Source: Saururus chinensis
Taxonomy: Eukaryota; Streptophyta; Magnoliopsida; Piperales; Saururaceae
Direction of reading: 5' to 3'
DNA: 64,000 nucleotides
Assembly: GCA_035235625.1 (NCBI GenBank)
Contig: CP141149.1
Location: 9,640,893-9,704,892 of the forward strand
The notes under the pieces are model-generated. The model was given only the letters and a program-made list of their open reading frames with translations. It did no database searches and was not told where the DNA came from. Each line of letters opens with the position of its first letter. The stretch's first letter is position 1. Below are positions 1-64,000 of this stretch, in pieces. The position numbers and the translations under genes were made by a program.

Positions 1-930
1 TTTTTCTGCTGGCACGATGCAGTCTCCAACTCAATCACAAAAGTTTGCAAGTGCTGAAGTTCTTCCTACACCAGATTTAGTACTTACTGAACCAAATGCT
101 AACTTAAATGAAACACCCACAGTTCATTCAGAAGGGAATACATCTCTATGGGAGAACACTAATCTTCCTGAGATTCCGGATACCTTGAAATCTGCAGAGT
201 CAGATGTGAGTCAGCATTTTAAAAGATATTGTCATTGGTTATTGTAGACTTAATTTGCTTGACTCAGCCTAAATTCTTGCAGGAGCTGAATTTTTTGGAG
301 CCAGATAGTGGGCACTCTGGTAAGTATCAGATGATAATGTAATCTGTTAAAGTTTGCATTTTAATTTAGTTGTTACACTCAACAAATCATTATCTCAATT
401 ATCAAGAAAGTACTTGTTCTAACATTTATTTTTTATTTATTCGTGATTTAAACTTTTTGAATGTTTGTGCAATTTGAATTTTAGGCTATGATGAAAATGA
501 TGTTGGCAGTTTATCTGCAAGGACAAGGTAAAGTAATTTCTCTTATAGATCTTAAGTTTTAATTTCTTCTTCCTGTCAATGTATTTTATTAGCACTGACG
601 CATCTATTTGTAGGGTTGTAGCTCAGTATTTCATTAAGAAATCTCCAGCAGCCAAATTTTCAGATTTTCAGTCTGGAGAGTTGAGCTTGAACATGATACT
701 GGATGGGAAAACAAGAAAACAGTGTGCACGGATTTTTTTTGAAACTCTGGTAAATACAGTTGTGTGTAGTTGTCCATGTTTATATTTTACCATTGAAAAG
801 TAGTTGTTCACTTGCTTTACTCCTTGGTTAGGTTCTAAAAAGTAGTAGACTTATCGATGTACACCAAGAAGAAGCATATGGAGACATTATATTTTCATTG
901 AACCCCACAATTTTGAGTGAAAAGCTTTGA
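1..930 (+). CDS. RAD21/SCC1-type cohesin subunit, C-terminal exons (5' partial)
   Basis: This is the 3' end of an alpha-kleisin gene; RAD21/SCC1 proteins close the cohesin ring around sister chromatids and bind the SMC1 ATPase head through a C-terminal winged helix. Exons join in frame as 1-205 (open at the window edge), 283-319, 485-527, 614-749 and 832-930, all with GT-AG introns, ending at TGA 928-930. The last two exons encode the winged helix: VVAQYFIKK, then GKTRKQCARIFFETL, then an EEAYGDIIFSLNP stretch that matches the plant family. The upstream exons are acidic and low in complexity, as in the kleisin linker before the C-terminal domain. Plants carry several paralogues (SYN1-SYN4); the short C-terminal tail suggests a mitotic type, but I cannot assign one. 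The N-terminal SMC3-binding domain and separase sites lie outside the window. No stops or frameshifts are seen. Confidence 0.93.
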
Positions 931-2290
931 AGACTGTTTTACCACTTTTTTTGGTTATGCGCTTATGTAAAAAGGTACAAGCCCCTACCCCTTCTGTTGT
1001 GTTTTTTATCTTTATAGAAGATTTATTTAGCCAGTCTTCAACAAAACATGTATGTGTTATTGTTCTTTTGCAAGAAGCTGGCACCTGGGAGATTGCTGTA
1101 GTGTCTTTTTGTTTTTTGTCACCTGAGCACTTGTTTCACGAATGTGTTGTGCACAATAGCACCTCGATCAAGCATCAGAAGGCTTTTTTCAACAGTTTAC
1201 TTTTCTGGCAAACAAGAAAGTACCTTGGCATTTGAGTTGCTACTTCCTTTTTTCTCAGGAGATTTATTGGATATATTTACTAACAGCTTCTTAACAAATC
1301 TGTGGTTTTGTGTAGGTACAAGATGCAATTTGGATGGAGTTCTGCTAACTTAAAAGGTCACCTAGATGAAGGCAATATTGGGTGTGTATAATGATTAGTT
1401 ATAATTGTAATTAAAATTTTGGGTTAGCTTGAACAAGTTTGTCTTATATTTATTGTGCATAAAGCCTTTTAGCTGCCACAACTATAGATTGCCCTCCTCT
1501 ACTGTTGACAATCCAAAGACCGTTTATGACAAACTTTTTGTTAAAGAAGGGCAGCTAATCACTTTAGTAGTTTTGATCTTAATTGTTTTTTTCTGTTAGC
1601 TTTGATATAACCAAGTTGAACATTCTGTTGTGTAGTTCAAATTGAGGATTTAATAGAATCAGTTCAGTAGATAAGCCGGAATTGAGGATTTTTAAAGTTG
1701 ACTTTGGGTTTGAAGTGAGCTTTTTACCCGGTTATCCATATGTTTTTATGATGGGAAATGGGTGCGGAATGGGTAAGAAATGAGGAAATGGGTATGAAGG
1801 TGGATAAAACCTTACTAGACCCATTGATGGCCCCAATCGCCACCACTGGCGACTTGTCCACCATCTCCTTCGACATGAAGGCACGGGCACCTGTTTTGGC
1901 GTGAACATGGAAGTAGAGCTGATCAGATCCTTGTAGCATAGGAGGCCTCAGCCGTGTTGGGGCTGCTGGTGCTGACTAGCAACATGGAGCTGATGAACGA
2001 GATCATTGATAGGGAAGACAAGAAGGTGCTGAGGGAGGGGGATTATGCTGAACTGAGGAAGGGTTGCCAATGGGTTGGGTAAGGCTTAACCTGCCTCCAT
2101 ACTCCATTAAAAAATACTAGTTAGCTCAATCTGCATGAGAAATTAGATTCGAAGGTAGGGCACCTGTAGCCATTTCTTGATGGCAATCCCTTTCCAACCG
2201 ATCATGACCATCCAAGAGCTTAAGACAAGGAGCTGCATCTGGGAAGATAAGTAGCGGGAAAGTGGGGACTGGTGAAGGGGTTTGGGGATT
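931..2290. other. downstream flank of the cohesin gene, no gene recognised
   Basis: The first few hundred bases are probably the 3' UTR and AT-rich flank. Around 1800-2090 there is a more GC-rich stretch with short codon-like runs on both strands, such as a plus-strand piece reading LLVLTSNMELMNEIIDRED, but with stops and no recognisable family. It may be a decayed gene fragment. Confidence 0.4.
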
Positions 2291-2294
2291 GGAA

Positions 2295-3290
2295 AAATGC
2301 CACGGCAACCAGTCCCAATAGCAGCAGTCGAAGCCAAATGGATTGAGGAATATCAAAGGCGAATGAGGTGAAGGTCCTGGTGGGCGTTCCATTGCTAGGG
2401 ATCATGCTGATGAGGAAGAATTCCATTTTAACGATCATGTCTATTGGCTGAAAGTTGTCTTCCTTGAGGGTGCTTCTGGTAACCTTGATTTCGATTAAAA
2501 GTACGATATTTTTAGATTATGTCATTTTAAAACACAAGATATATGAGATTTGTATTTAAGATATTTTGTGCTTAGGAACAGTTTGATTTTAAGATTAGGA
2601 TTTTAAATACGCTCATTTGGGTACGTGGAATTTGTGTAAGATTTGATTTTGATTTTGATATAACAAAACAAAATTTAGAGTATTTTTTTTATTTTTATAA
2701 AATTTATCTAATAATTTTTATAAAAATCCTCTCACTTCATTGCAATGCTCTCTACTCTTGGGATGACAACACCAATAACCCAATTTCATAATAACAAGCA
2801 TATGTTGTGCTTCTTTGGTTTTCATTAGTCCCTATGATCTCTTACGTGGATAAAGATGTTTCACCATCCTCTTAAAGCTTTCTTTTCAAATAAATTGGAA
2901 CAAAGCAGCTCCCCTGGTCCAATCGATCTGAAACTCAGAATTTGACTGCAGTTTTGATAATTCTGTCAATTGTAGTCATTTATTATTGAATAGCTTGTTT
3001 CATTTGAAAGACTTTCATGTCGATGGAATAAGGGAATCATGTATTTGCGATTACTAAGAGGCTAATAATCATAACTGTGGGATTTTGTTTTGGATCAATA
3101 GCAAAGACTCTTCACATAGGCCTATAATAAAACAACGATGAAAATGATACTACATCTTTATGTTTCGACACAAGCTTGTAATTGCAACTGGCCATGGCCG
3201 TGGCAGTCACAAATCAAGGAGAGACAAGTTCATTGCTTGTATGTTTTTTGGTACAATTGAAGAAAATCAAAATCACGCACATGTGAAAAG
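2295..3290 (+). repeat. segmental duplication copy A, left part
   Basis: This stretch matches 29740-30735 closely along its whole length, including the shared landmarks CTCATTTGGGTACGTGGAAT and GACTGGCCATGGCCGTG. It breaks off at 3290, where a copia element inserted, and resumes at 18776. Copies B (29740-31640) and C (about 33390-34490) lie downstream. Confidence 0.85.
2468..3290. mobile_element. putative non-autonomous TIR element, copy A left half
   Basis: The element starts GGGTGCTTCTGGTAAC and, after the copia insertion, ends at 19128 with a sequence whose reverse complement begins AGGTTGCGCTTGGCAAC. These look like imperfect terminal inverted repeats, and the reconstructed length is near 1.18 kb. 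No ORF of note is present. The ends resemble GG-GC-TTTGG termini of PIF/Harbinger-like elements, but no clear TSD was found, so the class is open. Confidence 0.45.
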
Positions 3291-3518
3291 TGAGAACAAT
3301 TGGCCAAAAAGTAGTATGTATTACATTGCTGTGTATAGGTATATACAGATACATACATGTGTTTCCTTTCAGGAAAAAGCCAAAGAAGTGATGTACATCT
3401 AGAGAGTGACAAGTAGAAGGTGGAGATGGTAAGAAGAGGGGAGTCCAAGATCTATGAGGTAGCATGGGGGGCATGTAGCTAGATTGCCATAGTAGCAAGT
3501 GCTGAGGTGACCTTAATA
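3291..3518 (-). repeat. copia 3' LTR (left)
   Basis: This 228 bp LTR matches 18544-18770. On the element's strand it begins TATTAAGGTCACC and ends TTCTCA, giving non-canonical TA...CA termini instead of TG...CA. The TSD AAAAG abuts it on the outside. Confidence 0.92.
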
Positions 3519-3531
3519 GCCCCCGACAAAC
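3519..3531 (-). other. polypurine tract of the copia element
   Basis: On the minus strand a G-rich run (TTTGTCGGGGGC) sits immediately before the 3' LTR, where the plus-strand primer tract is expected. Confidence 0.7.
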
Positions 3532-3570
3532 TCATGGTGGCGGTAAACCCATGAGTTTAGAGCACAACAA

Positions 3571-5474
3571 CTAAAACTGCTTGATGGAGAGAGGCTTAGT
3601 GAGGACATCGGCCACCTGCTGAGCGGAGGGAATATGCTGGACCTCTATCTTTCCTGCTAAGACCTGCTCCTGAACGTAGTGATGATTGATCTTGATGTGC
3701 TTGGTTCGGGCGTGGAACACGGGGTTAGCCGAGAGAGAAATTACGGACTTATTGTTGCACCATAGGATAGGGGTGGAAGGGAGGGATACTAAGGAAGGTA
3801 AGGACCATGCGAGCCCAAGTAATCTTATTGGCTGTGCTAGAGAGGGCTTGGTATTTGGCTTCGGTAGAGGAGTGGGCCACTGTGTCTTGCTTCTTGGAAT
3901 TCCATATAGGTTGGGGTTGGGACCTAGGTAGAGGCAGTAGCCGGAGATAGACTGATGATCGATGGGGTCACTGGCCCAGTCAGAGTCAAAGAAGGCATAG
4001 AGGGTAAAGTCACCAGGTCTGAAGAGGAGCCCATGAGTGAAGGTACATTTGAGGTAGTGGAGGATACGTTTAACAGCCATGTAGTGAGAGGTGGAGGGGT
4101 TGTGCATATGTTGACATACATAGTTGATGGCATAGGCAAGGTTGGTAGGAGTAGAGGTGAGGTATTGTAAGGCGTCAACAATGCTTTTGTAGTGAGAGGG
4201 TTTGGGAAAGGGGGGGGGGGCATGGGGATCGAGGGGAGGGCGTTTGTAAGTGGTGGGAGTGGGGGATTCCTTGCATTGGGACATCGAAGCACGGGCAAGG
4301 ATATTAAGGGCGTATTGGGGTTGGGAGAGGAAGAGGTGCGGGTGACTTCAATGCCTAGGAAGTAGTGGAGATCACCAAGGTCTTTTATGGCAAAGGTAGA
4401 GCTAAGGAAGGAGATGACTTTGTGGATGAATGGGGGGTGGTTTTCCAGTGATGATGATGTCATTGACGTAGAGGACAAGGATGGTGATGTGGGAGCCTCA
4501 GGTGTGAAGAAAAAGAGAGGTGTTGACGTGACAGGAGATGAATCCAAGGGAGAGGAGGTAAGTGGAGAGGCGAAGGTACCAAGCTTGTGGGGCTTATTTG
4601 AGGCCATAGAGGGCCTTGTAGAGGAGACAAACATGGTCGGGCTGGTTTTTATCACGGTAGCCGGGAGATTGTTCCATATAGAGTTCTTCGGTGATGGTGC
4701 CATGAAAGAGGCGGAGGGTGGCGAGGGTTTGTTTAAGGGTCCCATTCGGCCATGGCATGGAAGAGGGAAGCATTCGGTGATGTTGGATTTGAGTTTAAGG
4801 GGGTAAAGCCAAGTGTAATGGGAGAAGTCATCGACGAAGATCACGTAGTAGCAAAAGCCAAGAAAGGATGTGACCGGAGAAGGACCCCAAACATCCAATG
4901 GACGAGTTCAAGGGGGTGCGAGGTGCTCTTTTGGGAGAGCAGGAAGGGGAGTTTGTGCGCTTTACTAGTTAGACAACTATTACAATCTAAGGATGACATT
5001 TTGTAGTGGAGGATGGATACCCAAGGGGATGATGCCAAAGGGTGGAGGAGGCGGAAGCAAGCAAGGCGGTAGGAGACATGGTGATGGTAGAAGACACCGG
5101 ATAGACACCATGTCTGCATGGTCCTCGAAAGAGTATGCGCCGAGAGCTAGCATCCTGGATGGTAACATGAGAGCCATCAAATGTTAGCGAGCAGTTATTA
5201 TGAAGAACGAGTTTATGAACGAAAAGATGATTGTGAGAGATAGACAAAGTATGTAAAACATTGCGAAGGGTAAGGTTAGAGGTGCCAAGATGGAGGGTGG
5301 TGTGACCCATGAATTGACATGGTCAGACGTTGAGTGTGGCACGTGGAGGGAGAGGTTTCCAAGATTTGCGATCATGTGGTCTGAGGCACTGCTATCAAGG
5401 AGCCACTTGGTGGGAGCCTCCAAGACGAGGATGCGCCAGCGGAGAGCATGAGGGCACCAGAGGAGAAGCTGCCG
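3571..5474 (-). pseudogene. copia pol remnant: protease, integrase, RT, RNase H
   Basis: Read on the minus strand from 5474: an aspartic protease motif (KWLLDSSASDHM, with Ser-Ser where Ser-Gly is usual); a GAG-pre-integrase region (5310-4990); and the integrase core start (MDVWGPSPVTSFLGF, YVIFVDDFSHYTWLYPLK, near 4898-4780). Then comes an abrupt jump into the middle of RT (TEELYMEQSPGY, LYKALYGLK, near 4720-4580), the RT active-site block as YVNDII near 4460, the connection motif FAIKDLGDLHYFLGIEV, and RNase H with DSDWASDP and LTKPLSIKQF at 4284-3571. The jump removes the rest of integrase and the RT N-terminus. LKQAP reads LK-stop-AP. Several frameshifts separate the blocks, while RNase H remains open for 237 codons. 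The protein cannot be functional. Confidence 0.9.
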
Positions 5475-6085
5475 TGTCACGCCCTGGCGATGCCCGACCC
5501 GAGCCGAACCCGGTCCAGGGGCCGGTCAAGCGCGTGGGGGTGATGAAGTGGAAATTGAGAAACAATTCTAGCGGAAGACTTAACCCTAACCACGGGCGAT
5601 TAACAGCAACACGGAGTGCGCACAATCCTTTGAGCAAGAGTAAATAAAAGGGAAGGAAAAGGTGTTGCTTATCACAAGGTAAACAACAATCTCAAACCCA
5701 CAAACTTAGTTAAGTAAAGCCCACACCGGCTCAAAATAAGTCATAAGCATCACAACTGCAAAATATGACATAAATCCAAACAAGAACCCTACACAAAGGT
5801 TCGAACATAAAACATGAAATAAACGCAGGTAAGTCACGCAATGATCTCCATCATCACACCCAAGCTACCTCTGACCTTTCCTCATAGAGGCAATCCTGTC
5901 CGTCTGCGTGTCGCACCACGCAGCCCCAAATCAAAACACAAAAAGAGGGGTGAGTTTTAACACTCAGCAATGGTTTTAATATCACTGTCAACGTAGAAAA
6001 TACGATAGCTTAGAAATGAGATCGTTCAGATCAAAGATTTACATAGTGCATCACTTTCTGATCACACATTCATATCACTTAACAC

Positions 6086-6770
6086 TGCATCATAATGCAT
6101 AATTCAACCTGCATGAATGTATCTCTAGCATACATATTCCCACATGCATTCACATCATAACCAATCCCGCATGGATGTATCTCTAACATACATATTCCCA
6201 CATGCATAATATCATCACAAACTGCATGGATGTATCTCTAACATATATATTCCCACATGCATTATTTCACAATTCAACCTGCATGGATGTATCTCTAACA
6301 TACATATTCCACATGCATAATATTAAAATCAACATGCATGGATGTATCTCTAACATACATATTCCACATGCATTATATCAAATCAAACTGCATGGATGTA
6401 TTTCAAACATACATATTCCTCATGCATTTTATCAAATCAACCTGCATAGATGTATCTCTAACATACATATTCCCACATGCATTATTTCACAATTCAACCT
6501 GCATGGATGTATCTCTAACATACATATTCCACATGCATAATATCAAAATCAACATGCATGGATGTATCTCTAACATACATATTCCACATGCATTATATCA
6601 AATCAAACTGCATGGATGTATCTCAAACATACATATTCCTCATGCATTTTATCAAATCAACTTGCATGGATGTATCTCTAACATACATATTCTCACATGC
6701 ATTACATCAAAATCAACATGCATGGATGTATTTCTAACATACATATTCCCACATGCATAATGTCATCACA
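6086..6770 (+). repeat. about 55 bp tandem array inside solo LTR 1
   Basis: About twelve copies of a unit containing GATGTATCTCTAACATACAT and a CACATGCAT segment are found. Because the unit often keeps frame, it creates spurious ORFs with repeated MDVSLTYIF-like peptides. The equivalent part of the inverse LTR (16560-17035) has a related but independently diverged array. Confidence 0.9.
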
Positions 6771-7169
6771 ATCAACCTCCATCAAGGAGTAATCACACAT
6801 AATGTCACACAGACGGGAGCATAGACAAGGCCACGAAGGCGTGTCATGGTCCAAAATTCTACACAAGAATTCAAGAAAGATCGGGGTTGTCAATCCCTAA
6901 TACTGCTCGCCCTGGACGATCTTGGCCAAGGATGTCCCATTCTCACACAGAGAATCTAGAGCAGGGGTGTTCGCCCAGGGACATCTCCTGCGGAGGGAAG
7001 AGCCCGAGTTCTCACACAGAGAACCCTAGAACACGTGGTAGCGGGGTGCACACTGCATACCACACTGGATTCTTAGGGTCCAGATGACACACATAATAAC
7101 ATTCTCACAATCCGCAAGACAAGTACACAACTCGTCCCCACATCATTCCATTTAATTAGACTCAACCTG

Positions 7170-7275
7170 GGGAGTGCACTCGTTCCACACAGGAACTTCA
7201 AATCATTCCACACAGGAGCTTCAAATCGTTCCACACAGGAACTTCAAATCGTCCCACACAGGAACTTCAAATCAA
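7170..7275 (+). repeat. about 25 bp tandem repeat in solo LTR 1
   Basis: Four to five copies of a unit containing CACACAGGAACTTCAAATC are present. They encode nothing recognisable. Confidence 0.8.
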
Positions 7276-9211
7276 AATATGTCCTTTCGGACCAATCAAC
7301 TTGCGATTAATCCACGACCGATCAATCCGGCACACAATTCCATCACATTGCATCCAATCGGTCAAATTCGATTAATCACGATGAAGCCTCAATTGGAAAT
7401 CCATTTTCATGATGCATGCAGCATGGTACATACGTGGGCAAAGCATACATGAATCTTAATCCATGATAAGTGCTCTCACCAGCCCTTAATGCATCATTCA
7501 TAATCACAATATTAAGCTTCAACATCATCATTTGACCCCACATGTGTGTGTGTATCTAGTAGAAACATTTCACATAATGCATGCCATCATGCTTGAAATT
7601 AAACTCACTACCACACTACACATGTGAATTTCTATCTAAACATGAATTCTAGCGGAAATCATAGTAGAAGAATCGTTGAAATCATAGCTAAATTCAAAAC
7701 TCAACCACAAAGGCTAAACGCATATAACTTCACTCATTTCATCATTGAGTCATGACATTCACCAACATCCACACACCACTAACCACAATCTATCATGACA
7801 AATCGGTCCAATAATGATTGTAGTCTTACTGAAAATATATGCTTAAGCAAAGGGAAACAACCATTCATAATTTCAAGATAACGATTCCAACATCATGCCA
7901 CAAAACATAAGTCATTCCACCATCCCTAAGCATATGTCTCAACTCCATAAACTCAATAGCATGCATTTCCAGTAGCTTAACATAGCTTAAAACACTCCAC
8001 ATTCATATAAAATTGGCAAGCTAAAGTGGAATCATCAAAATAGACATCATATGCACAACATGCAATTTTCTGTGTAGCCGATCGATCGCCCCGCAGGGCC
8101 GATTGATCGCCAACACGGCAGAACAGTCATCTTCTTCCTTTCGCAAAATCAAACCGAAACACCATAGATAACACTTCAAATCCACATCTAACACCCTAAT
8201 CATCATCAAAAGTCCTCCTTGACTTCCAGAATATCAAACCAAACCATAATAATGCAAAACCCTAAGAAATCGGTATTAAATAATTCCATTTTCTAATCTT
8301 ACCATTAACACACTAAATCAAGCAAACTATTTCGAAATAAGCTAAAAATGGAGAGTTTTAACATGGACAAACAGAGATTTTGAAGACCCATTACCTCAGC
8401 ACTTGATTAAGCTCGGATTGAAGAGTCACCCTTCTTGAAATCCTTGAAAACACAATGAGTTTGAATTAAACTCTAATAGAAATCGATTTACTCAAGAAAT
8501 CCCTAATTAAATCTTAGATCTAGGGCTTGTTGGTAGTAAAAATTGAATTTTGAATGTTAGGGTTTGTAGTAAAACACAAATCAGTAGTTTTTTATGGTCA
8601 AAAACGAATTGAATCAAGGGGAAAATGGTAGATTTGGAAGAAATAAAGAGAAAAGCCATAGATTAGTGCTTAATTATAGTAAGCTTACCTTAATCGGCTT
8701 CTAATTCGGGCCTAAGTGGGGATTAGGCCAGCCCTCCTTCCTTAGCCTATTCCCAAAAATGGAAATGGCTCTGGTTTGCCCTTTTATAGTAAGGGTTGGG
8801 GTAGGCATAGGTAAGTTTTGGGGTGTAAATATGAAAAGTAGGTTAAAAGTGGGTATTTTACAAATTTAAGCACAATTTAAGCCTAATAAAATTCTGAAAA
8901 TTTTTGTGGGACCTTAAGTATATGTCTAGGTTCATTTGACATAAAAATAAAATTTTTGACGGTGGGGCCCACAGGGGTCCCGCCAAAGCCCTAATTTTTG
9001 AGAAAATAGTGAAAATTCTGAAAAATCTCAAAAATTTAAATTTGGTCTAAAATCACTTAAAACCACTAATATTGAAGTTAATTTTGGTTAAAACCATCAC
9101 AAACACTAGTTATTTTACGAAATCACAGAATAAGATCAGAAAACACGTAAATCTCACGATAACCAATAATTAAAGAAAACCAAAACCGGTTTAAAGATGA
9201 GGGTCCTTACA

Positions 9212-9939
9212 CGCCGGGGCTAGAGTAGTGCTCCCAACAAGTCTTGGTGGAGTGGTTGGTCCTATCGCAAATCTGACAGGGGGGTCGAGGGCTGCGACCA
9301 CGAGGACCCGAGCACCGACTGCTACTAGGAAAGCCACCACATGGTCCGGGAGCCCCACGGCCGTCGGCCGACGGGGTGGGAGAAGCAAGCCCCCCCCTCC
9401 CCCCATGCGTGGGGAGGGACCGGAGGCAGGGGACCATAGGTGGTAGGTGGGGCAGCACCATAGGAGGCAATGGGAGCTCTAGTGGCTGGAGGAGAGTGAT
9501 GCCATGGGTGGCGGGCAATGAGGGCTGTTGCAGGAGGCAGGCCCACAGTGGGGGCAACAGGGGCATGAGCAAGGGTGACTTCCTCGGCGATGAGAAATGT
9601 CCAAAGTTCCGGGAGGGGAATGGAAACACCATGAGCACGGAGGGTGGCAGAGAAGACAAAGTACGTGCCAGAGAGGCCGTTCAATGTCTTGTGGAAGAGG
9701 TCAAGGTCCGAAATGGGAGTGCCAATTGCAACAAGCTGATCGGCATAAGCTTTTAGGCTGTCGAGATGCACCGTCATAGTGCCGTCGCCTTGGACATGGG
9801 CAGCGAGACTCTCTTTCACATTGAGGATGTGAACTGGGGAGGTGGAGAGGAAGCGATCCTCAGCGGTAGTCCAAAGGGTAGCAGCAGAATCAAGGCCGAT
9901 GAAGTAGTTGAGTAATGAGGGAGAAATGGTGGTGATAAT
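9212..9939 (-). pseudogene. copia gag, middle and zinc-knuckle part
   Basis: On the minus strand this stretch encodes the UBN2/copia gag core (LSTSPVHILNVKESLAAHVQ, LDSLKAYADQLVAIGTPISD, FHKTLNGLSGTYF), then a Pro-rich linker and a CX2CX4HX4C zinc knuckle (CQICDRTNHSTKTC) close to 9250. The reading frame is open over about 160 codons but shifts within the linker. It is bounded by solo LTR 1 on the left and the 9940-13836 insertion on the right. Confidence 0.88.
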
Positions 9940-12900
9940 TGTAACGTCGGGGAATTTTCTAAATTTTCGAAGTCGTACACGGGGAAATTAGGGTGTTGGA
10001 CCCCTTGATCTTCTCGTGAGAATAACTTGATCAATAGCTAGAACTGGTAGCTGAATCCTATATGGATGGATAAGGAAAAACCCTTACCCACATTTAACAT
10101 GGGACATGAGTACTAGTGTGGAAGGGTTGAAATTCGTTGCCTTGCAGTAATTCATTAAGATGAGTTACGCTGTGGAAACAGAAGTTCGTGTGAGTCGGGT
10201 GCTAAACCCTAGAGAGGGTGAGTGTGGGCTTTAGGGCTAAACTGATTTTAGATTGACCTTGGAGAATTGCCGGGACACAATTCCTCTTAAGTGGGGAAGA
10301 ATGTGACGACCTGAATTTTAGGGGTTATTAAGTTTTGTCCTGCCTAAATTATAAGTTGCAGTTGATGTAGTTTGAAAGGGTAGAACGGTTTTTGAGTTAA
10401 AGGCCGAGCTTGAAAGGGTTGGCTGTGGCAAATTGCGAGGACGCAATTCTTTTGAGGGAATAATGTAATATCCCTAATTTTCCTGGGTTTCGAAATTTAA
10501 ATACGTGGAAATTATGGTGTTTGACTTATTGACATTCTTATTAGAATAACTTTCTCCCTAGATATAATTTGGGGCTGAAACTAATTCTATTGGAAAGTAG
10601 ACGGAAAGAGCTTCGAAACGCCACCAAGAACGCACGAATCGGAGTCCGGATGAGGGAGAAACGACCGTTTGAAGTTGAACATATCGTGCAGGACCCGTTT
10701 ACCCGAATTGAACGCGCGAATTGGCAGTTTAAGGTGCGATGTGGGCCCGATAAATTGCTGTTCCGAAATTGGGTTTTTGAGGTCTAATTCCTCATGGGAT
10801 TAGGAGTCGTAACCCCATTCCTATAAAAGGCCTTCTTAGGGTACAATTTGGGGATCTTTTTGCCCAATCAGAGGAGAGAATTCGGGTTTTTTGGAGGGGA
10901 AAAGGATGAGCCGTCGTTAGAATTTTCCGGCGAAGCATTGGCGATGTGGATCGACGACAAATCGGCCTGCGAGGTAGGATTTAGAATCAATATCAAAGAT
11001 GGTTTATTATTAAAATATAAAATCGTTTTTGTTAATTATATGAATAGTGATTTTTGCAATCACTGTTCACACAATTTCATTGAAATTGCTACTGCCGGCC
11101 AGTCACCGGCCGGCCACCGGCCGACAGCTGGTGGCTGGACCAATTGAGGGAGGGGCGTGCCGGTCCTGGCTGCAGTAGATTTGGATCCGACGGCCTTGGC
11201 GGCGGCGGATTGGCTGCCGCCGGGTCGTCACAGTGTAAAAAAAAAAAATGAATGGCAGGGGCGGCGCGGTGCGGACCGTGGCCGGAGGCGGGACCGAGGG
11301 TCACGGAATCGCCGGAAGACGGCGATCCCATCGATCCCGTACTTTTTCCGGTCGTGGCTGCCTGCCGCCGCGGCGCCGCGAGCTGGTTACAGCACTGAGA
11401 GAAAAGAAAAAAAAAGAGAAATATTTGGCCGCGGCCGGCCGCCGGGCAGTGGCGAGTCCAGGCCCACCGGAATCGCCTATGGGCGGAGATCCGGTGAGGC
11501 CTAGCCTTGCCCCGCCGGGCCAGCAGCCGCTGCCGCCGCCAGAGGCTTTCCAGCCTCTGGCCGGACGTGAAGGAGACGACCTGCGCGTCGCGGGTCGTCG
11601 GGCGCGGGTTCGGGTCAGGCGACCCGTGGCCAGGACCGGACCCGAATGGGTCTAACCCGGTCCGGTCTGGTCTAAAAAAAATGTTATTGAACCGGTTTTG
11701 GTTCACTAGCTTTAGGACTATAAAAAAAATTCGTAAAAATTACCAAGTATCCATAGAAGTATTTCAAGAGTCCCGACCAAGTTTCAGACCGGGGAAAAAT
11801 CCCAGAGCCTCTGAAATGACTAATTTACCCTTGTAAGTGTAGCATAGAATAAATCACTAATGATCGAGTTTAGGGCCTCCGGATCAGGGGCCTATAAGTG
11901 GATTTATAAATTGAGAAAAATCTCAGGGAGATTCCAGTGAGTATCCTAAATTTGGACCAAGCCATAAGCTAAGTAAAAATCCCAGTAAGTAAATATTTGA
12001 CTGTTTTACCCCTGGGGTTAAGGTAAGACAGTTAATTGAACCGGAGTCGGTTCAAGGGGTTTACGACCCCGTTAAACGGAAAGAAAATTACCACGGGTTC
12101 ACAATGTCAAGGTGTACCCTTGGGATTAGTGTTGAACCTGTCAAGGTGTAGGGAAGCCCTGAACAAAAGACAAAAATACCCTTATGCAAATCAGCCCGTA
12201 TTCGCATGGATGCTATTAACGGGCCAATGTAATACTGAAACATTTTGAGAAGTTAAAGACATACCCGAGTGCAGAGAGGACTGTATCCAATGTTGGATAA
12301 TTATTCTAATGCCCTTAGGCGCATTTCGACCAGTTTAATAAAGATTTATTAAGATAACCCAAGGAGGGTTAGGGCACGAGAGCTCGAATGATTCTTATAT
12401 CATTAATGAATTCTATTATTGATATTATGATATGCTTGGACATGTGTAGTTCTGATTGTTTATGTTGTTCTTTGTTTCGATTTTTGATATTGATGTTGTG
12501 ATAGTAATTTATCACTAGTTGAAAATTATTGAAAGAATAATTACTTGGGGTTTGATAGCTTTGGATTAGGCAAGAACACCTAATCAAGATAAAGACTAAA
12601 ATACCTCAGAGAGTGCAGGACTAGTTCATACAGTGAACAAAGCCTTTGACCTGGCGATTTGCCTTGGTTGATGAACCGATGACATGTCTTGAGTTGTAAA
12701 CCTTAGTCTAGAAAGGACTAATAGGGTTTGGGATAGTTATTCGGAATCCTGGCTTATAGATGAGCAGGATAGGGTTCAGAGTGCTTTCCTGAGTTCTAGC
12801 TCTATTGAGGAGCCGTTGATTTGACCGTGTAGTTATACCTCCCCATTGGAGGGAGTTCTTTGTGAGCCGGGCTCACCGCAGATCTATTGAGGATCTTTTA

Positions 12901-13836
12901 GTGTACACGCAATTAGGGTCGCGAACATCCTGCTTGGTTGGCGTCTCTGACCACTTCTGTTCAGGTGCAGTTGTGGGCCATGCCCTTCCACTCCGGTCAG
13001 GTCCTTATGGGCTAGGTTGGGAGATGGCACGTCCTGGTGGATTCCAGGGGCCTGGTGGATTCCAGGGTGTTTCTTATCATTTATCACTTAGGTTGACATC
13101 TGATGTGTCTGTCTGTCTTTGGGATTAGACGGGAATATTAATTATCGAACAATGGTTCGAGAAATAATTAATAACATTGATTGATATTGCTTGTTTAATT
13201 AGAACAAGTGGAACGATTAAAGGACTTGCATAAAATGTAGGTTGCTTGAAAATACTTAAGCATTGTATGGGTGATGCTATGCTTCTTAGTATAGTATAGT
13301 TTTTAGGCAGAACTACGTTTGGATCCGATCTTGTTGGAAACATTAGAGATGTTGTCTGATGAGTACGTAGGCAACTAACATCGGGTGATGTTGGCCCGAT
13401 CCGAAAAATATTAATAAAACCTTTTGTCCTTTGGAAGCTCTTCTCCTGAAGGCGGAGATGCTCCATTGTGGTTGTAGTTGTTGTTTGGTTTGCTTTATTG
13501 CAGATTCTCCAGGCGACGACAAGTGACACCAAGGCTGGCGAGCTCAAGAGGTTTTCGCATTTTTGAAATTCCGATACGTAAGTGTGCCTTAAACGTGAGA
13601 GTTAACTTGTTATTTATTTTCAGGCGGGTGACAGACTTGTACTTAGATGGATGAGCTGGTCTTTATGAATTTTCAGATGTTAAATAATATCATATGATTT
13701 GATATTCGTATTTGTAAACCCCAGTTATCATGACCTGGATATTTAATCGAAGGGTTTATTTTGTATTTAAAGAAAAAAAAAATTTACCTACCATTCAAGC
13801 TATTTAAAAATGCTTTTAAAAATCCGGGTCGTGACA
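9940..13836 (+). mobile_element. internally deleted LTR element 2 (LTR start, PPT remnants, LTR)
   Basis: A perfect TSD, ATAAT, flanks the insertion (9935-9939 and 13837-13841); it begins TGTAACG and ends GGGTCGTGACA. It is not a plain solo LTR. The LTR-start sequence recurs at 10464 (TGTAATATCCC), and two purine-rich tracts that look like PPTs (AAGTGGGGAAGAA before TG at 10302, and TTTGAGGGAATAA before TG at 10464) lie in between. This fits a 5' LTR fragment, the 3' end of the internal region, and a 3' LTR from about 10464 to 13836. A TATA-like box (TATAAAAGG) is near 10822. It was inserted in copia gag. Confidence 0.8.
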
Positions 13837-13997
13837 ATAATAGCAGTAAGAAGCACTCAATCAATACAACGCCACTGGGTGGCCGTGGGACAGGCAGAAA
13901 GGTCGCCGGTGGGGGGGCACTTGGTGGAGCCGTCAAGGAACCCCATAACGCTGTAGCCCTCAAGGAGGTCACGAACCTGAATCTGCCAAATGAGGAA
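13837..13997 (-). pseudogene. copia gag fragment between two insertions
   Basis: This short piece of the host copia element reads on the minus strand as gag (EGYSVMGFLDGSTKCPP in one frame, typical of the region after the gag start). It is bounded by the ATAAT TSD on the left and the AGGAA TSD on the right. Confidence 0.75.
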
Positions 13998-15061
13998 TGT
14001 AAGATCCCTGATCTTAAACCGGTTTTGGTTTTACTTTAATTATCAGTTATCGTGAAGTTGACACGTTTTCTGATGTATTCGGTGATTTCATGAATAAGTG
14101 GTGTTTATGATGGTTTTAACCAAAATTAACTTTAAGATTAGTGATTTTAAAAAAAATGTGAATTTTTGGGTTTTTTCTAAATTTTCACTATTTTTCCAAA
14201 AATTAGGGTTTTGGTAGGACCCCTGTGGGCCCCACCGTCAAAATTTTGATTTTTGGGTCAAATGAAACTAGATATCTACTTAAGGTCATACAAAAAATTT
14301 TAGAATTTTATCAGGCTTAATTAGTGCTTAAATTTATAAAATACCCATTTTTAGCCTACTATTCCTATTTACACCCTATAACTTACCCATGCATACCCCA
14401 ACCCTTACTATAAAAGGGCAAACCTGAGCCATTTCTATTTTTGGGAATAGGCTAAGGAGGGAGGTCTGGCCTAATCTCCAATTAGGCCCGGATTAGAAGG
14501 CGATTAAGGTAACCTACTCTAATTAAGCACTAAACCCTAGCTTTCTTCTTAATCTCTTCCAAATCTACCATTTTCCCTTTGTTTCAATTCATTTTTGGAC
14601 ATCAAAAACTACTGATTTGTGTTTTACTACAAACCCTAGCTTTCAAAATTCGATTTTTATAATCAACAAGCCCTAGATCTAAGTTTTAATTAGGGATTTC
14701 TTTGGTAAATCGATTTTGAATGGAGTTTAATTCAAACTCAATGTGTTTGTAAGGTTTTCAAGAAGGGTGACCCTCAAGTCCGAGCTTAATCAAGTGCTAA
14801 GGTAATGGATCTTCGAAATCTCAGTTTATCCATGGTAAAACCCTTGATTTTTGGTTTATTTCGAATAGAGTTACTTGATTTGGTGTGTTAATGGTATGAT
14901 TAGAAAATAGAAATATTTAATCTCGATTTCTTAGGGTTTTGCATTATTATGATATGGTTTAACATTCTGGAAGTCATGAAGGACTTTTGATGATGATTAG
15001 GGTGTTAGATGTGGATTTGTATGGTGTTTCGGTTTGGATTTGCGAAAGGAAGAAGATGGTT

Positions 15062-15250
15062 CAGTTCTGCCTTGTTGGTGTTCGAACGGCCCTTTTGGGC
15101 GTTCGAACGGAAACACTGTAGGAATGACAGTTTTCCAGTTCAGCCGATCGAACTGCCTGCTAGGCGTTCGAACGACCAAACTGTGAATTTTAAATTTTTA
15201 CGTTTAGCCTATCGAACGGCCTTCTGGGCGTTCGAACGGCCACACAGCAG
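15062..15250 (+). repeat. three paired-palindrome modules in solo LTR 3
   Basis: Each module has two arms such as GTTCGAACGGCC and GGGCGTTCGAACGG separated by a few bases, followed by an ACACTG or ACACAG block. The spacing is about 65-75 bp. Comparable modules occur in other LTRs of the window (8071-8128, 24711-24785, 40168-40211). Confidence 0.8.
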
Positions 15251-16199
15251 AATGTTGTTCAATTTGTATGATGTTTATTTCGATGATTCCACTTTAATTT
15301 GCCAATTTCATATGAATGTTGAGTGTTTTGAGCTATATTATGCCACTGGAAATGCATGCTATTGAGGTTATGAAGTTGAGATATATAATTAGAGATTTGT
15401 GGAATGACTTATGGTTTGTGGTATGATGTTGGAATTGTCATCTTGAAACTATTAATGGTTGATTCTCTATCGTTAAACATGTTTTCAGTAGGACTACAAC
15501 CTATTAATGGATCAATTTGTCATGATAGAATGTGGTTAGTTGATGTGTGGATGTTGGTGAATGTCATGGCTTAAGGATGAAATGAATGATCTTATATGTG
15601 TTTAGCCTTTGTAGTTGAGCTTTGAATTGAGTTATGATTTCAATGATTCTTCTTCTATGATTTTCGCTGGAATTCATGATTAGATGATAATTCACATGTG
15701 TAGTGTGGTAGTGAGTTAATTCAAGCATGTTGAAATGCATTGAGTGAAGTGCTTCTATTAGGTACACACACATGTGGGGATTAATGATGATGTGGAAGCA
15801 TGATATTATAATTATGAATGATGCATTAGGGGCTGATGAGAGCACTTATCATGGATTAAGATTCATGTATGCCTTGCCCAAGTATGTACCATGTTGCATG
15901 CATCATGAAAATGGATTTCCAATTGAGGCTTTATCGAGGTTAATCGAATTTGATGGATTGGATGCAATGTGGGAAATTGTGTGCCGGATTGATCGATCGT
16001 GGATTAATCGAAACTTGATTGGTCCGAAATGACATGTTTTGATTTGAGTTCCTGTGTGGAACAAGTGCACTCCCCGGGTTGAGTCTAGTTAAATGGAGTT
16101 AAGTAGGGATGAGTTGTGTACTTGTCTTGCGGATTGAGATTATTTATAATTCACTGGACCTTGAGAATCCAGTTGGTTTGTCCGAGTGCACCGACTTAC

Positions 16200-16510
16200 T
16201 AGGTGTTGTTGCTTGGGACTTTAGTCTTGACAAGCAGGGTTGCCCGGGAGTTTAGACTTGTTGGGCAGGAGTTGCTCAAAGGCGTTGGCCTTGAGGAGCA
16301 GGAGTTGCTCGAAGGCATTGGTCTTGAAGAGCATGTCTATTTGATAGGAATTGCTCGAAGGCGTTGGCCTTGAGGAGCAGGAGTTGCTCGAAGGCGTTGG
16401 CCTTGAGGAGCATGTCTATTTGATAAGAGTTGCTTGAAGGCTTTGACCTTGAAGAGCATGTCTATTTGATAAATGTTGCTCGAGGGCTCCGGCCTTGAAG
16501 AGCAGGTTTA
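16200..16510 (+). repeat. tandem repeat with GGAGTTGCTCGAAGGC units
   Basis: Six or so imperfect copies are present, some extended by GAGCATGTCTATTTGATA. It is part of solo LTR 3 and non-coding. Confidence 0.8.
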
Positions 16511-16559
16511 TTCTCTATGTGTATGAACTTGCATGATGGACTAGTGTGTGTATGTGACA

Positions 16560-17035
16560 CTTATACATGCATGGTGAATGAGAATGATGTGATGTATGAT
16601 TGAATATATATGTTAGAGATACATTTATGTAGGTTGTTATGATGTGATGTATGAGGGAATATGTATGTTAGAGATTCATTCATGTAGGTTGTTATGATGT
16701 GATGCATGGGGGAATATGTATGTTGGAGATACATTTATGCAGGTTGTTATGATGTGATGCATGATTGAATATGTATGTTAGAGATAAATCTCATGCAGAT
16801 TGGTATGATGTGAAGCATGATTGAATATATATGTTAGAGATACATCTCATGCAGGTTGATATGATGGATGCATAATTGAATATGTATGTTAGAGATACAT
16901 CTCATGTAGGATTGATATGGTTGTTGAAGCATAATTGATATATATGTTAGAGATACATTTCATGCAGGTTATTATGATGTGATACATGATTGGATATATA
17001 TGCTAGAGATACATTTCATGCAGATTGTTATAATG
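16560..17035 (+). repeat. about 60 bp tandem array in solo LTR 3
   Basis: About eight units contain ATATGTTAGAGATACAT and GATGTGATGTATGA. This is the counterpart of the 6086-6770 array in the inverse LTR. Confidence 0.85.
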
Positions 17036-17671
17036 TGAATGACATTATGTGGATTATGCACTATGATGCAGTTTTAGGTGACGTGTATGTATGATCAGAA
17101 AATGATGCACCTTGCCAATCTTTGATCTAAATGATTATATTGCTATGCTATCGTATTTTCGGTGTTGATAGTGATATTAAAAACCATTGCTGAGTTTGTT
17201 AAACTCACCCCTCTTTCTTGTGTTTTGTTTTGGGGTTACGTGGTGCGACACGCAGTTGGACAGGATCTCCTCTTTGAGGAAAGGTCGGAGATGGCTTGGA
17301 TGTGATCATGGAGATCGTTGCATGACTTATCTTCTTTGGTTTTATGCTTATGTTTAGAACCTTCGTGTAGGGTTCTTTGTTTTGGATTTATGTCACATTC
17401 TACAGTTATGTTTGCTTAAGACTTATTTGAGCCAGTGTGGGCTTTAGTTAACTAAGCATGTGGGTTTGAGATTCGTTGTTTACTTTGTGATAAGCAACTC
17501 TCTTTCTTTCCTTCTTATTTACTCTTGCTCAAAGGATTGTGCGTACTCCAAAATTCTGTTAAATTGCCCGTGGATAGGGTTAAGTCTTCCGCTAAATTGT
17601 TTTCTCAATTTCCCCTTCGTTGCCCCTGCACACCGGGTTCGGCTCGGGTCAGGCATCGCCAGGGCGTGACA

Positions 17672-18530
17672 AGGAAGGTGGCTGAGTCACAACTCACGAT
17701 GACTAGCTACGGGAGATGGGAGCTGAGAAAGCGGACCACTGCCGACACGGGAGCGAAGAGGTCATCAACGGGTGTAGAGGAAGGTGGGGAAGAGAGGGAG
17801 CCATGGGCCAAACCGGAGGTGGCCATGGAGTGACCGGGATAAGCCATGAGGGAGGGCTGGGAGAGGTGGTTTGGATGGAAGGAAGCTCAGGGGGGAACCG
17901 GAGCAGGCCGACCGCAGTGGCACATTGACGGTCGGAAGGCGGCTAGAAAGGAAGGACCTTTCTGGAGGTAAGGTGGTGGCAGTGACTTGGCTAGGAGGGC
18001 AAAACCGGTGGAGGAGATCCTTCTGGAGGGAGGGCCATGGGCTTGAGGGGCGAGACCAGTTGGTGAGGGCCGTCTAGAGGTAGTCGCGCTAGCAAGGGAG
18101 GTGACGGTCTGGAGAAGACGCCATAGAGGACAGGAGGAGGAGGAGCAACCGAATTTGAAGGAGGGAGATCGGAGTGGGAGGGGCAAATTGATGTGGTGCT
18201 GGTGCAAAAAGAGACCGGCAAGGAAAGCTGGAGGTTGACTAGATTTGGAGGAACTAGGGAGGGCGGAACCAAAGAGGGCCGGTGACGGGGGAAGCGGGGC
18301 CAAACCAGAGAGGAGGCCGGCAAATCGGGATGAACCAGAGAGGGCTGGTGACAGAGGAAGCACCGGACTGGAGGGAAGACGTCGGCGATGGAAGAAGGGC
18401 CGGTGAACAGGGGCAGTGTCGGATAGGAGGCTGAGCCGACAGACTGGGAGAAGTGAAACGGGTTGATCGAAGGGGGGAGAAGACAAGTTGTTTTTTTGCT
18501 AGAAAAAAAAATCAAGCCCTTGGGTATACT
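17672..18530 (-). pseudogene. copia 5' leader and gag N-terminal region
   Basis: This is the host copia DNA between solo LTR 3 and the primer-binding site. On the minus strand it is rich in Pro and Ser codons over overlapping frames (up to 199 codons), without a recognisable domain; the gag start probably lies at its left end. It may be untranslated leader in large part. Confidence 0.55.
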
Positions 18531-18543
18531 ACCTTTGATACCA
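18531..18543 (-). other. primer-binding site, initiator tRNA-Met type
   Basis: On the minus strand TGGTATCAAAGG directly follows the 5' LTR. It matches the common plant copia PBS complementary to the 3' end of initiator tRNA-Met, with small differences after the eighth base. Confidence 0.85.
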
Positions 18544-18770
18544 TGAGAATATGTGGCCAAAAAGTAATATGTAATACATTGCTATGTACATGTATATATA
18601 GATACATACATCTGTTTCCCTCTGGGAAAAAGCCAAAGAAGTGATGTACATCTAGAGAGTGACATGTGGAAGGTGGAGATGGTAAGAAGAGGGGAGTTCA
18701 GGATCCATGAGGTGGCATGGGGGCATGTAGTTGGATTGCCGTGGTGGCAAGCGTTGAGGTGACCTTAATA
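18544..18770 (-). repeat. copia 5' LTR (right)
   Basis: This 227 bp LTR pairs with 3291-3518 and differs at roughly 27 positions, mostly transitions. It has the same TA...CA ends. The TSD copy AAAAG follows at 18771-18775. Confidence 0.92.
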
Positions 18771-18775
18771 AAAAG

Positions 18776-19770
18776 GAGAACAAATAAAGATATGTTGCAA
18801 CTTTGTAATCTTCACTAGAGAGAAGAGAGAGAGAGAAAGGGAGTTGGTAGGATGCCGAGAGGGATTGAGAACATAAGAAGGCAGAACTTGAATATTTTAA
18901 GAAAATGCAGTTAGAACTAAATCTCATGATGCTGTGATTTCAAAAGATCAAGTCTAGAGGTGATTTGTAATACCACCTTTCGAGTTATAATTCAAATGAT
19001 ATGATTTAGGGTATGAGTTGTATCAAAATCAAATCCCGCCGAAAAATAGGTTCCCAAACCGGGGCATGGACCAAATCACACCTATTTAAAAATCACAACC
19101 CCCAAATCCCTGTTGCCAAGCGCAACCTAAAGAATGGTATATCTTGTATCCAAAAGAGAGAATTGATGTGTTATATTTTCATCAGCTGGTCTATATCAAG
19201 CAAACCCAATTCCTTTTCTTGCAAGCAATTTCCTTTCAGATATACATGCAAATCCATGACATGAATCCTATGTCCCAAGTCTCCACCAATGTTCCAAGTG
19301 ACACCATGATCTTGGTACTACATATTGCTACTACATATTGCTACTGCCATAAAATAACAGAATTGAAGGAGTCTGGATTGTTGTCTACTAACTTAATTAG
19401 GAAGCACTAATGGCATCATGTAGTCCATTTATTTTGAGTCAAAATAGGCTATCCTACAGCCTTATAAACACACAACAAACATAAAATAATTGTGTATGTT
19501 CCTATTTGCTTTGCCCTAATTTCTTTATTTTTTAGATATTTTATTGGAATTTTGGTTATAATGCTTAGAATATGTAACCATCTACAAGATCAGACATATT
19601 ATACCTTTTTTTGGTAAATAAAAGGTTTATATAAATTTCAAAGAAGGGAATATCATAATCAATATTTCGTATACAGACGCAATGTCAATGTTTCACATTA
19701 TTATCTACTCACTTCATTGTGTAGGAGCATATAATTAGGATGTTCATGTGAATTAAAATACACTGGTGGA
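18776..19770 (+). repeat. segmental duplication copy A, right part
   Basis: The segment continues copy A after the copia insertion and matches 30740-31630 of copy B. The TIR-like element ends at 19128. The remainder is AT-rich without genes. The match stops near 19770, where LTR-derived sequence begins. Confidence 0.85.
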
Positions 19771-21463
19771 ATTACTTAGGATTCTAGCAAGTTTAGAGCA
19801 TGAGAATGAGTATGTATGCTTTTATATGTCATGCTAAAGTATGGTGAATTATATTTTTATGTGTAGCTTAAGTGTAGTGATGAGTATGCTTACCTAAGTC
19901 TAGCATGAGGTTGTAATTGACTTGAATTTATATTTTTTGAAGTTTTCACCGATTTTTACTCATGATTTCAGTAAGGAGGAGCTATGATTAAATTATGAGA
20001 GCATGTGTGTGTTTGATGATGTTTTGTTCATAATGCATGTGTTTATGCTTAGAATTGAATACTATTATTATGTACACACATTTGTGGGGTTAATTGTGGT
20101 GATTATTTGACACATATGGATTAGGAATGATGCATATATGGCTGATGGGAGCACGTCTCATGAATTAGAATTCACGTAGTGTTGCCCACATATATACCAT
20201 GTTGTATGCATCATTAAAATGATTTATGAATGCGATTTATCGAGATTAGCCGGATTTAATCGATTGGATGCAATTAGGTGATATTGCTTACTGAATTAAT
20301 CGGTCAATGACTTATCAAATTGGTTGGGTCCAAAAGGACATAGTTTCGTTTTAAGTTCCTTTTGGAACATGGATCCTCCCCGGGTTGAGTTAACTTGAAT
20401 TGAGATGAGATTATTGCGGTTGAGGTTAATTTATCGAGTTATCTGAACTTTGAGAATCTAGTATGGTATGCCCTCGTGCACTGGATACCATGTATTCCAA
20501 GTTTCCCTTGTGGAATTCAGACTCTTCTCCGCAAGAGATGTCCAACGTGAACACAACGTTTCAGGTTTCAGTAAGGAATTTGGACGTTCTCGGCCAGGAT
20601 TGTCCAGTGTGAGTAGACTGCTCTAGGTTTCTTCAAGTAATTCAAACCTTCCTTCTTGGATTTTCCAGCTTGTGCGGAGGGGCTAACTCACCCCAACGCC
20701 CTAGGTTTCTGTAAGGAATTCAGACAATGTCTAGAGCGGGCGGACACCCTAGGTTTCAGTTTAGGAATTTGGACTATGTCAAGTGTGGGTGGTATGATTG
20801 TACTTCTCTCCATGATAGAAACATTCACCATTGTTAGTTATGCATGATATGGTTAGTATGTTTGAGACACTCTCATGCAGGATGAATGCTTATAAATGAG
20901 TATAGTTATGCATGATTATGGTTAGTGTGTTAGAGACATTTCTCATGTAGGATGAATGCTTATAATTGAGAATAATTATGTATACTATGGATAGTCATGA
21001 TTGAGACACACTCATGCAGGATGAATGCTTATGATTTAGAATAATTATGCATACTATGGATAGTGTGATTGATGCATTCTTATATAGGATGGTTGTATGC
21101 AATAAGGATGGATTATGAGTGAGGTGATATTGTAATGTGCTATGTAGGATGAATGTATGCATTGAGAATAAATCATAGATAAGATGAATAGTCATGATAT
21201 AACGATGCACATGTTATGTAATTGTCCCATGATGAATGAGTGTGTTTTATGTGATGGATTGTGTGTAAAATATTTATAATGATTTTAGATTTATTTTCTT
21301 GAAATACAAAACCTTACTGAGTATTTTTACTCACCCTTCTTTTTTGTATGTTTTCTATTTTGGGGCTACATAGTTCAACATGCAAACGACCAAGATTCCC
21401 TCTATGAGGAATGGTTGGTGGATGGTTTGGAGTAGGTGAGGGTGCCTAGAGGTCCTACATATC

Positions 21464-23319
21464 TGTGACGCCCCGACCCAAAAACCGACCCGGGCCGGGG
21501 GTCCCGAAGCCGATAAAAACCAAACCCAGAACCAAGAGCGGCGTACTCTGAGTGCGAGAGTCTTCTTGTTCCTCTACGTGCTTTAGAACTTTAGCGCTCT
21601 GTTGCGCGTAGGTAAGAACTGGCCTAATTATATAACTAATTCGGACCGGGCCAACGTTGCCTTGCCGTTGGTTGCCTACATACATATCGGATAACATCCA
21701 CGATGTTACTCCGATACGATCGGATCCGGATGTAGTTCTGCCTATTGGCTACTACATACAACCGGCATACCAAAAATACATATGTATAAAATACGTATCT
21801 CCAAATATTTAATCGGAGTTATACAAAAACCTAATAAAACATCGGCAATACACATCTCGCTCTATCATAGAGACGAGCACCACACGACCACCACAACATG
21901 CCTCACCATATCATAATATAAACACACACACAACCCGTCACTCTCTAACCCAGAGCGAGATGACACACATCATGACATATAAGCATAACATATCATAATA
22001 TAAACACACGCACAACCCGTCTCTCTCTAACCCAGAGGGAGACGGCACACATCATGGCATATAAGCATATCATACCATAATATAAACACGCGCACAACCC
22101 GTCTCTCTCTAACCCAGAGCGAGACGGCACACATCATGGCATATAAGCATAGCAAGCATATGGATCATAGCATAACACACATCATAACTAGCACATGTCA
22201 TTCTATAATTAAAATAGGAGGTAAGAAACTCTTACTCCCCTGATGTCTCACGAAGTAGCAGTATTCGGGATGCTCGTTTCTGGGAGTCCTTCCTTTCAAA
22301 TCCGGAGATAGTGGACAGAGCCTCCTCTAGCCTCCATACGTTCATCGCCTTCCACCGAAAGATGACCCAACCAACTCTCCCCTTTCCCGGAGACTTCTCA
22401 TTTTTTGCGCCCGAGGGCGGTGAACAGAACCTCCCCTACTTGGGGTGTCCTCACACATCGTGGCCCTTTGGTGGAGAACAAAGCCTCCCCTACTTCTGGC
22501 CACTTCTCTTGATTTGGCCCGGTAACGGAGGACGAAGCCTCCTCTCTCACTGGGCCATCTTTCTCTCTCTCTTAGGGTAGGAGGGTGGCGGACAGAGCCT
22601 CCTCTTACCCCGGGTTATTTCTCCCTTACAGGAGCGCCAACTCGAGGAATGGACCATGCCATTGCGTAGATCACCCTCGAATTAGCTAGGAACGCCTCAA
22701 GAACGACTCAAATCGGACTGAAAATGAGTGAAAAATTAAGAACAGAAGTTTTTGAATGTGGGAGAGAAATAGGAAAACGTGGGAGAGAATTCTCCTCTTT
22801 TTCTGGATGCCGTAGGTGCTATTTATAGAAAAACTAGAGAGATGTGAGGCTGACATGTGTCGAGCTTATCTGCTTCATCAGTAACCCTATCCGCTTGCGT
22901 CAGCAATCCTATTCGCTTCGTCAGCAATCCTATTCACTGCGTCATTGATCATATCTAGAAAGATATTATTTTATTCAAATAATATCCTGAACTCAAAATG
23001 CGATAACTTCCAACCTTGTCGTTGGAATCGCACATTCTTAATACCGATGGACTCATGTCGACGAGCCCTTCGAAACAAGACCATACATGGGTAGGTTATC
23101 CCGCACTTTTGTGTAGGTCCCGCCCATGCGGCATGCTTCTCAGGGCTGTAGCTTTCGCTCCCGACCTCCGCTTTGCGCATTCTTCGATTTGTCACGCTCG
23201 TTACTATGAGCTCTACCCATCTACATGGGTACCTAATAAAACCCCCAAACACTAAACTCAAATTACCGATTACCCTTAACCTACCCGGGTTAAGCGTAAC
23301 CAAAAAACGGGTCGTTACA
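21464..23319 (-). mobile_element. solo LTR 4 (1.86 kb)
   Basis: A perfect TSD, ATATC, lies at 21459-21463 and 23320-23324. The plus strand begins TGTGACGCCCCGACC and ends GGGTCGTTACA. A TATA-like box on the minus strand near 22820 gives a leftward orientation. The tandem blocks at 21890-22150 (three copies with AACCCGTCTCTCTCTAACCC) and 22310-22610 (GAACAAAGCCTCCCCTAC-type units) are part of it. It is related to LTR 5 at 27177-29298. Confidence 0.9.
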
Positions 23320-23619
23320 ATATCTTGCTTGACTATGCAGCTTGTTGTTTGGAGTTTTATGTCTTGATGACTATGTTATATACTTTGTTCACCATTTTGG
23401 CCTTAGACTCATGTTTACTTTTAACTCAAGCAGTGAGAGGGCTTAGTAACTATGGATGTGGGTACTTGTTGAGGACTAAATATGATTATGTTGTCCTTTA
23501 TGTTTCCTTATTTCCTCTTGTACAAAGTTATTAAGTGCGCCACTCCGCGTTGTTTCACCCGTTTAAGGGGTTAAGTCTTTCATATAGTTCAATCTTATGT
23601 TGCCCCCGTGTGCACTGAC

Positions 23620-26600
23620 TATAAGATCTCTGAACTTAAACCGGTTTTAAATTCATTATGTTTGATTACTTTTATGTGGTTTAAACCATTTTTGATCAAT
23701 TTTGATAATTTTTTAAAAATAAAGGTGACTTCCAAAAGTTTTAAAGAGAAATAACTTCACATTTGTGAGTTTTAATTGAATACAAACCATTTGTGAATTT
23801 TTGAGGATTTTTGGAATTTTTGCATATTTTTCAAAAATTAGGGTTTTGCAAGGCTATGGGCCCCACGGTAAAATTTGGGGTTTTTGGTTCAAAACGTCCC
23901 AAACATCAAATAAAGTTACTACAAAAATTTTTAGAATTTTTCTGGTCCTAATTTTAATTTAAATGACCAAATTTCTTAATCCTAGTAAAAAAATTTATTC
24001 CTACCTCAAGTTTTAGTTAGGTTTACCCCCATTCCCTCCTATAAAAAAAAGAGTTGGGCCATTTCCAAGATGGGAATAGGCTGTGCAAAGGTGTTTACAG
24101 CCTAATCCCCAATTAGGCCCAAAGAGGAAGTGATTAGAGGTATATTCTTCCCTAATCCATGCTTAATCATTAGGGTTTTTTCTAATTATCTCTTAAATCT
24201 ATCTTCCTCCATTGATTAAATCCAATTTTAAACCATTTAATCACTGTTTTACTTCTCTATTTCAAAGCCTAACCCTTCAAAAATTCTTTTTTATGTCTCA
24301 TAAGCTATAAATCTAGGGTTTTCTTTATAATTTTCAAGGTTAAATCAAGTTTAGATGTGTATTAATATAAAAATCATGCTTTTGGAAGGTTTTGGAGGTG
24401 ATTAAAGGATTAATCCGATTCAAGTCAAGTGGAGAGGTAATGGGTTTTTAAATCTCAGCCTTGTTATAGTGAAAATCTCAATTTTTATGGGTTTTACTTA
24501 AATGAGTTTTCTTGATTAAGGCTTTAATGGTAGATTTGCGAAATGTTAATCTCTTGCCTTAATTTCTTATGGTTTTACCTTGGAATGAGTTTAATTAGCT
24601 TTCTGGAATGTTTGATTGAATTTTGATGGTGTATGAGGCTTGGGATGAAGGTTTTAGGGTTCTTTAATGGTGTTTCAGTTTTAAATTTCGAAAGGAAGAA
24701 GAAAACTCGATCTGCTTGTTGCCGATCGATCAGGCCAATCGAATGGCTTGCCAAGTCGATTGATCTGCTATACAACAATTCTGCCATTTTGGGATTTTGA
24801 TGCTTACTTCGGTGTTTTTACTTGAATTGATGATTTTAATATTTATGGGGAGTATTTTATGTTGGAATTAACCTACTGGAAGGGTGTAGAATTTGTGATG
24901 GAGATTTATGGAGTATGCTTAAGTACTTGTTATGTGGAATTATATGTTGATAGTTATACATGTTAACATTAAATTATCTTGAATCTATGGATGATGAAAT
25001 TCTTATGATTGGAGCATGTTTCCAGCAGGGATATTACATGGTAAATGATGAGCTATGTCAACATATAATGAGAATGGATTGTGGGTAGATGATGTTATTA
25101 TATTATAGCTTCATGTGTAGACTAATCATGCTTATAGGAGTTAAACATTTGATTTCACAGAACATATTTATGGTTTATGGTAAATTTCACCTTAGATTTT
25201 AGTTGGTAATCATGATTTAAATGTGTTTAAGCATGCTTATTTTGCCTTATGAACTTATATCAAAGCATTGGTCATGTGCTTAGGAAATGCATAAACACAC
25301 ATGTTGGGGAATTTTCTATGAAATCAAGGTCATTTATGATTCGACTATGATGGGTGTGGGGACTGATGGAAGCACATTCCATGTGTTGGAACTCACGTAG
25401 ATTTTGCTCACGAATGTATCATGATTTTATGTGTCATGGAATGGACTTTCTGAATGAGATTTTACTGATGTTTAGTCGTGATTGATTGATTGTATGCAAT
25501 GATGTGAGATTGTGTACTGGATTAATCGATCGTTGACTTAATTAGAATTTGGCTGGTCCAAAAGGATATGATTTCGATTTGAGTTCTTGTGTGGAAGATG
25601 TATACTCCTCGGGTTGAGTCAATTTCAATTATTAATGCGGTTGAGATTTATTTATTGACACAGTCAAACTTGGACCCTAAGAATCCAGAGTGGTATGCCT
25701 TTATGCACCGGCTACCACATCTTCTAGGTTTCCCCTGAGGAAATCGGAGTCTCCTTGCCGCTGAGATGTCTAGAGTGAACACACTGCTCTAGTTAATTTG
25801 GACGTTCCTAGCTTAAACTGTCCAGAGTGAGTAGACCTGCTCTAGTTAATTCGGACTTCCCGTGTGGATTGTCCAAAGTGAGTAGAGGGGCTGACTACCC
25901 CTACACCCTAGTTTTCTATATAGAATTTAGACCATGTACAGAGCGGGCAATGCCCTACATTTTTGGCTAGGAAATCAGATTACGTCTAGAGAGGGTGATA
26001 TGATTGTATTCCTGGTATGATTGTATTCCTCTCTATGATGGAGACGTTCACCATTTAATGAGAATGCATGTGTATGAGATAATATTATGTTCAAATTTAC
26101 ATAGGTTATGTAGGGATATTTAAGATTATGTGACACATGTGGATGTGATTTATTATGCATGATATTAATGTAATGTTGTTTAGACACTTATTGTGCAGGT
26201 GAATGAGCTATGGAATGTATGAGATTTATATGAATGCATGATCTGAATTTTGTGTTAGATACACTCCTTATGCAGGTTGATGTGATATGAATACATGATC
26301 TGAATCATGTGATTGAGACTATTATTTAGGTTTATGTGATATGAATGCATGATCTAAATGGTCTGAATAAGACATTATTATGCAGGTTTATGTGATATAG
26401 TTGCATGATTAGAAAGTGTGTGAAAGACACTTCTCATGTGGTTTATGGTGATATTGTGCTTGATTTGATTAGATTACTTATGCAAGATGGATGCTAAGTT
26501 ATGATATGATTATTTATTATTTGATTTTGATAGGGGTGTCATATGCATGCTAGCAAAGGAATGATTAGAAAAAGGGTATACTATGTTGATTATGAATATG

Positions 26601-27155
26601 AATTGTTATATTACCATGCTATGATGGTTTTCTGATTATTGTTGCTGTATTCAAACCTTATTGAGTTTTACTCACCCCACTTTCTTTGTTTTTGTTTTGG
26701 GGCTACATGGTTCAATATGAAGTTGGGCAGGACCCTCTGTATGTGGAACGGTCAGGGGGAGCATGGGATTAGGCGTGGATGCCTCTAGACGTTATGTTTT
26801 TTAGATTATTCTGTTATGATGATAAAACACTATGTATGGTGGTTCTTGTTTTCAGACTTGTGTGTATATTATGTTTTTAGATTTGTTTGAGACCTTGATT
26901 CGAGCCATGTGTGTTGGCTCAGGGTTCTAAGTATGTGAATATAAGACTTGTGGATTAGTTCACAGTTAAAGTTCTCTTTTATTCTACTTATTACTCTTGC
27001 TCAAAGGTAATGTGGTGTGTTACTCGCTAGTTAAACCGCCTGTAGGAGGGGCAAGTCTTCCGTTATTCGTTAATCTTGTTTAATATTGTCACCCCCGCAT
27101 GCTTGACTAGCCCTTGGACTGGGTTCGGCTCATTAGGCTATGCCGGGGCGTGACA
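23620..27155 (+). mobile_element. solo LTR 6 (3.5 kb, same family as solo LTRs 1 and 3)
   Basis: It begins TATAAGATCTC (the expected TG start appears mutated to TA) and ends CCGGGGCGTGACA. The flanks CTGAC (23615-23619) and CCGAC (27156-27160) form a TSD with one mismatch. A TATA-like box is near 24040. A palindrome module lies at 24711-24785. It is inserted in the tail of the truncated host LTR. Confidence 0.85.
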
Positions 27156-27176
27156 CCGACCTTCCCTTGGACCGGG

Positions 27177-29298
27177 TGTAACGACTCATTTTTCGGTTAC
27201 GTCTAACCTGAAGGGTTAGGCCTAATTAGATAATTTTGGGATAAATTTTAGAGGTTTTCAATAGTTTAAACCTCAGTATTTGAATAGAGCTCGAAGAAAT
27301 GAGCGTAACGATTCGAAGAACAGGCAAAACGGAGGTCGGGACCGGAAGTGACGACCTCGGGAAACGTAGACAATAGGCGGGACCCACTTGGAAATAGTGT
27401 GATTTTCTGCTTTAAGTGGGTTTTTATCAAAGGGCTCGTCGATACGAGTCCAATGGTACCTAGAACGCGTGAATCCGAATCCGGGGTAGGAAGTTACGCA
27501 CGTTTAAAGGTTTGTTTTAAAAAAAAATATGAAAGAAAAGAAATGGTGCGCGGTGCGCGACTGGCGCGCGCCGCAGAGTGTTTCGGCGTGAGCCAGCGTG
27601 CGGCCGCGAAACTGCGTGCGCCCGCGGTAACGTGAGCACGGCGTTTCCGCGGCGCAGGTGCGACCCACGTAACGCGCGGGCGCGAGCCGCGCGTTACCGC
27701 GGGCGCCGCCACCTGAAACCAGCGGCGCAGCCACGGTTTCGGCGCGGCTCGGGGGCTATATATACCCCCATTTCGTTCCTTTTTGAACCAGATTTTCCTT
27801 TCCTCTGTTTCTGACCGTTCTGAGGCCAATTAAGGCCGTTCAAGACCCGTTTCCTACTAAATCAAGTATGCTGTACGCAATGGAGCTGTCCGTTCTTCGA
27901 GTTGGAGACCGTATGATGAAGAAATGCCCCATGACAAAGAGAGGTTCTGCCCATTACCTTCAAGCATCAACCAACTTCCTTTTCTCTGTTTCTGGCCATG
28001 CTAACTCCGATTTAGTCGATTCAAGAGGCGTTCTTGACTAAATCGAGTATGTTCTACGCGATGGAGGGTTCTATTTTCTGAGTTGGTGAACGTATGGAGA
28101 GGAAACACCCAAAGACAAGGAGAGGTTCTACCCGTACCGACCAACTTTGTTTTCTCTGTATCTGGCCATCCCAACTCCGATTTAGTCGATTCAAGAGGCG
28201 TTCTTGACTAAATCGAAGGTGTTCTACGCGATGGTGGGTTCTATTTTCTGAGTTGACAATCTTATAAGGAGGAAATACCCCGAGACTAAGCGAGGCCCTG
28301 CCTGAACACCGAAACAAGAAAAAGACACCCGGAGTAAGACGGGTTTCTGTCCGTAGATGCCGATACCGTACAAGTTATGATGGAAGTAAGCATTTCTGAT
28401 CTTCCATTGTAATTGTAGAACAGCATGTGCTAAGTTATGATGTGTGTTATGCTACGATTTATATGTTTATTGTGCTATATGCTTGATGTACTATGTGTCT
28501 ATATACTTGCTATGCTATGTGCCTATATGCCATGTTGTGTGTCTATATGCCATGATGTGTGCTTATATGCCATGATGTGTGCTCATATGCCATGATGTGT
28601 ACTCATATGCCATGATGTGTGCTCATATGCCATGATGTGTGCTCATATGCCATGATGTGTACTCATATGCCATGATGTGTACTCATATGCCATGATGTGT
28701 GCTCATATGCCATGATGTGTGCTCATATGCCATGCTATGTACTTATATGCCATGATGTGTGCTCATATGCTATGATGTGTGTTGTCTCGCTCTAGGGTAG
28801 AGCGAGACATGTAATGTGATTTTGATCCCGCTCTGTGGTAGAGCGAAATGTATGATTACGTTAGTTTGTTAACTTCCGCCTGACTCCGATATATGACAAG
28901 TTTTTGTATACTTCCAATTAAATATTCGGAGATACGTTATACATATATGATTTTGTGATGCTTTTGTATGTAGTAGCCATTAGGCAGAACTACGTTCGGA
29001 TCTGATCGTGTTGGAATAATATCCAATACGTATGTAGGCAACCAACGACAAGGCAACATTGTCCCGATCCAACTCATTATAATAATATGTTTTATTCTGT
29101 TTTACACGCGACGAACTATGAAGCTTCATTGTGTGTATGTGTTCATTACAACCTAAGTCTACGACGAGGAAACCTTAAAGCTCCGTAGTGCGTAGATGAA
29201 CGTTGTACCTCTTGCACTCAGACGATGATTCTTGGCTCAAGGAAAAGAAAATTTTTTATTGGTGATTTTGTGGGCCCGACTCGGGTTGGGTCGTTACA
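27177..29298 (+). mobile_element. solo LTR 5 (2.1 kb)
   Basis: A perfect TSD, CCGGG, lies at 27172-27176 and 29299-29303. It begins TGTAACGACTC and ends GGGTCGTTACA. A GC-rich block (27530-27750) runs up to a TATATATA box at 27757-27764. Downstream are two or three copies of a module around CGATTTAGTCGATTCAAG (27900-28220) and a 20 bp array. Confidence 0.9.
28508..28785 (+). repeat. 20 bp tandem array in solo LTR 5
   Basis: About thirteen copies of ATATGCCATGATGTGTGCTC and near variants are found, with GTGCTC and GTACTC forms interspersed. The purity suggests recent slippage. Confidence 0.92.
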
Positions 29299-29338
29299 CC
29301 GGGTTAGACTCAGGTTGGGCGGGTGCCAGGACATGACA

Positions 29339-29735
29339 GAGTGGTTGTGGCTAGAATGTTGCTATGATGAATCACCGGATGAATCGACCAAGAAACGCCT
29401 CGCTTCGCTGCTCATAGTTGCCCCCAAATTGCCCAGTCCTGAACTCCCAATGGCAATGGGTCGAGGACTAGATTCGTAACATTTTTTTTTTCATAACCCA
29501 GACCAGGCCGGAACACCAGGTAACGATGCCTTGACCATTTTTTATAATGGGTCAAGTTGAACCTGATCAAACCAGCCGGTCTAGTTCGGTTTTTAAAACA
29601 CTGGTTAAAACTATCATTACCAACCTTTAAACCCAAAATTAAGTTAAAAGGATAAATTTAAGTAAAACCACACAATAACACATAATAAAATTAAAATTAA
29701 ATAGGTTTTAAAGTTAGAGATCTTACAAGAAAGAT
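29339..29735. other. junction DNA between nested LTRs and copy B
   Basis: A short open stretch to 29479 has no recognisable family. The end, 29640-29724, reads on the minus strand as TGTAAGATCTCTAAC, resembling the 5' start of the long LTR family, so an LTR fragment in reverse orientation is likely. Confidence 0.45.
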
Positions 29736-29739
29736 GCCA

Positions 29740-31640
29740 CGACAACCAATCCTAACAGCAGCAGTTGAAGCCAAATGGATTGAGAGGAATATTAAAGGCA
29801 AATGAGGCGATGGGTGGCATGGGTGTACTATTTCTAGGGATCATGCTGATGTAGAAGAATCCCATTTTAACGATCGTGTCTAGAGGCTGAAAGATGTGTT
29901 CCTTAAGGGTGCCTTTGGTAACTTTGATTTGGATTAAAAGTATGATTCTTAGACCATGTCATTTTAAATCACAAGATATATGAGATTTGTATTTAAGATA
30001 TTTAGTGCCTAGGAACAGTTTGATTTTAAGATTAGGATTTTAAATACGCTCATTTGGGTACGTGGAATTTGTGTAAGATTTGATTTTGATTTTGATATAA
30101 CAAAACAAAATATAGAGTATTTTTTTATTTTTATAAAATATTATAAAATTTATCTAATATTTTTTATAAAAATCCTCTCCCTTCATTTCAATGCTCTCTA
30201 GTCTTGGGATAACACCACCAATAACACAATTTCATAATAACAAGCATATGTTGTGCTTCTTTGGTTCTCATTAGTCCTTATGATCTCTTAGGTGGATAAA
30301 GATGTTTCACCATCCTCTTAAAGCTTTCTTTTCAAATAAATTGGAACAAAGCAGCTCCCCTGGTCCAATCGATCTGAAACTCAGAATTCGACTGCAGTTT
30401 TGATAATATTGCCAATTGTAGTCATTTATTATTGAATAGCTTGTTTCATTTGAAAGACTTTCATGTGGATGGAATAAGAGAATCATGTATTTGCGATTAC
30501 TAAAAGGCTAATAATGATAACAGTGAGCTTTCCTTTTGGATCAATAGCAAAGACTCTTCACATCGGCTATAACAAGCAACGATGAAAATGATACTATATG
30601 TTTATGTTGCGACACAAGCCTGTAATTGCGACTGGCCATGGCCGTGACAGTCACAAAACAAAGAGACACAAGCAACTGTCTATTTCATTGTTTTTGTATT
30701 TTTTTTGGTACAACAGAAGAAAATCAAAATCACGCACAACATGAAAAAAGGAGAACGAGATGCTGAGAGGGATTGAGAACAGAGGAAGGCAGAACTTGAA
30801 TATTTTAAGCAAATACAGTTAGAACCAAATCTCAGGATGCTGTGATTTCAAAAGTTTAAGTCTAGAGATGTGATTTGTAATATCCACCTTTCTAGTTATA
30901 ATTCAAAAAATGTGATTTAGGGTGTGAGTTGTGTCAAAATCAAATCCCGCCGAAAAATAGGTTCCCAAACGGGGACGTGGACCAAATTACACTTTTTAAA
31001 AATCACAACCCCCAAATCCCTGTTGCCAAACGCAACCTGAAGAATAGTATATATTGTATCCCAAAAAGAGAACTGATGTGTTATATTTTCATCAGCTGGT
31101 CTCTATCAAGCAAACCCAATTCCTTTTTTTTGCAAGCAGTTTCCTTTCAAATATAGATGCAAATCCATGACATGAATCCCATGTCCCAAGTCTCCACCAT
31201 TCTTCCAAGTGACACTGTTAGAAAATAACAGAACTAAAGGAGTCTCTGGACTGTTGTCTACCAACTTAATTAGGAAGCGCCAATGGCATCATGTAGTCCA
31301 TTTATTTTGAGTCAAAATAGGCTATCCTATAGCCTTATAAACACAATAAAATAATTGTGTATGTTCCTATTTGCTTTGCCCTGATTTCTCTATTTTTTAG
31401 ATATTTTATTGGAATTTTGGTTATAATGCTTAGAATATATAACCATCTACAAGCTCAGACATATTATACCTTTTTTGGTAAGTAAAAGGTTTATATAAAT
31501 TTCAAAGAAGGGAATGTCATAATCAATATTTCGTATACAGACTCAATGTCAATATTTCACATTATTATCTACTCACTTCATCGTGTAGGAGCTTATAATT
31601 AGGATGTTCATGTGAATCAAAATCCGCTGGTTGAGCTTCA
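29740..31640 (+). repeat. segmental duplication copy B
   Basis: It matches copy A (2295-3290 joined to 18776-19770) and shows copy A without the copia insertion. A third partial copy is at 33390-34490. It sits next to the intact copy of the hydrophilic-protein gene. Confidence 0.88.
29907..31038. mobile_element. putative non-autonomous TIR element, copy B
   Basis: This is the uninterrupted 1.13 kb copy. It begins GGGTGCCTTTGGTAAC, and the reverse complement of its end begins AGGTTGCGTTTGGCAAC. It has no coding capacity. Confidence 0.45.
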
Positions 31641-32177
31641 CCTGCGGATTTAAAGCCATGGATACATAGAAGCGCATGGATTCTGCACACAAATTGTATT
31701 TTCTGCGAACTCCATGTGCTTCATGTTCTCTGTCTCATATTTGTCATCCATTCCAATAGATGGGTTGAATTCCTTAACAATGTCAAAAAGTACAATTCAA
31801 TTCCCAAAACTGCTAAAAAAAAAAAAGAAAAACTCATTGCTACATCTAAGTATTTACAATTTTGGGCCCTTACTGTATAAATGGTCATGCTCCTAACACT
31901 CAGAGATAAATCCAAACAAAGGTGGACTTTATTCGTAAAACATTAAACAATGTACAGACGGAGCCTGTTATTTACACAGCACAAACAGCTACGAGAAGTT
32001 GAAAGAGTTGCAGCACAGAAGAAACGTGCTAAACGCACCAGTACACATTGAACTATGAACGCAAAAGACACCATACAACTACACAATTACACCAAGGGCG
32101 AAACCAAAAATCAATGAAGGCATTTTGATGGGAGTAATGGCAGACAACCATCAATGAGAAGGCACCACATATTTCAA
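31641..32177. other. 3' flank of hydrophilic-protein gene copy 1
   Basis: AT-rich DNA; parts from about 31770 to 31960 match 35060-35280 beside gene copy 2, so this is shared 3' flank or UTR. No other gene is seen. Confidence 0.55.
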
Positions 32178-33092
32178 TTACATATCCATTGGCAATTTAG
32201 TGGACCACATATAGCCGCCGGTAACCCCTTCCTTGCTTTCCTGCAAATTAGTCTTCTGTGCAGTTTTGATCTCGTCATCAACTAAATCAGCCTTCTCTTT
32301 CCAGTCCCTTGAAATCCGTTTATTTCTCTCTATTTGCTGCTTTGTATCTCTCTTGGGTTCTTCCGTTATATATGACGTTCCAAGAGGATTATCATAGCCA
32401 TAACCTTTAGTACTTTGTATCTTTGGATCTGAATTATTTTCCTCCTGATCATTCGGCTTAATTGATCCGAGAGATGATGGATAATCCTTCGTATCTTTGC
32501 CAGTCATCTGATTTCCTTGTCTCGGCTGCTGTTTGATGACCTTGGATGTCTCTGCAGAATCACAATCAAATCCATTCTCTTTGCCCCTATGAGTAGTTCC
32601 AATTGCCGTCATGTAATCAGCCTTCTTATTTGATCTTAAAATTTCTTCTGCCTCCTTATCGGAGCGGACAAGCTTTTCACGCTTGCTGCTCTTGTCTGCA
32701 AGGATTTGGTCACCGGAAGGCAACGCTTTTGGCTTTGTGGCACCATTGGAACCCACCTCGGATACAAACTTCTCTGTATAACCATCAGATTCTTCAGGTT
32801 TTCCCATGTTGGTACCTCCCATGTCAGGTGCAGTTGGATAAGTAGAACCAGAAGGCACTTTTGTTTTTGCAGAAATGGCCTCTGCAGAGCCATAGTGACT
32901 GTTTACACCGCTCGTGCTGACTGTCCCTTTGGTTTCAACTGGCTTGTCAACTGCAGTAGGAAAGGGCTTTTCCTCCTTTGGAGATGAACAGCAGCAGCTT
33001 CTCAGCCACTCCAAGCATGATGAGTCGTCGCTGTTGCTGATGCTCTTCGCCATCTCAGGTGGCTCGTAACGAAATTTTTTGATCTGACCCAT
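32178..33092 (-). CDS. unrecognised hydrophilic protein, copy 1 (304 aa)
   Basis: One intact ORF starts at ATG 33092-33090 and ends at the stop at 32178. I do not recognise the family. The protein is hydrophilic and rich in Lys, Glu, Ser and Gly, with no signal peptide and no membrane segment. Near residues 27-35 there is a Trp-Leu-Arg-Ser-Cys-Cys-Cys-Ser-Ser run, a possible palmitoylation site; the initiator is followed by Gly-Gln, but whether it is myristoylated is uncertain. The middle is low in complexity and likely disordered; the end (GGYMWSTKLPMDM) is the most distinctive part and is partly kept in copy 2. A second copy at 35546-36211 is broken. Presence of a duplicated, mostly conserved frame argues for a real gene, but an extra exon upstream cannot be excluded. 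Confidence 0.7.
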   Translation of the reverse strand: MGQIKKFRYEPPEMAKSISNSDDSSCLEWLRSCCCSSPKEEKPFPTAVDKPVETKGTVSTSGVNSHYGSAEAISAKTKVPSGSTYPTAPDMGGTNMGKPEESDGYTEKFVSEVGSNGATKPKALPSGDQILADKSSKREKLVRSDKEAEEILRSNKKADYMTAIGTTHRGKENGFDCDSAETSKVIKQQPRQGNQMTGKDTKDYPSSLGSIKPNDQEENNSDPKIQSTKGYGYDNPLGTSYITEEPKRDTKQQIERNKRISRDWKEKADLVDDEIKTAQKTNLQESKEGVTGGYMWSTKLPMDM

Positions 33093-33389
33093 ATTGAGTC
33101 CGCAGATGAAAGACTTGATTAACCGTCCACCATTTCTGTATCTGGCGTGTGCAAGTGAGGTCTGGTGGAAGAAAGAATCTACCCTACAAGGCAGTGGCGA
33201 GACCTCCCAGGTGACCCTTGGTCTTGGACATGATTAGCTCTAACCATGTCCACATGAGGAGAATAAAGTTGCAGATGAAGTATAAGAAGACCACACTTCA
33301 CGGCAGCATTATAAATTAAGAAACAAGATTCTTCAATCAAGATGTTGCATGCAACTTTTCCCTTTGAAAATAAAAAACAATATGACATC

Positions 33390-34490
33390 CACAACAAACA
33401 TAAAATAATTGTATATTTTCCTATTTGCTTTGCCCTGATTTCTCTATTTTTTAGATATTTTATTGGAATTTTGGTTATATTGCATAGAATATGTAACCAT
33501 CTACAAGCTCAAACATATTATACAATTTTTTGGTAAGTAAAAGGTTTATATTAATTTCAAAGAAGGGAATATCATAATCAAGATTTCGTATACAGACTCA
33601 ATGCCAATATTTCACATTATTATCTACTCACTTCATTTTAAATCATAAGATATATGAGATTTGTATCTATTTGGTGATTAGGAACAGTGTGATTTTAAGA
33701 TTGGGATAAATATCCTCATTTGGGTACGTGGAATTTGTCCAAGATTTGATTTGATTTTGCATTGTATATTACAAAAGAAATCTAGTATTTTGTTATTTTC
33801 ATATAATATTATTAAATTTGTGTAATATTTTTTTACAAAAATCCTCTCACTATCATGCCAATGCTTCTTTGGTTCTCATTAGTCCCTATGATCTCTTACG
33901 TGGAAAATGATGTTTCATCATCCTCTTAAGAGTTCCTTTTAAAAGAAATTGGAATAAAGCGGCTATCCTGGTCCAATAGATCTGAAACTCAGAATTTTAC
34001 TGCAGATTTGATAATTCCGCCAATGGCCGTGACAGTCACAAAACAAACAGACATAAGCAACTGTCTCTTTCATTGTTTTTGTAGTTTTTTTGTACAATAG
34101 AAGAAAAAGAAAATCACGCGCAACATGTGAAAAGGAGAACAAATAAAGCTCTTTCGCAACTTTGTAATCTTCACCGGAGAGAGAAGTGGGAGTTGGTAGG
34201 ATGCTGAGAAGGCTTGAGGACAGAGGAAGGCAGAACTTGAATATTGTCAGAAAATACAGTTAGAACCAAATTTCAGGATTTAACATTTTAAGATAACTAA
34301 TTCTTGATATTTTAAGATCAAAGTCTATAGATGTGATTTGTAATATCCACCTTTCTAGTTATAATTCAAATGATGTGATTTAGGGGGTGAGTTGGCTCAA
34401 AATCAAATCCCGCTGAAAAATAGGTTTCCAAATGGGGAGAGTGGACCAAAATCACAACCCCCAAATCCCTGTTGCCAACACAACCTGACG
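33390..34490 (+). repeat. segmental duplication copy C (partial)
   Basis: The order differs from copy B: 33390-33635 matches 31340-31590, then the sequence jumps to the element interior (33637-34486 matches about 29965-31038 with internal deletions, including loss of the rest of the 5' end). This suggests an unequal exchange between tandem units. Confidence 0.8.
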
Positions 34491-35340
34491 AATGGTTGTT
34501 AACTTACAAAAGAGTGATTCTAGGGGTTCGTCAAGGGAGTCCTCTGTTGCCTCCTCTGTTTTGAGGACCTGTTAATCTGTCTTTTGACGTTAGGAAGGTC
34601 TATTGAGTCAGGTTCAGGCATGGGGATGCACTGTAGGACTGGTCCTGGATGATTCTTAGTCATTTTTATTTTTTATTTTACAAAATTGTGCATTGCTGCT
34701 GAGGTTGAGCAGTCAATGTCCTTGTTGATAGGGGTGGAAATCAGTCCAACAAACATCAAAATAAAGGGTTGGTCTGCTCATGCTTTGAATGTGCTTAGTC
34801 TGTATTGGTATGCGTCTCTGTCCCTTGGCCATCGGCATGGATGCGGATGAAACTGCATTCTACTCCTGCATCTTTTATAGGTCTTCACAGAGACGAATTC
34901 TTCGGTTTGGCGAATTGATGTCTTACCCAAGTAATACAGATCAATCGCTAGGCAAAACACTCTTGAAATTGAGAGCTGGTTTGAAAAGAAAGTAAGAGGG
35001 AAAGGTGTGCGGCAAATTTAAGATCTCCTTAATAAAAACGAATGAGCCAATTCCTAAAAGAAGAAAGTTGAATATATCCCTTAACAATGCCAAAAAGTAC
35101 AATTCAAATCCCAAACTGCAACACAACTCTTTGCTACATCTAACTAAGTATTTACAATTTTGGGCTATAAATGGTGACCACAACAATCCAGCCCACTTTC
35201 ATCAGTGTCATGCTCCTAACACTCAAGACATAAATCCAAACAAAGGTGGACTGTACTCTTAAAACATTAAACAGCACTAGTTTTGCAATGTCATATTTCA
35301 ATTAGACAAATTATGTCAAGAATCTACCATATCCATTGGC
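34490..35340. other. flank between copy C and gene copy 2
   Basis: 34490-35040 matches nothing else seen in the window and holds no gene. From about 35060 it matches the 3' flank of gene copy 1. Confidence 0.5.
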
Positions 35341-36211
35341 AATTTACTGGACCACATAGAGCCACCGGTAATCCCTTTCTTTCTTTCATGCAAATTAGTC
35401 TTCAGTGCAGTCATGATCTCGTCATCAACAAAATCAGCCTTCTCTTTCCTATCCCTTGAAATCCCTTGATTTCTCTCTATTTGCTGCTTTGGATCCTGCC
35501 ATAACCTTTAGTACTTTGTATCTTTGGATCCGAATTATGTTCCTCCTAATCACTCGGCCTAATTGATCCAAGAGATGATGGATAATCCTTCATATCTTTG
35601 CCAGTCATCTGATTTCCTTGTCTTGGCTGCTGTTTGATGACCTTGGATGTCTCTGCAGAATCACAATCAAATCCATTCTCCTTGCCCCTATGAGTAGTTC
35701 CAATTGCCGTCATGTAATCAGCCTTCTTATTTGATCTTGAAATTTCTTCTGCCTCCTTATCGGAGTGGACAAGCTTTTCACGCTTGCTGCTCTTGTCTGT
35801 AAGGATTTGGTCACCGGAAGGCAAGGCTTTTGGCTTTGTGGCACCATTGGAACCCACCTCGGGTACAAATTTCTCTGTATAACCATCAGATTCTTCAGGT
35901 TTTCCCATGTTGGTACCTCCCATGTCAGGTGCAGTTGGATAAGTAGAACCAGATGGTACTTTTGTTTTTGCAGCAATGGCCTCTGCAGAGCCATAGTGAC
36001 CGTTTACACCGCTCGTGCTGACTGTCCCTTTGGTTTCAACTGGCTTGTCAACTGCAGTAGGAAAGGGCTTTTCCACCTTTGGAGATGAACAGCAGCAGCT
36101 TCTCAGCCACTCCAAGCATGATAAGTCGCTGCTGTTGCTGATGTTCTTCGCCTTCTCAGGTGCCTCCTCAACCCCCCTGGGGAAGCAACCAAGTTTTTTG
36201 ATCTGACCCAT
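35340..36211 (-). pseudogene. unrecognised hydrophilic protein, copy 2 (broken)
   Basis: The copy starts at ATG 36211-36209 and follows copy 1 for over 200 residues, including the CCC run near residue 36. It ends early at a TAG where copy 1 has CAG (Gln), at 35546-35548, giving 221 codons. Further on, a net deletion of 46 bp relative to copy 1 near 35500 shifts the frame before the conserved end, whose codons survive around 35340-35400. The N-terminus differs: a few residues are added after MGQIKK. A truncated 221-residue product could still be made, but loss of the C-terminus and the downstream decay suggest a pseudogene. Confidence 0.85.
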
Positions 36212-36213
36212 AT

Positions 36214-36312
36214 TTTGAGTCCGCAGATGAAAGACTCGATTAACCGTCCACCATTTTGAGTCCGCAGATGAAAGATTTGATTAACCGTCCACCATTTTGA
36301 GTCCGCAGGTGA
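36214..36312 (+). repeat. 43 bp tandem repeat upstream of gene copy 2
   Basis: Two and a half copies of a unit with TTGAGTCCGCAGATGAAAGA and TTAACCGTCCACC are present. Copy 1 has only one at 33093-33135, so the expansion is specific to copy 2. It lies in the presumed 5' UTR or promoter. Confidence 0.85.
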
Positions 36313-36774
36313 CCCTTTGTCTTAAACATGGTTAGCTCTAACCTAACCTAAACATGTCCACATGAGGAGAATAACGTTGCAGATGAAGTATAAGAAGACC
36401 ACACACTTCACGGCAGCATTATAAATTAAGAAACAAGATTCTTCAATCAAGATGTTGCATGCAACTTTTCCCTTTGAAAATAAAAAACAATATGACATCC
36501 ACAGCTTCAAACATCAAAGAAAGAAAAGCTATGGGAACCATATTCGCTTCACTTGGACCATATATATAGGGATTACGGACTAACTTGTATGTGAATTTTG
36601 TCTGCATTGGAATCCTGCCTAATCCTACCTGCACGCTTCATATACTGGGCCATGCCCATTGTGAAAAGCATGTATTAGAGGTGATGATCCACAAAATAAA
36701 ATCCCCCCTTTTTATGGAAAAAATCCCCCTTTAATGTAATGGTTTGTTGGGTTCCAATATTCGGCAACTTAGTA
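36313..36774. other. upstream flank of gene copy 2
   Basis: 36340-36505 matches the flank upstream of copy 1 (33230-33388). The rest holds nothing recognised. Confidence 0.55.
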
Positions 36775-36979
36775 CTCCCTCCATCCTATATTAATAGCTA
36801 TATTTAAAAAAATAATATTTTTTATTAAATGGTGAAACCCACATATAATTGAAGGAAAAATTAATAAGCTTATGACACTCTTTTTTAAGTACTGAACTAA
36901 TTAAATTTAACTAAATGAAACTAATAATATGGAATAAAATTTTTGGTTAAATAGAACTATTGATCTAGGACGAAGGGAG
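36775..36979. mobile_element. Stowaway-like MITE 1
   Basis: It has TA dinucleotides on both sides, CTCCCTCCATCCTA at one end and CGAAGGGAG at the other, and a length of 205 bp. The CTCCCTCCG-type terminus is a hallmark of Stowaway (Tc1/mariner) MITEs. The inside is AT-rich and non-coding. Confidence 0.8.
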
Positions 36980-38860
36980 TATGTGCTAGACAAAACATAA
37001 AAAAAAATTATTCTCCTCACCATTGAGCAGGAGGACCAGTGGATAACTAGAGGGGGAGAAATGTGGGAACATTTGAATCATGTTTCAAGGTTTTTCTCTC
37101 ACCACTTCTTGATAATGTGGCAGCTTTCCAGTGTTGGTCGCCAATACCTAGGTCATGAAATATAGTCACACTCAGACAGGTTCAAACATAAACATGCACA
37201 TACTTAAAGAGTACTTTGCATGTCTATATTCCCTTCCTATTTTTAGGGATGTTTTTTTATTAATTTTAATATTTTAGAATTTTTGTAAAGCATGCAAATA
37301 AAAATGTATTGCTTTGTAATTATGGATTCAAGCGCATCCTCTGCATTCAAAACATGCTCTTTTTCTCCCATATTTTTTGCAAGTAAAATTCTATGAATTA
37401 TCTATCCACTATGAAAATCTTTGTCCAATTTCAATTGCTTATCATCGAGTTGTGATTTTTGTTTTCTAATTGCTCATGAATTCTTACACTACATAATAAT
37501 TTCTAGAATTCATATATAAATAAATACCTTTCAAAGGAATATTTACTTTTCACTTTGATTTCAATAACAAATTCATTAATTTGGTTGCTACAAAACTTCA
37601 TGATCATATAATGTTTCTAAGTATTTTTTTTCTAAAAATAAAAATTATCTATAGGATTAAAATCATGATTTCGTAAATTAGTGAATAGTTTGATAATTAG
37701 CTTGCATGCTTGTTTTGAAATTAATAAATCATTTCCATGCATCTTTTTCCATCATTTATATGTATAATTGGGTGGGATTGAGTTATCCATGTTTTGATAA
37801 CAAGATAGAAATTAGCAAGATTTTATGAGTGTCTTAGTGCCACAATAGAAATGTTACAAAAATAGTTCAAAGTAGCTAATTAGAAGGACTTTGGGGGTGT
37901 AATATGTAATGTATGCAGGGCCTTACTAGATGCATATCGGCAGTCTAGAACACAACTTCTTAGGTAAAGGGTGTATGGGTAAAGTGGAAGAACACATGTT
38001 AATTTTTATAACTTTGATCATGGTATACATTTATATTCTCTAGAAGGTGGAATGACTTCATGTTTACTTTTACTGTTGTTTATCTTGTTATGCATTTTTT
38101 CACACATAAATTTGTGGAATTAGTGTGTGTCAGTAATTTTACTGACTGTAGCATCTCGTGTGGTATTTCTTTTGAATGAATTTTTTTATTGTGCACATTC
38201 ATACAAATGTTTTAGAAAATGTAGATTATTAGTGTTGGGAGCCACAAGTGTATTGGATAGAAAAACTCATGTTTGTGAGACATGGGTAATTGTAGTAGGA
38301 GAACTTTAGTTATTCTATTATTTTAAATAAATGTAAAAATACTATCTAAGTTGCAAATATTTGGTACTCAGATTAATTGTGAGATTTTTATGAGTATGAC
38401 TAAATTAGTAATTTAATTGACATTATCTTTACGTGGGCGCTTTGGTCAAAGTCGTGACAAATTGTTGTAGCTGAATAAATTGGTCCTACTTTAATTAGAT
38501 ATAAACTTGACCTAGGGTTAAGGTTGGGTGAGAGAAGAAAATAAAATACTTAGCAATCTCTAGGATGTGAGGTGCATTAGAACTAGCATTGATTGCTTTG
38601 TTTGTTGTGTTTTAGTATTAAGTACTTTCTTCTGAAAGGCTTGATGGCAAGCAGCGGGAGGATCAATGCTTCTGCAAGTCAGTCGAATGTTGAGACATCA
38701 GATGGTTCAAATGAGGGATACTTTGGAGGGTTTGGCTTAATTTTCCCAAACTCAGGTGCAACAAGTACAAAACATTCACCAATAGGTAGAGATGGTGCAT
38801 GCAACAACTTGTAACATGCATGTGGGAAAGTGTTAGGCTGGGGGTGGCATAAGTGCACCA
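36980..38860. other. AT-rich intergenic DNA, no gene recognised
   Basis: Only short ORFs are present; none shows a known domain. A 73-codon ORF near 38593-38814 includes a Ser-rich stretch without a family match. Confidence 0.5.
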
Positions 38861-39256
38861 GGCCTGCACCGGCCCACTTGGGTAATCGGGCCGGGGTTGG
38901 GCAGCAAGGACCACAGGTCACAAGGCTTGGTACCCTTGGGCTGCAGGCCATCCCACAGCTCTGTAGGGGGCTTACCCAGGCCCCATGAGTAGTGCCTTGG
39001 AGATCCCTACCTTGTCGAGGCTAGGCCATGCCGCAACCGAGATGGAGGGGCCTGCGTTGCTCTAGGAGGGGCTTGCGCTGCACCGGGAGGTGCCAACGCG
39101 GTTAGTGGATGAGGTCCTGCTTTTGGGATAGAAGCGGTCAAGCAACTAGGGTGGAGGGGGCCGTGCGGCTAGGAGGATGCCAAGGGTCACGGCCCACGAC
39201 GACTTGGAAAGGTTGCCAATAGTAGTGGCTTTTTCTTAAAGAAAAAAATAAGGCAA
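38860..39256. other. GC-rich island of unknown nature
   Basis: A GC-rich block with GGGCCGGGG-type runs and degraded coding-like text. It continues at 40632-40700 on the other side of a solo LTR, so the LTR split it. It may be a decayed gene or transposon. Confidence 0.4.
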
Positions 39257-39261
39257 GCAGG

Positions 39262-40626
39262 TGATCATTTATAATTAAACCCTTTGCAAGTGTACAAGGT
39301 AATTATACTAGGATAAGTATTTAAGGGTTGTCGAACCTCAGGGACGGATGTATTATCACTAAATCTAAAGAGGAATTTGCTGATTGAAAACTAAAATAAA
39401 CTTAAACTTTAATTAAGCAAAAGAAAGGAATCAACTATATTAAAATAAGAGATTAATATGATAGAAATTACTTAGGAAATTGAATCCACTATAGAACCAT
39501 AACAATTCCTTAACTTTTAATCTAAATCTAGTGTGAATATGAATAAGTATTCTCAGCTACAAGCTAGAATTACTTCAAAAAGAATCATTAATTAACTTCC
39601 ATGGCATGAACTATCTTCAACAATAACACGAATTATCTACACTAAACTAGCTATAGGCATGACCCGTCTAATCTTAGTATAACTCATCCAAGTCATTAAT
39701 TATCTGAACATTAAAACTATTGTATGACCATCTCATCTAAATCACAAAAATTAGAATCGATGCAAATATCAAAACCATATCAATCTATCATCTACAAGAC
39801 AATAATTAACATAGACTTGAATAAACATTAAAAGCTCTTCCATTAAAAAGGAAATCCATATCATACAATTGTTATCATTCACAACTGAGATCTAAATTAA
39901 AAAGAAAAGAAACTGAAACTTATCTATAGCTTCATCAACTCCTAAGTAAAAGAAAAGTCTAGGCTTCCATTGTAGAAGAAAGTACTTGAATCTCCATTGA
40001 AAGCTTTGAGTTTTCTTTCATCCTCTTCTTCCTTTTTCTTTTCATAAAATCTACTGAAATCTCCCAATTTTAAGCCAAATATGTCTTTTTATAGGCATAA
40101 GTTCCGTAGGAAGAAGTCCAATATGAAAAGGATTGAAATTTGGGTCAAACTAGGAAATTGCACGTTATGCCGTTCGAACGCCCTGCATGCCCGTTCGAAC
40201 GGCTACACTGTTTTTGCAATCTGGACAATTTTCCTGGACAGTCCATATTCTGTTCATTAAGCTTTTGTTTCATGTCCATATTAATTTCCAACTTATTTAT
40301 AACTCCGAAAAGTTGTCCAAATCACTTTAAAGCATGTCAAGACTATTTTTAATCATTTTACACATCGTCCAAGTACTTCGATAAGCGCACTTTTCCTACA
40401 AAATATAAAATATTATACTTTAGACATGTAGAAAGTTACTAAAATTTCATCTTGTTTTAAATACATGTCTAAACAACTAATAACTACAAAATCATTAATA
40501 ATTAAACTAAAATACTAATATCTATCTTAATCTAAATAAACCATAATTAACTCTAAATTAACCTAATCTATACTAGCAAATAAGGTAAAAAGGCATATAA
40601 AATAGATATGGATTTCATACTTATCA
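39262..40626 (-). mobile_element. solo LTR 8 (1.37 kb, different family)
   Basis: A perfect TSD, GCAGG, lies at 39257-39261 and 40627-40631. The termini read TGATCATT...CTTATCA on the plus strand. A TATA-like box (TATAAAAAG on the minus strand, near 40090) gives a leftward orientation. The plus-strand left end has CAAGTGTACAAGGT and TGTCGAACCTCAGGGAC blocks, a style seen in some plant Ty3 LTRs. A paired palindrome lies at 40168-40211. Confidence 0.88.
40168..40211. repeat. paired palindrome in solo LTR 8
   Basis: The arms GCCGTTCGAACG and CGTTCGAACGGC are perfect inverted repeats separated by a short CCCTGCATGCC spacer, and an ACACTG block follows. The same layout occurs in the long gypsy-like LTRs of the window. 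Confidence 0.85.
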
Positions 40627-40631
40627 GCAGG

Positions 40632-41050
40632 CTAGCATGGCTCGCTGCCACCCCTTATGTCAAGCACTTAGGTGTCCACCATAGAGAAGTTATAGAAGTT
40701 TGGACGTCCGGTCTTTAACGGAGAACCAAAGACCTTGTGCAAAAGTGCCCATGTACGGGAGTCTATTTGCGGCATAATGCAAGTTTTGCCCACATTTATG
40801 GTAATAAGTCTATTCATGTCAAATTGCCTATTTTACATAGCCTTAAAAGCTAGGGCTGGTCGTAAACGTTTATCACACTATTCGTATTTAGATGAATTTT
40901 TTTAGAGAAAATTATATAAATAATAATTAAAAAAAATATTTACCAAAATAAGTTACTTTAGAAAATATTTCCCAAAGTGGTGTTCCTTTTTGCCACGTAG
41001 GCGCCAACCAAGCAGCTGGTGCCTGTGTGACTTTTTTTTAAAATTTTTAA
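40632..41050. other. flank and MULE 1 left terminal region
   Basis: 40632-40860 is gene-free. 40880-41050 is AT-rich with a CCACGTAGGCGCC block, probably the outer end of MULE 1; its exact boundary and TSD were not found. Confidence 0.45.
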
Positions 41051-41053
41051 GTT

Positions 41054-41267
41054 GATTTCGTCGTTTAGAACGACGAAATTGGTTTGAAGATGATTCGTCA
41101 TTCTAAACGACGAAACCATTTATAAATTGACCCGGTTTCGTCGTTCTGAACGACAAAATCAACTTAAGCTGATTTCATCATTTTGAACGACGAAATTGCC
41201 ATACTTATCCATTTCATCCTTCGGTTTCGGCAATAATATTGATTTCGTCATTCTAAACGATGAAATC
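41054..41267. repeat. array of five short dyads at the MULE 1 left end
   Basis: Dyads lie at 41054-41080, 41093-41116, 41135-41158, 41171-41196 and 41241-41267, each near TTTCGTCGTT-4 nt-AACGACGAAA. Each can form a stem of about ten pairs. Such subterminal repeats may be transposase-binding sites; that is inference. Confidence 0.85.
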
Positions 41268-41475
41268 AAAATAAATTTTTTTTAAAATACTATTTGAAAC
41301 TAATTTTATCACCTGTCCCTGTTTATTTATTCAAAACATACACAATACATACAGGACTTCATTCATTCCACTCTTAACAAATATCATTAAAGTACATCAT
41401 AGACGAGTAACAAATATATTACATCACAAGTCGAGAAAATGTTTAGTTTAAAATAAACATATAAAAAAAGTAATG

Positions 41476-43759
41476 TCATAATCTCCTACGTCCTCGACCT
41501 CGTCCTTGTCGGTGGTGTACGAGCTCCTCATGATCTACCTCTAGCTTTGGCTGTGGCTCTGGCTCGGGCTCAGGCTGCGACTCCAGGTCTGGCTCCTGCT
41601 CGGGCTCAAGCTCCGGCTTCAGCTCAGCATAAGTAATAGATGGTACAACACGAGCTGGCCGATGTCGTCTATAATATAAAATCAGATCTGACTGAGCTAC
41701 ATGTGCAGTGTCTGAAAATGATGAACCTGGAGGAGAGCTATACGCTGATGATGATGATGGAATATCAGGGCATGAAGAGTGCATCGGCTGCGTCTGAGCG
41801 GCCTCGTCAACAGGATAATCTCGATGAACATCCGTGATCACCAAATGAAGCAGTGGCAAGCTACAAAGGACATCATTAGACTCTCTAATCACCGACTCAC
41901 ATGCTGCTGATAAGTCCTCGCGCGAAGTACAGGTGATAAGTGCATCACTCAAATGCGCATGCATACGTCGAACTAGACGAAGCTATAAAAAAATAAATTA
42001 AATATTAGATAAATAATTAAAACAATATAAGAAAATAATATATGCCTTAATTAACAAAGTTGTACTTACTAGAGCTGCCTTAGACGCTCCCCTAGGCTGA
42101 TATGTCATCTCCTCTACATCATCGCGGGGTAAAATATATCGTCGTGTGATCGGTAAATACCACTGCATATAAGTACTACGAACATCTCGCAATGTCATAG
42201 CCATCTCCCCTCTAATAATAATGGCTCTCCTATCCTCCCATCGAGCAATATATGCGCATGATGTATAGCCCAGTCGATAATATGGCGGCCCTGTCGAGTG
42301 ATGCGATGGACAAACTCGACGATAGAAGGTGGGACCCCTTGCTCCAGGTTAAACTGGAGCATTACACAATCCGGCACATACATCTCGATAATCTCGTAAC
42401 ATATTAACAGAGTTCAAGATAGCCACACCTCTCGACCGTCCGTGCATAGGGGAGGTAACACAACCAACACGCCCTCTAAGTACGGCTGCCAAATAATCTA
42501 TATAATATATAAAGATAATTTAGTTTAAATAACAACAAATTTTTTTAAAATCATTACATAAAAAAGTTCAACACGGTAATAAAATTATCTGGTATGGCTG
42601 TTGGTGGTCTAACTCCCCTCTGTATAGGCGAAGTACTCCTTGTGGATTTTCGGCTCTCTTTTTTTGAACATTCCACCTTAAGGAGTTAAATTAAAAAAAT
42701 AAGTTCAACATATGTATATAAAACATTGCTAAAAAAGTAACGTGGTAAACATAAATATAACCTACCTCGCCCCTAATGGAGCACCCTCGACCAAGCAACC
42801 CATCTTAGCACTTGGTCGGCCGACGTGTAAGTGCTCCCACGACCATAACTATGTCAGAAAATAGTGATAACAAATATTAGAATTAAGGAATTATACGTGA
42901 CTAAAACACCAAGTAAAGTTACACAATTAATTACCTGAAGAAGGGTTAGACAGCCCGCAATCCCCGAGGTCATGGCCTGGCATGCTTATCCTAACTCTCG
43001 GTGTAAGAATGCGAGAGTAACACTGCCCCATGAATAAGTACCAGCCATGTCAAAGTCGGCAAGGAGGGAGAGATACGAAACATGCATGTGGCTTCTCGTG
43101 GTATCCGCAAATATTGTGGCTCCGAGTAAATGTAATAGATAGGCTCATGCATGCTGCTTGATAACTATCTCTATAGCATCGACTGGGAGCGCGCGAAACT
43201 CCTGTAAGAGCCATCGTAGCCTCACTCCACTACCACGCATCACTGTAGTAGGAGGAGCTCTACCAAGAAGTCTAACTAATATATCCATATGAGCTCCTCC
43301 TATCGTGCTTGTCACAGGACGTCCATCAATACGAAGTCCTAATAGAACTGCCACATCCATGAGTGTGATGGACATCTCTCCATATGACAAATGAAACGTC
43401 TGAGTATCCCTCCTCCATCTCTCAATGAGAGCTGTCAATAGGGGCCGATCTAGACGGACATACTATAGATGAATGAAATGGCCAAAACCCGCACGCTTGA
43501 TATAAGGTAAAATACTCTTGTCTATAGGCCAATGGCGGAGATATTTAAAATGTTCGGTGCACTCAAGGCACCCAAGGTCCTATAATAAATTTTAAAATTT
43601 TAACATAGAGTACTATATCGTCCAAAAAATGAAACAAATTTTATAAAAATTTTATCATACCTCTCCTCTCCAAATAGCAGCAGACCTACGTGACTCCTGC
43701 TGTATGAGTATGGAAGTGTCACTCAGTCCTGGCCCGTAACAAGGCTCTTCATGATCCAT
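41476..43759 (-). pseudogene. plant mobile domain (PMD) protein, MULE-borne, decayed
   Basis: PMD proteins (PF10536; MAIN/MAIL type in host genes) occur as host silencing and genome-stability factors and as transposon-borne forms. Exon 1 (ATG 43759, DHEEPCYGPGLSD) ends near 43661. After an intron, 43579-43145 gives YLRHWPIDKS, the PMD signature LTALIERWRRDTQTFHLSYG and TLMDVAVLLGLRIDGRPV. Further matches follow: SLLADFDMAGTYSWGSV near 43060, WSWEHLHVGRPS near 42830, and a stretch at 42383-42195 with PPSIVEFVHRITRQGRHIID. The last exon (41964-41476) has an acidic EPEPEPQP run and a basic RGRGRRRL end. In-frame TAG (near 43465) and TGA (near 43145) and shifts between blocks make it a pseudogene. 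Confidence 0.85.
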
Positions 43760-43859
43760 ATTATCTACGAAAAATTAAGATCATATCATTAATCGAAACG
43801 AACACATGCGTACGTAACTAAAAATATAGAATAAATACAGAGGTTGATTATATGTTTAC

Positions 43860-46692
43860 CAATCAACAGGAGGGTTTCTACATGATTTACTATTATGCCC
43901 ACTTTGTTTACACCTCCTGCATTTATATCCTCATCTACCATCTCTTTCCATTGTTCTGTGGTCCATAGTATTCCTAATGCTAACAGACCGTGGGCGACCG
44001 GGTTGCCTTGTTGCTATCGGAGGATATAACACAAAAGGTATATCCCTCTACTAATACTCCCGACCACGAGGAGAATAAAATTTTGCGTACACATTTTTAT
44101 AAGTAGATGATGTATAAAACAGCGATGCATAGATTGGCTCCCACCACTTTGCCCACACGGCGATAAGGTGCGAGCATGGATAAGCATAAACCTGAGGGAT
44201 GTTGCATGTACAAGTATGCATCACAATATTTACCATAACCTTTCGGGCACAAATTGATGTCACTTCGTACTGACTCCTGTTGATCCTATTAACTATATAC
44301 TCCCCAATTTTTCTTGTTTTCTCTCTCGATATAGCTTCCACTCTGGGAGTATATGGGGTGGCCATGGCAGAGGCGGCAGAAGATCGTTTAACAAAAAATT
44401 TTATGAGCCGATAAAAGATAGCTGACACTAAAGCCTATATGGGTAAACCTTGTGCCCCCTTCAAGATGCTATTTAAACTTTCAGCCATATTTATAGTCGT
44501 CATGCCAAATGTCATAAAACCACTGTGGGCAAGGGATCACTGTGCAGGATACAATTCTCCTCTTAAGAGGAGATGTTTTGCCCTAGGACTCTCTTGACCA
44601 ATCAAGTCTATTTTAGCATTAAACTTTTCTACTGTGAGTGCATAAGCTGCTGCCCCAATCATGTCCGTCAGTGTATCATTTTTTAACTCCTTAAAATTTG
44701 CTTTTATGTGACAGATACAATAACGATGGTGGTAATCCGGCTCGGGAAGAACCTCAGGCACGGCCTTCTGAAGCCCCTTATGTCGATCTGAAATAATGAC
44801 GATGTTTGTCATGCCCATTAGTACATGATCCCTCAATTCTATTAGAAACCATTTCCAATTGTTTCCATCTTCCTTCCCGACAAGCCCGAATGCAAGAGGA
44901 AATAACCCATTATTTCCATCTGTAGCCGTTGCAGCCATAAGAGCACCGGGGTATCTGCCATAGAAGTGAGTGACATCAACACCAATCACGGGGATGCAAT
45001 GTCGAAACCCTGCTATAGATGGCCCAAATGCCCAAAACAACCGCTTAAATCTCCTACATATGCCACCATCTTCACGATGTACTTCATCAACCTCTAAGCG
45101 GTAGTAGGTGTCAGGATTCGCTTATTGTACCACCCTTAGGTACATTGGCAACAATTTATACGATTCTACCCAATCTCCATAAATAGCCTTGATCGCCATA
45201 TTCCTTGCTGCCCATGCTTTCTTATAAGATATGTCAACATGATACTTCTCCTTCATTCTTTAAATAATATCCAATAGTGTGAGAGTTAATTCGGCTTGGA
45301 TAGCGGGCATTATCACCTTCGAAATAAAGGAGGCACTGCATTGCCTATGATCTGTGCTAAGCTGGGCATTCCGACATGTGTGATCACCTTTGTACGTCTA
45401 CAATTTAAAGTACCCACCACTCCTTTTTATTGAGCCATGCACTCTCCAAGGGCAAGTGCTATCAATGCACTTCACTATATACTCTGACAAATTTGTTCGT
45501 ACAACCTTATATTCGACATGATTTTGAATGGAAAACTCCCGCAAGGCTGTAACAAACACTTCTTTATTCTCAAAGATGCGGCCAATATATAACTCATCTT
45601 CATTTTGTTGGTCCATATCCATTGTAAAATTAACTGCCGCATCTATCTCCTCATCTGTACATAAAGTGGCTCCACTTCACAGTACGGTGGCTCTTCATCA
45701 TCTACATTCATATCATTTCCAGCAATAGCATTGTCTACTGCATCATCCCCCTCACCGTCAACCATTTGTTGAGCGCTTTCTTCACCTCTAACCCCTTTTA
45801 CATTCATGTCAGAATCTTCTCCACTTACTTCGTGAATATTATCTTCACCTTCATTATCCTCATTTTCATCAATATCTTCACCGTAGACATATCCCCCCCT
45901 ACATATAAACATCACATATGTATTAAATTTTGTAAGCCTACAAAAGTTGAATTCATTTATAAATATATATTTTACCTTTGATTGGATGGTCCAGCATCGG
46001 TATGACCAACATACATGTAGGGGTAACGAAGGCCCATCGAACTTTGAGTTTCATACCATGCACCGCCTTAAGACATTTGAACGTTAAATGGCTCGTGTGC
46101 ATGCATCGTGGACCTTCCATATTACACACAAAATCTCAAAATTTAGCTAAAAGTATTTTTATTAAAGGATAATAAGATTCAAAACGTATTCACAACTAAA
46201 TCAACCTTACCTCCAATTAGGTCCACTTCCATCGTAAATAAGGGCAGACGACCTATGACGTTCATTTGAAGCTACTGTCATAGATAAAATTTCTTCTTCT
46301 TCGTCGTCCACCGGCATTTGCATATGACTTTCATTGTTCACATTTCTATCCGAGCTCCTGTGTGAGCTTCTGTGAGAGCTCCTATGTGAACTACTTCTCC
46401 TTTCACTAGTCACTCGGGCCTCTTTTTCGAGAAATAACTCGAAAGAAATTTTGTCACATGAGTGGTGAAACATAAAAGCCATTGATGTATCATCATTTAT
46501 GCACATTAGTATCATTCGCGATCCATAGGATGGAATATTACATTTGATAGTAATTTTCCATCTTCTTCGATCCAACCCAACCTTGCTTGCTATGTGCATC
46601 TCAAATTCATCAAATGTAGCCGGTTTCTTAATTAATAATCCTTCTATGCGTCCGTCGTAGTTAATTAAAAAACTAACTATTTCTATTGCCAT
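43860..46692 (-). pseudogene. MULE 1 MURA-type transposase, decayed
   Basis: Order on the minus strand: an N-terminal PB1-like exon (46692-46207) with a Ser-His-Arg run; an acidic linker (45915-45643); the MuDR DNA-binding domain (45622-45398: GRIFENKEVFVTALREFS, CPWRVHGSI); and the MULE transposase domain (45040-44537). The last has the first catalytic-type Asp in VIGVDVTHFYGRYPG and the second in IISDRHKGL, with CHIKANF following. Then come a SWIM zinc finger (44428-44051, CTCN...YAYPCSHL) and a CCHC knuckle near 43900 (CRRCKQSGHNSKSC). An in-frame TGA after 44537, a further TAG near 44440, and frameshifts between 45398 and 45040 break it. Confidence 0.9.
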
Positions 46693-47408
46693 TTCTATTC
46701 AATTAATTCATAAACAATAAATTAAATTAATATTAGATTAAGCAAACTAATACTAACATCTACCCTAACCAATATATTTTCAAAATATATACACATAGAA
46801 ACTAATAAATTTACCAAGTATATAAGCATATCATGAAGACTTTATATTAATGAGCAAATTTCCTAATCAATAAAATTACACAATTGATGCGATAACGGAT
46901 GTAATGTCACAAACCATATAAGCCGTAAAAAAAACACTAAAGCCGCTCGACAAAAAAATGCTCATTTTTAACTAAATCATCCAAATCGCACATTACACCA
47001 AAATACTGAATTAATAGAGAGTTCATAAGCTACTTACCAACACCGAAACAACTTGGAGTAGTACTTTCGCAAGTGGCAAAATATACTTTCGTAAGAGGCA
47101 AAATGCAAACCCTAGACACGTAGCAAATATTTAATTTAAGAACAGACTTTACATCAAGATATTTTAAAACCAATTATTTAACAAAATGAAGAATTAGGGT
47201 ACCATGGATTGGGTGCAAAATGGTCGCAATTAAAATGGCGGCCGATGGAAAATGCTGTGGGGAGGAGAAAGCAGGAGCGACGGCGAGACTGGCAGCGGGC
47301 TGGACGTCGGTAGAGGCAGTGGAGCGAAACACTGGATCGCAGGAAGAAACACGGCTGGACTGGAAACGCGACTGGAGGTGGAGCGGGTTCGAGTGATAAC
47401 GACAATGA
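46693..47408. other. MULE 1 right region, 5' flank of the transposase
   Basis: AT-rich to 47170, then a GC-rich block at 47200-47400 with open frames but no family. It probably holds the promoter and 5' UTR of the transposase gene. Confidence 0.5.
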
Positions 47409-47443
47409 TTTCGTCGTTCTGAACGACAAAATCAACTTAAGCT

Positions 47444-47940
47444 TCGTATGTGGATTGACTATGTGTTAGTGATGGCTAGCGTGTTTGTTAGTAAGCTTCA
47501 TATGTTGATTAAGTATGTGCTAGTGATGGCTAGCGTGTTTGTTGGTAAGCTTCGTATGTTGATTGAGTATGTGTTGGTGATGGCTAGTATGTTTGTTGGT
47601 AAGCTTTGTATGGGTATGTATGTACTAGTGATGGCTAGAGAATATGTGTCTACCTATGTGGATTACGTGTGCGCTAGTGATGGCTAGCGAGGATGTTTCT
47701 ACAAATATGGTTTATGCATGTGCTAGTGATGGCTAGTGTGCATATTTGAAATATGTATAGATTATGCATGTTCTAGTGATGGCTAGCGTGCATGTTTGAA
47801 GTATGTATGGATGTGTATGTATGTGCTAGTGATGGCTAGCATGTATGTTTAAAGTATGTATAAATGTGTATATATGCGCTAGTGATGGCTAGCGAGTATG
47901 TTGGCAAGCTATGTATGTATGAAAGTATCTGTGTTATACG
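47444..47940 (+). repeat. about 54 bp tandem array (AGTGATGGCTAGCG core)
   Basis: About nine units carry the core AGTGATGGCTAGCG; the first three are 54 bp long and start GCTTCGTATGT. The array keeps frame and so gives a spurious ORF with repeated YVLVMAS peptides. It adjoins the MULE 1 right end directly. Confidence 0.9.
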
Positions 47941-50230
47941 TATGTGTGATGGACATACGTATGCATGATGGCTATTTGCCTATGCTATGGATATATGTAT
48001 GTGCACGTGGATAGAGGATATGAGTATGATGGTCGTGGATTGGAGTGGATTGTTTTGGATTAGAGCACATGTTGGGGGATTGTCAGACAGTAAGAGTGTG
48101 CATAATTGTACAAGCATAAGGTACACATTATGAAGTGAAAAGTAAGCATAATAAGTGAGGTATAAGTAAGAGGGTCATAACTGGGTTTGGCTCTGAGAAG
48201 CTTAGTTTGATGACATTTGTGTAAGATGTTTTGGCCATAAGGTGGATGGCAGAGTATGTAAAACTGTAAGGATTTGATGTACGATGAGTTGATCATGATA
48301 TGGATGGGTTAAGTGAAGTTTGTTGCCCTGACAAAATAAGGTTTTGATCGGGCTCAGCTTCGGTTTGATCAATCGAGGACTGTAAGTTTATTTGACATAA
48401 TTATACCGTATAAGGTACTTAATTCAAACTTGAATTATAAGAAAGCTAATGATAGCGCTGTGAGTTTGAGACCTGAGGGTTCGACAGATTAAGTTCTTTG
48501 TTTGAGCCACCTGAAATGAGTTGGCTAAGCATTTCTCATATCTTGTCATAGTGTTTATCTTGCAGGATGTTGTCTATGTGCTGTATAGAGCACCGGATGT
48601 CTGATGCTCTATTGAGAGCAATGCATGTTTCTGACTTTGTTTGTGTGCTGTATGAGGCCCAGACGTCTGATGCTCTGTTGAGAGCGACATATGTTTTTGA
48701 TTTGGTCTGTGTGCTGTATTAAGCCCATACGTTTGATGCTCTATTGAGAGCGTTGTATGATTTCTGCCCAAGAGTGGCATTGTATGATTCCGCCCAAGAG
48801 TGACATTGTATGATTCCGCCCAAGAGTAGCACTGTATGTTTCTACCCAAGTGGCACTGTATGTTTTCTGCCCAAGAGTGGCACTGGCACTATAAGACCCA
48901 TTATGATGGGCAATTCTATGGCACTATAAGACCCATTGTGGTGGGCAACTGTATGGCCCCTAAAGTGTGGGCGTTTGTGTTTATATTTGCGCACTTAGGT
49001 AAGTAGTATCATGGACCTGCTCTTACCTATTTGATCCAGTGCCCCATGAGCATTAGTGTGCCTTACATTCGAAAAAATCCATGGCATCTAGTCACTCCTC
49101 GGAGGTTAAGGTGATGCCCCAGTGACATTCTTTTCCATTTCGATGCTGGAGCTTATTAGTTGTAATGAGCTTCAGTAGTCGATAGTATGTGTACGATTAT
49201 GAGTATGAGCACGATTGTAAGAGTATGAGTATGAGTAAGACTGTAAGAGTATGATTCTGAGTAAGAATGTACGAGTAAGATTGTACGAGTAAGATTGTAC
49301 GAGTAAGATTGTATGAGTAAGGTCGTACAAGTATGTGTAAGTGATATGAGTAAGCATATGATTGTATGAGTAAGGTCGTACAAGTATCTGTAAGTTGCTT
49401 GAGTAAGAGTACGGTGGTATGAACAAGTTTGTATGACTTTGATGAAGAATATATGTGTAAGATCAGTTTGATGGTATGATTTTAGCATGATGATATGCGT
49501 GATTGTATGCATATGAGCATGATTATGACATGTTTGTTTGCTTCATGTTTGAGTTGTATGAACGCATCTATGTATGGATTTACAGAGTTCACTATTTAGA
49601 ACTTCCATACTGGGTATTTTCCTATTGAATATGAAATACTCATTACCCTATTTTTTAGCCCCGTTGTTTGGGATGCTTTTGCAGGTTGTAATGATGAGCT
49701 CCTGGAGATGGATGCTCATTTCCACGGTGGAGTGATTCCCTTGGACTCAGGTGTATACTTGACTCACTACGAGTGATGTTTGTGCCACGATCTGTTGTAT
49801 TGGGTGAGATGAGACAATAAGTGTTTATGTATTCTAGACTTTTAGATTGAATCAGATTGTGGACTATTATGAGATTTACACTCAGGGATGCCTAGGAGAG
49901 ATTTGTATTTAAAATTTATGATCATAACAATTTATTCGTATGTTCATTTTTGAGTAGCGCCTGATGATGTTTGGTTTGGTCGTACGATATTTGATCGAAT
50001 GAGAAAATTTTGGATGGGAAAATGATTGATGTGTGATGTTTTAAATTTTGAACTGCTTTCAATAGTTTTATATTCGTCATGTTTTTCCGATTTATAGTTG
50101 TTATATTGTAAATTTTTTTTGTGAATTTTGAGGAAAATGTATGAAAAATCTTGAGCGTTATTGATATAAACATAAATAAGCTTTGTCTACTAGCTATTTG
50201 GCTGAGGACTAGCCCTACTTGAAGCATTGA
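47941..50230 (+). repeat. LTR-like, tandem-repeat-rich DNA
   Basis: There are three units of about 64 bp with TGATGCTCTATTGAGAGC (48590-48760), 27 bp units with GATTCCGCCCAAGAGTG (48765-48890), a doublet with GGCACTATAAGACCCATT (48885-48950) and 13 bp GAGTAAGATTGTAC-type repeats (49190-49420). Near 49650-49750 a TTTTAGCCCC/GGATGCTTTTGCAG block is followed by a GATGGATGCTC stretch. The layout resembles the other long LTRs in the window, but no termini or TSD were found. Confidence 0.5.
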
Positions 50231-50523
50231 ATCAACTGAGTCATTCTATCTTGCCTATTCAAAGGGATAGGTAACCGGGCTCAAAAACATGGTTAAACCA
50301 TTACATAGGCTCTTTACTAAATATACAACACATTAAGCTCTTGATAGAAAAGACTTGTGTTTATGGAATACAAAAAAGGGAATTCACTAGCAAGCACATA
50401 TATTAAGGATTCCAAAAGAAAATGCAAATCCATGTTTAGTCTTTTTTATGCTTCCATTTTTCTCATCCATAAGACTAAACCATAGATATGTAATCAATCA
50501 TTTAGTGTTTATTCTAAATGACA
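50231..50523. other. 3' flank of DUF247 gene, nothing recognised
   Basis: AT-rich sequence; it may hold the 3' UTR and polyadenylation signals of the DUF247 gene. Confidence 0.4.
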
Positions 50524-51906
50524 TCAATCCTTGATGTAGGATAAAACAGAATACAAAGTCTGAGTCATAGTTAGAGCAAGGAGAAGAAGTGCCCCTAGAA
50601 GCGAAAGAATTGCCCAAGGATTGCTGAAGTAGTCACGCATTAACTTTGCCCTCCACATATGCGGTTGAAACTTGTAATACTCGTTCAATTGTTCACTTAC
50701 CTTGCATATATAAGTATCTTCAAACCCTATAATAATACCCTTGCACAACCGATTGAAGAACAGTGCAGCATCTTCATCGCTGCCCAGCGCATGTTCTATA
50801 ATCCCTTTCTCACATAGAATATCTATATCCTTGGGAGTGTTTACAAGTTGATCCATGAAATATGCGTAGAGGGTGAAGGCGTAGTTGTGACTGGGATGTG
50901 GGAAACATTGCTCAAGAGCAATAAGATTTCGTAGGAAGGAGTTGGTGGAGTCCTCAAGGAAGAGGTGGGGTATCTCTAATCGGCCATTTCTGAACTTGAT
51001 AGCTAGAAAATTAGTTGCTTTACCTTTCAAGAACTTCACGCCAGCATCATGGAGTCTGGTTGCACTAGGAAGTGTTACTTGGTGGTGGGTAGGCAGCATG
51101 GGTTGGGAACCTCTCACAAGGAAACCATGCAATATTGAGCCACACAATTTCTGAATCGGTGATGGTAAGCTAAATCTACTAACAAAATGCAATTTAGGAA
51201 GTGAAGAATATTGAGGAAGATCATGGGTGAGATGCTTGTAAACCAAATGCAATAAATGAGCTACCGAATCTGGTTGCACTTGAAATGTGGTCTCCTCCCT
51301 TTGAAGGCACTTATTGAAGAAGTTCATGGCCAAGGTTGGCAACGGGTAATCGCTGTTGGCACCATGAATGACATATATATCTTCGAGGATGAAAAATGGA
51401 AGTTGGTTCACAAGCAAAAGCAAGTCATAGGCAATGTATTCACCCAGCCAGCTGGTCCTATATATGGGGTCATCCTTCTTGATCTCCTTATCAATCAGCC
51501 TGAGAAAAAGCTCGATTATAAAGCAACTGTCCAATACCATACCTTCAATGAATTCCTCAGAGCATGATGGTATCTCCTCTGCGTAGCACGCTCTAGCTTT
51601 GTGCTCTGAAAGCTGGATTTTCTCAACATAATCCTCCAAGGTACGTTCTTGATTCCTGTCGAGAAAGTCGAGGAGATACCTGAGTTTGTGGTCTTCAGCA
51701 GCCTTTGTCCGGTCCGCAGCCGGGAGGTCGCGGTTGTGATGGAGAGGTCCAATGCATATGAACTACGGTTCATAGGCAGTGGGATCACCCTCCCTTATTG
51801 TATGTGGAACCCTGTAGATGGTGGCTGCAGACAGCAATCTGACTTTTGCTATTCTTTCATTCACATGCTCGAGTACCCTTGTCCGTTGCTCTCGTAACCG
51901 CTCCAT
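50524..51906 (-). pseudogene. DUF247 protein gene with one in-frame stop
   Basis: DUF247 (PF03140) proteins are plant-specific and usually end in a membrane anchor; some grass members are self-incompatibility determinants, but most have no known role. One frame runs from ATG 51906 (or 51945) through TIYRVPHTIREGDPTAYEP, then TAG at 51763-51765, then FICIGPLHHNRDLPAAD, RYLLDFLDR and MVLDSCFIIELFLR. It continues with YDLLLLVNQLPFFILEDIY, IPHLFLEDSTNSFLRNLIAL and a C-terminal hydrophobic segment (NPWAILSLLGALLLLALTM) near 50570. The segment after the stop is in frame and has no other stops for over 400 codons, near the family's usual length of about 450. A codon for the residue before the SIGP-type motif became TAG; Gln to stop (CAG to TAG) is the likely change. 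It could be a recent pseudogene, an allele or a read error. Confidence 0.9.
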
Positions 51907-51945
51907 GTGTTTTTTGTATGTATTTCTTTTACAATGGAAATGCAC

Positions 51946-52282
51946 GTTTGGGTTTGTGGCAGATAGGGGTTTTTATATGGTTGGGCAAAAGGAATAAATG
52001 GAAGGCAATCAGATCAAGCAAAGGTTGAGCATCAATACAATAATAAAATAGATAAAAATTTACCTTTGTACCTTCTGTCTTTATCAGGGAATATATATAT
52101 GGAAGAGAGAGTACCAAATTATTTCATACGAAAAGTACTTGCAACATCTGGCATGCAACCTGGAAAAAAATATCCTTTCGTTCTCTCCCATCTACTATTA
52201 TACACTACTTTCTATAGCTTATGTAATTTTAATTTGATATGGAGTTCTATATACAATTCCAAAAGTATATATATTTTTTGTA
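51946..52282. other. upstream flank of DUF247 gene
   Basis: The presumed promoter and 5' UTR. No clear gene or repeat is seen; TATATATA runs near 52093 and 52267 are not specific. Confidence 0.4.
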
Positions 52283-52492
52283 CTCCCTCCGGCTTAAATT
52301 AATAGTAGTTTCATTTGAGTATAAAAAAGTTTGTTCCATATTAATCACTCTATTTTGTTTAATTTAAGTAATTGGACATGTAATTAAATAAAGTATCATA
52401 AGCTTACTTTCCTTTCTCTTAAACGTGGGTTTCACTATTAAATAAAAATTACTATTTTTTTATATGTAGCTATTAATATGGGACCGAGGGAG
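52283..52492. mobile_element. Stowaway-like MITE 2
   Basis: TA flanks (52281-52282 and 52493-52494), CTCCCTCCGGCTTAAATT at one end and GGGACCGAGGGAG at the other; length 210 bp. It is similar to MITE 1 at 36775-36979. Confidence 0.88.
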
Positions 52493-52955
52493 TATAAAAG
52501 AGTGTTCTATAGATTTTAAAATATTTAATTGACACCCATGACTTTTTTATAGCTTACCGTCTTTGAAATTGAATTTAAATTTTAAATTTTAGTATATTAC
52601 AATTTAGAGATTTGAAGGTTGAATTTAGTGCAACTGAGAACGCACCATTCAAAGTTAAGTACTTGAACTTATACTCATGAGAAATTAGCACAACTATTAG
52701 CAATGTTTAGGAGTGTGAATGATGACTTCGTCGATAAATGATGAAGTGCACTGCTAAAGATAGATGATAATTGTGTCAACTTCTTATGATCATAATTTCA
52801 GGTGAACAAGTTTAATTTGTGTCTATTAGATTACATCTTACTAAAATTTTGGATTTAAATTAAGTTCATAGATGAGGCCAAGTTAATTATCTAAAAGTCA
52901 TGAGTGTCAATTAAATTTTTAGTATTTTATTAGCCAACATGAGTTTATAATAGAG
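52493..52955. other. AT-rich intergenic DNA
   Basis: No gene or repeat is recognised between MITE 2 and MULE 2. Confidence 0.5.
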
Positions 52956-53065
52956 GTTTTTCCATATTGCCTGGCCAAAGAATGGTAAATTCCATATTCC
53001 TTGGATTTGAAACGAAAATGCCATAAAATCTAGAATAACACGATATAAGGCAAATTTGGACTAAA
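52956..53065 (+). repeat. MULE 2 left TIR
   Basis: It pairs with 60780-60888 in inverse orientation, sharing ATATTGCCTGGC and a TGGATTTNAAANGNAAATGNCAT stretch. Confidence 0.85.
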
Positions 53066-53840
53066 ATACCCTTGACCGGAGATAGGTTTTATATCATGTA
53101 AAACCATCATGAAGTCGCATTCATTGTCATACGACTTCACACACTAGCGATTCCTCTGATTGAAAAGTCCTTTCTAATTGAAAACTCCGTTCTGATTGGA
53201 AAGTCCTCTGATTAAGCATCGTTCATGCGGAGGGAGAGAAGATTTTGTGACCTATCCGACCAAACATTGAAGATTAGGGTTTTTTTTGTTCTGGAATTAG
53301 TTTGCGAAGAGCACTCTAGTGTTAGTTCTGGAACGAGTTTTTTTTCGCAAGTTGAGTTTGAAACTGTATGCCTCAAAGCTGGTTCTTCTTTGTAGAGAGG
53401 TTCCATTTGCGGCAATCCCGGTAAAGGAGTAAACTTTGTAGAAAAATAGCGGCCGAATGAGTGGTTAATCCAACTTGGAGAACATCAATGGCAGTTTCAT
53501 GGTAAGGTCTTTTGGATATTTGTATGCATGATTTTTGATTTGGTGTGTATGAGAGCATACGACATAGGCAGTTGAAGCAGACTATCATTGATCAAATAGA
53601 TGATGAGTCATATATCATGTGTTCGATAAGACGCTGAAAACACGATGTTCAACCATTATGATATTCTGTATGAGTGTTAATCTTCGTGTATGTTCGGTCA
53701 CACGATAGTATACTTATCGTATAAATAGAAGTTAGTTAGATAATGTAAATCGACGCTACTATTGATTATGGTCACGACCTATTGTTGATTTACATATATT
53801 TATCCAATTTTGTAGACATAAAGTTAGAGTATTACATCAA

Positions 53841-54038
53841 ATGGCAGAGTTAGTGAAGGTAGCAGAAGAGAAGAAGAAGAGAATCTACGAGAGAAGACTG
53901 GGTCTGGGAATGAATAGTTTCCCCGTTGGACTGCGTCTATCAAAAGACCTTGTAGATTCACGTCCAGGATGCAAGGCCATATTGGTGGAGACTGGGTTCT
54001 ACCCAACATATGATTGCGAGACCATCATCATATACTGA
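53841..54038 (+). CDS. short ORF of unknown nature inside MULE 2
   Basis: This 65-codon ORF reads MAELVKVAEEKKKRIYERRL and continues with GLGMNSFPVGLRLSKDLVDS. The composition is protein-like (amphipathic start, no low complexity), but no family is recognised. It lies opposite to the transposase strand. It could be a captured host exon or a chance ORF. Confidence 0.3.
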   Translation: MAELVKVAEEKKKRIYERRLGLGMNSFPVGLRLSKDLVDSRPGCKAILVETGFYPTYDCETIIIY

Positions 54039-54563
54039 GATAACAGGCTTGGTCAAGCTGCAAATCTGTGCTGCTATTCTTCGGGCCCGAATCGACAAGG
54101 AATTTGATCCAGATGCAGATGAATTGTAATTAGAAGATAGAAATTTTCATGACACAATTAACTGTCAAAATTTGTAATTATCCACTGTGGTGTCTATTCG
54201 ATCAAACAATATGTGCCAATATCATGCCACGGAAAGCACAAAAAGGAAGACATCTTCAGCCGATCGTATAATAGTTCTTACAATAGACGATTAGGTTGTG
54301 TTATCACATACATGCCACCAACTATGGTTGATTGTTAGTTAGAATACGATAATAGCATTATTTATTAGAGATGCATGGCCAATGAGGATGTCGTCTAATC
54401 TAACAAACGCTATCTACTGATGTCATTTATCCGAACCGACGACATACTTTCTTCCGACACACTTGGTGGCCGCATATTATCTATCTCACGATAGAGGCTG
54501 GACACAGAATAGTTTCAAATAGAAAACCAAATAAAATAACGATCTGGATGACCACTTTAGAGG

Positions 54564-57040
54564 ATGTTGATGACCGATATGTCACGAAAGCGACGGATCA
54601 TTGGAGACATTGATATATCATCGTCTACTGAATCGTGCCCTCTATTGGATATAGGTGAAGCCCATATCCGATGGAGGGCCAATTCACCAGCCGTCGCTAA
54701 AGCAATCTCCCGAATGACTTATCTCCGTGAAGAACATGAGAGTGGCTATGATCTCCCTGCAATCTCCTCAGATATATTGCAGTAAATTGGGTCACAGAAC
54801 AGTTTCAAACAGAAAACTAAATAAGATAGCGATCTTGACTATCATTTTGTAGGATGTTGATAATCGATATGTCCCAAATGCGATGGATCATTGGAGACAT
54901 TGATATATCGCCGTCTAGTGAATCAAGCCTGCTAGCGGATATAGGTGAGGACCTCATCTGATGGAGGCCGATTCACCAGCCGCTGCTAGAACAATCTCCC
55001 GAATGACCCATCTCCACAAAGAACGTGAGTGTGTCTATGATCTCCCTGCCTGAACCAAATATATAGTGGGGCAAGATTAAGAAGGTTCATATGACATTGA
55101 ACCGATAGGCTATGCGGCCCGAACCAGATGGTTCGGCCCACATGAGAATGTTCTATCTCCCCAAACTGATAGGCTCAGCGGCCCAAACGAGAAGGTTCGG
55201 GCCACACTAGCAAGTGCGCGCTGAACCATGAGGTTTGGTGAGCTTGCCCTCCTTTTGTGTTTCTGAACATACAACCAATATATCTGTCGTGTGACTGAAC
55301 ATACGACGAATACATCTAATGTAGTTCTAATAAGAACACGAATTAAACATATGGCTGATGCTTCTATAATGTAATGGACAAAATGATATCATCGATAGCG
55401 TGTCTTTGGATCGACAATATTTTTTTTGAATAACTTGGTGGTCATCCTATGATCAATCTTACGATAGTAGCTTAGGTTGTGTTATCAAAAATACTAATTT
55501 TTAGAAAACACATTAAAAAAATGAATTGAGTTAAGTAATATATTAAGTACTATACTGATGCGGACAAAAAAAATTTATAACTCATATTTTTCATTATATA
55601 ACATTGATCCAATACATCAACAAATACTAATATTTACAGAACATTATTTTTTAACTAGCCGCCAATAAAGCAATCTCCCGAATGACCCATCTCTGTGCAT
55701 AACAGCAATGTGCTAGTGATCTCCCTGTCAGATCTCCTTGCAGACTATCGGACAAGGCTATACAGATACAACGGAAAATTCGCGACATTGAAATTATACC
55801 ACTAATCGAACTGGTCCCGTTATAAGCTGCCGCCATAGGCTAGGGAAAACCGCGGTGACAGGATCAGGTAATGGTGCGATAGCTTTGTCCTGAACGTTCC
55901 GTTGAGGTGCAGTCAATCCGTCTTGTCTTTGTCTCGTCCTCATCTCGAATTCGGTATGCCCATGGGTCACTATTATATTTATAGGCAGGGTGGGAGAGTT
56001 ATGAACTGACGATTGTGGAAGTTATTGAAACCCCAAAAATTGTGCTAATTCTTCAGGAGTTACTCTTCAGAACTTATAGTGGAAAACCAAAAATTATGGT
56101 GACTCTTCGGGAATTGATTACTGAGGAATTTAATTGGAAATTTCATCCTATTGTATTATTGAATGCACGGTGGTCTCTTAGGTCGTGTTATCATGCAAAC
56201 GACATCTTCCATGGATATCATGTTTATACACAATGGTGTATTCTGTCATGTGTCTTAACGTACGATCCATTTCATTACATGTTAATAAGCATATGATCAT
56301 TGCGTAAATACTTCGGGACACTTGGTCGATGATGTTGTCGTGTATTCGATAAAATGATATGTACCACAATCATGTTCTAGTACATGCTATTAGAAGAATA
56401 CTTCAGTATATCGTCATATTGATATGACGATAGTGGCTTAGGAAGTGATATCATATAAACGACAAATAGTATATCATATCAATTGTCCTACCAAATGATG
56501 CACTTCAATTCGTGTTATTATGAAGATGATTGGCACATTATTCGTGTATCAAAAAACATGTCAATAATTGTTACTTCTATTTTTCTTTACATAACCTTAG
56601 ATCATGTCACCAAAAATACTATTATTCACAGAACAAATCATTGAGGATGTTGATGTTAGATATGGCGCAAATGTGATAGATCATTCGAGACATTGATATA
56701 TCGCTGTATAGTGAGTCTTCCCCTCCATCGAATATAGGTGATAACTGTATTTGATGGAGGAGCGATTCACCAGCCGTCACTACAACAATCTCCCATATGA
56801 TCCGTCTTCATGAAGAACATCACTGTGCAAGTGATCACCCAGTAAACTCATTAGATATACTGCAATAACACCTGGTGAGGACCAAACCGATGCAATGGGA
56901 CGAAACATTCGCGACATTGCAATAATGCCTGAAAGTGTTCTTCCCCCCAAATGCAGGTGAGGACCATATCTCCAAGGGGAAGATTCCCCATTAGGCGCAA
57001 AAGCAATCTCTGGAATAATTTGTATCGGTGTCGAACATTA
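54564..57040 (+). repeat. five copies of an exon-like module in MULE 2
   Basis: Copies lie at 54564-54785, 54851-55052, 55655-55840 (partial), 56646-56870 and 56935-57015 (partial). Shared text includes CATTGGAGACATTGATATAT, GATTCACCAGCCG and CAATCTCCCGAATGA. The first copy is open for 73 codons (GDIDISS...ANSPAVAKAISRM...HESGYDLP); the others carry stops. A linked piece with ATATAGGCAGGGTG and GTTATGAAC recurs near 55980 and 57070. Confidence 0.75.
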
Positions 57041-57748
57041 GTGGGCGAGCATTCTAAAAACCTTAACCCTAATATATATAGGCAGGGTGATAGGGTTATG
57101 AACCACTGGGTTAGGGAAGTTATTGATACAACGGACATTGCAATGCTGCTTCAAGAATGATGCATCAAGAATTGGGTTGTTATTATCATGCAATTGTCGT
57201 GTGTTCAAACACATGACATGACCAACATCGAGTAATGAATGGAAACACTTGTCAAAAAATTTATTATCATGTGTTCTTATCGTGTAATTAGTAACACATA
57301 ACCCCTTTTGTATGTGTTTCCGATTACACGATACAAATATATAGTACACCCTCTATACAAAATTTAGTGTTTTGGAGAACACGTTAATTACAAATTACGT
57401 GTTGTTGATAACACGATGCATATGCAAAAATTTCAGCTAAAAAATGGGGGTGGAAAAGGTAAACCTGATCGATGCTCTCCTTCCTTACGTCATTTGTGTA
57501 CTCTATTATTTGACCTCATTCGGCATGTCGTTGGGACATCTATCATATTGGGAGCGCTGGTACATCATTTGTGGTTGTGACCCAACTAATCACATGTTCT
57601 ACATTTTCATAGGGTTTTGACAGGAGATTGTGACTCTATCCGATTTTTTCATGGACCCCCCCGCTGCTTTTGTGGGATAGGTGGGCTGAATGTAGGCATA
57701 ACTCCAGCCAGTGCCTATTCTTTGTTAGGTGTAATGGCTCTTGATAGG

Positions 57749-60605
57749 TCATTCTATATAATTAAGTAGAGTACCATCTTTCGAGTACTCAAACACATAG
57801 AAGTGTCCATTATCGATTGTTGCCATTGCATGCTTACATGGTAGACACATATGTTGAAACTTTCCACATGTGCTGGTACAATCAACTAGGTTTACCACAT
57901 CATGTGAATAAAATATTGTGAGTATGCACACAAGATAAATGAATGTCATATCATCGATTACATGATGTATCATATGATCGTTATGTAAATCGTATCAACT
58001 TAAAATAACATGTATACACTAACACGATATGAAACCTTCATGCATAAATGAACACTCGCCGTATTAATGGAATGTACCTGGTGATATAGCGAGTTAACTT
58101 GGAATTCATATATTGACACAAGTAATACAATCACATTCCTTGCTTCTTCAAACCTTTTTTCGATGTGTTTTCGAGCAAATGGGGTTAACTCTTCCATCAT
58201 ATTCTGTCCATCTGTTCGACGTTTTTCAAATAATGTCGTAGGGTGCTCCCTCGTGTTCTCAATTAAACAAGTTATAGGCATAGATCTGGCTTTTTTGAAC
58301 ATTGCATTGACACTTTCAGACCTATTTGAGCTGAGGGTCCCATATCTTTTCCCTAGAAATGAGACATTGTCCCAGTGCTCTGAACCTATCTTATTTAGCT
58401 AAGCATATGCTTCTAGATTATGTTCTTTAATGTTGTTCATTATTTCATCATACACATTCTGTCTAAAAGTTTTGGCTACAACATGGAGCTGGTTCTTTAG
58501 GTAGTTGTCATTGAATCTGTCCAACATATTTGCTGCCATGTGATGGATGCAATATCCGTGGTGTGTAGATGTGAAAAACTGCTTCACATCATTTGCCAAT
58601 CCCTTTTGTCTTTCATAAACGATTGTATCCAACTCGGCTAAAGGATCAGAGAATAGATGATTTTTAAACAACTCAAGAAACTAGCACCATGTTTTCCTGT
58701 ACTTGTTCTCAACCACTGTAAATGCAACACACAACATATTATTGTTCCCATCAAGTGCAGTTGCTATAAATAGCTATCCAGGATATTTTCCTTTCAAGAA
58801 AGTTGCATCTACCGTTAGCAATAGCCTCAGTGTTGTTTTTAAAGCTCTTGCAATGGAGCCAAACATTGAAAATACTCTTTTGAAATCATACCCACCTATA
58901 GGTTCGGGAATATCACATGATCTCACTAGAAGAACTACACTTCCCATATTTATATATTCCACCTGCCTTCCTTAAGCAGGAATTATGTAGTAGGATTCGT
59001 CTAGGTCCCCATCTATTAAATCAGTTAGTGCTTTATCTGCACAACTGAATACAATTTAGTAAAGGTTATACGACAATGGCTTACATCATGTTCCCAATCA
59101 CACGACATTGTCTATATTCGTGTGATCGGAATCCATGCACGATGACTGATCGTGTTCATGTTAACACGATATTTACGTATGTTGTGTGAGCGCAAAATGT
59201 AACTGTAGTTTAAGCGTATAAACGATAACACACTAGACTAACATATCGTGACACTAAATCAACACTTTGATTGTTCTTATGCATTATCTGGCGCCAACAT
59301 TTCTTGTAGTTCACAGTTATGCCTTAGTGCTTCGAAATATAACTTGTTATGCTCTTAGGTGTAATGTCCACTGAGTCTTTAAACCGGCCATAACATTTTC
59401 TCGCAATCCAAAGGTGTGATGCTAGGGGATGGTCAATTGACTTCCTTTGGGTTCCACATGAATGAGTATGTCAATCTACTTCTGCCTCAATGTCGACGTT
59501 ACTGGGAACTTGTTTCTAAATTCTTCGTGGTCAGACATACTTTTCATGCCAACTATATCATTATCGTACCATTGATCCTCACCCTACATATTCTCAACTT
59601 CTTCGCCTTCTTCACCGTTGTAATTACAGAGGCTATATGGAGGTTCATAGTTATCAAGTGAATTCTTTGTCCCACACATCATTGGTGACAATTCCTCTTA
59701 TCTATTCTGATTGGCTTCTATTTCAGGTTATGTACTCGTTGGATTGGTTAAAGAAGATTGACATGGATTTGTTGAGGGCAAGCTTCCCGGTTCTCCCAAT
59801 CTCATTGCACATTATCGTGTTAAAAAAATGCAACATTAGTCAACATCATGTATTCAGTTAACAGGCTTACATTTCAAAACATGTTATCGAAACCACGACA
59901 TGAATACATGTCATGTTAATATATCTAAGCTACAACTCATAATTGATATATTGCATGTGTTTATAATTACTAATGTGATATATTACACGTTGTGTTTATT
60001 TCTTTCCACGATATGATTTTACCTTAACACGATATGGTCGATATCGTGGTCTCGAGTACATGAAAGAGTCCAATTGCGTATAATCTAAAGATTCATTATT
60101 ACATGACAGTTTCAAAGGTGAACTATGTTTCATTGAATCCGGTATGAAATCTGACATTAGAGTTGAGATGAGCCATTATGTCTGGTGATTTAGCTCTATT
60201 AACTGTCTGGTTCCTTTCTACTGATGGTGATGGTGATTTATCACTATTGTCGTGCTCTTTGATCTCGGCAAACAATGATAACACCTCCTTATTCGCCTTC
60301 TTATAAATGGAGAACACTCATCGAAGGTCCTCATCGTCTTCTAATTCATATATCATGGATAATTGGGAGGATGAAATTAAATACTTCAAACTGACATTAC
60401 TATTGACAAAAAGTTGTGCTTTGACTTGCCCCAGCAGCTCGCCGAAGTTCGCCGATGGATGAATGTTCATCAACCATGCCATTCCACTAATATACATGTC
60501 ATCATTGCCTACCTTTCCATTATAATGGATGCAAATACCGATCCCATCCATGATCGGTGTAAAAAAAAGATTATTTATGCGAAATGCAGCCTTTTGAGCA
60601 CTCAC
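57749..60605 (-). pseudogene. MULE 2 transposase, decayed
   Basis: From the N-terminus: a PB1-like region (60605-60318, GICIHYNGKVG to SMIYELEDDEDLR) followed by an in-frame TGA and a continuing frame to 60123; a long degenerate stretch; then the MULE transposase domain at 58962-58399 (TVDATFLKGKYPG-stop-LFIATALDGNNN, VYERQKGLANDV, HHGYCIHHMAANMLDRF). Next are RYGTLSSNRSESVNAMFKKA (near 58300) and a SWIM finger (CTSTCGKFQHMCLPCKH, near 57860). The frame is conserved through most blocks with single stop codons, for example TGA near 60318, TAG near 58774 and TAG near 58680. It cannot be functional. Confidence 0.88.
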
Positions 60606-60779
60606 ATAGCGTCTGCGGTATAAAAAAATATTTTTTTCTTATTTATCGACACATGCCTATGAGTTATCACCAGTCACCTCCCATTGGCTAGTTCCATTCG
60701 CCGCCGATGACTCCCAGCACACCAGAATGACACAACACTATTCGGGTGTTCATTTATTACTCTCTACTTTAAACTATAA

Positions 60780-60888
60780 TATAGTGAAAACCTAAGGACA
60801 AATTTATCCATAAACAGGTAATATGACATTTCCATTTAAAATCCAGAGAATATAAAATTTTCCATTAGCCAGGCAATATAGAAAAAAC
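60780..60888 (-). repeat. MULE 2 right TIR
   Basis: The inverse counterpart of 52956-53065. Confidence 0.85.
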
Positions 60889-60903
60889 TTTTTATAAAAA
60901 GAG

Positions 60904-62740
60904 AAGGGTTAGTCATAGTTACAACTCACTATAGGCTTATGGGCCTTCAGATCATGATGGTGCGTAGTTCTGTCATGGTCTTTTCTTATCATATTTTGAG
61001 CTGTAAATTAAATTTTGTCATGAAGCCTAAGTATGTTTTAGATATCTTAAACGTAAAGCTAACGGACAAATTTAGTGTAAATAAGTGTTGCAAGTCATGC
61101 CGTGAAATACAAATTAATAGAAAGCACAAAAGAATTGATAAATTGTCCTTGTGGGACCATTTAAAGCGAGTTTTATGGGTGATAAATGAAAGTAGGGAAA
61201 TCAAGATGATTCCTTAATAAAGAACCTTCAACTTCTTTTTCTTTTTCTTTGTTGTTCTTTAGCCTTTTCCTTATATTCTCTCACACCAAAACCCAATATC
61301 AATCCATTCCCAAGTTAGCTTTTCCTCTAAATTTTACATATTTTAAAATCCGTCATTCAGTTTTCAAGCATAAGTCCTCTTTAAGATTTGCATTCATTTT
61401 AGCATCTTTGCCAAAGTGAAAGACGTTGTTCAGATTTCCATATTAATCTCGTATGTCCGGTGCTAAGTCCAGTCCAGTAGGGCAAAAGTTCCTGGCTATT
61501 GCATTTTCCATAAACCAGTGGGGGCAGCCCCATTATGCGCACGAAAAATATTATTCTGACCAGTTTTCTGTGACAGCTTTCGTAACTAGCCTACATGGGT
61601 TTCGAACGTAATACATAAGGGGGATGCTGATTCATAGGAATTAGTGTCCCCTTATGTATTACGATTCCTATGAATTAGTGCCCCCTTATGCACTATGTTT
61701 CGAGCACCATGTGGACTGGTCACAGGGCTTTAGTCATAATTACGCTTAGACGTAATAGTTTACTTCCCCAATAGCATAAATGTTGTCAATGGCCCTTAAT
61801 AGACAATATACATAGTGTCAATGGTATAAATATGCACTTTATAACGTAACCCCACATTGATTGAAAGAGCCCACAATCATTCAATAATTTTTTGTAGTGT
61901 ATTATCATTAATCTTAATTTAGAAGGCGTACGGCCCATGTTTGGACATTGGATATGCGCATGGTGGCACCTGTGCAGTGAGCATTCCTGCAGACAAGCGC
62001 TCGTAGAATTATTATCTTAACATATACCACAAATTTGAAGAGTATCTCTGAAACATTATACAAATAAACTAATTCTCATATAAGTATTGTGCGCAAGCAT
62101 GGTTGTATAAAATTTGACCTAGCTTAAACTAATTTTGACTAATTTAATAAGTGGACTTTTAATATTTGGCAAATGGCGAGCACTTATATGGACGCCAGTT
62201 TGTTGTTACTCGTATTTGCTTCAAGCACTTAGTGAATATGTAGAACTACTGAAGCCACGAAATGAGTCTTTTTCCGCTGTGTTCCCAAGGTTTTACAAAG
62301 TTCATGTCATTAAGTGACGAATTTTAATTTTTTAATTTGCTTACAATAATTATCATTTCTAAGATTTGTACTATTTGACCTTACCCTCACCTCTCTCTTC
62401 ATCTGATTCACTAGCCTTACGATGTCTTCTCTACAGCTCTTAAGTAACATATTTTATATTTTCCCCTTGATTAATCATTATTAGCCAAGCCATCTTTTGC
62501 CCTTCTTCCTTGTGTCCATGGTGTGACTGCAACTCTCACCTCTACCTTCATCCCCCACTACTAGTAGAACTCCCTGGGTCCACAGGCACTTCAAATGCAA
62601 GGGCAAAACCTAACTCGGGGGTTAAAATATTGTAATAAAATTTCTTTTAGAATACCTGAATCATTATTTGTGTGCGAAAGATATAACAATAATCCGACAC
62701 CAGTTTTTTAAAGAATAAGAAAATAAATTATTATTATTTT
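60904..62740. other. intergenic DNA with one strong inverted repeat
   Basis: No gene is recognised; a 92-codon ORF at 60939-61217 is Lys- and Cys-containing but unlike any family known to me. A perfect 16 bp inverted repeat lies at 61607-61663. Confidence 0.5.
61607..61663. repeat. perfect 16 bp inverted repeat
   Basis: CGTAATACATAAGGGG (61607-61622) pairs with CCCCTTATGTATTACG (61648-61663). An overlapping second dyad (ATTCATAGGAAT at 61630 and ATTCCTATGAAT at 61664) follows. Confidence 0.85.
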
Positions 62741-63530
62741 CCTAATTAGGCTAACATTACTATCATGTTAGCCCCTTAGACCGTTGCATAGATATAGGAG
62801 CCAGACAACCCTTTAGCCTAGGTAGTAGATGGCCAAGGCAAACCCAAGTGAACCTGGGGCGAGTGCACAAGTGGGTAGCCGTGTCGGAGCATTGGCGAAT
62901 CATGTTGGCACATGTTGGCATAAATCCTAGTTCGAGTAGGATTGGGTGGTGGGCTGAGCACCAACACTCCATAGGGCCTGAGTCCTGTGATGGCCATATT
63001 CCATCCAAATAGACTTGGAAGACTCCTACAATGAGTGGGAGAAGGAGAGACATACTCCTACCAAACTTGGATTCCCTTGGGGCAATTGCGTGAAGAGTCC
63101 TAGCGGGACCAGGAGCCTAGAGTTCATTTCTTATAGTTTGGGGCAGAATGCCTTATGGGGGAGAGTTTGAGTGGGAGTGAAACTCCTTGTATGGGTGGGA
63201 TTGTATGTTTCCTACTGGTAGTAGATTGGCTAAGGCTAGGTTTATGAAAGGGAGGGTGTATGGGCTGATTAAAGCATTCATCCAGCCTCTTCCTCATCAT
63301 TGTCACACAGTTCATAGCAATAAAGCTTGGGTCGGAGCCCTTGCATAGATTGAGTGTTGTTAGTTGGTTTTTCTTATGTGCATATGAAAGGGAAGGACAA
63401 GACAGGCTGCTGGTTGCAAGCTGTAGCCAAGTCATCATGGGAGCAAATGCTTAGACAAAACTTTGCCCCTTTGATAGTTGGTTACATTGTTGGGATTTTG
63501 AAGGATTTTGGCTGATTTGAAGGCCAAGGG
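62741..63530. other. probable retrotransposon-derived DNA
   Basis: The sequence is less AT-rich, with minus-strand frames of about 100 codons (63053-62763, 63438-63124) that match nothing recognised. It lies upstream of the gag-like part and may be leader or LTR. Confidence 0.35.
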
Positions 63531-63539
63531 TGGTTGATC

Positions 63540-64000
63540 ACGGCTTGTTCGATGCTAATGCACCTGGGAGAGCTTGAAGCGAAGGTGGATGCAATTGCTA
63601 CTAGGAACGACATGTTGGCTGAAGTCCAAGCCACCTTGTAATCCACTTAGGAGCATCTTTGGGCCTTTAACCAGCAATTGTCGTGTTTGTGGAGATTGCT
63701 CCCTATGTAGATGATTCAAGAAAATATAGTTTTTCTAGAGGTGTTGCATGCTATATAAAGTTGGCCGCTGATGTGGCTACAATGGTGGACTTCATTAGGC
63801 ATGAATTGCAACAGTTGATATTGTGGGTAAGTTCAAAGAGATGTCAAACAAGATGACAAAGGAGGACAAGTTGTTCAACTTCCTAATGGGACTCCATGGC
63901 TGGGCACAACGGGTTGCAAAGGCAAAACATGAAGAATCTCCCTGTAGCCATCACAATTAATTGCAGAACATCTGGTGGATTATGAACAAGACTCCTCCGG
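63540..64000 (+). pseudogene. gypsy-type gag remnant (3' partial)
   Basis: On the plus strand a stretch reads LGELEAKVDAIATRNDML near 63560 and, in another frame, FKEMSNKMTKEDKLFNFLMG followed by LHGWAQRVAKAK near 63835-63930, matching the Retrotrans_gag block of plant Ty3/gypsy elements (the EEDKLFNFM-GLQPWAQ region). Frameshifts and stops separate the pieces. It continues beyond the window. Confidence 0.6.

Follow-up and report, generated by a model that had tools for sequence, protein, structure and literature searches.

The window, that is, the whole 64,000-nucleotide stretch of Saururus chinensis DNA that was analysed, carries LTRs that share a module of paired palindromes (Table 1). The solo LTRs near 8 and 15 kb belong to family A, which has a degenerate relative at 24 kb, and the solo LTR near 40 kb belongs to family B. 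The ends of the latter (TGATAAG...TGATCA) are unlike those of family A (TGTCAC...TTACA), as the initial annotation had correctly recognized in calling its termini unrelated. The 8 kb LTR is bordered by an imperfect target site duplication (TSD; CGGCG/CGGCA on the minus strand, 4 of 5 positions matching), and its orientation was taken from copy L094, in which CAAATGGTATCAGAGC comes after an A-like LTR end. This was the one junction among the ten read in A-like copies that had a primer site past the LTR. The decayed 5-kb piece adjoining L094 contained no frame of 100 aa, and ten shorter frames from it were devoid of TE domains. One family B element (2.8 kb read) showed a gag-type frame on the same strand as the module, with matches to Retrotrans_gag PF03732 (E 8e-13) and an aspartyl protease.

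Table 1. LTRs, palindrome pairs and TATA boxes of the module-bearing elements in the window
Feature	Position	Strand	Basis or remark
Family A solo LTR, ends TGTCAC...TTACA on plus strand	5475..9211	+	ends read, homology to 13998-17671
Single palindrome pair, ATCGAT type, CGATCGATCG + 11-base spacer + CGATTGATCG	8079..8109	+	
TATA-like box CCTTTTATAGTAAGGG	8780..8796	+	~675 bp downstream of pair 8079..8109
Family A solo LTR, TSD AGGAA	13998..17671	-	ends, TSD and copies
Palindrome pair TGTTCGAACG + CGTTCGAACG, 21 apart	15079..15109	-	
Palindrome pair CGATCGAACT + CGTTCGAACG, 20 apart	15145..15174	-	
Palindrome pair CTATCGAACG + CGTTCGAACG, 20 apart	15209..15238	-	
Degenerate remnant, arms 34 apart	24723..24766	.	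in distant family A relative
Family B solo LTR, TSD GCAGG	39262..40626	-	sequence, flanks, alignment ends of other copies
TATA box TATAAAAAG	40085..40093	-	77 bp downstream of last arm
Single palindrome pair, TTCGAA type	40171..40201	-	flanks resemble outer ends of two-pair relatives

The module consists of two palindromes of 10 bases each, CGWTCGAWCG (W = A or T), whose starts lie 20 or 21 bases apart, which is about two helical turns. In cases where the flanks prolong the symmetry of this core, their sequence is CCG...CGG. The paired layout described in the initial annotation was recovered at the five pairs of Table 1, and the sixth site (24711-24785) proved to be degenerate; the arms are self-complementary as had been stated, except for the left arms at 15145 and 15209. 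A strict scan for paired palindromes, which overlooks these two imperfect pairs, found three pairs in the window, while 100 Markov sequences averaged 0.3 and never exceeded 2. When one mismatch was tolerated, GTTCGAACG occurred 16 times in the window (shuffles, n = 100: mean 4.8, maximum 12). We also considered the outer flanks as a long dyad, which turned out not to be general (9 and 7 of 12 in family A, 3 and 3 in B, 3 and 6 in C). Candidate readings of the arm would be a MYB-like AACGG site or a LOB-domain-like CCG-N6-CGG site.

Across the genome, we counted exact pairs only, leaving out decayed arms, and obtained 493 TTCGAA/TTCGAA, 1466 ATCGAT/ATCGAT and 376 mixed pairs; these copies share descent, so their numbers do not represent independent events. 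The reversed-pattern controls yielded 0, 1 per strand and 0, respectively. With gaps of 6-20 bases permitted, the spacer was 10 or 11 bases long in 50 of 50 listed TT pairs (of the 493), 49 of 50 listed AT pairs (of the 1466) and 99 of 100 listed mixed pairs (of the 376). Intact arrays of families A and B are built alike, with steps of 20/21 within and 44-46 between pairs. The module comes as 1-3 pairs, at about 65 bp from pair to pair, and intact arrays mostly have 4-6 arms per LTR (arms inside the LTR counted). Arm triplets at 21-bp steps were found in both families (L040, L048, L110). The pair of the 8 kb LTR aligns as if the two end arms of a longer array had fused. Both the 8 and 40 kb copies have one pair, compared with two or three in their relatives, consistent with deletions between modules.

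The same paired motif is common to LTRs with three kinds of ends, A, B and C, the last of which was read in one copy outside the window and is presumably copia, judging from its ends. The 24 kb element is about 65-74% identical to family A, in pieces. Since it is a distant relative of that family, the 8, 15 and 24 kb copies share the module by ordinary homology; global homology, raised in the initial annotation as another possible source of the sharing, does not extend to the 40 kb copy. Local comparison of 40101-40320 with 15001-15300 gave best matches that surround the module and are 54 and 68 columns long; they scored 53 and 55, against maxima of 34 and 31 in 200 shuffles. Similarity as good as that between A and B was reached by 207 and 3166 of 5000 shuffles for the two A linkers, and the corresponding numbers for A and C were 337 and 373. 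The B and C linkers were matched by only 3 of 5000 shuffles, yet other places in L044 scored equally well. When the B linker was compared with L002, the A linker was not one of the places that matched best. At these shuffle levels, we do not claim homology of the linkers. The small mobile module proposed in the initial annotation stands only as sharing among LTRs with three kinds of ends.

In family B, a TATA box lies 76-77 bp downstream of the module in 28 of 29 copies (18/19 + 10/10). In family A, a TATA-like box similar to that of the 8 kb LTR was located 629-654 bp past an array-near anchor in 20 of the 23 anchored copies (29 examined). This distance of some 650 bp from the array counts against a promoter-array reading.

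The arms tend to switch together between subfamilies, most clearly in family B, with the spacers kept in common. Genome-wide, the mixed pairs are fewer than the 965 expected under independence of the arms. The mixed class is real and counts against full concert. In 16 family B copies read in register, the W letters differed in 0.953 of the comparisons between TT and AT sets and in 0.085 and 0.000 within them, whereas the spacers differed by 0.240 between sets and by 0.242 and 0.252 within. The pair that had not been used for selection was AT/AT in all 8 AT copies and in none of the 8 TT copies. The linkers of B-TT and B-AT differ by 0.304, as compared with 0.137 and 0.112 within the sets; the B-AT cassette may therefore derive from recombination with a diverged relative. 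By their flanks, the B-AT copies form a single clade inside B-TT (support 0.914), so the switch in this family may be one event. Family A shows such concert only in part: its first pair retains the GTTCGATC form in its second arm in both subfamilies. Inside families, the arms mostly change by CpG decay on one side; of 86 arm changes, 82 were C-to-T or G-to-A at CpG. The co-varying sites of the initial annotation, which it had read as a possible binding site, are supported at the subfamily level, where the arms share a type with spacing and spacers kept (in B, and partly in A); independent drift of the arms occurs within families and not between subfamilies.

Family A offered a measure of constraint. 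In 19 sequences chosen by LTR end, the transversion difference of the arms was 0.028, compared with 0.060 for the spacers and 0.058 for the linkers. The effect is modest: compared with the spacers, p is about 0.03, with the linkers 0.05, and with the two flanks 0.0002 and 0.23.

Several explanations were weighed. The arms might pair in the LTR transcript, an RNA (or single-stranded DNA) hairpin being the functional unit. Lone modules do fold better than shuffles, with z values of -2.2 to -5.2 for the five intact pairs and -1.6 for the 24 kb remnant. Such folding is automatic, because a palindrome in two copies always constitutes an inverted repeat. Family A spacers show some complementarity, averaging 1.8 to 2.0 out of 3 inner pairs in classes A1 and A3, and pairing in A3 is slightly above that of shuffled partners, with 35 of 1000 shuffles reaching its level. 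In the other classes, however, pairing stayed at the level of shuffled partners, which was reached by 431 (A1), 405 (B1) and 1000 (B2) of 1000 shuffles. A T.T mismatch is fixed in 47 of 47 A1 pairs, the first pair of family A, and the B2 spacers scarcely pair (0.94 of 3 inner pairs). For compensatory base changes, three of four usable classes were at chance and A3 was marginal, class A2 having been dropped as a mixture of two orientations (32 and 18 copies). The triplets at 21 bp also speak against a hairpin, and the B module is probably outside the main transcript, since it lies upstream of the TATA box. There was no Rfam match at gathering scores in the window. ARAGORN gave no tRNA gene in the window. 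A conserved RNA hairpin is not supported, and we regard the folded RNA element suggested in the initial annotation as very improbable.

Recombination deserves more weight. Modules do recombine, as shown by the single-pair copies (8 and 40 kb) and the triplets, and in L116/L117 both pairs carry an identical spacer, which represents module homogenisation. Together with the single B-AT clade, these features would suit neutral homogenisation, in which unequal recombination, gene conversion or template switching swaps modules within the array without selection. The pair-specific spacers GGGTCACTTAC and GGCATGCAGGG occur with TT, AT and mixed arms, however, so copying of whole modules alone does not explain the switch. 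The presence of an AT subfamily in family A too and the constant 20/21 spacing also argue against this explanation, which we consider unlikely, although recombination between modules could account for part of the concert. Passive capture of the cassette, a short functionless segment passed between LTR families by recombination, would fit both its occurrence in LTRs of three end types and the finding of A-B similarity only around it. Yet arms and spacing are kept while linkers hardly match across families, and the family A arms show the lower transversion difference given above; we therefore find passive capture quite improbable.

The account we favour, and think probable on balance, is that the module forms an array in U3 whose paired sites each bind a dimeric host factor, with different families sharing the array and its specificity switching. 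Each arm would be a putative palindromic site for a dimeric DNA-binding protein, and as the sites are 20-21 bp apart, or two turns, both dimers would be placed on the same side of the helix. Lying upstream of the TATA box, the one to three pairs may form a cis-regulatory array in the U3 of several LTR families, and the bound factor would presumably activate transcription. The W letters would set the site types TTCGAA and ATCGAT, with the arms of one element tending to switch jointly. Most simply, such joint switching might mean that the elements follow host factors differing in specificity, with selection causing the concert; module exchange by recombination would help to spread one type. A bolder extension, which we hold to be doubtful, is that families with unrelated ends form specificity types (TTCGAA, ATCGAT, alternating), whose paired promoter sites switch in concert to track or escape a diversified host factor. 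If true, this would amount to a switchable promoter code shared by LTR elements and to an arms race at single-letter resolution. The gain or change of promoters in LTR retrotransposons, and their convergence on one host factor, is seldom visible from sequence alone. The variants, differing at two defined letters per arm and largely in concert, make a ready natural set for finding the binding factor. They also allow one to ask whether promoter switches accompanied bursts of copying.

A literature search for GTTCGAACGG returned no paper on LTRs by title, and CGTTCGAACG combined with retrotransposon returned a paper on mouse spermatogonia. LTR enhancers made of host factor sites are known from heat-responsive copia LTRs of the ONSEN type and from the BII boxes of Tnt1; their motif and layout are not known to match those of the module. 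In VANDAL elements, the motif and the VANC protein diversify together. The accessible portions of three reports describe arrays of short motifs in the non-coding DNA of these TEs, bound by a sequence-specific protein (PMC5735166, PMC10398659, PMC12844716). Going by that partial text, VANDALs are DNA transposons with VANC encoded by the element itself, whereas we are dealing with LTR retrotransposons and a proposed host factor.

The closest known system appears to be the palindromic repeated motifs (RMs) of Sireviruses. According to the accessible part of the 2010 description, these recur in the LTR ahead of the TATA box, and their letters vary between families while the symmetry is kept (PMC2829016). 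The same portion of that paper confines them to Ty1/copia Sireviruses, calls them absent from classic retrotransposons, and gives at least 8 copies per element and a CGG-CCG core in all of 13 but Tnd-1 (ACAATCGATTGT), which includes ATCGAT (PMC2829016). As far as this partial account allows a comparison, the likeness lies in a palindrome that occurs several times in the LTR, upstream of the TATA box (in family A, with the box about 650 bp away). Within the same bounds, the differences are that the gag of family B is of the PF03732 type, an assignment made from gag and protease, in contrast to the Ty1/copia Sireviruses; that there are mostly 4-6 arms per LTR; and that the core is CGWTCGAWCG. 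Pairing at two helical turns, the presence within a single genome in LTRs whose ends are of three kinds, and the concerted letter switches further set the module apart from the Sirevirus motifs so described.

The module sites proposed in the initial annotation were recovered as pairs of palindromic arms (CGWTCGAWCG, W = A or T) at 8, 15 and 40 kb; the 24 kb case proved to be a degenerate remnant, with its arms 34 bases apart, and not an intact module. The window held 16 arm-motif matches, against a mean of 4.8 and a maximum of 12 in 100 shuffles, and a paired-palindrome scan yielded 3 pairs (chance mean 0.3, maximum 2). The genome (516 Mb in 11 contigs, the window being on contig 10; its LTR elements and a DUF247 gene point to a plant) was searched for arms of the TTCGAA (TT) and ATCGAT (AT) types. 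The pattern CGTTCGAACG-N6-20-CGTTCGAACG occurred at 493 places, CGATCGATCG-N6-20-CGATCGATCG at 1466, and the mixed CGTTCGAACG/CGATCGATCG pattern at 376; reversed-pattern controls gave 0, 1 (per strand) and 0, respectively. Although 6–20 bases were allowed, the spacer was 10 or 11 in all of the first 50 TT/TT places listed (of 493), in 49 of 50 AT/AT places (of 1466; one exception of 20) and in 99 of 100 mixed places (of 376; one exception of 7).

Palindrome pairs, LTRs and neighbouring features
Feature	Position	Strand	Remarks
Family A solo LTR (8 kb)	5475-9211	+	TSD imperfect, 4/5
Palindrome pair	8079-8109		8 kb family A solo LTR
Copia-type gag fragment (Retrotran_gag_2)	9325-9987	-	next to 8 kb family A solo LTR
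Family A solo LTR (15 kb)	13998-17671	-	TSD AGGAA, perfect
Palindrome pair	15079-15109		15 kb family A solo LTR
Palindrome pair	15145-15174		15 kb family A solo LTR
Palindrome pair	15209-15238		15 kb family A solo LTR
Tandem repeat arrays, ~54-58 bp	6085-6749, 16584-17038		in each family A solo LTR, on the upstream side of the cassette (LTR orientation)
20-bp tandem repeat array	28448-28821
Family B solo LTR (40 kb)	39262-40626	-	TSD GCAGG
Palindrome pair	40171-40201		40 kb family B solo LTR
Inverted-repeat cluster	41053-41283		TTTCGTCGTTCTGAACGACGAAA-like sequences close to the 40 kb family B LTR; possibly a small foldback element
Open frame, 412 aa	50524-51762	-	plant DUF247 family (Pfam E 2e-106)
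Family C solo LTR	L042 1427-2069		ends TGTTGG...CCAACA; TSD GTATG

Homology between the 8 and 15 kb solo LTRs makes them one family (A), to which the LTR at 24 kb is distantly related. In one of ten junctions read (locus L094), CAAATGGTATCAGAGC follows an A-like LTR end, which fixed the orientation of the family; the initiator-Met primer site usually reads TGGTATCAGAGC. A third kind of LTR ends, family C, was met in the single locus L042. Its type of ends is usual for Ty1/copia. One of the places listed (contig 1, 9731135) carries the spacer of the first pair of L042. Some family B pairs listed on contig 2 (e.g., 26587970 and 26593803) are about 5.8 kb apart, as if each marked one LTR of a full element; a 2.8-kb piece from between these two positions contains, on the cassette's strand, an aspartyl protease and Retrotrans_gag (PF03732, E 8e-13). 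At L113 (contig 1, 11770080), a CGATCGATCG pair spaced at 20 bp, whose spacer is unrelated, showed no match on comparison with families A, B and C; it is possibly an occurrence outside their LTRs, or chance.

In the window and 40 loci picked via the module, arm-to-arm distances clustered at 20/21, 44/45 and 64–66, and at their sums. Intact arrays run in steps of 20, 44, 20, 45, 21 in family A (20, 44, 21 in its AT subfamily) and of 21 or 20, 45, 21 in family B, while L040, L048 and L110 contain arm triplets in 21-bp steps. The single pairs at 8 and 40 kb are flanked like the outer ends of longer arrays, which deletion between modules would best explain. In family B, a TATA box lies 76–77 bp past the last arm in 18/19 and 10/10 copies of two sets (77 bp in the window copy). 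For family A, the distance was measured from an anchor just after the array, missing in 6 of 29 copies; a TTTTATAGTAAGG-like box stood 629–654 bp downstream in 20 of the 23 anchored copies, at 408 in one, and was absent from two. The one family C copy has a TTTTATAGAG stretch about 115 bp downstream. By these positions, the module probably lies in U3, upstream of the transcription start.

The central new point is that arm types switch in concert between subfamilies. The family B spacers GGGCATGCAGGG and GGGTCACTTACC were found with TT/TT, AT/AT and TT/AT arms. Of 30 B copies, 18 with two pairs at 21-bp spacing were compared, and 16 of these could be read in register (L040 and L043 were dropped). 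All eight AT copies carried AT in all four arms. Five of eight TT copies were TT throughout, and three had one arm of another form (W letters TT in two, AA in one, never AT). Since the search pattern fixed one pair, the other pair gives the fair count: AT/AT in 8/8 AT copies versus 0/8 TT copies. Across the 16 copies, the W letters differed in 0.953 of TT-versus-AT comparisons, and the spacers differed no more between the sets than within them. Mixed pairs with B-type spacers, among the places listed, have a TT left and an AT right arm in the LTR direction, repeated in two pairs 65 bp apart in at least five listed elements (e.g., contig 2, 24155638 and 24155703). Genome-wide, 376 mixed pairs were observed versus 965 expected from arm frequencies. 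In the AT subfamily of family A, whose loci best match the 8 kb LTR, the first pair keeps the GTTCGATC form in its second arm at 8 of 9 loci; the ninth, L110, has a triplet alone.

Of the first 100 mixed pairs listed (of 376), which extend as far as 30.1 Mb on contig 2, 73 fall within 19.9–30.1 Mb of contig 2, several about 5.8 kb apart, with 9 on contig 2 before 19.9 Mb and 18 on the whole of contig 1. Those 73 may represent a subfamily that was active recently and clusters in this region.

Among 28 copies of family A, a sample biased by being chosen for its likeness to the module, CpG transitions (C to T or G to A) accounted for 82 of 86 arm changes and mostly hit one arm alone, as in the decay of methylated DNA; changed A/T cells numbered 0/672 in arms, 8/252 in spacers, 7/840 between modules and 152/4720 in flanks. 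A fairer sample took 20 of 40 other places found by LTR end; two had no match, and adding the 15 kb copy and dropping the 8 kb copy gave 19 sequences. Their transversion difference was 0.028 in arms, as against 0.060 for spacers (p = 0.03), 0.058 for linkers (p = 0.05), and 0.070 and 0.039 for the two flanks (p = 0.0002 and 0.23). Arm constraint is present but modest.

An RNA hairpin with compensatory change was rejected: pairing in the A1, B1 and B2 pair classes was no better than with shuffled partners (A3 was marginal), and 47/47 A1 copies had a T.T mismatch. An enhancer array fits better than an RNA fold, given paired sites, a two-turn step, a position ahead of TATA and three kinds of LTR ends. 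Each arm would be a putative dimer-binding site, paired at two helical turns. With LTRs this diverse carrying the module, its binding factor would more likely come from the host than be encoded by the elements.

The concert could have either of two causes: selection imposed by a factor whose specificity had changed, or module exchange. Exchange does happen, since both pairs of L116 and of L117 share an identical spacer; the persistence of pair-specific spacers through the switch suggests that exchange explains only part of the concert. On a flank tree, the AT copies of B form one clade within the TT copies (support 0.914), and the nearest flank neighbour was of the same type in 30/30 copies, with the flanks of L034 and L043 fitting poorly. 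The switch in family B may be a single event. The AT cassette of B may have been brought in from a diverged relative, because the linker differs by 0.304 between the TT and AT sets, beyond the 0.137 and 0.112 within them.

A search of the open-access literature for a description of the module found no paper. The nearest known system is the Sirevirus repeated motifs, which PMC2829016 describes as LTR palindromes upstream of TATA whose letters vary between families, and calls Sirevirus-specific. The module lacks three of the four features tested and was therefore not classed with them, but it probably works in a similar way. The VANC target arrays (PMC12844716) are an analogue in which a motif array has its own binding protein.
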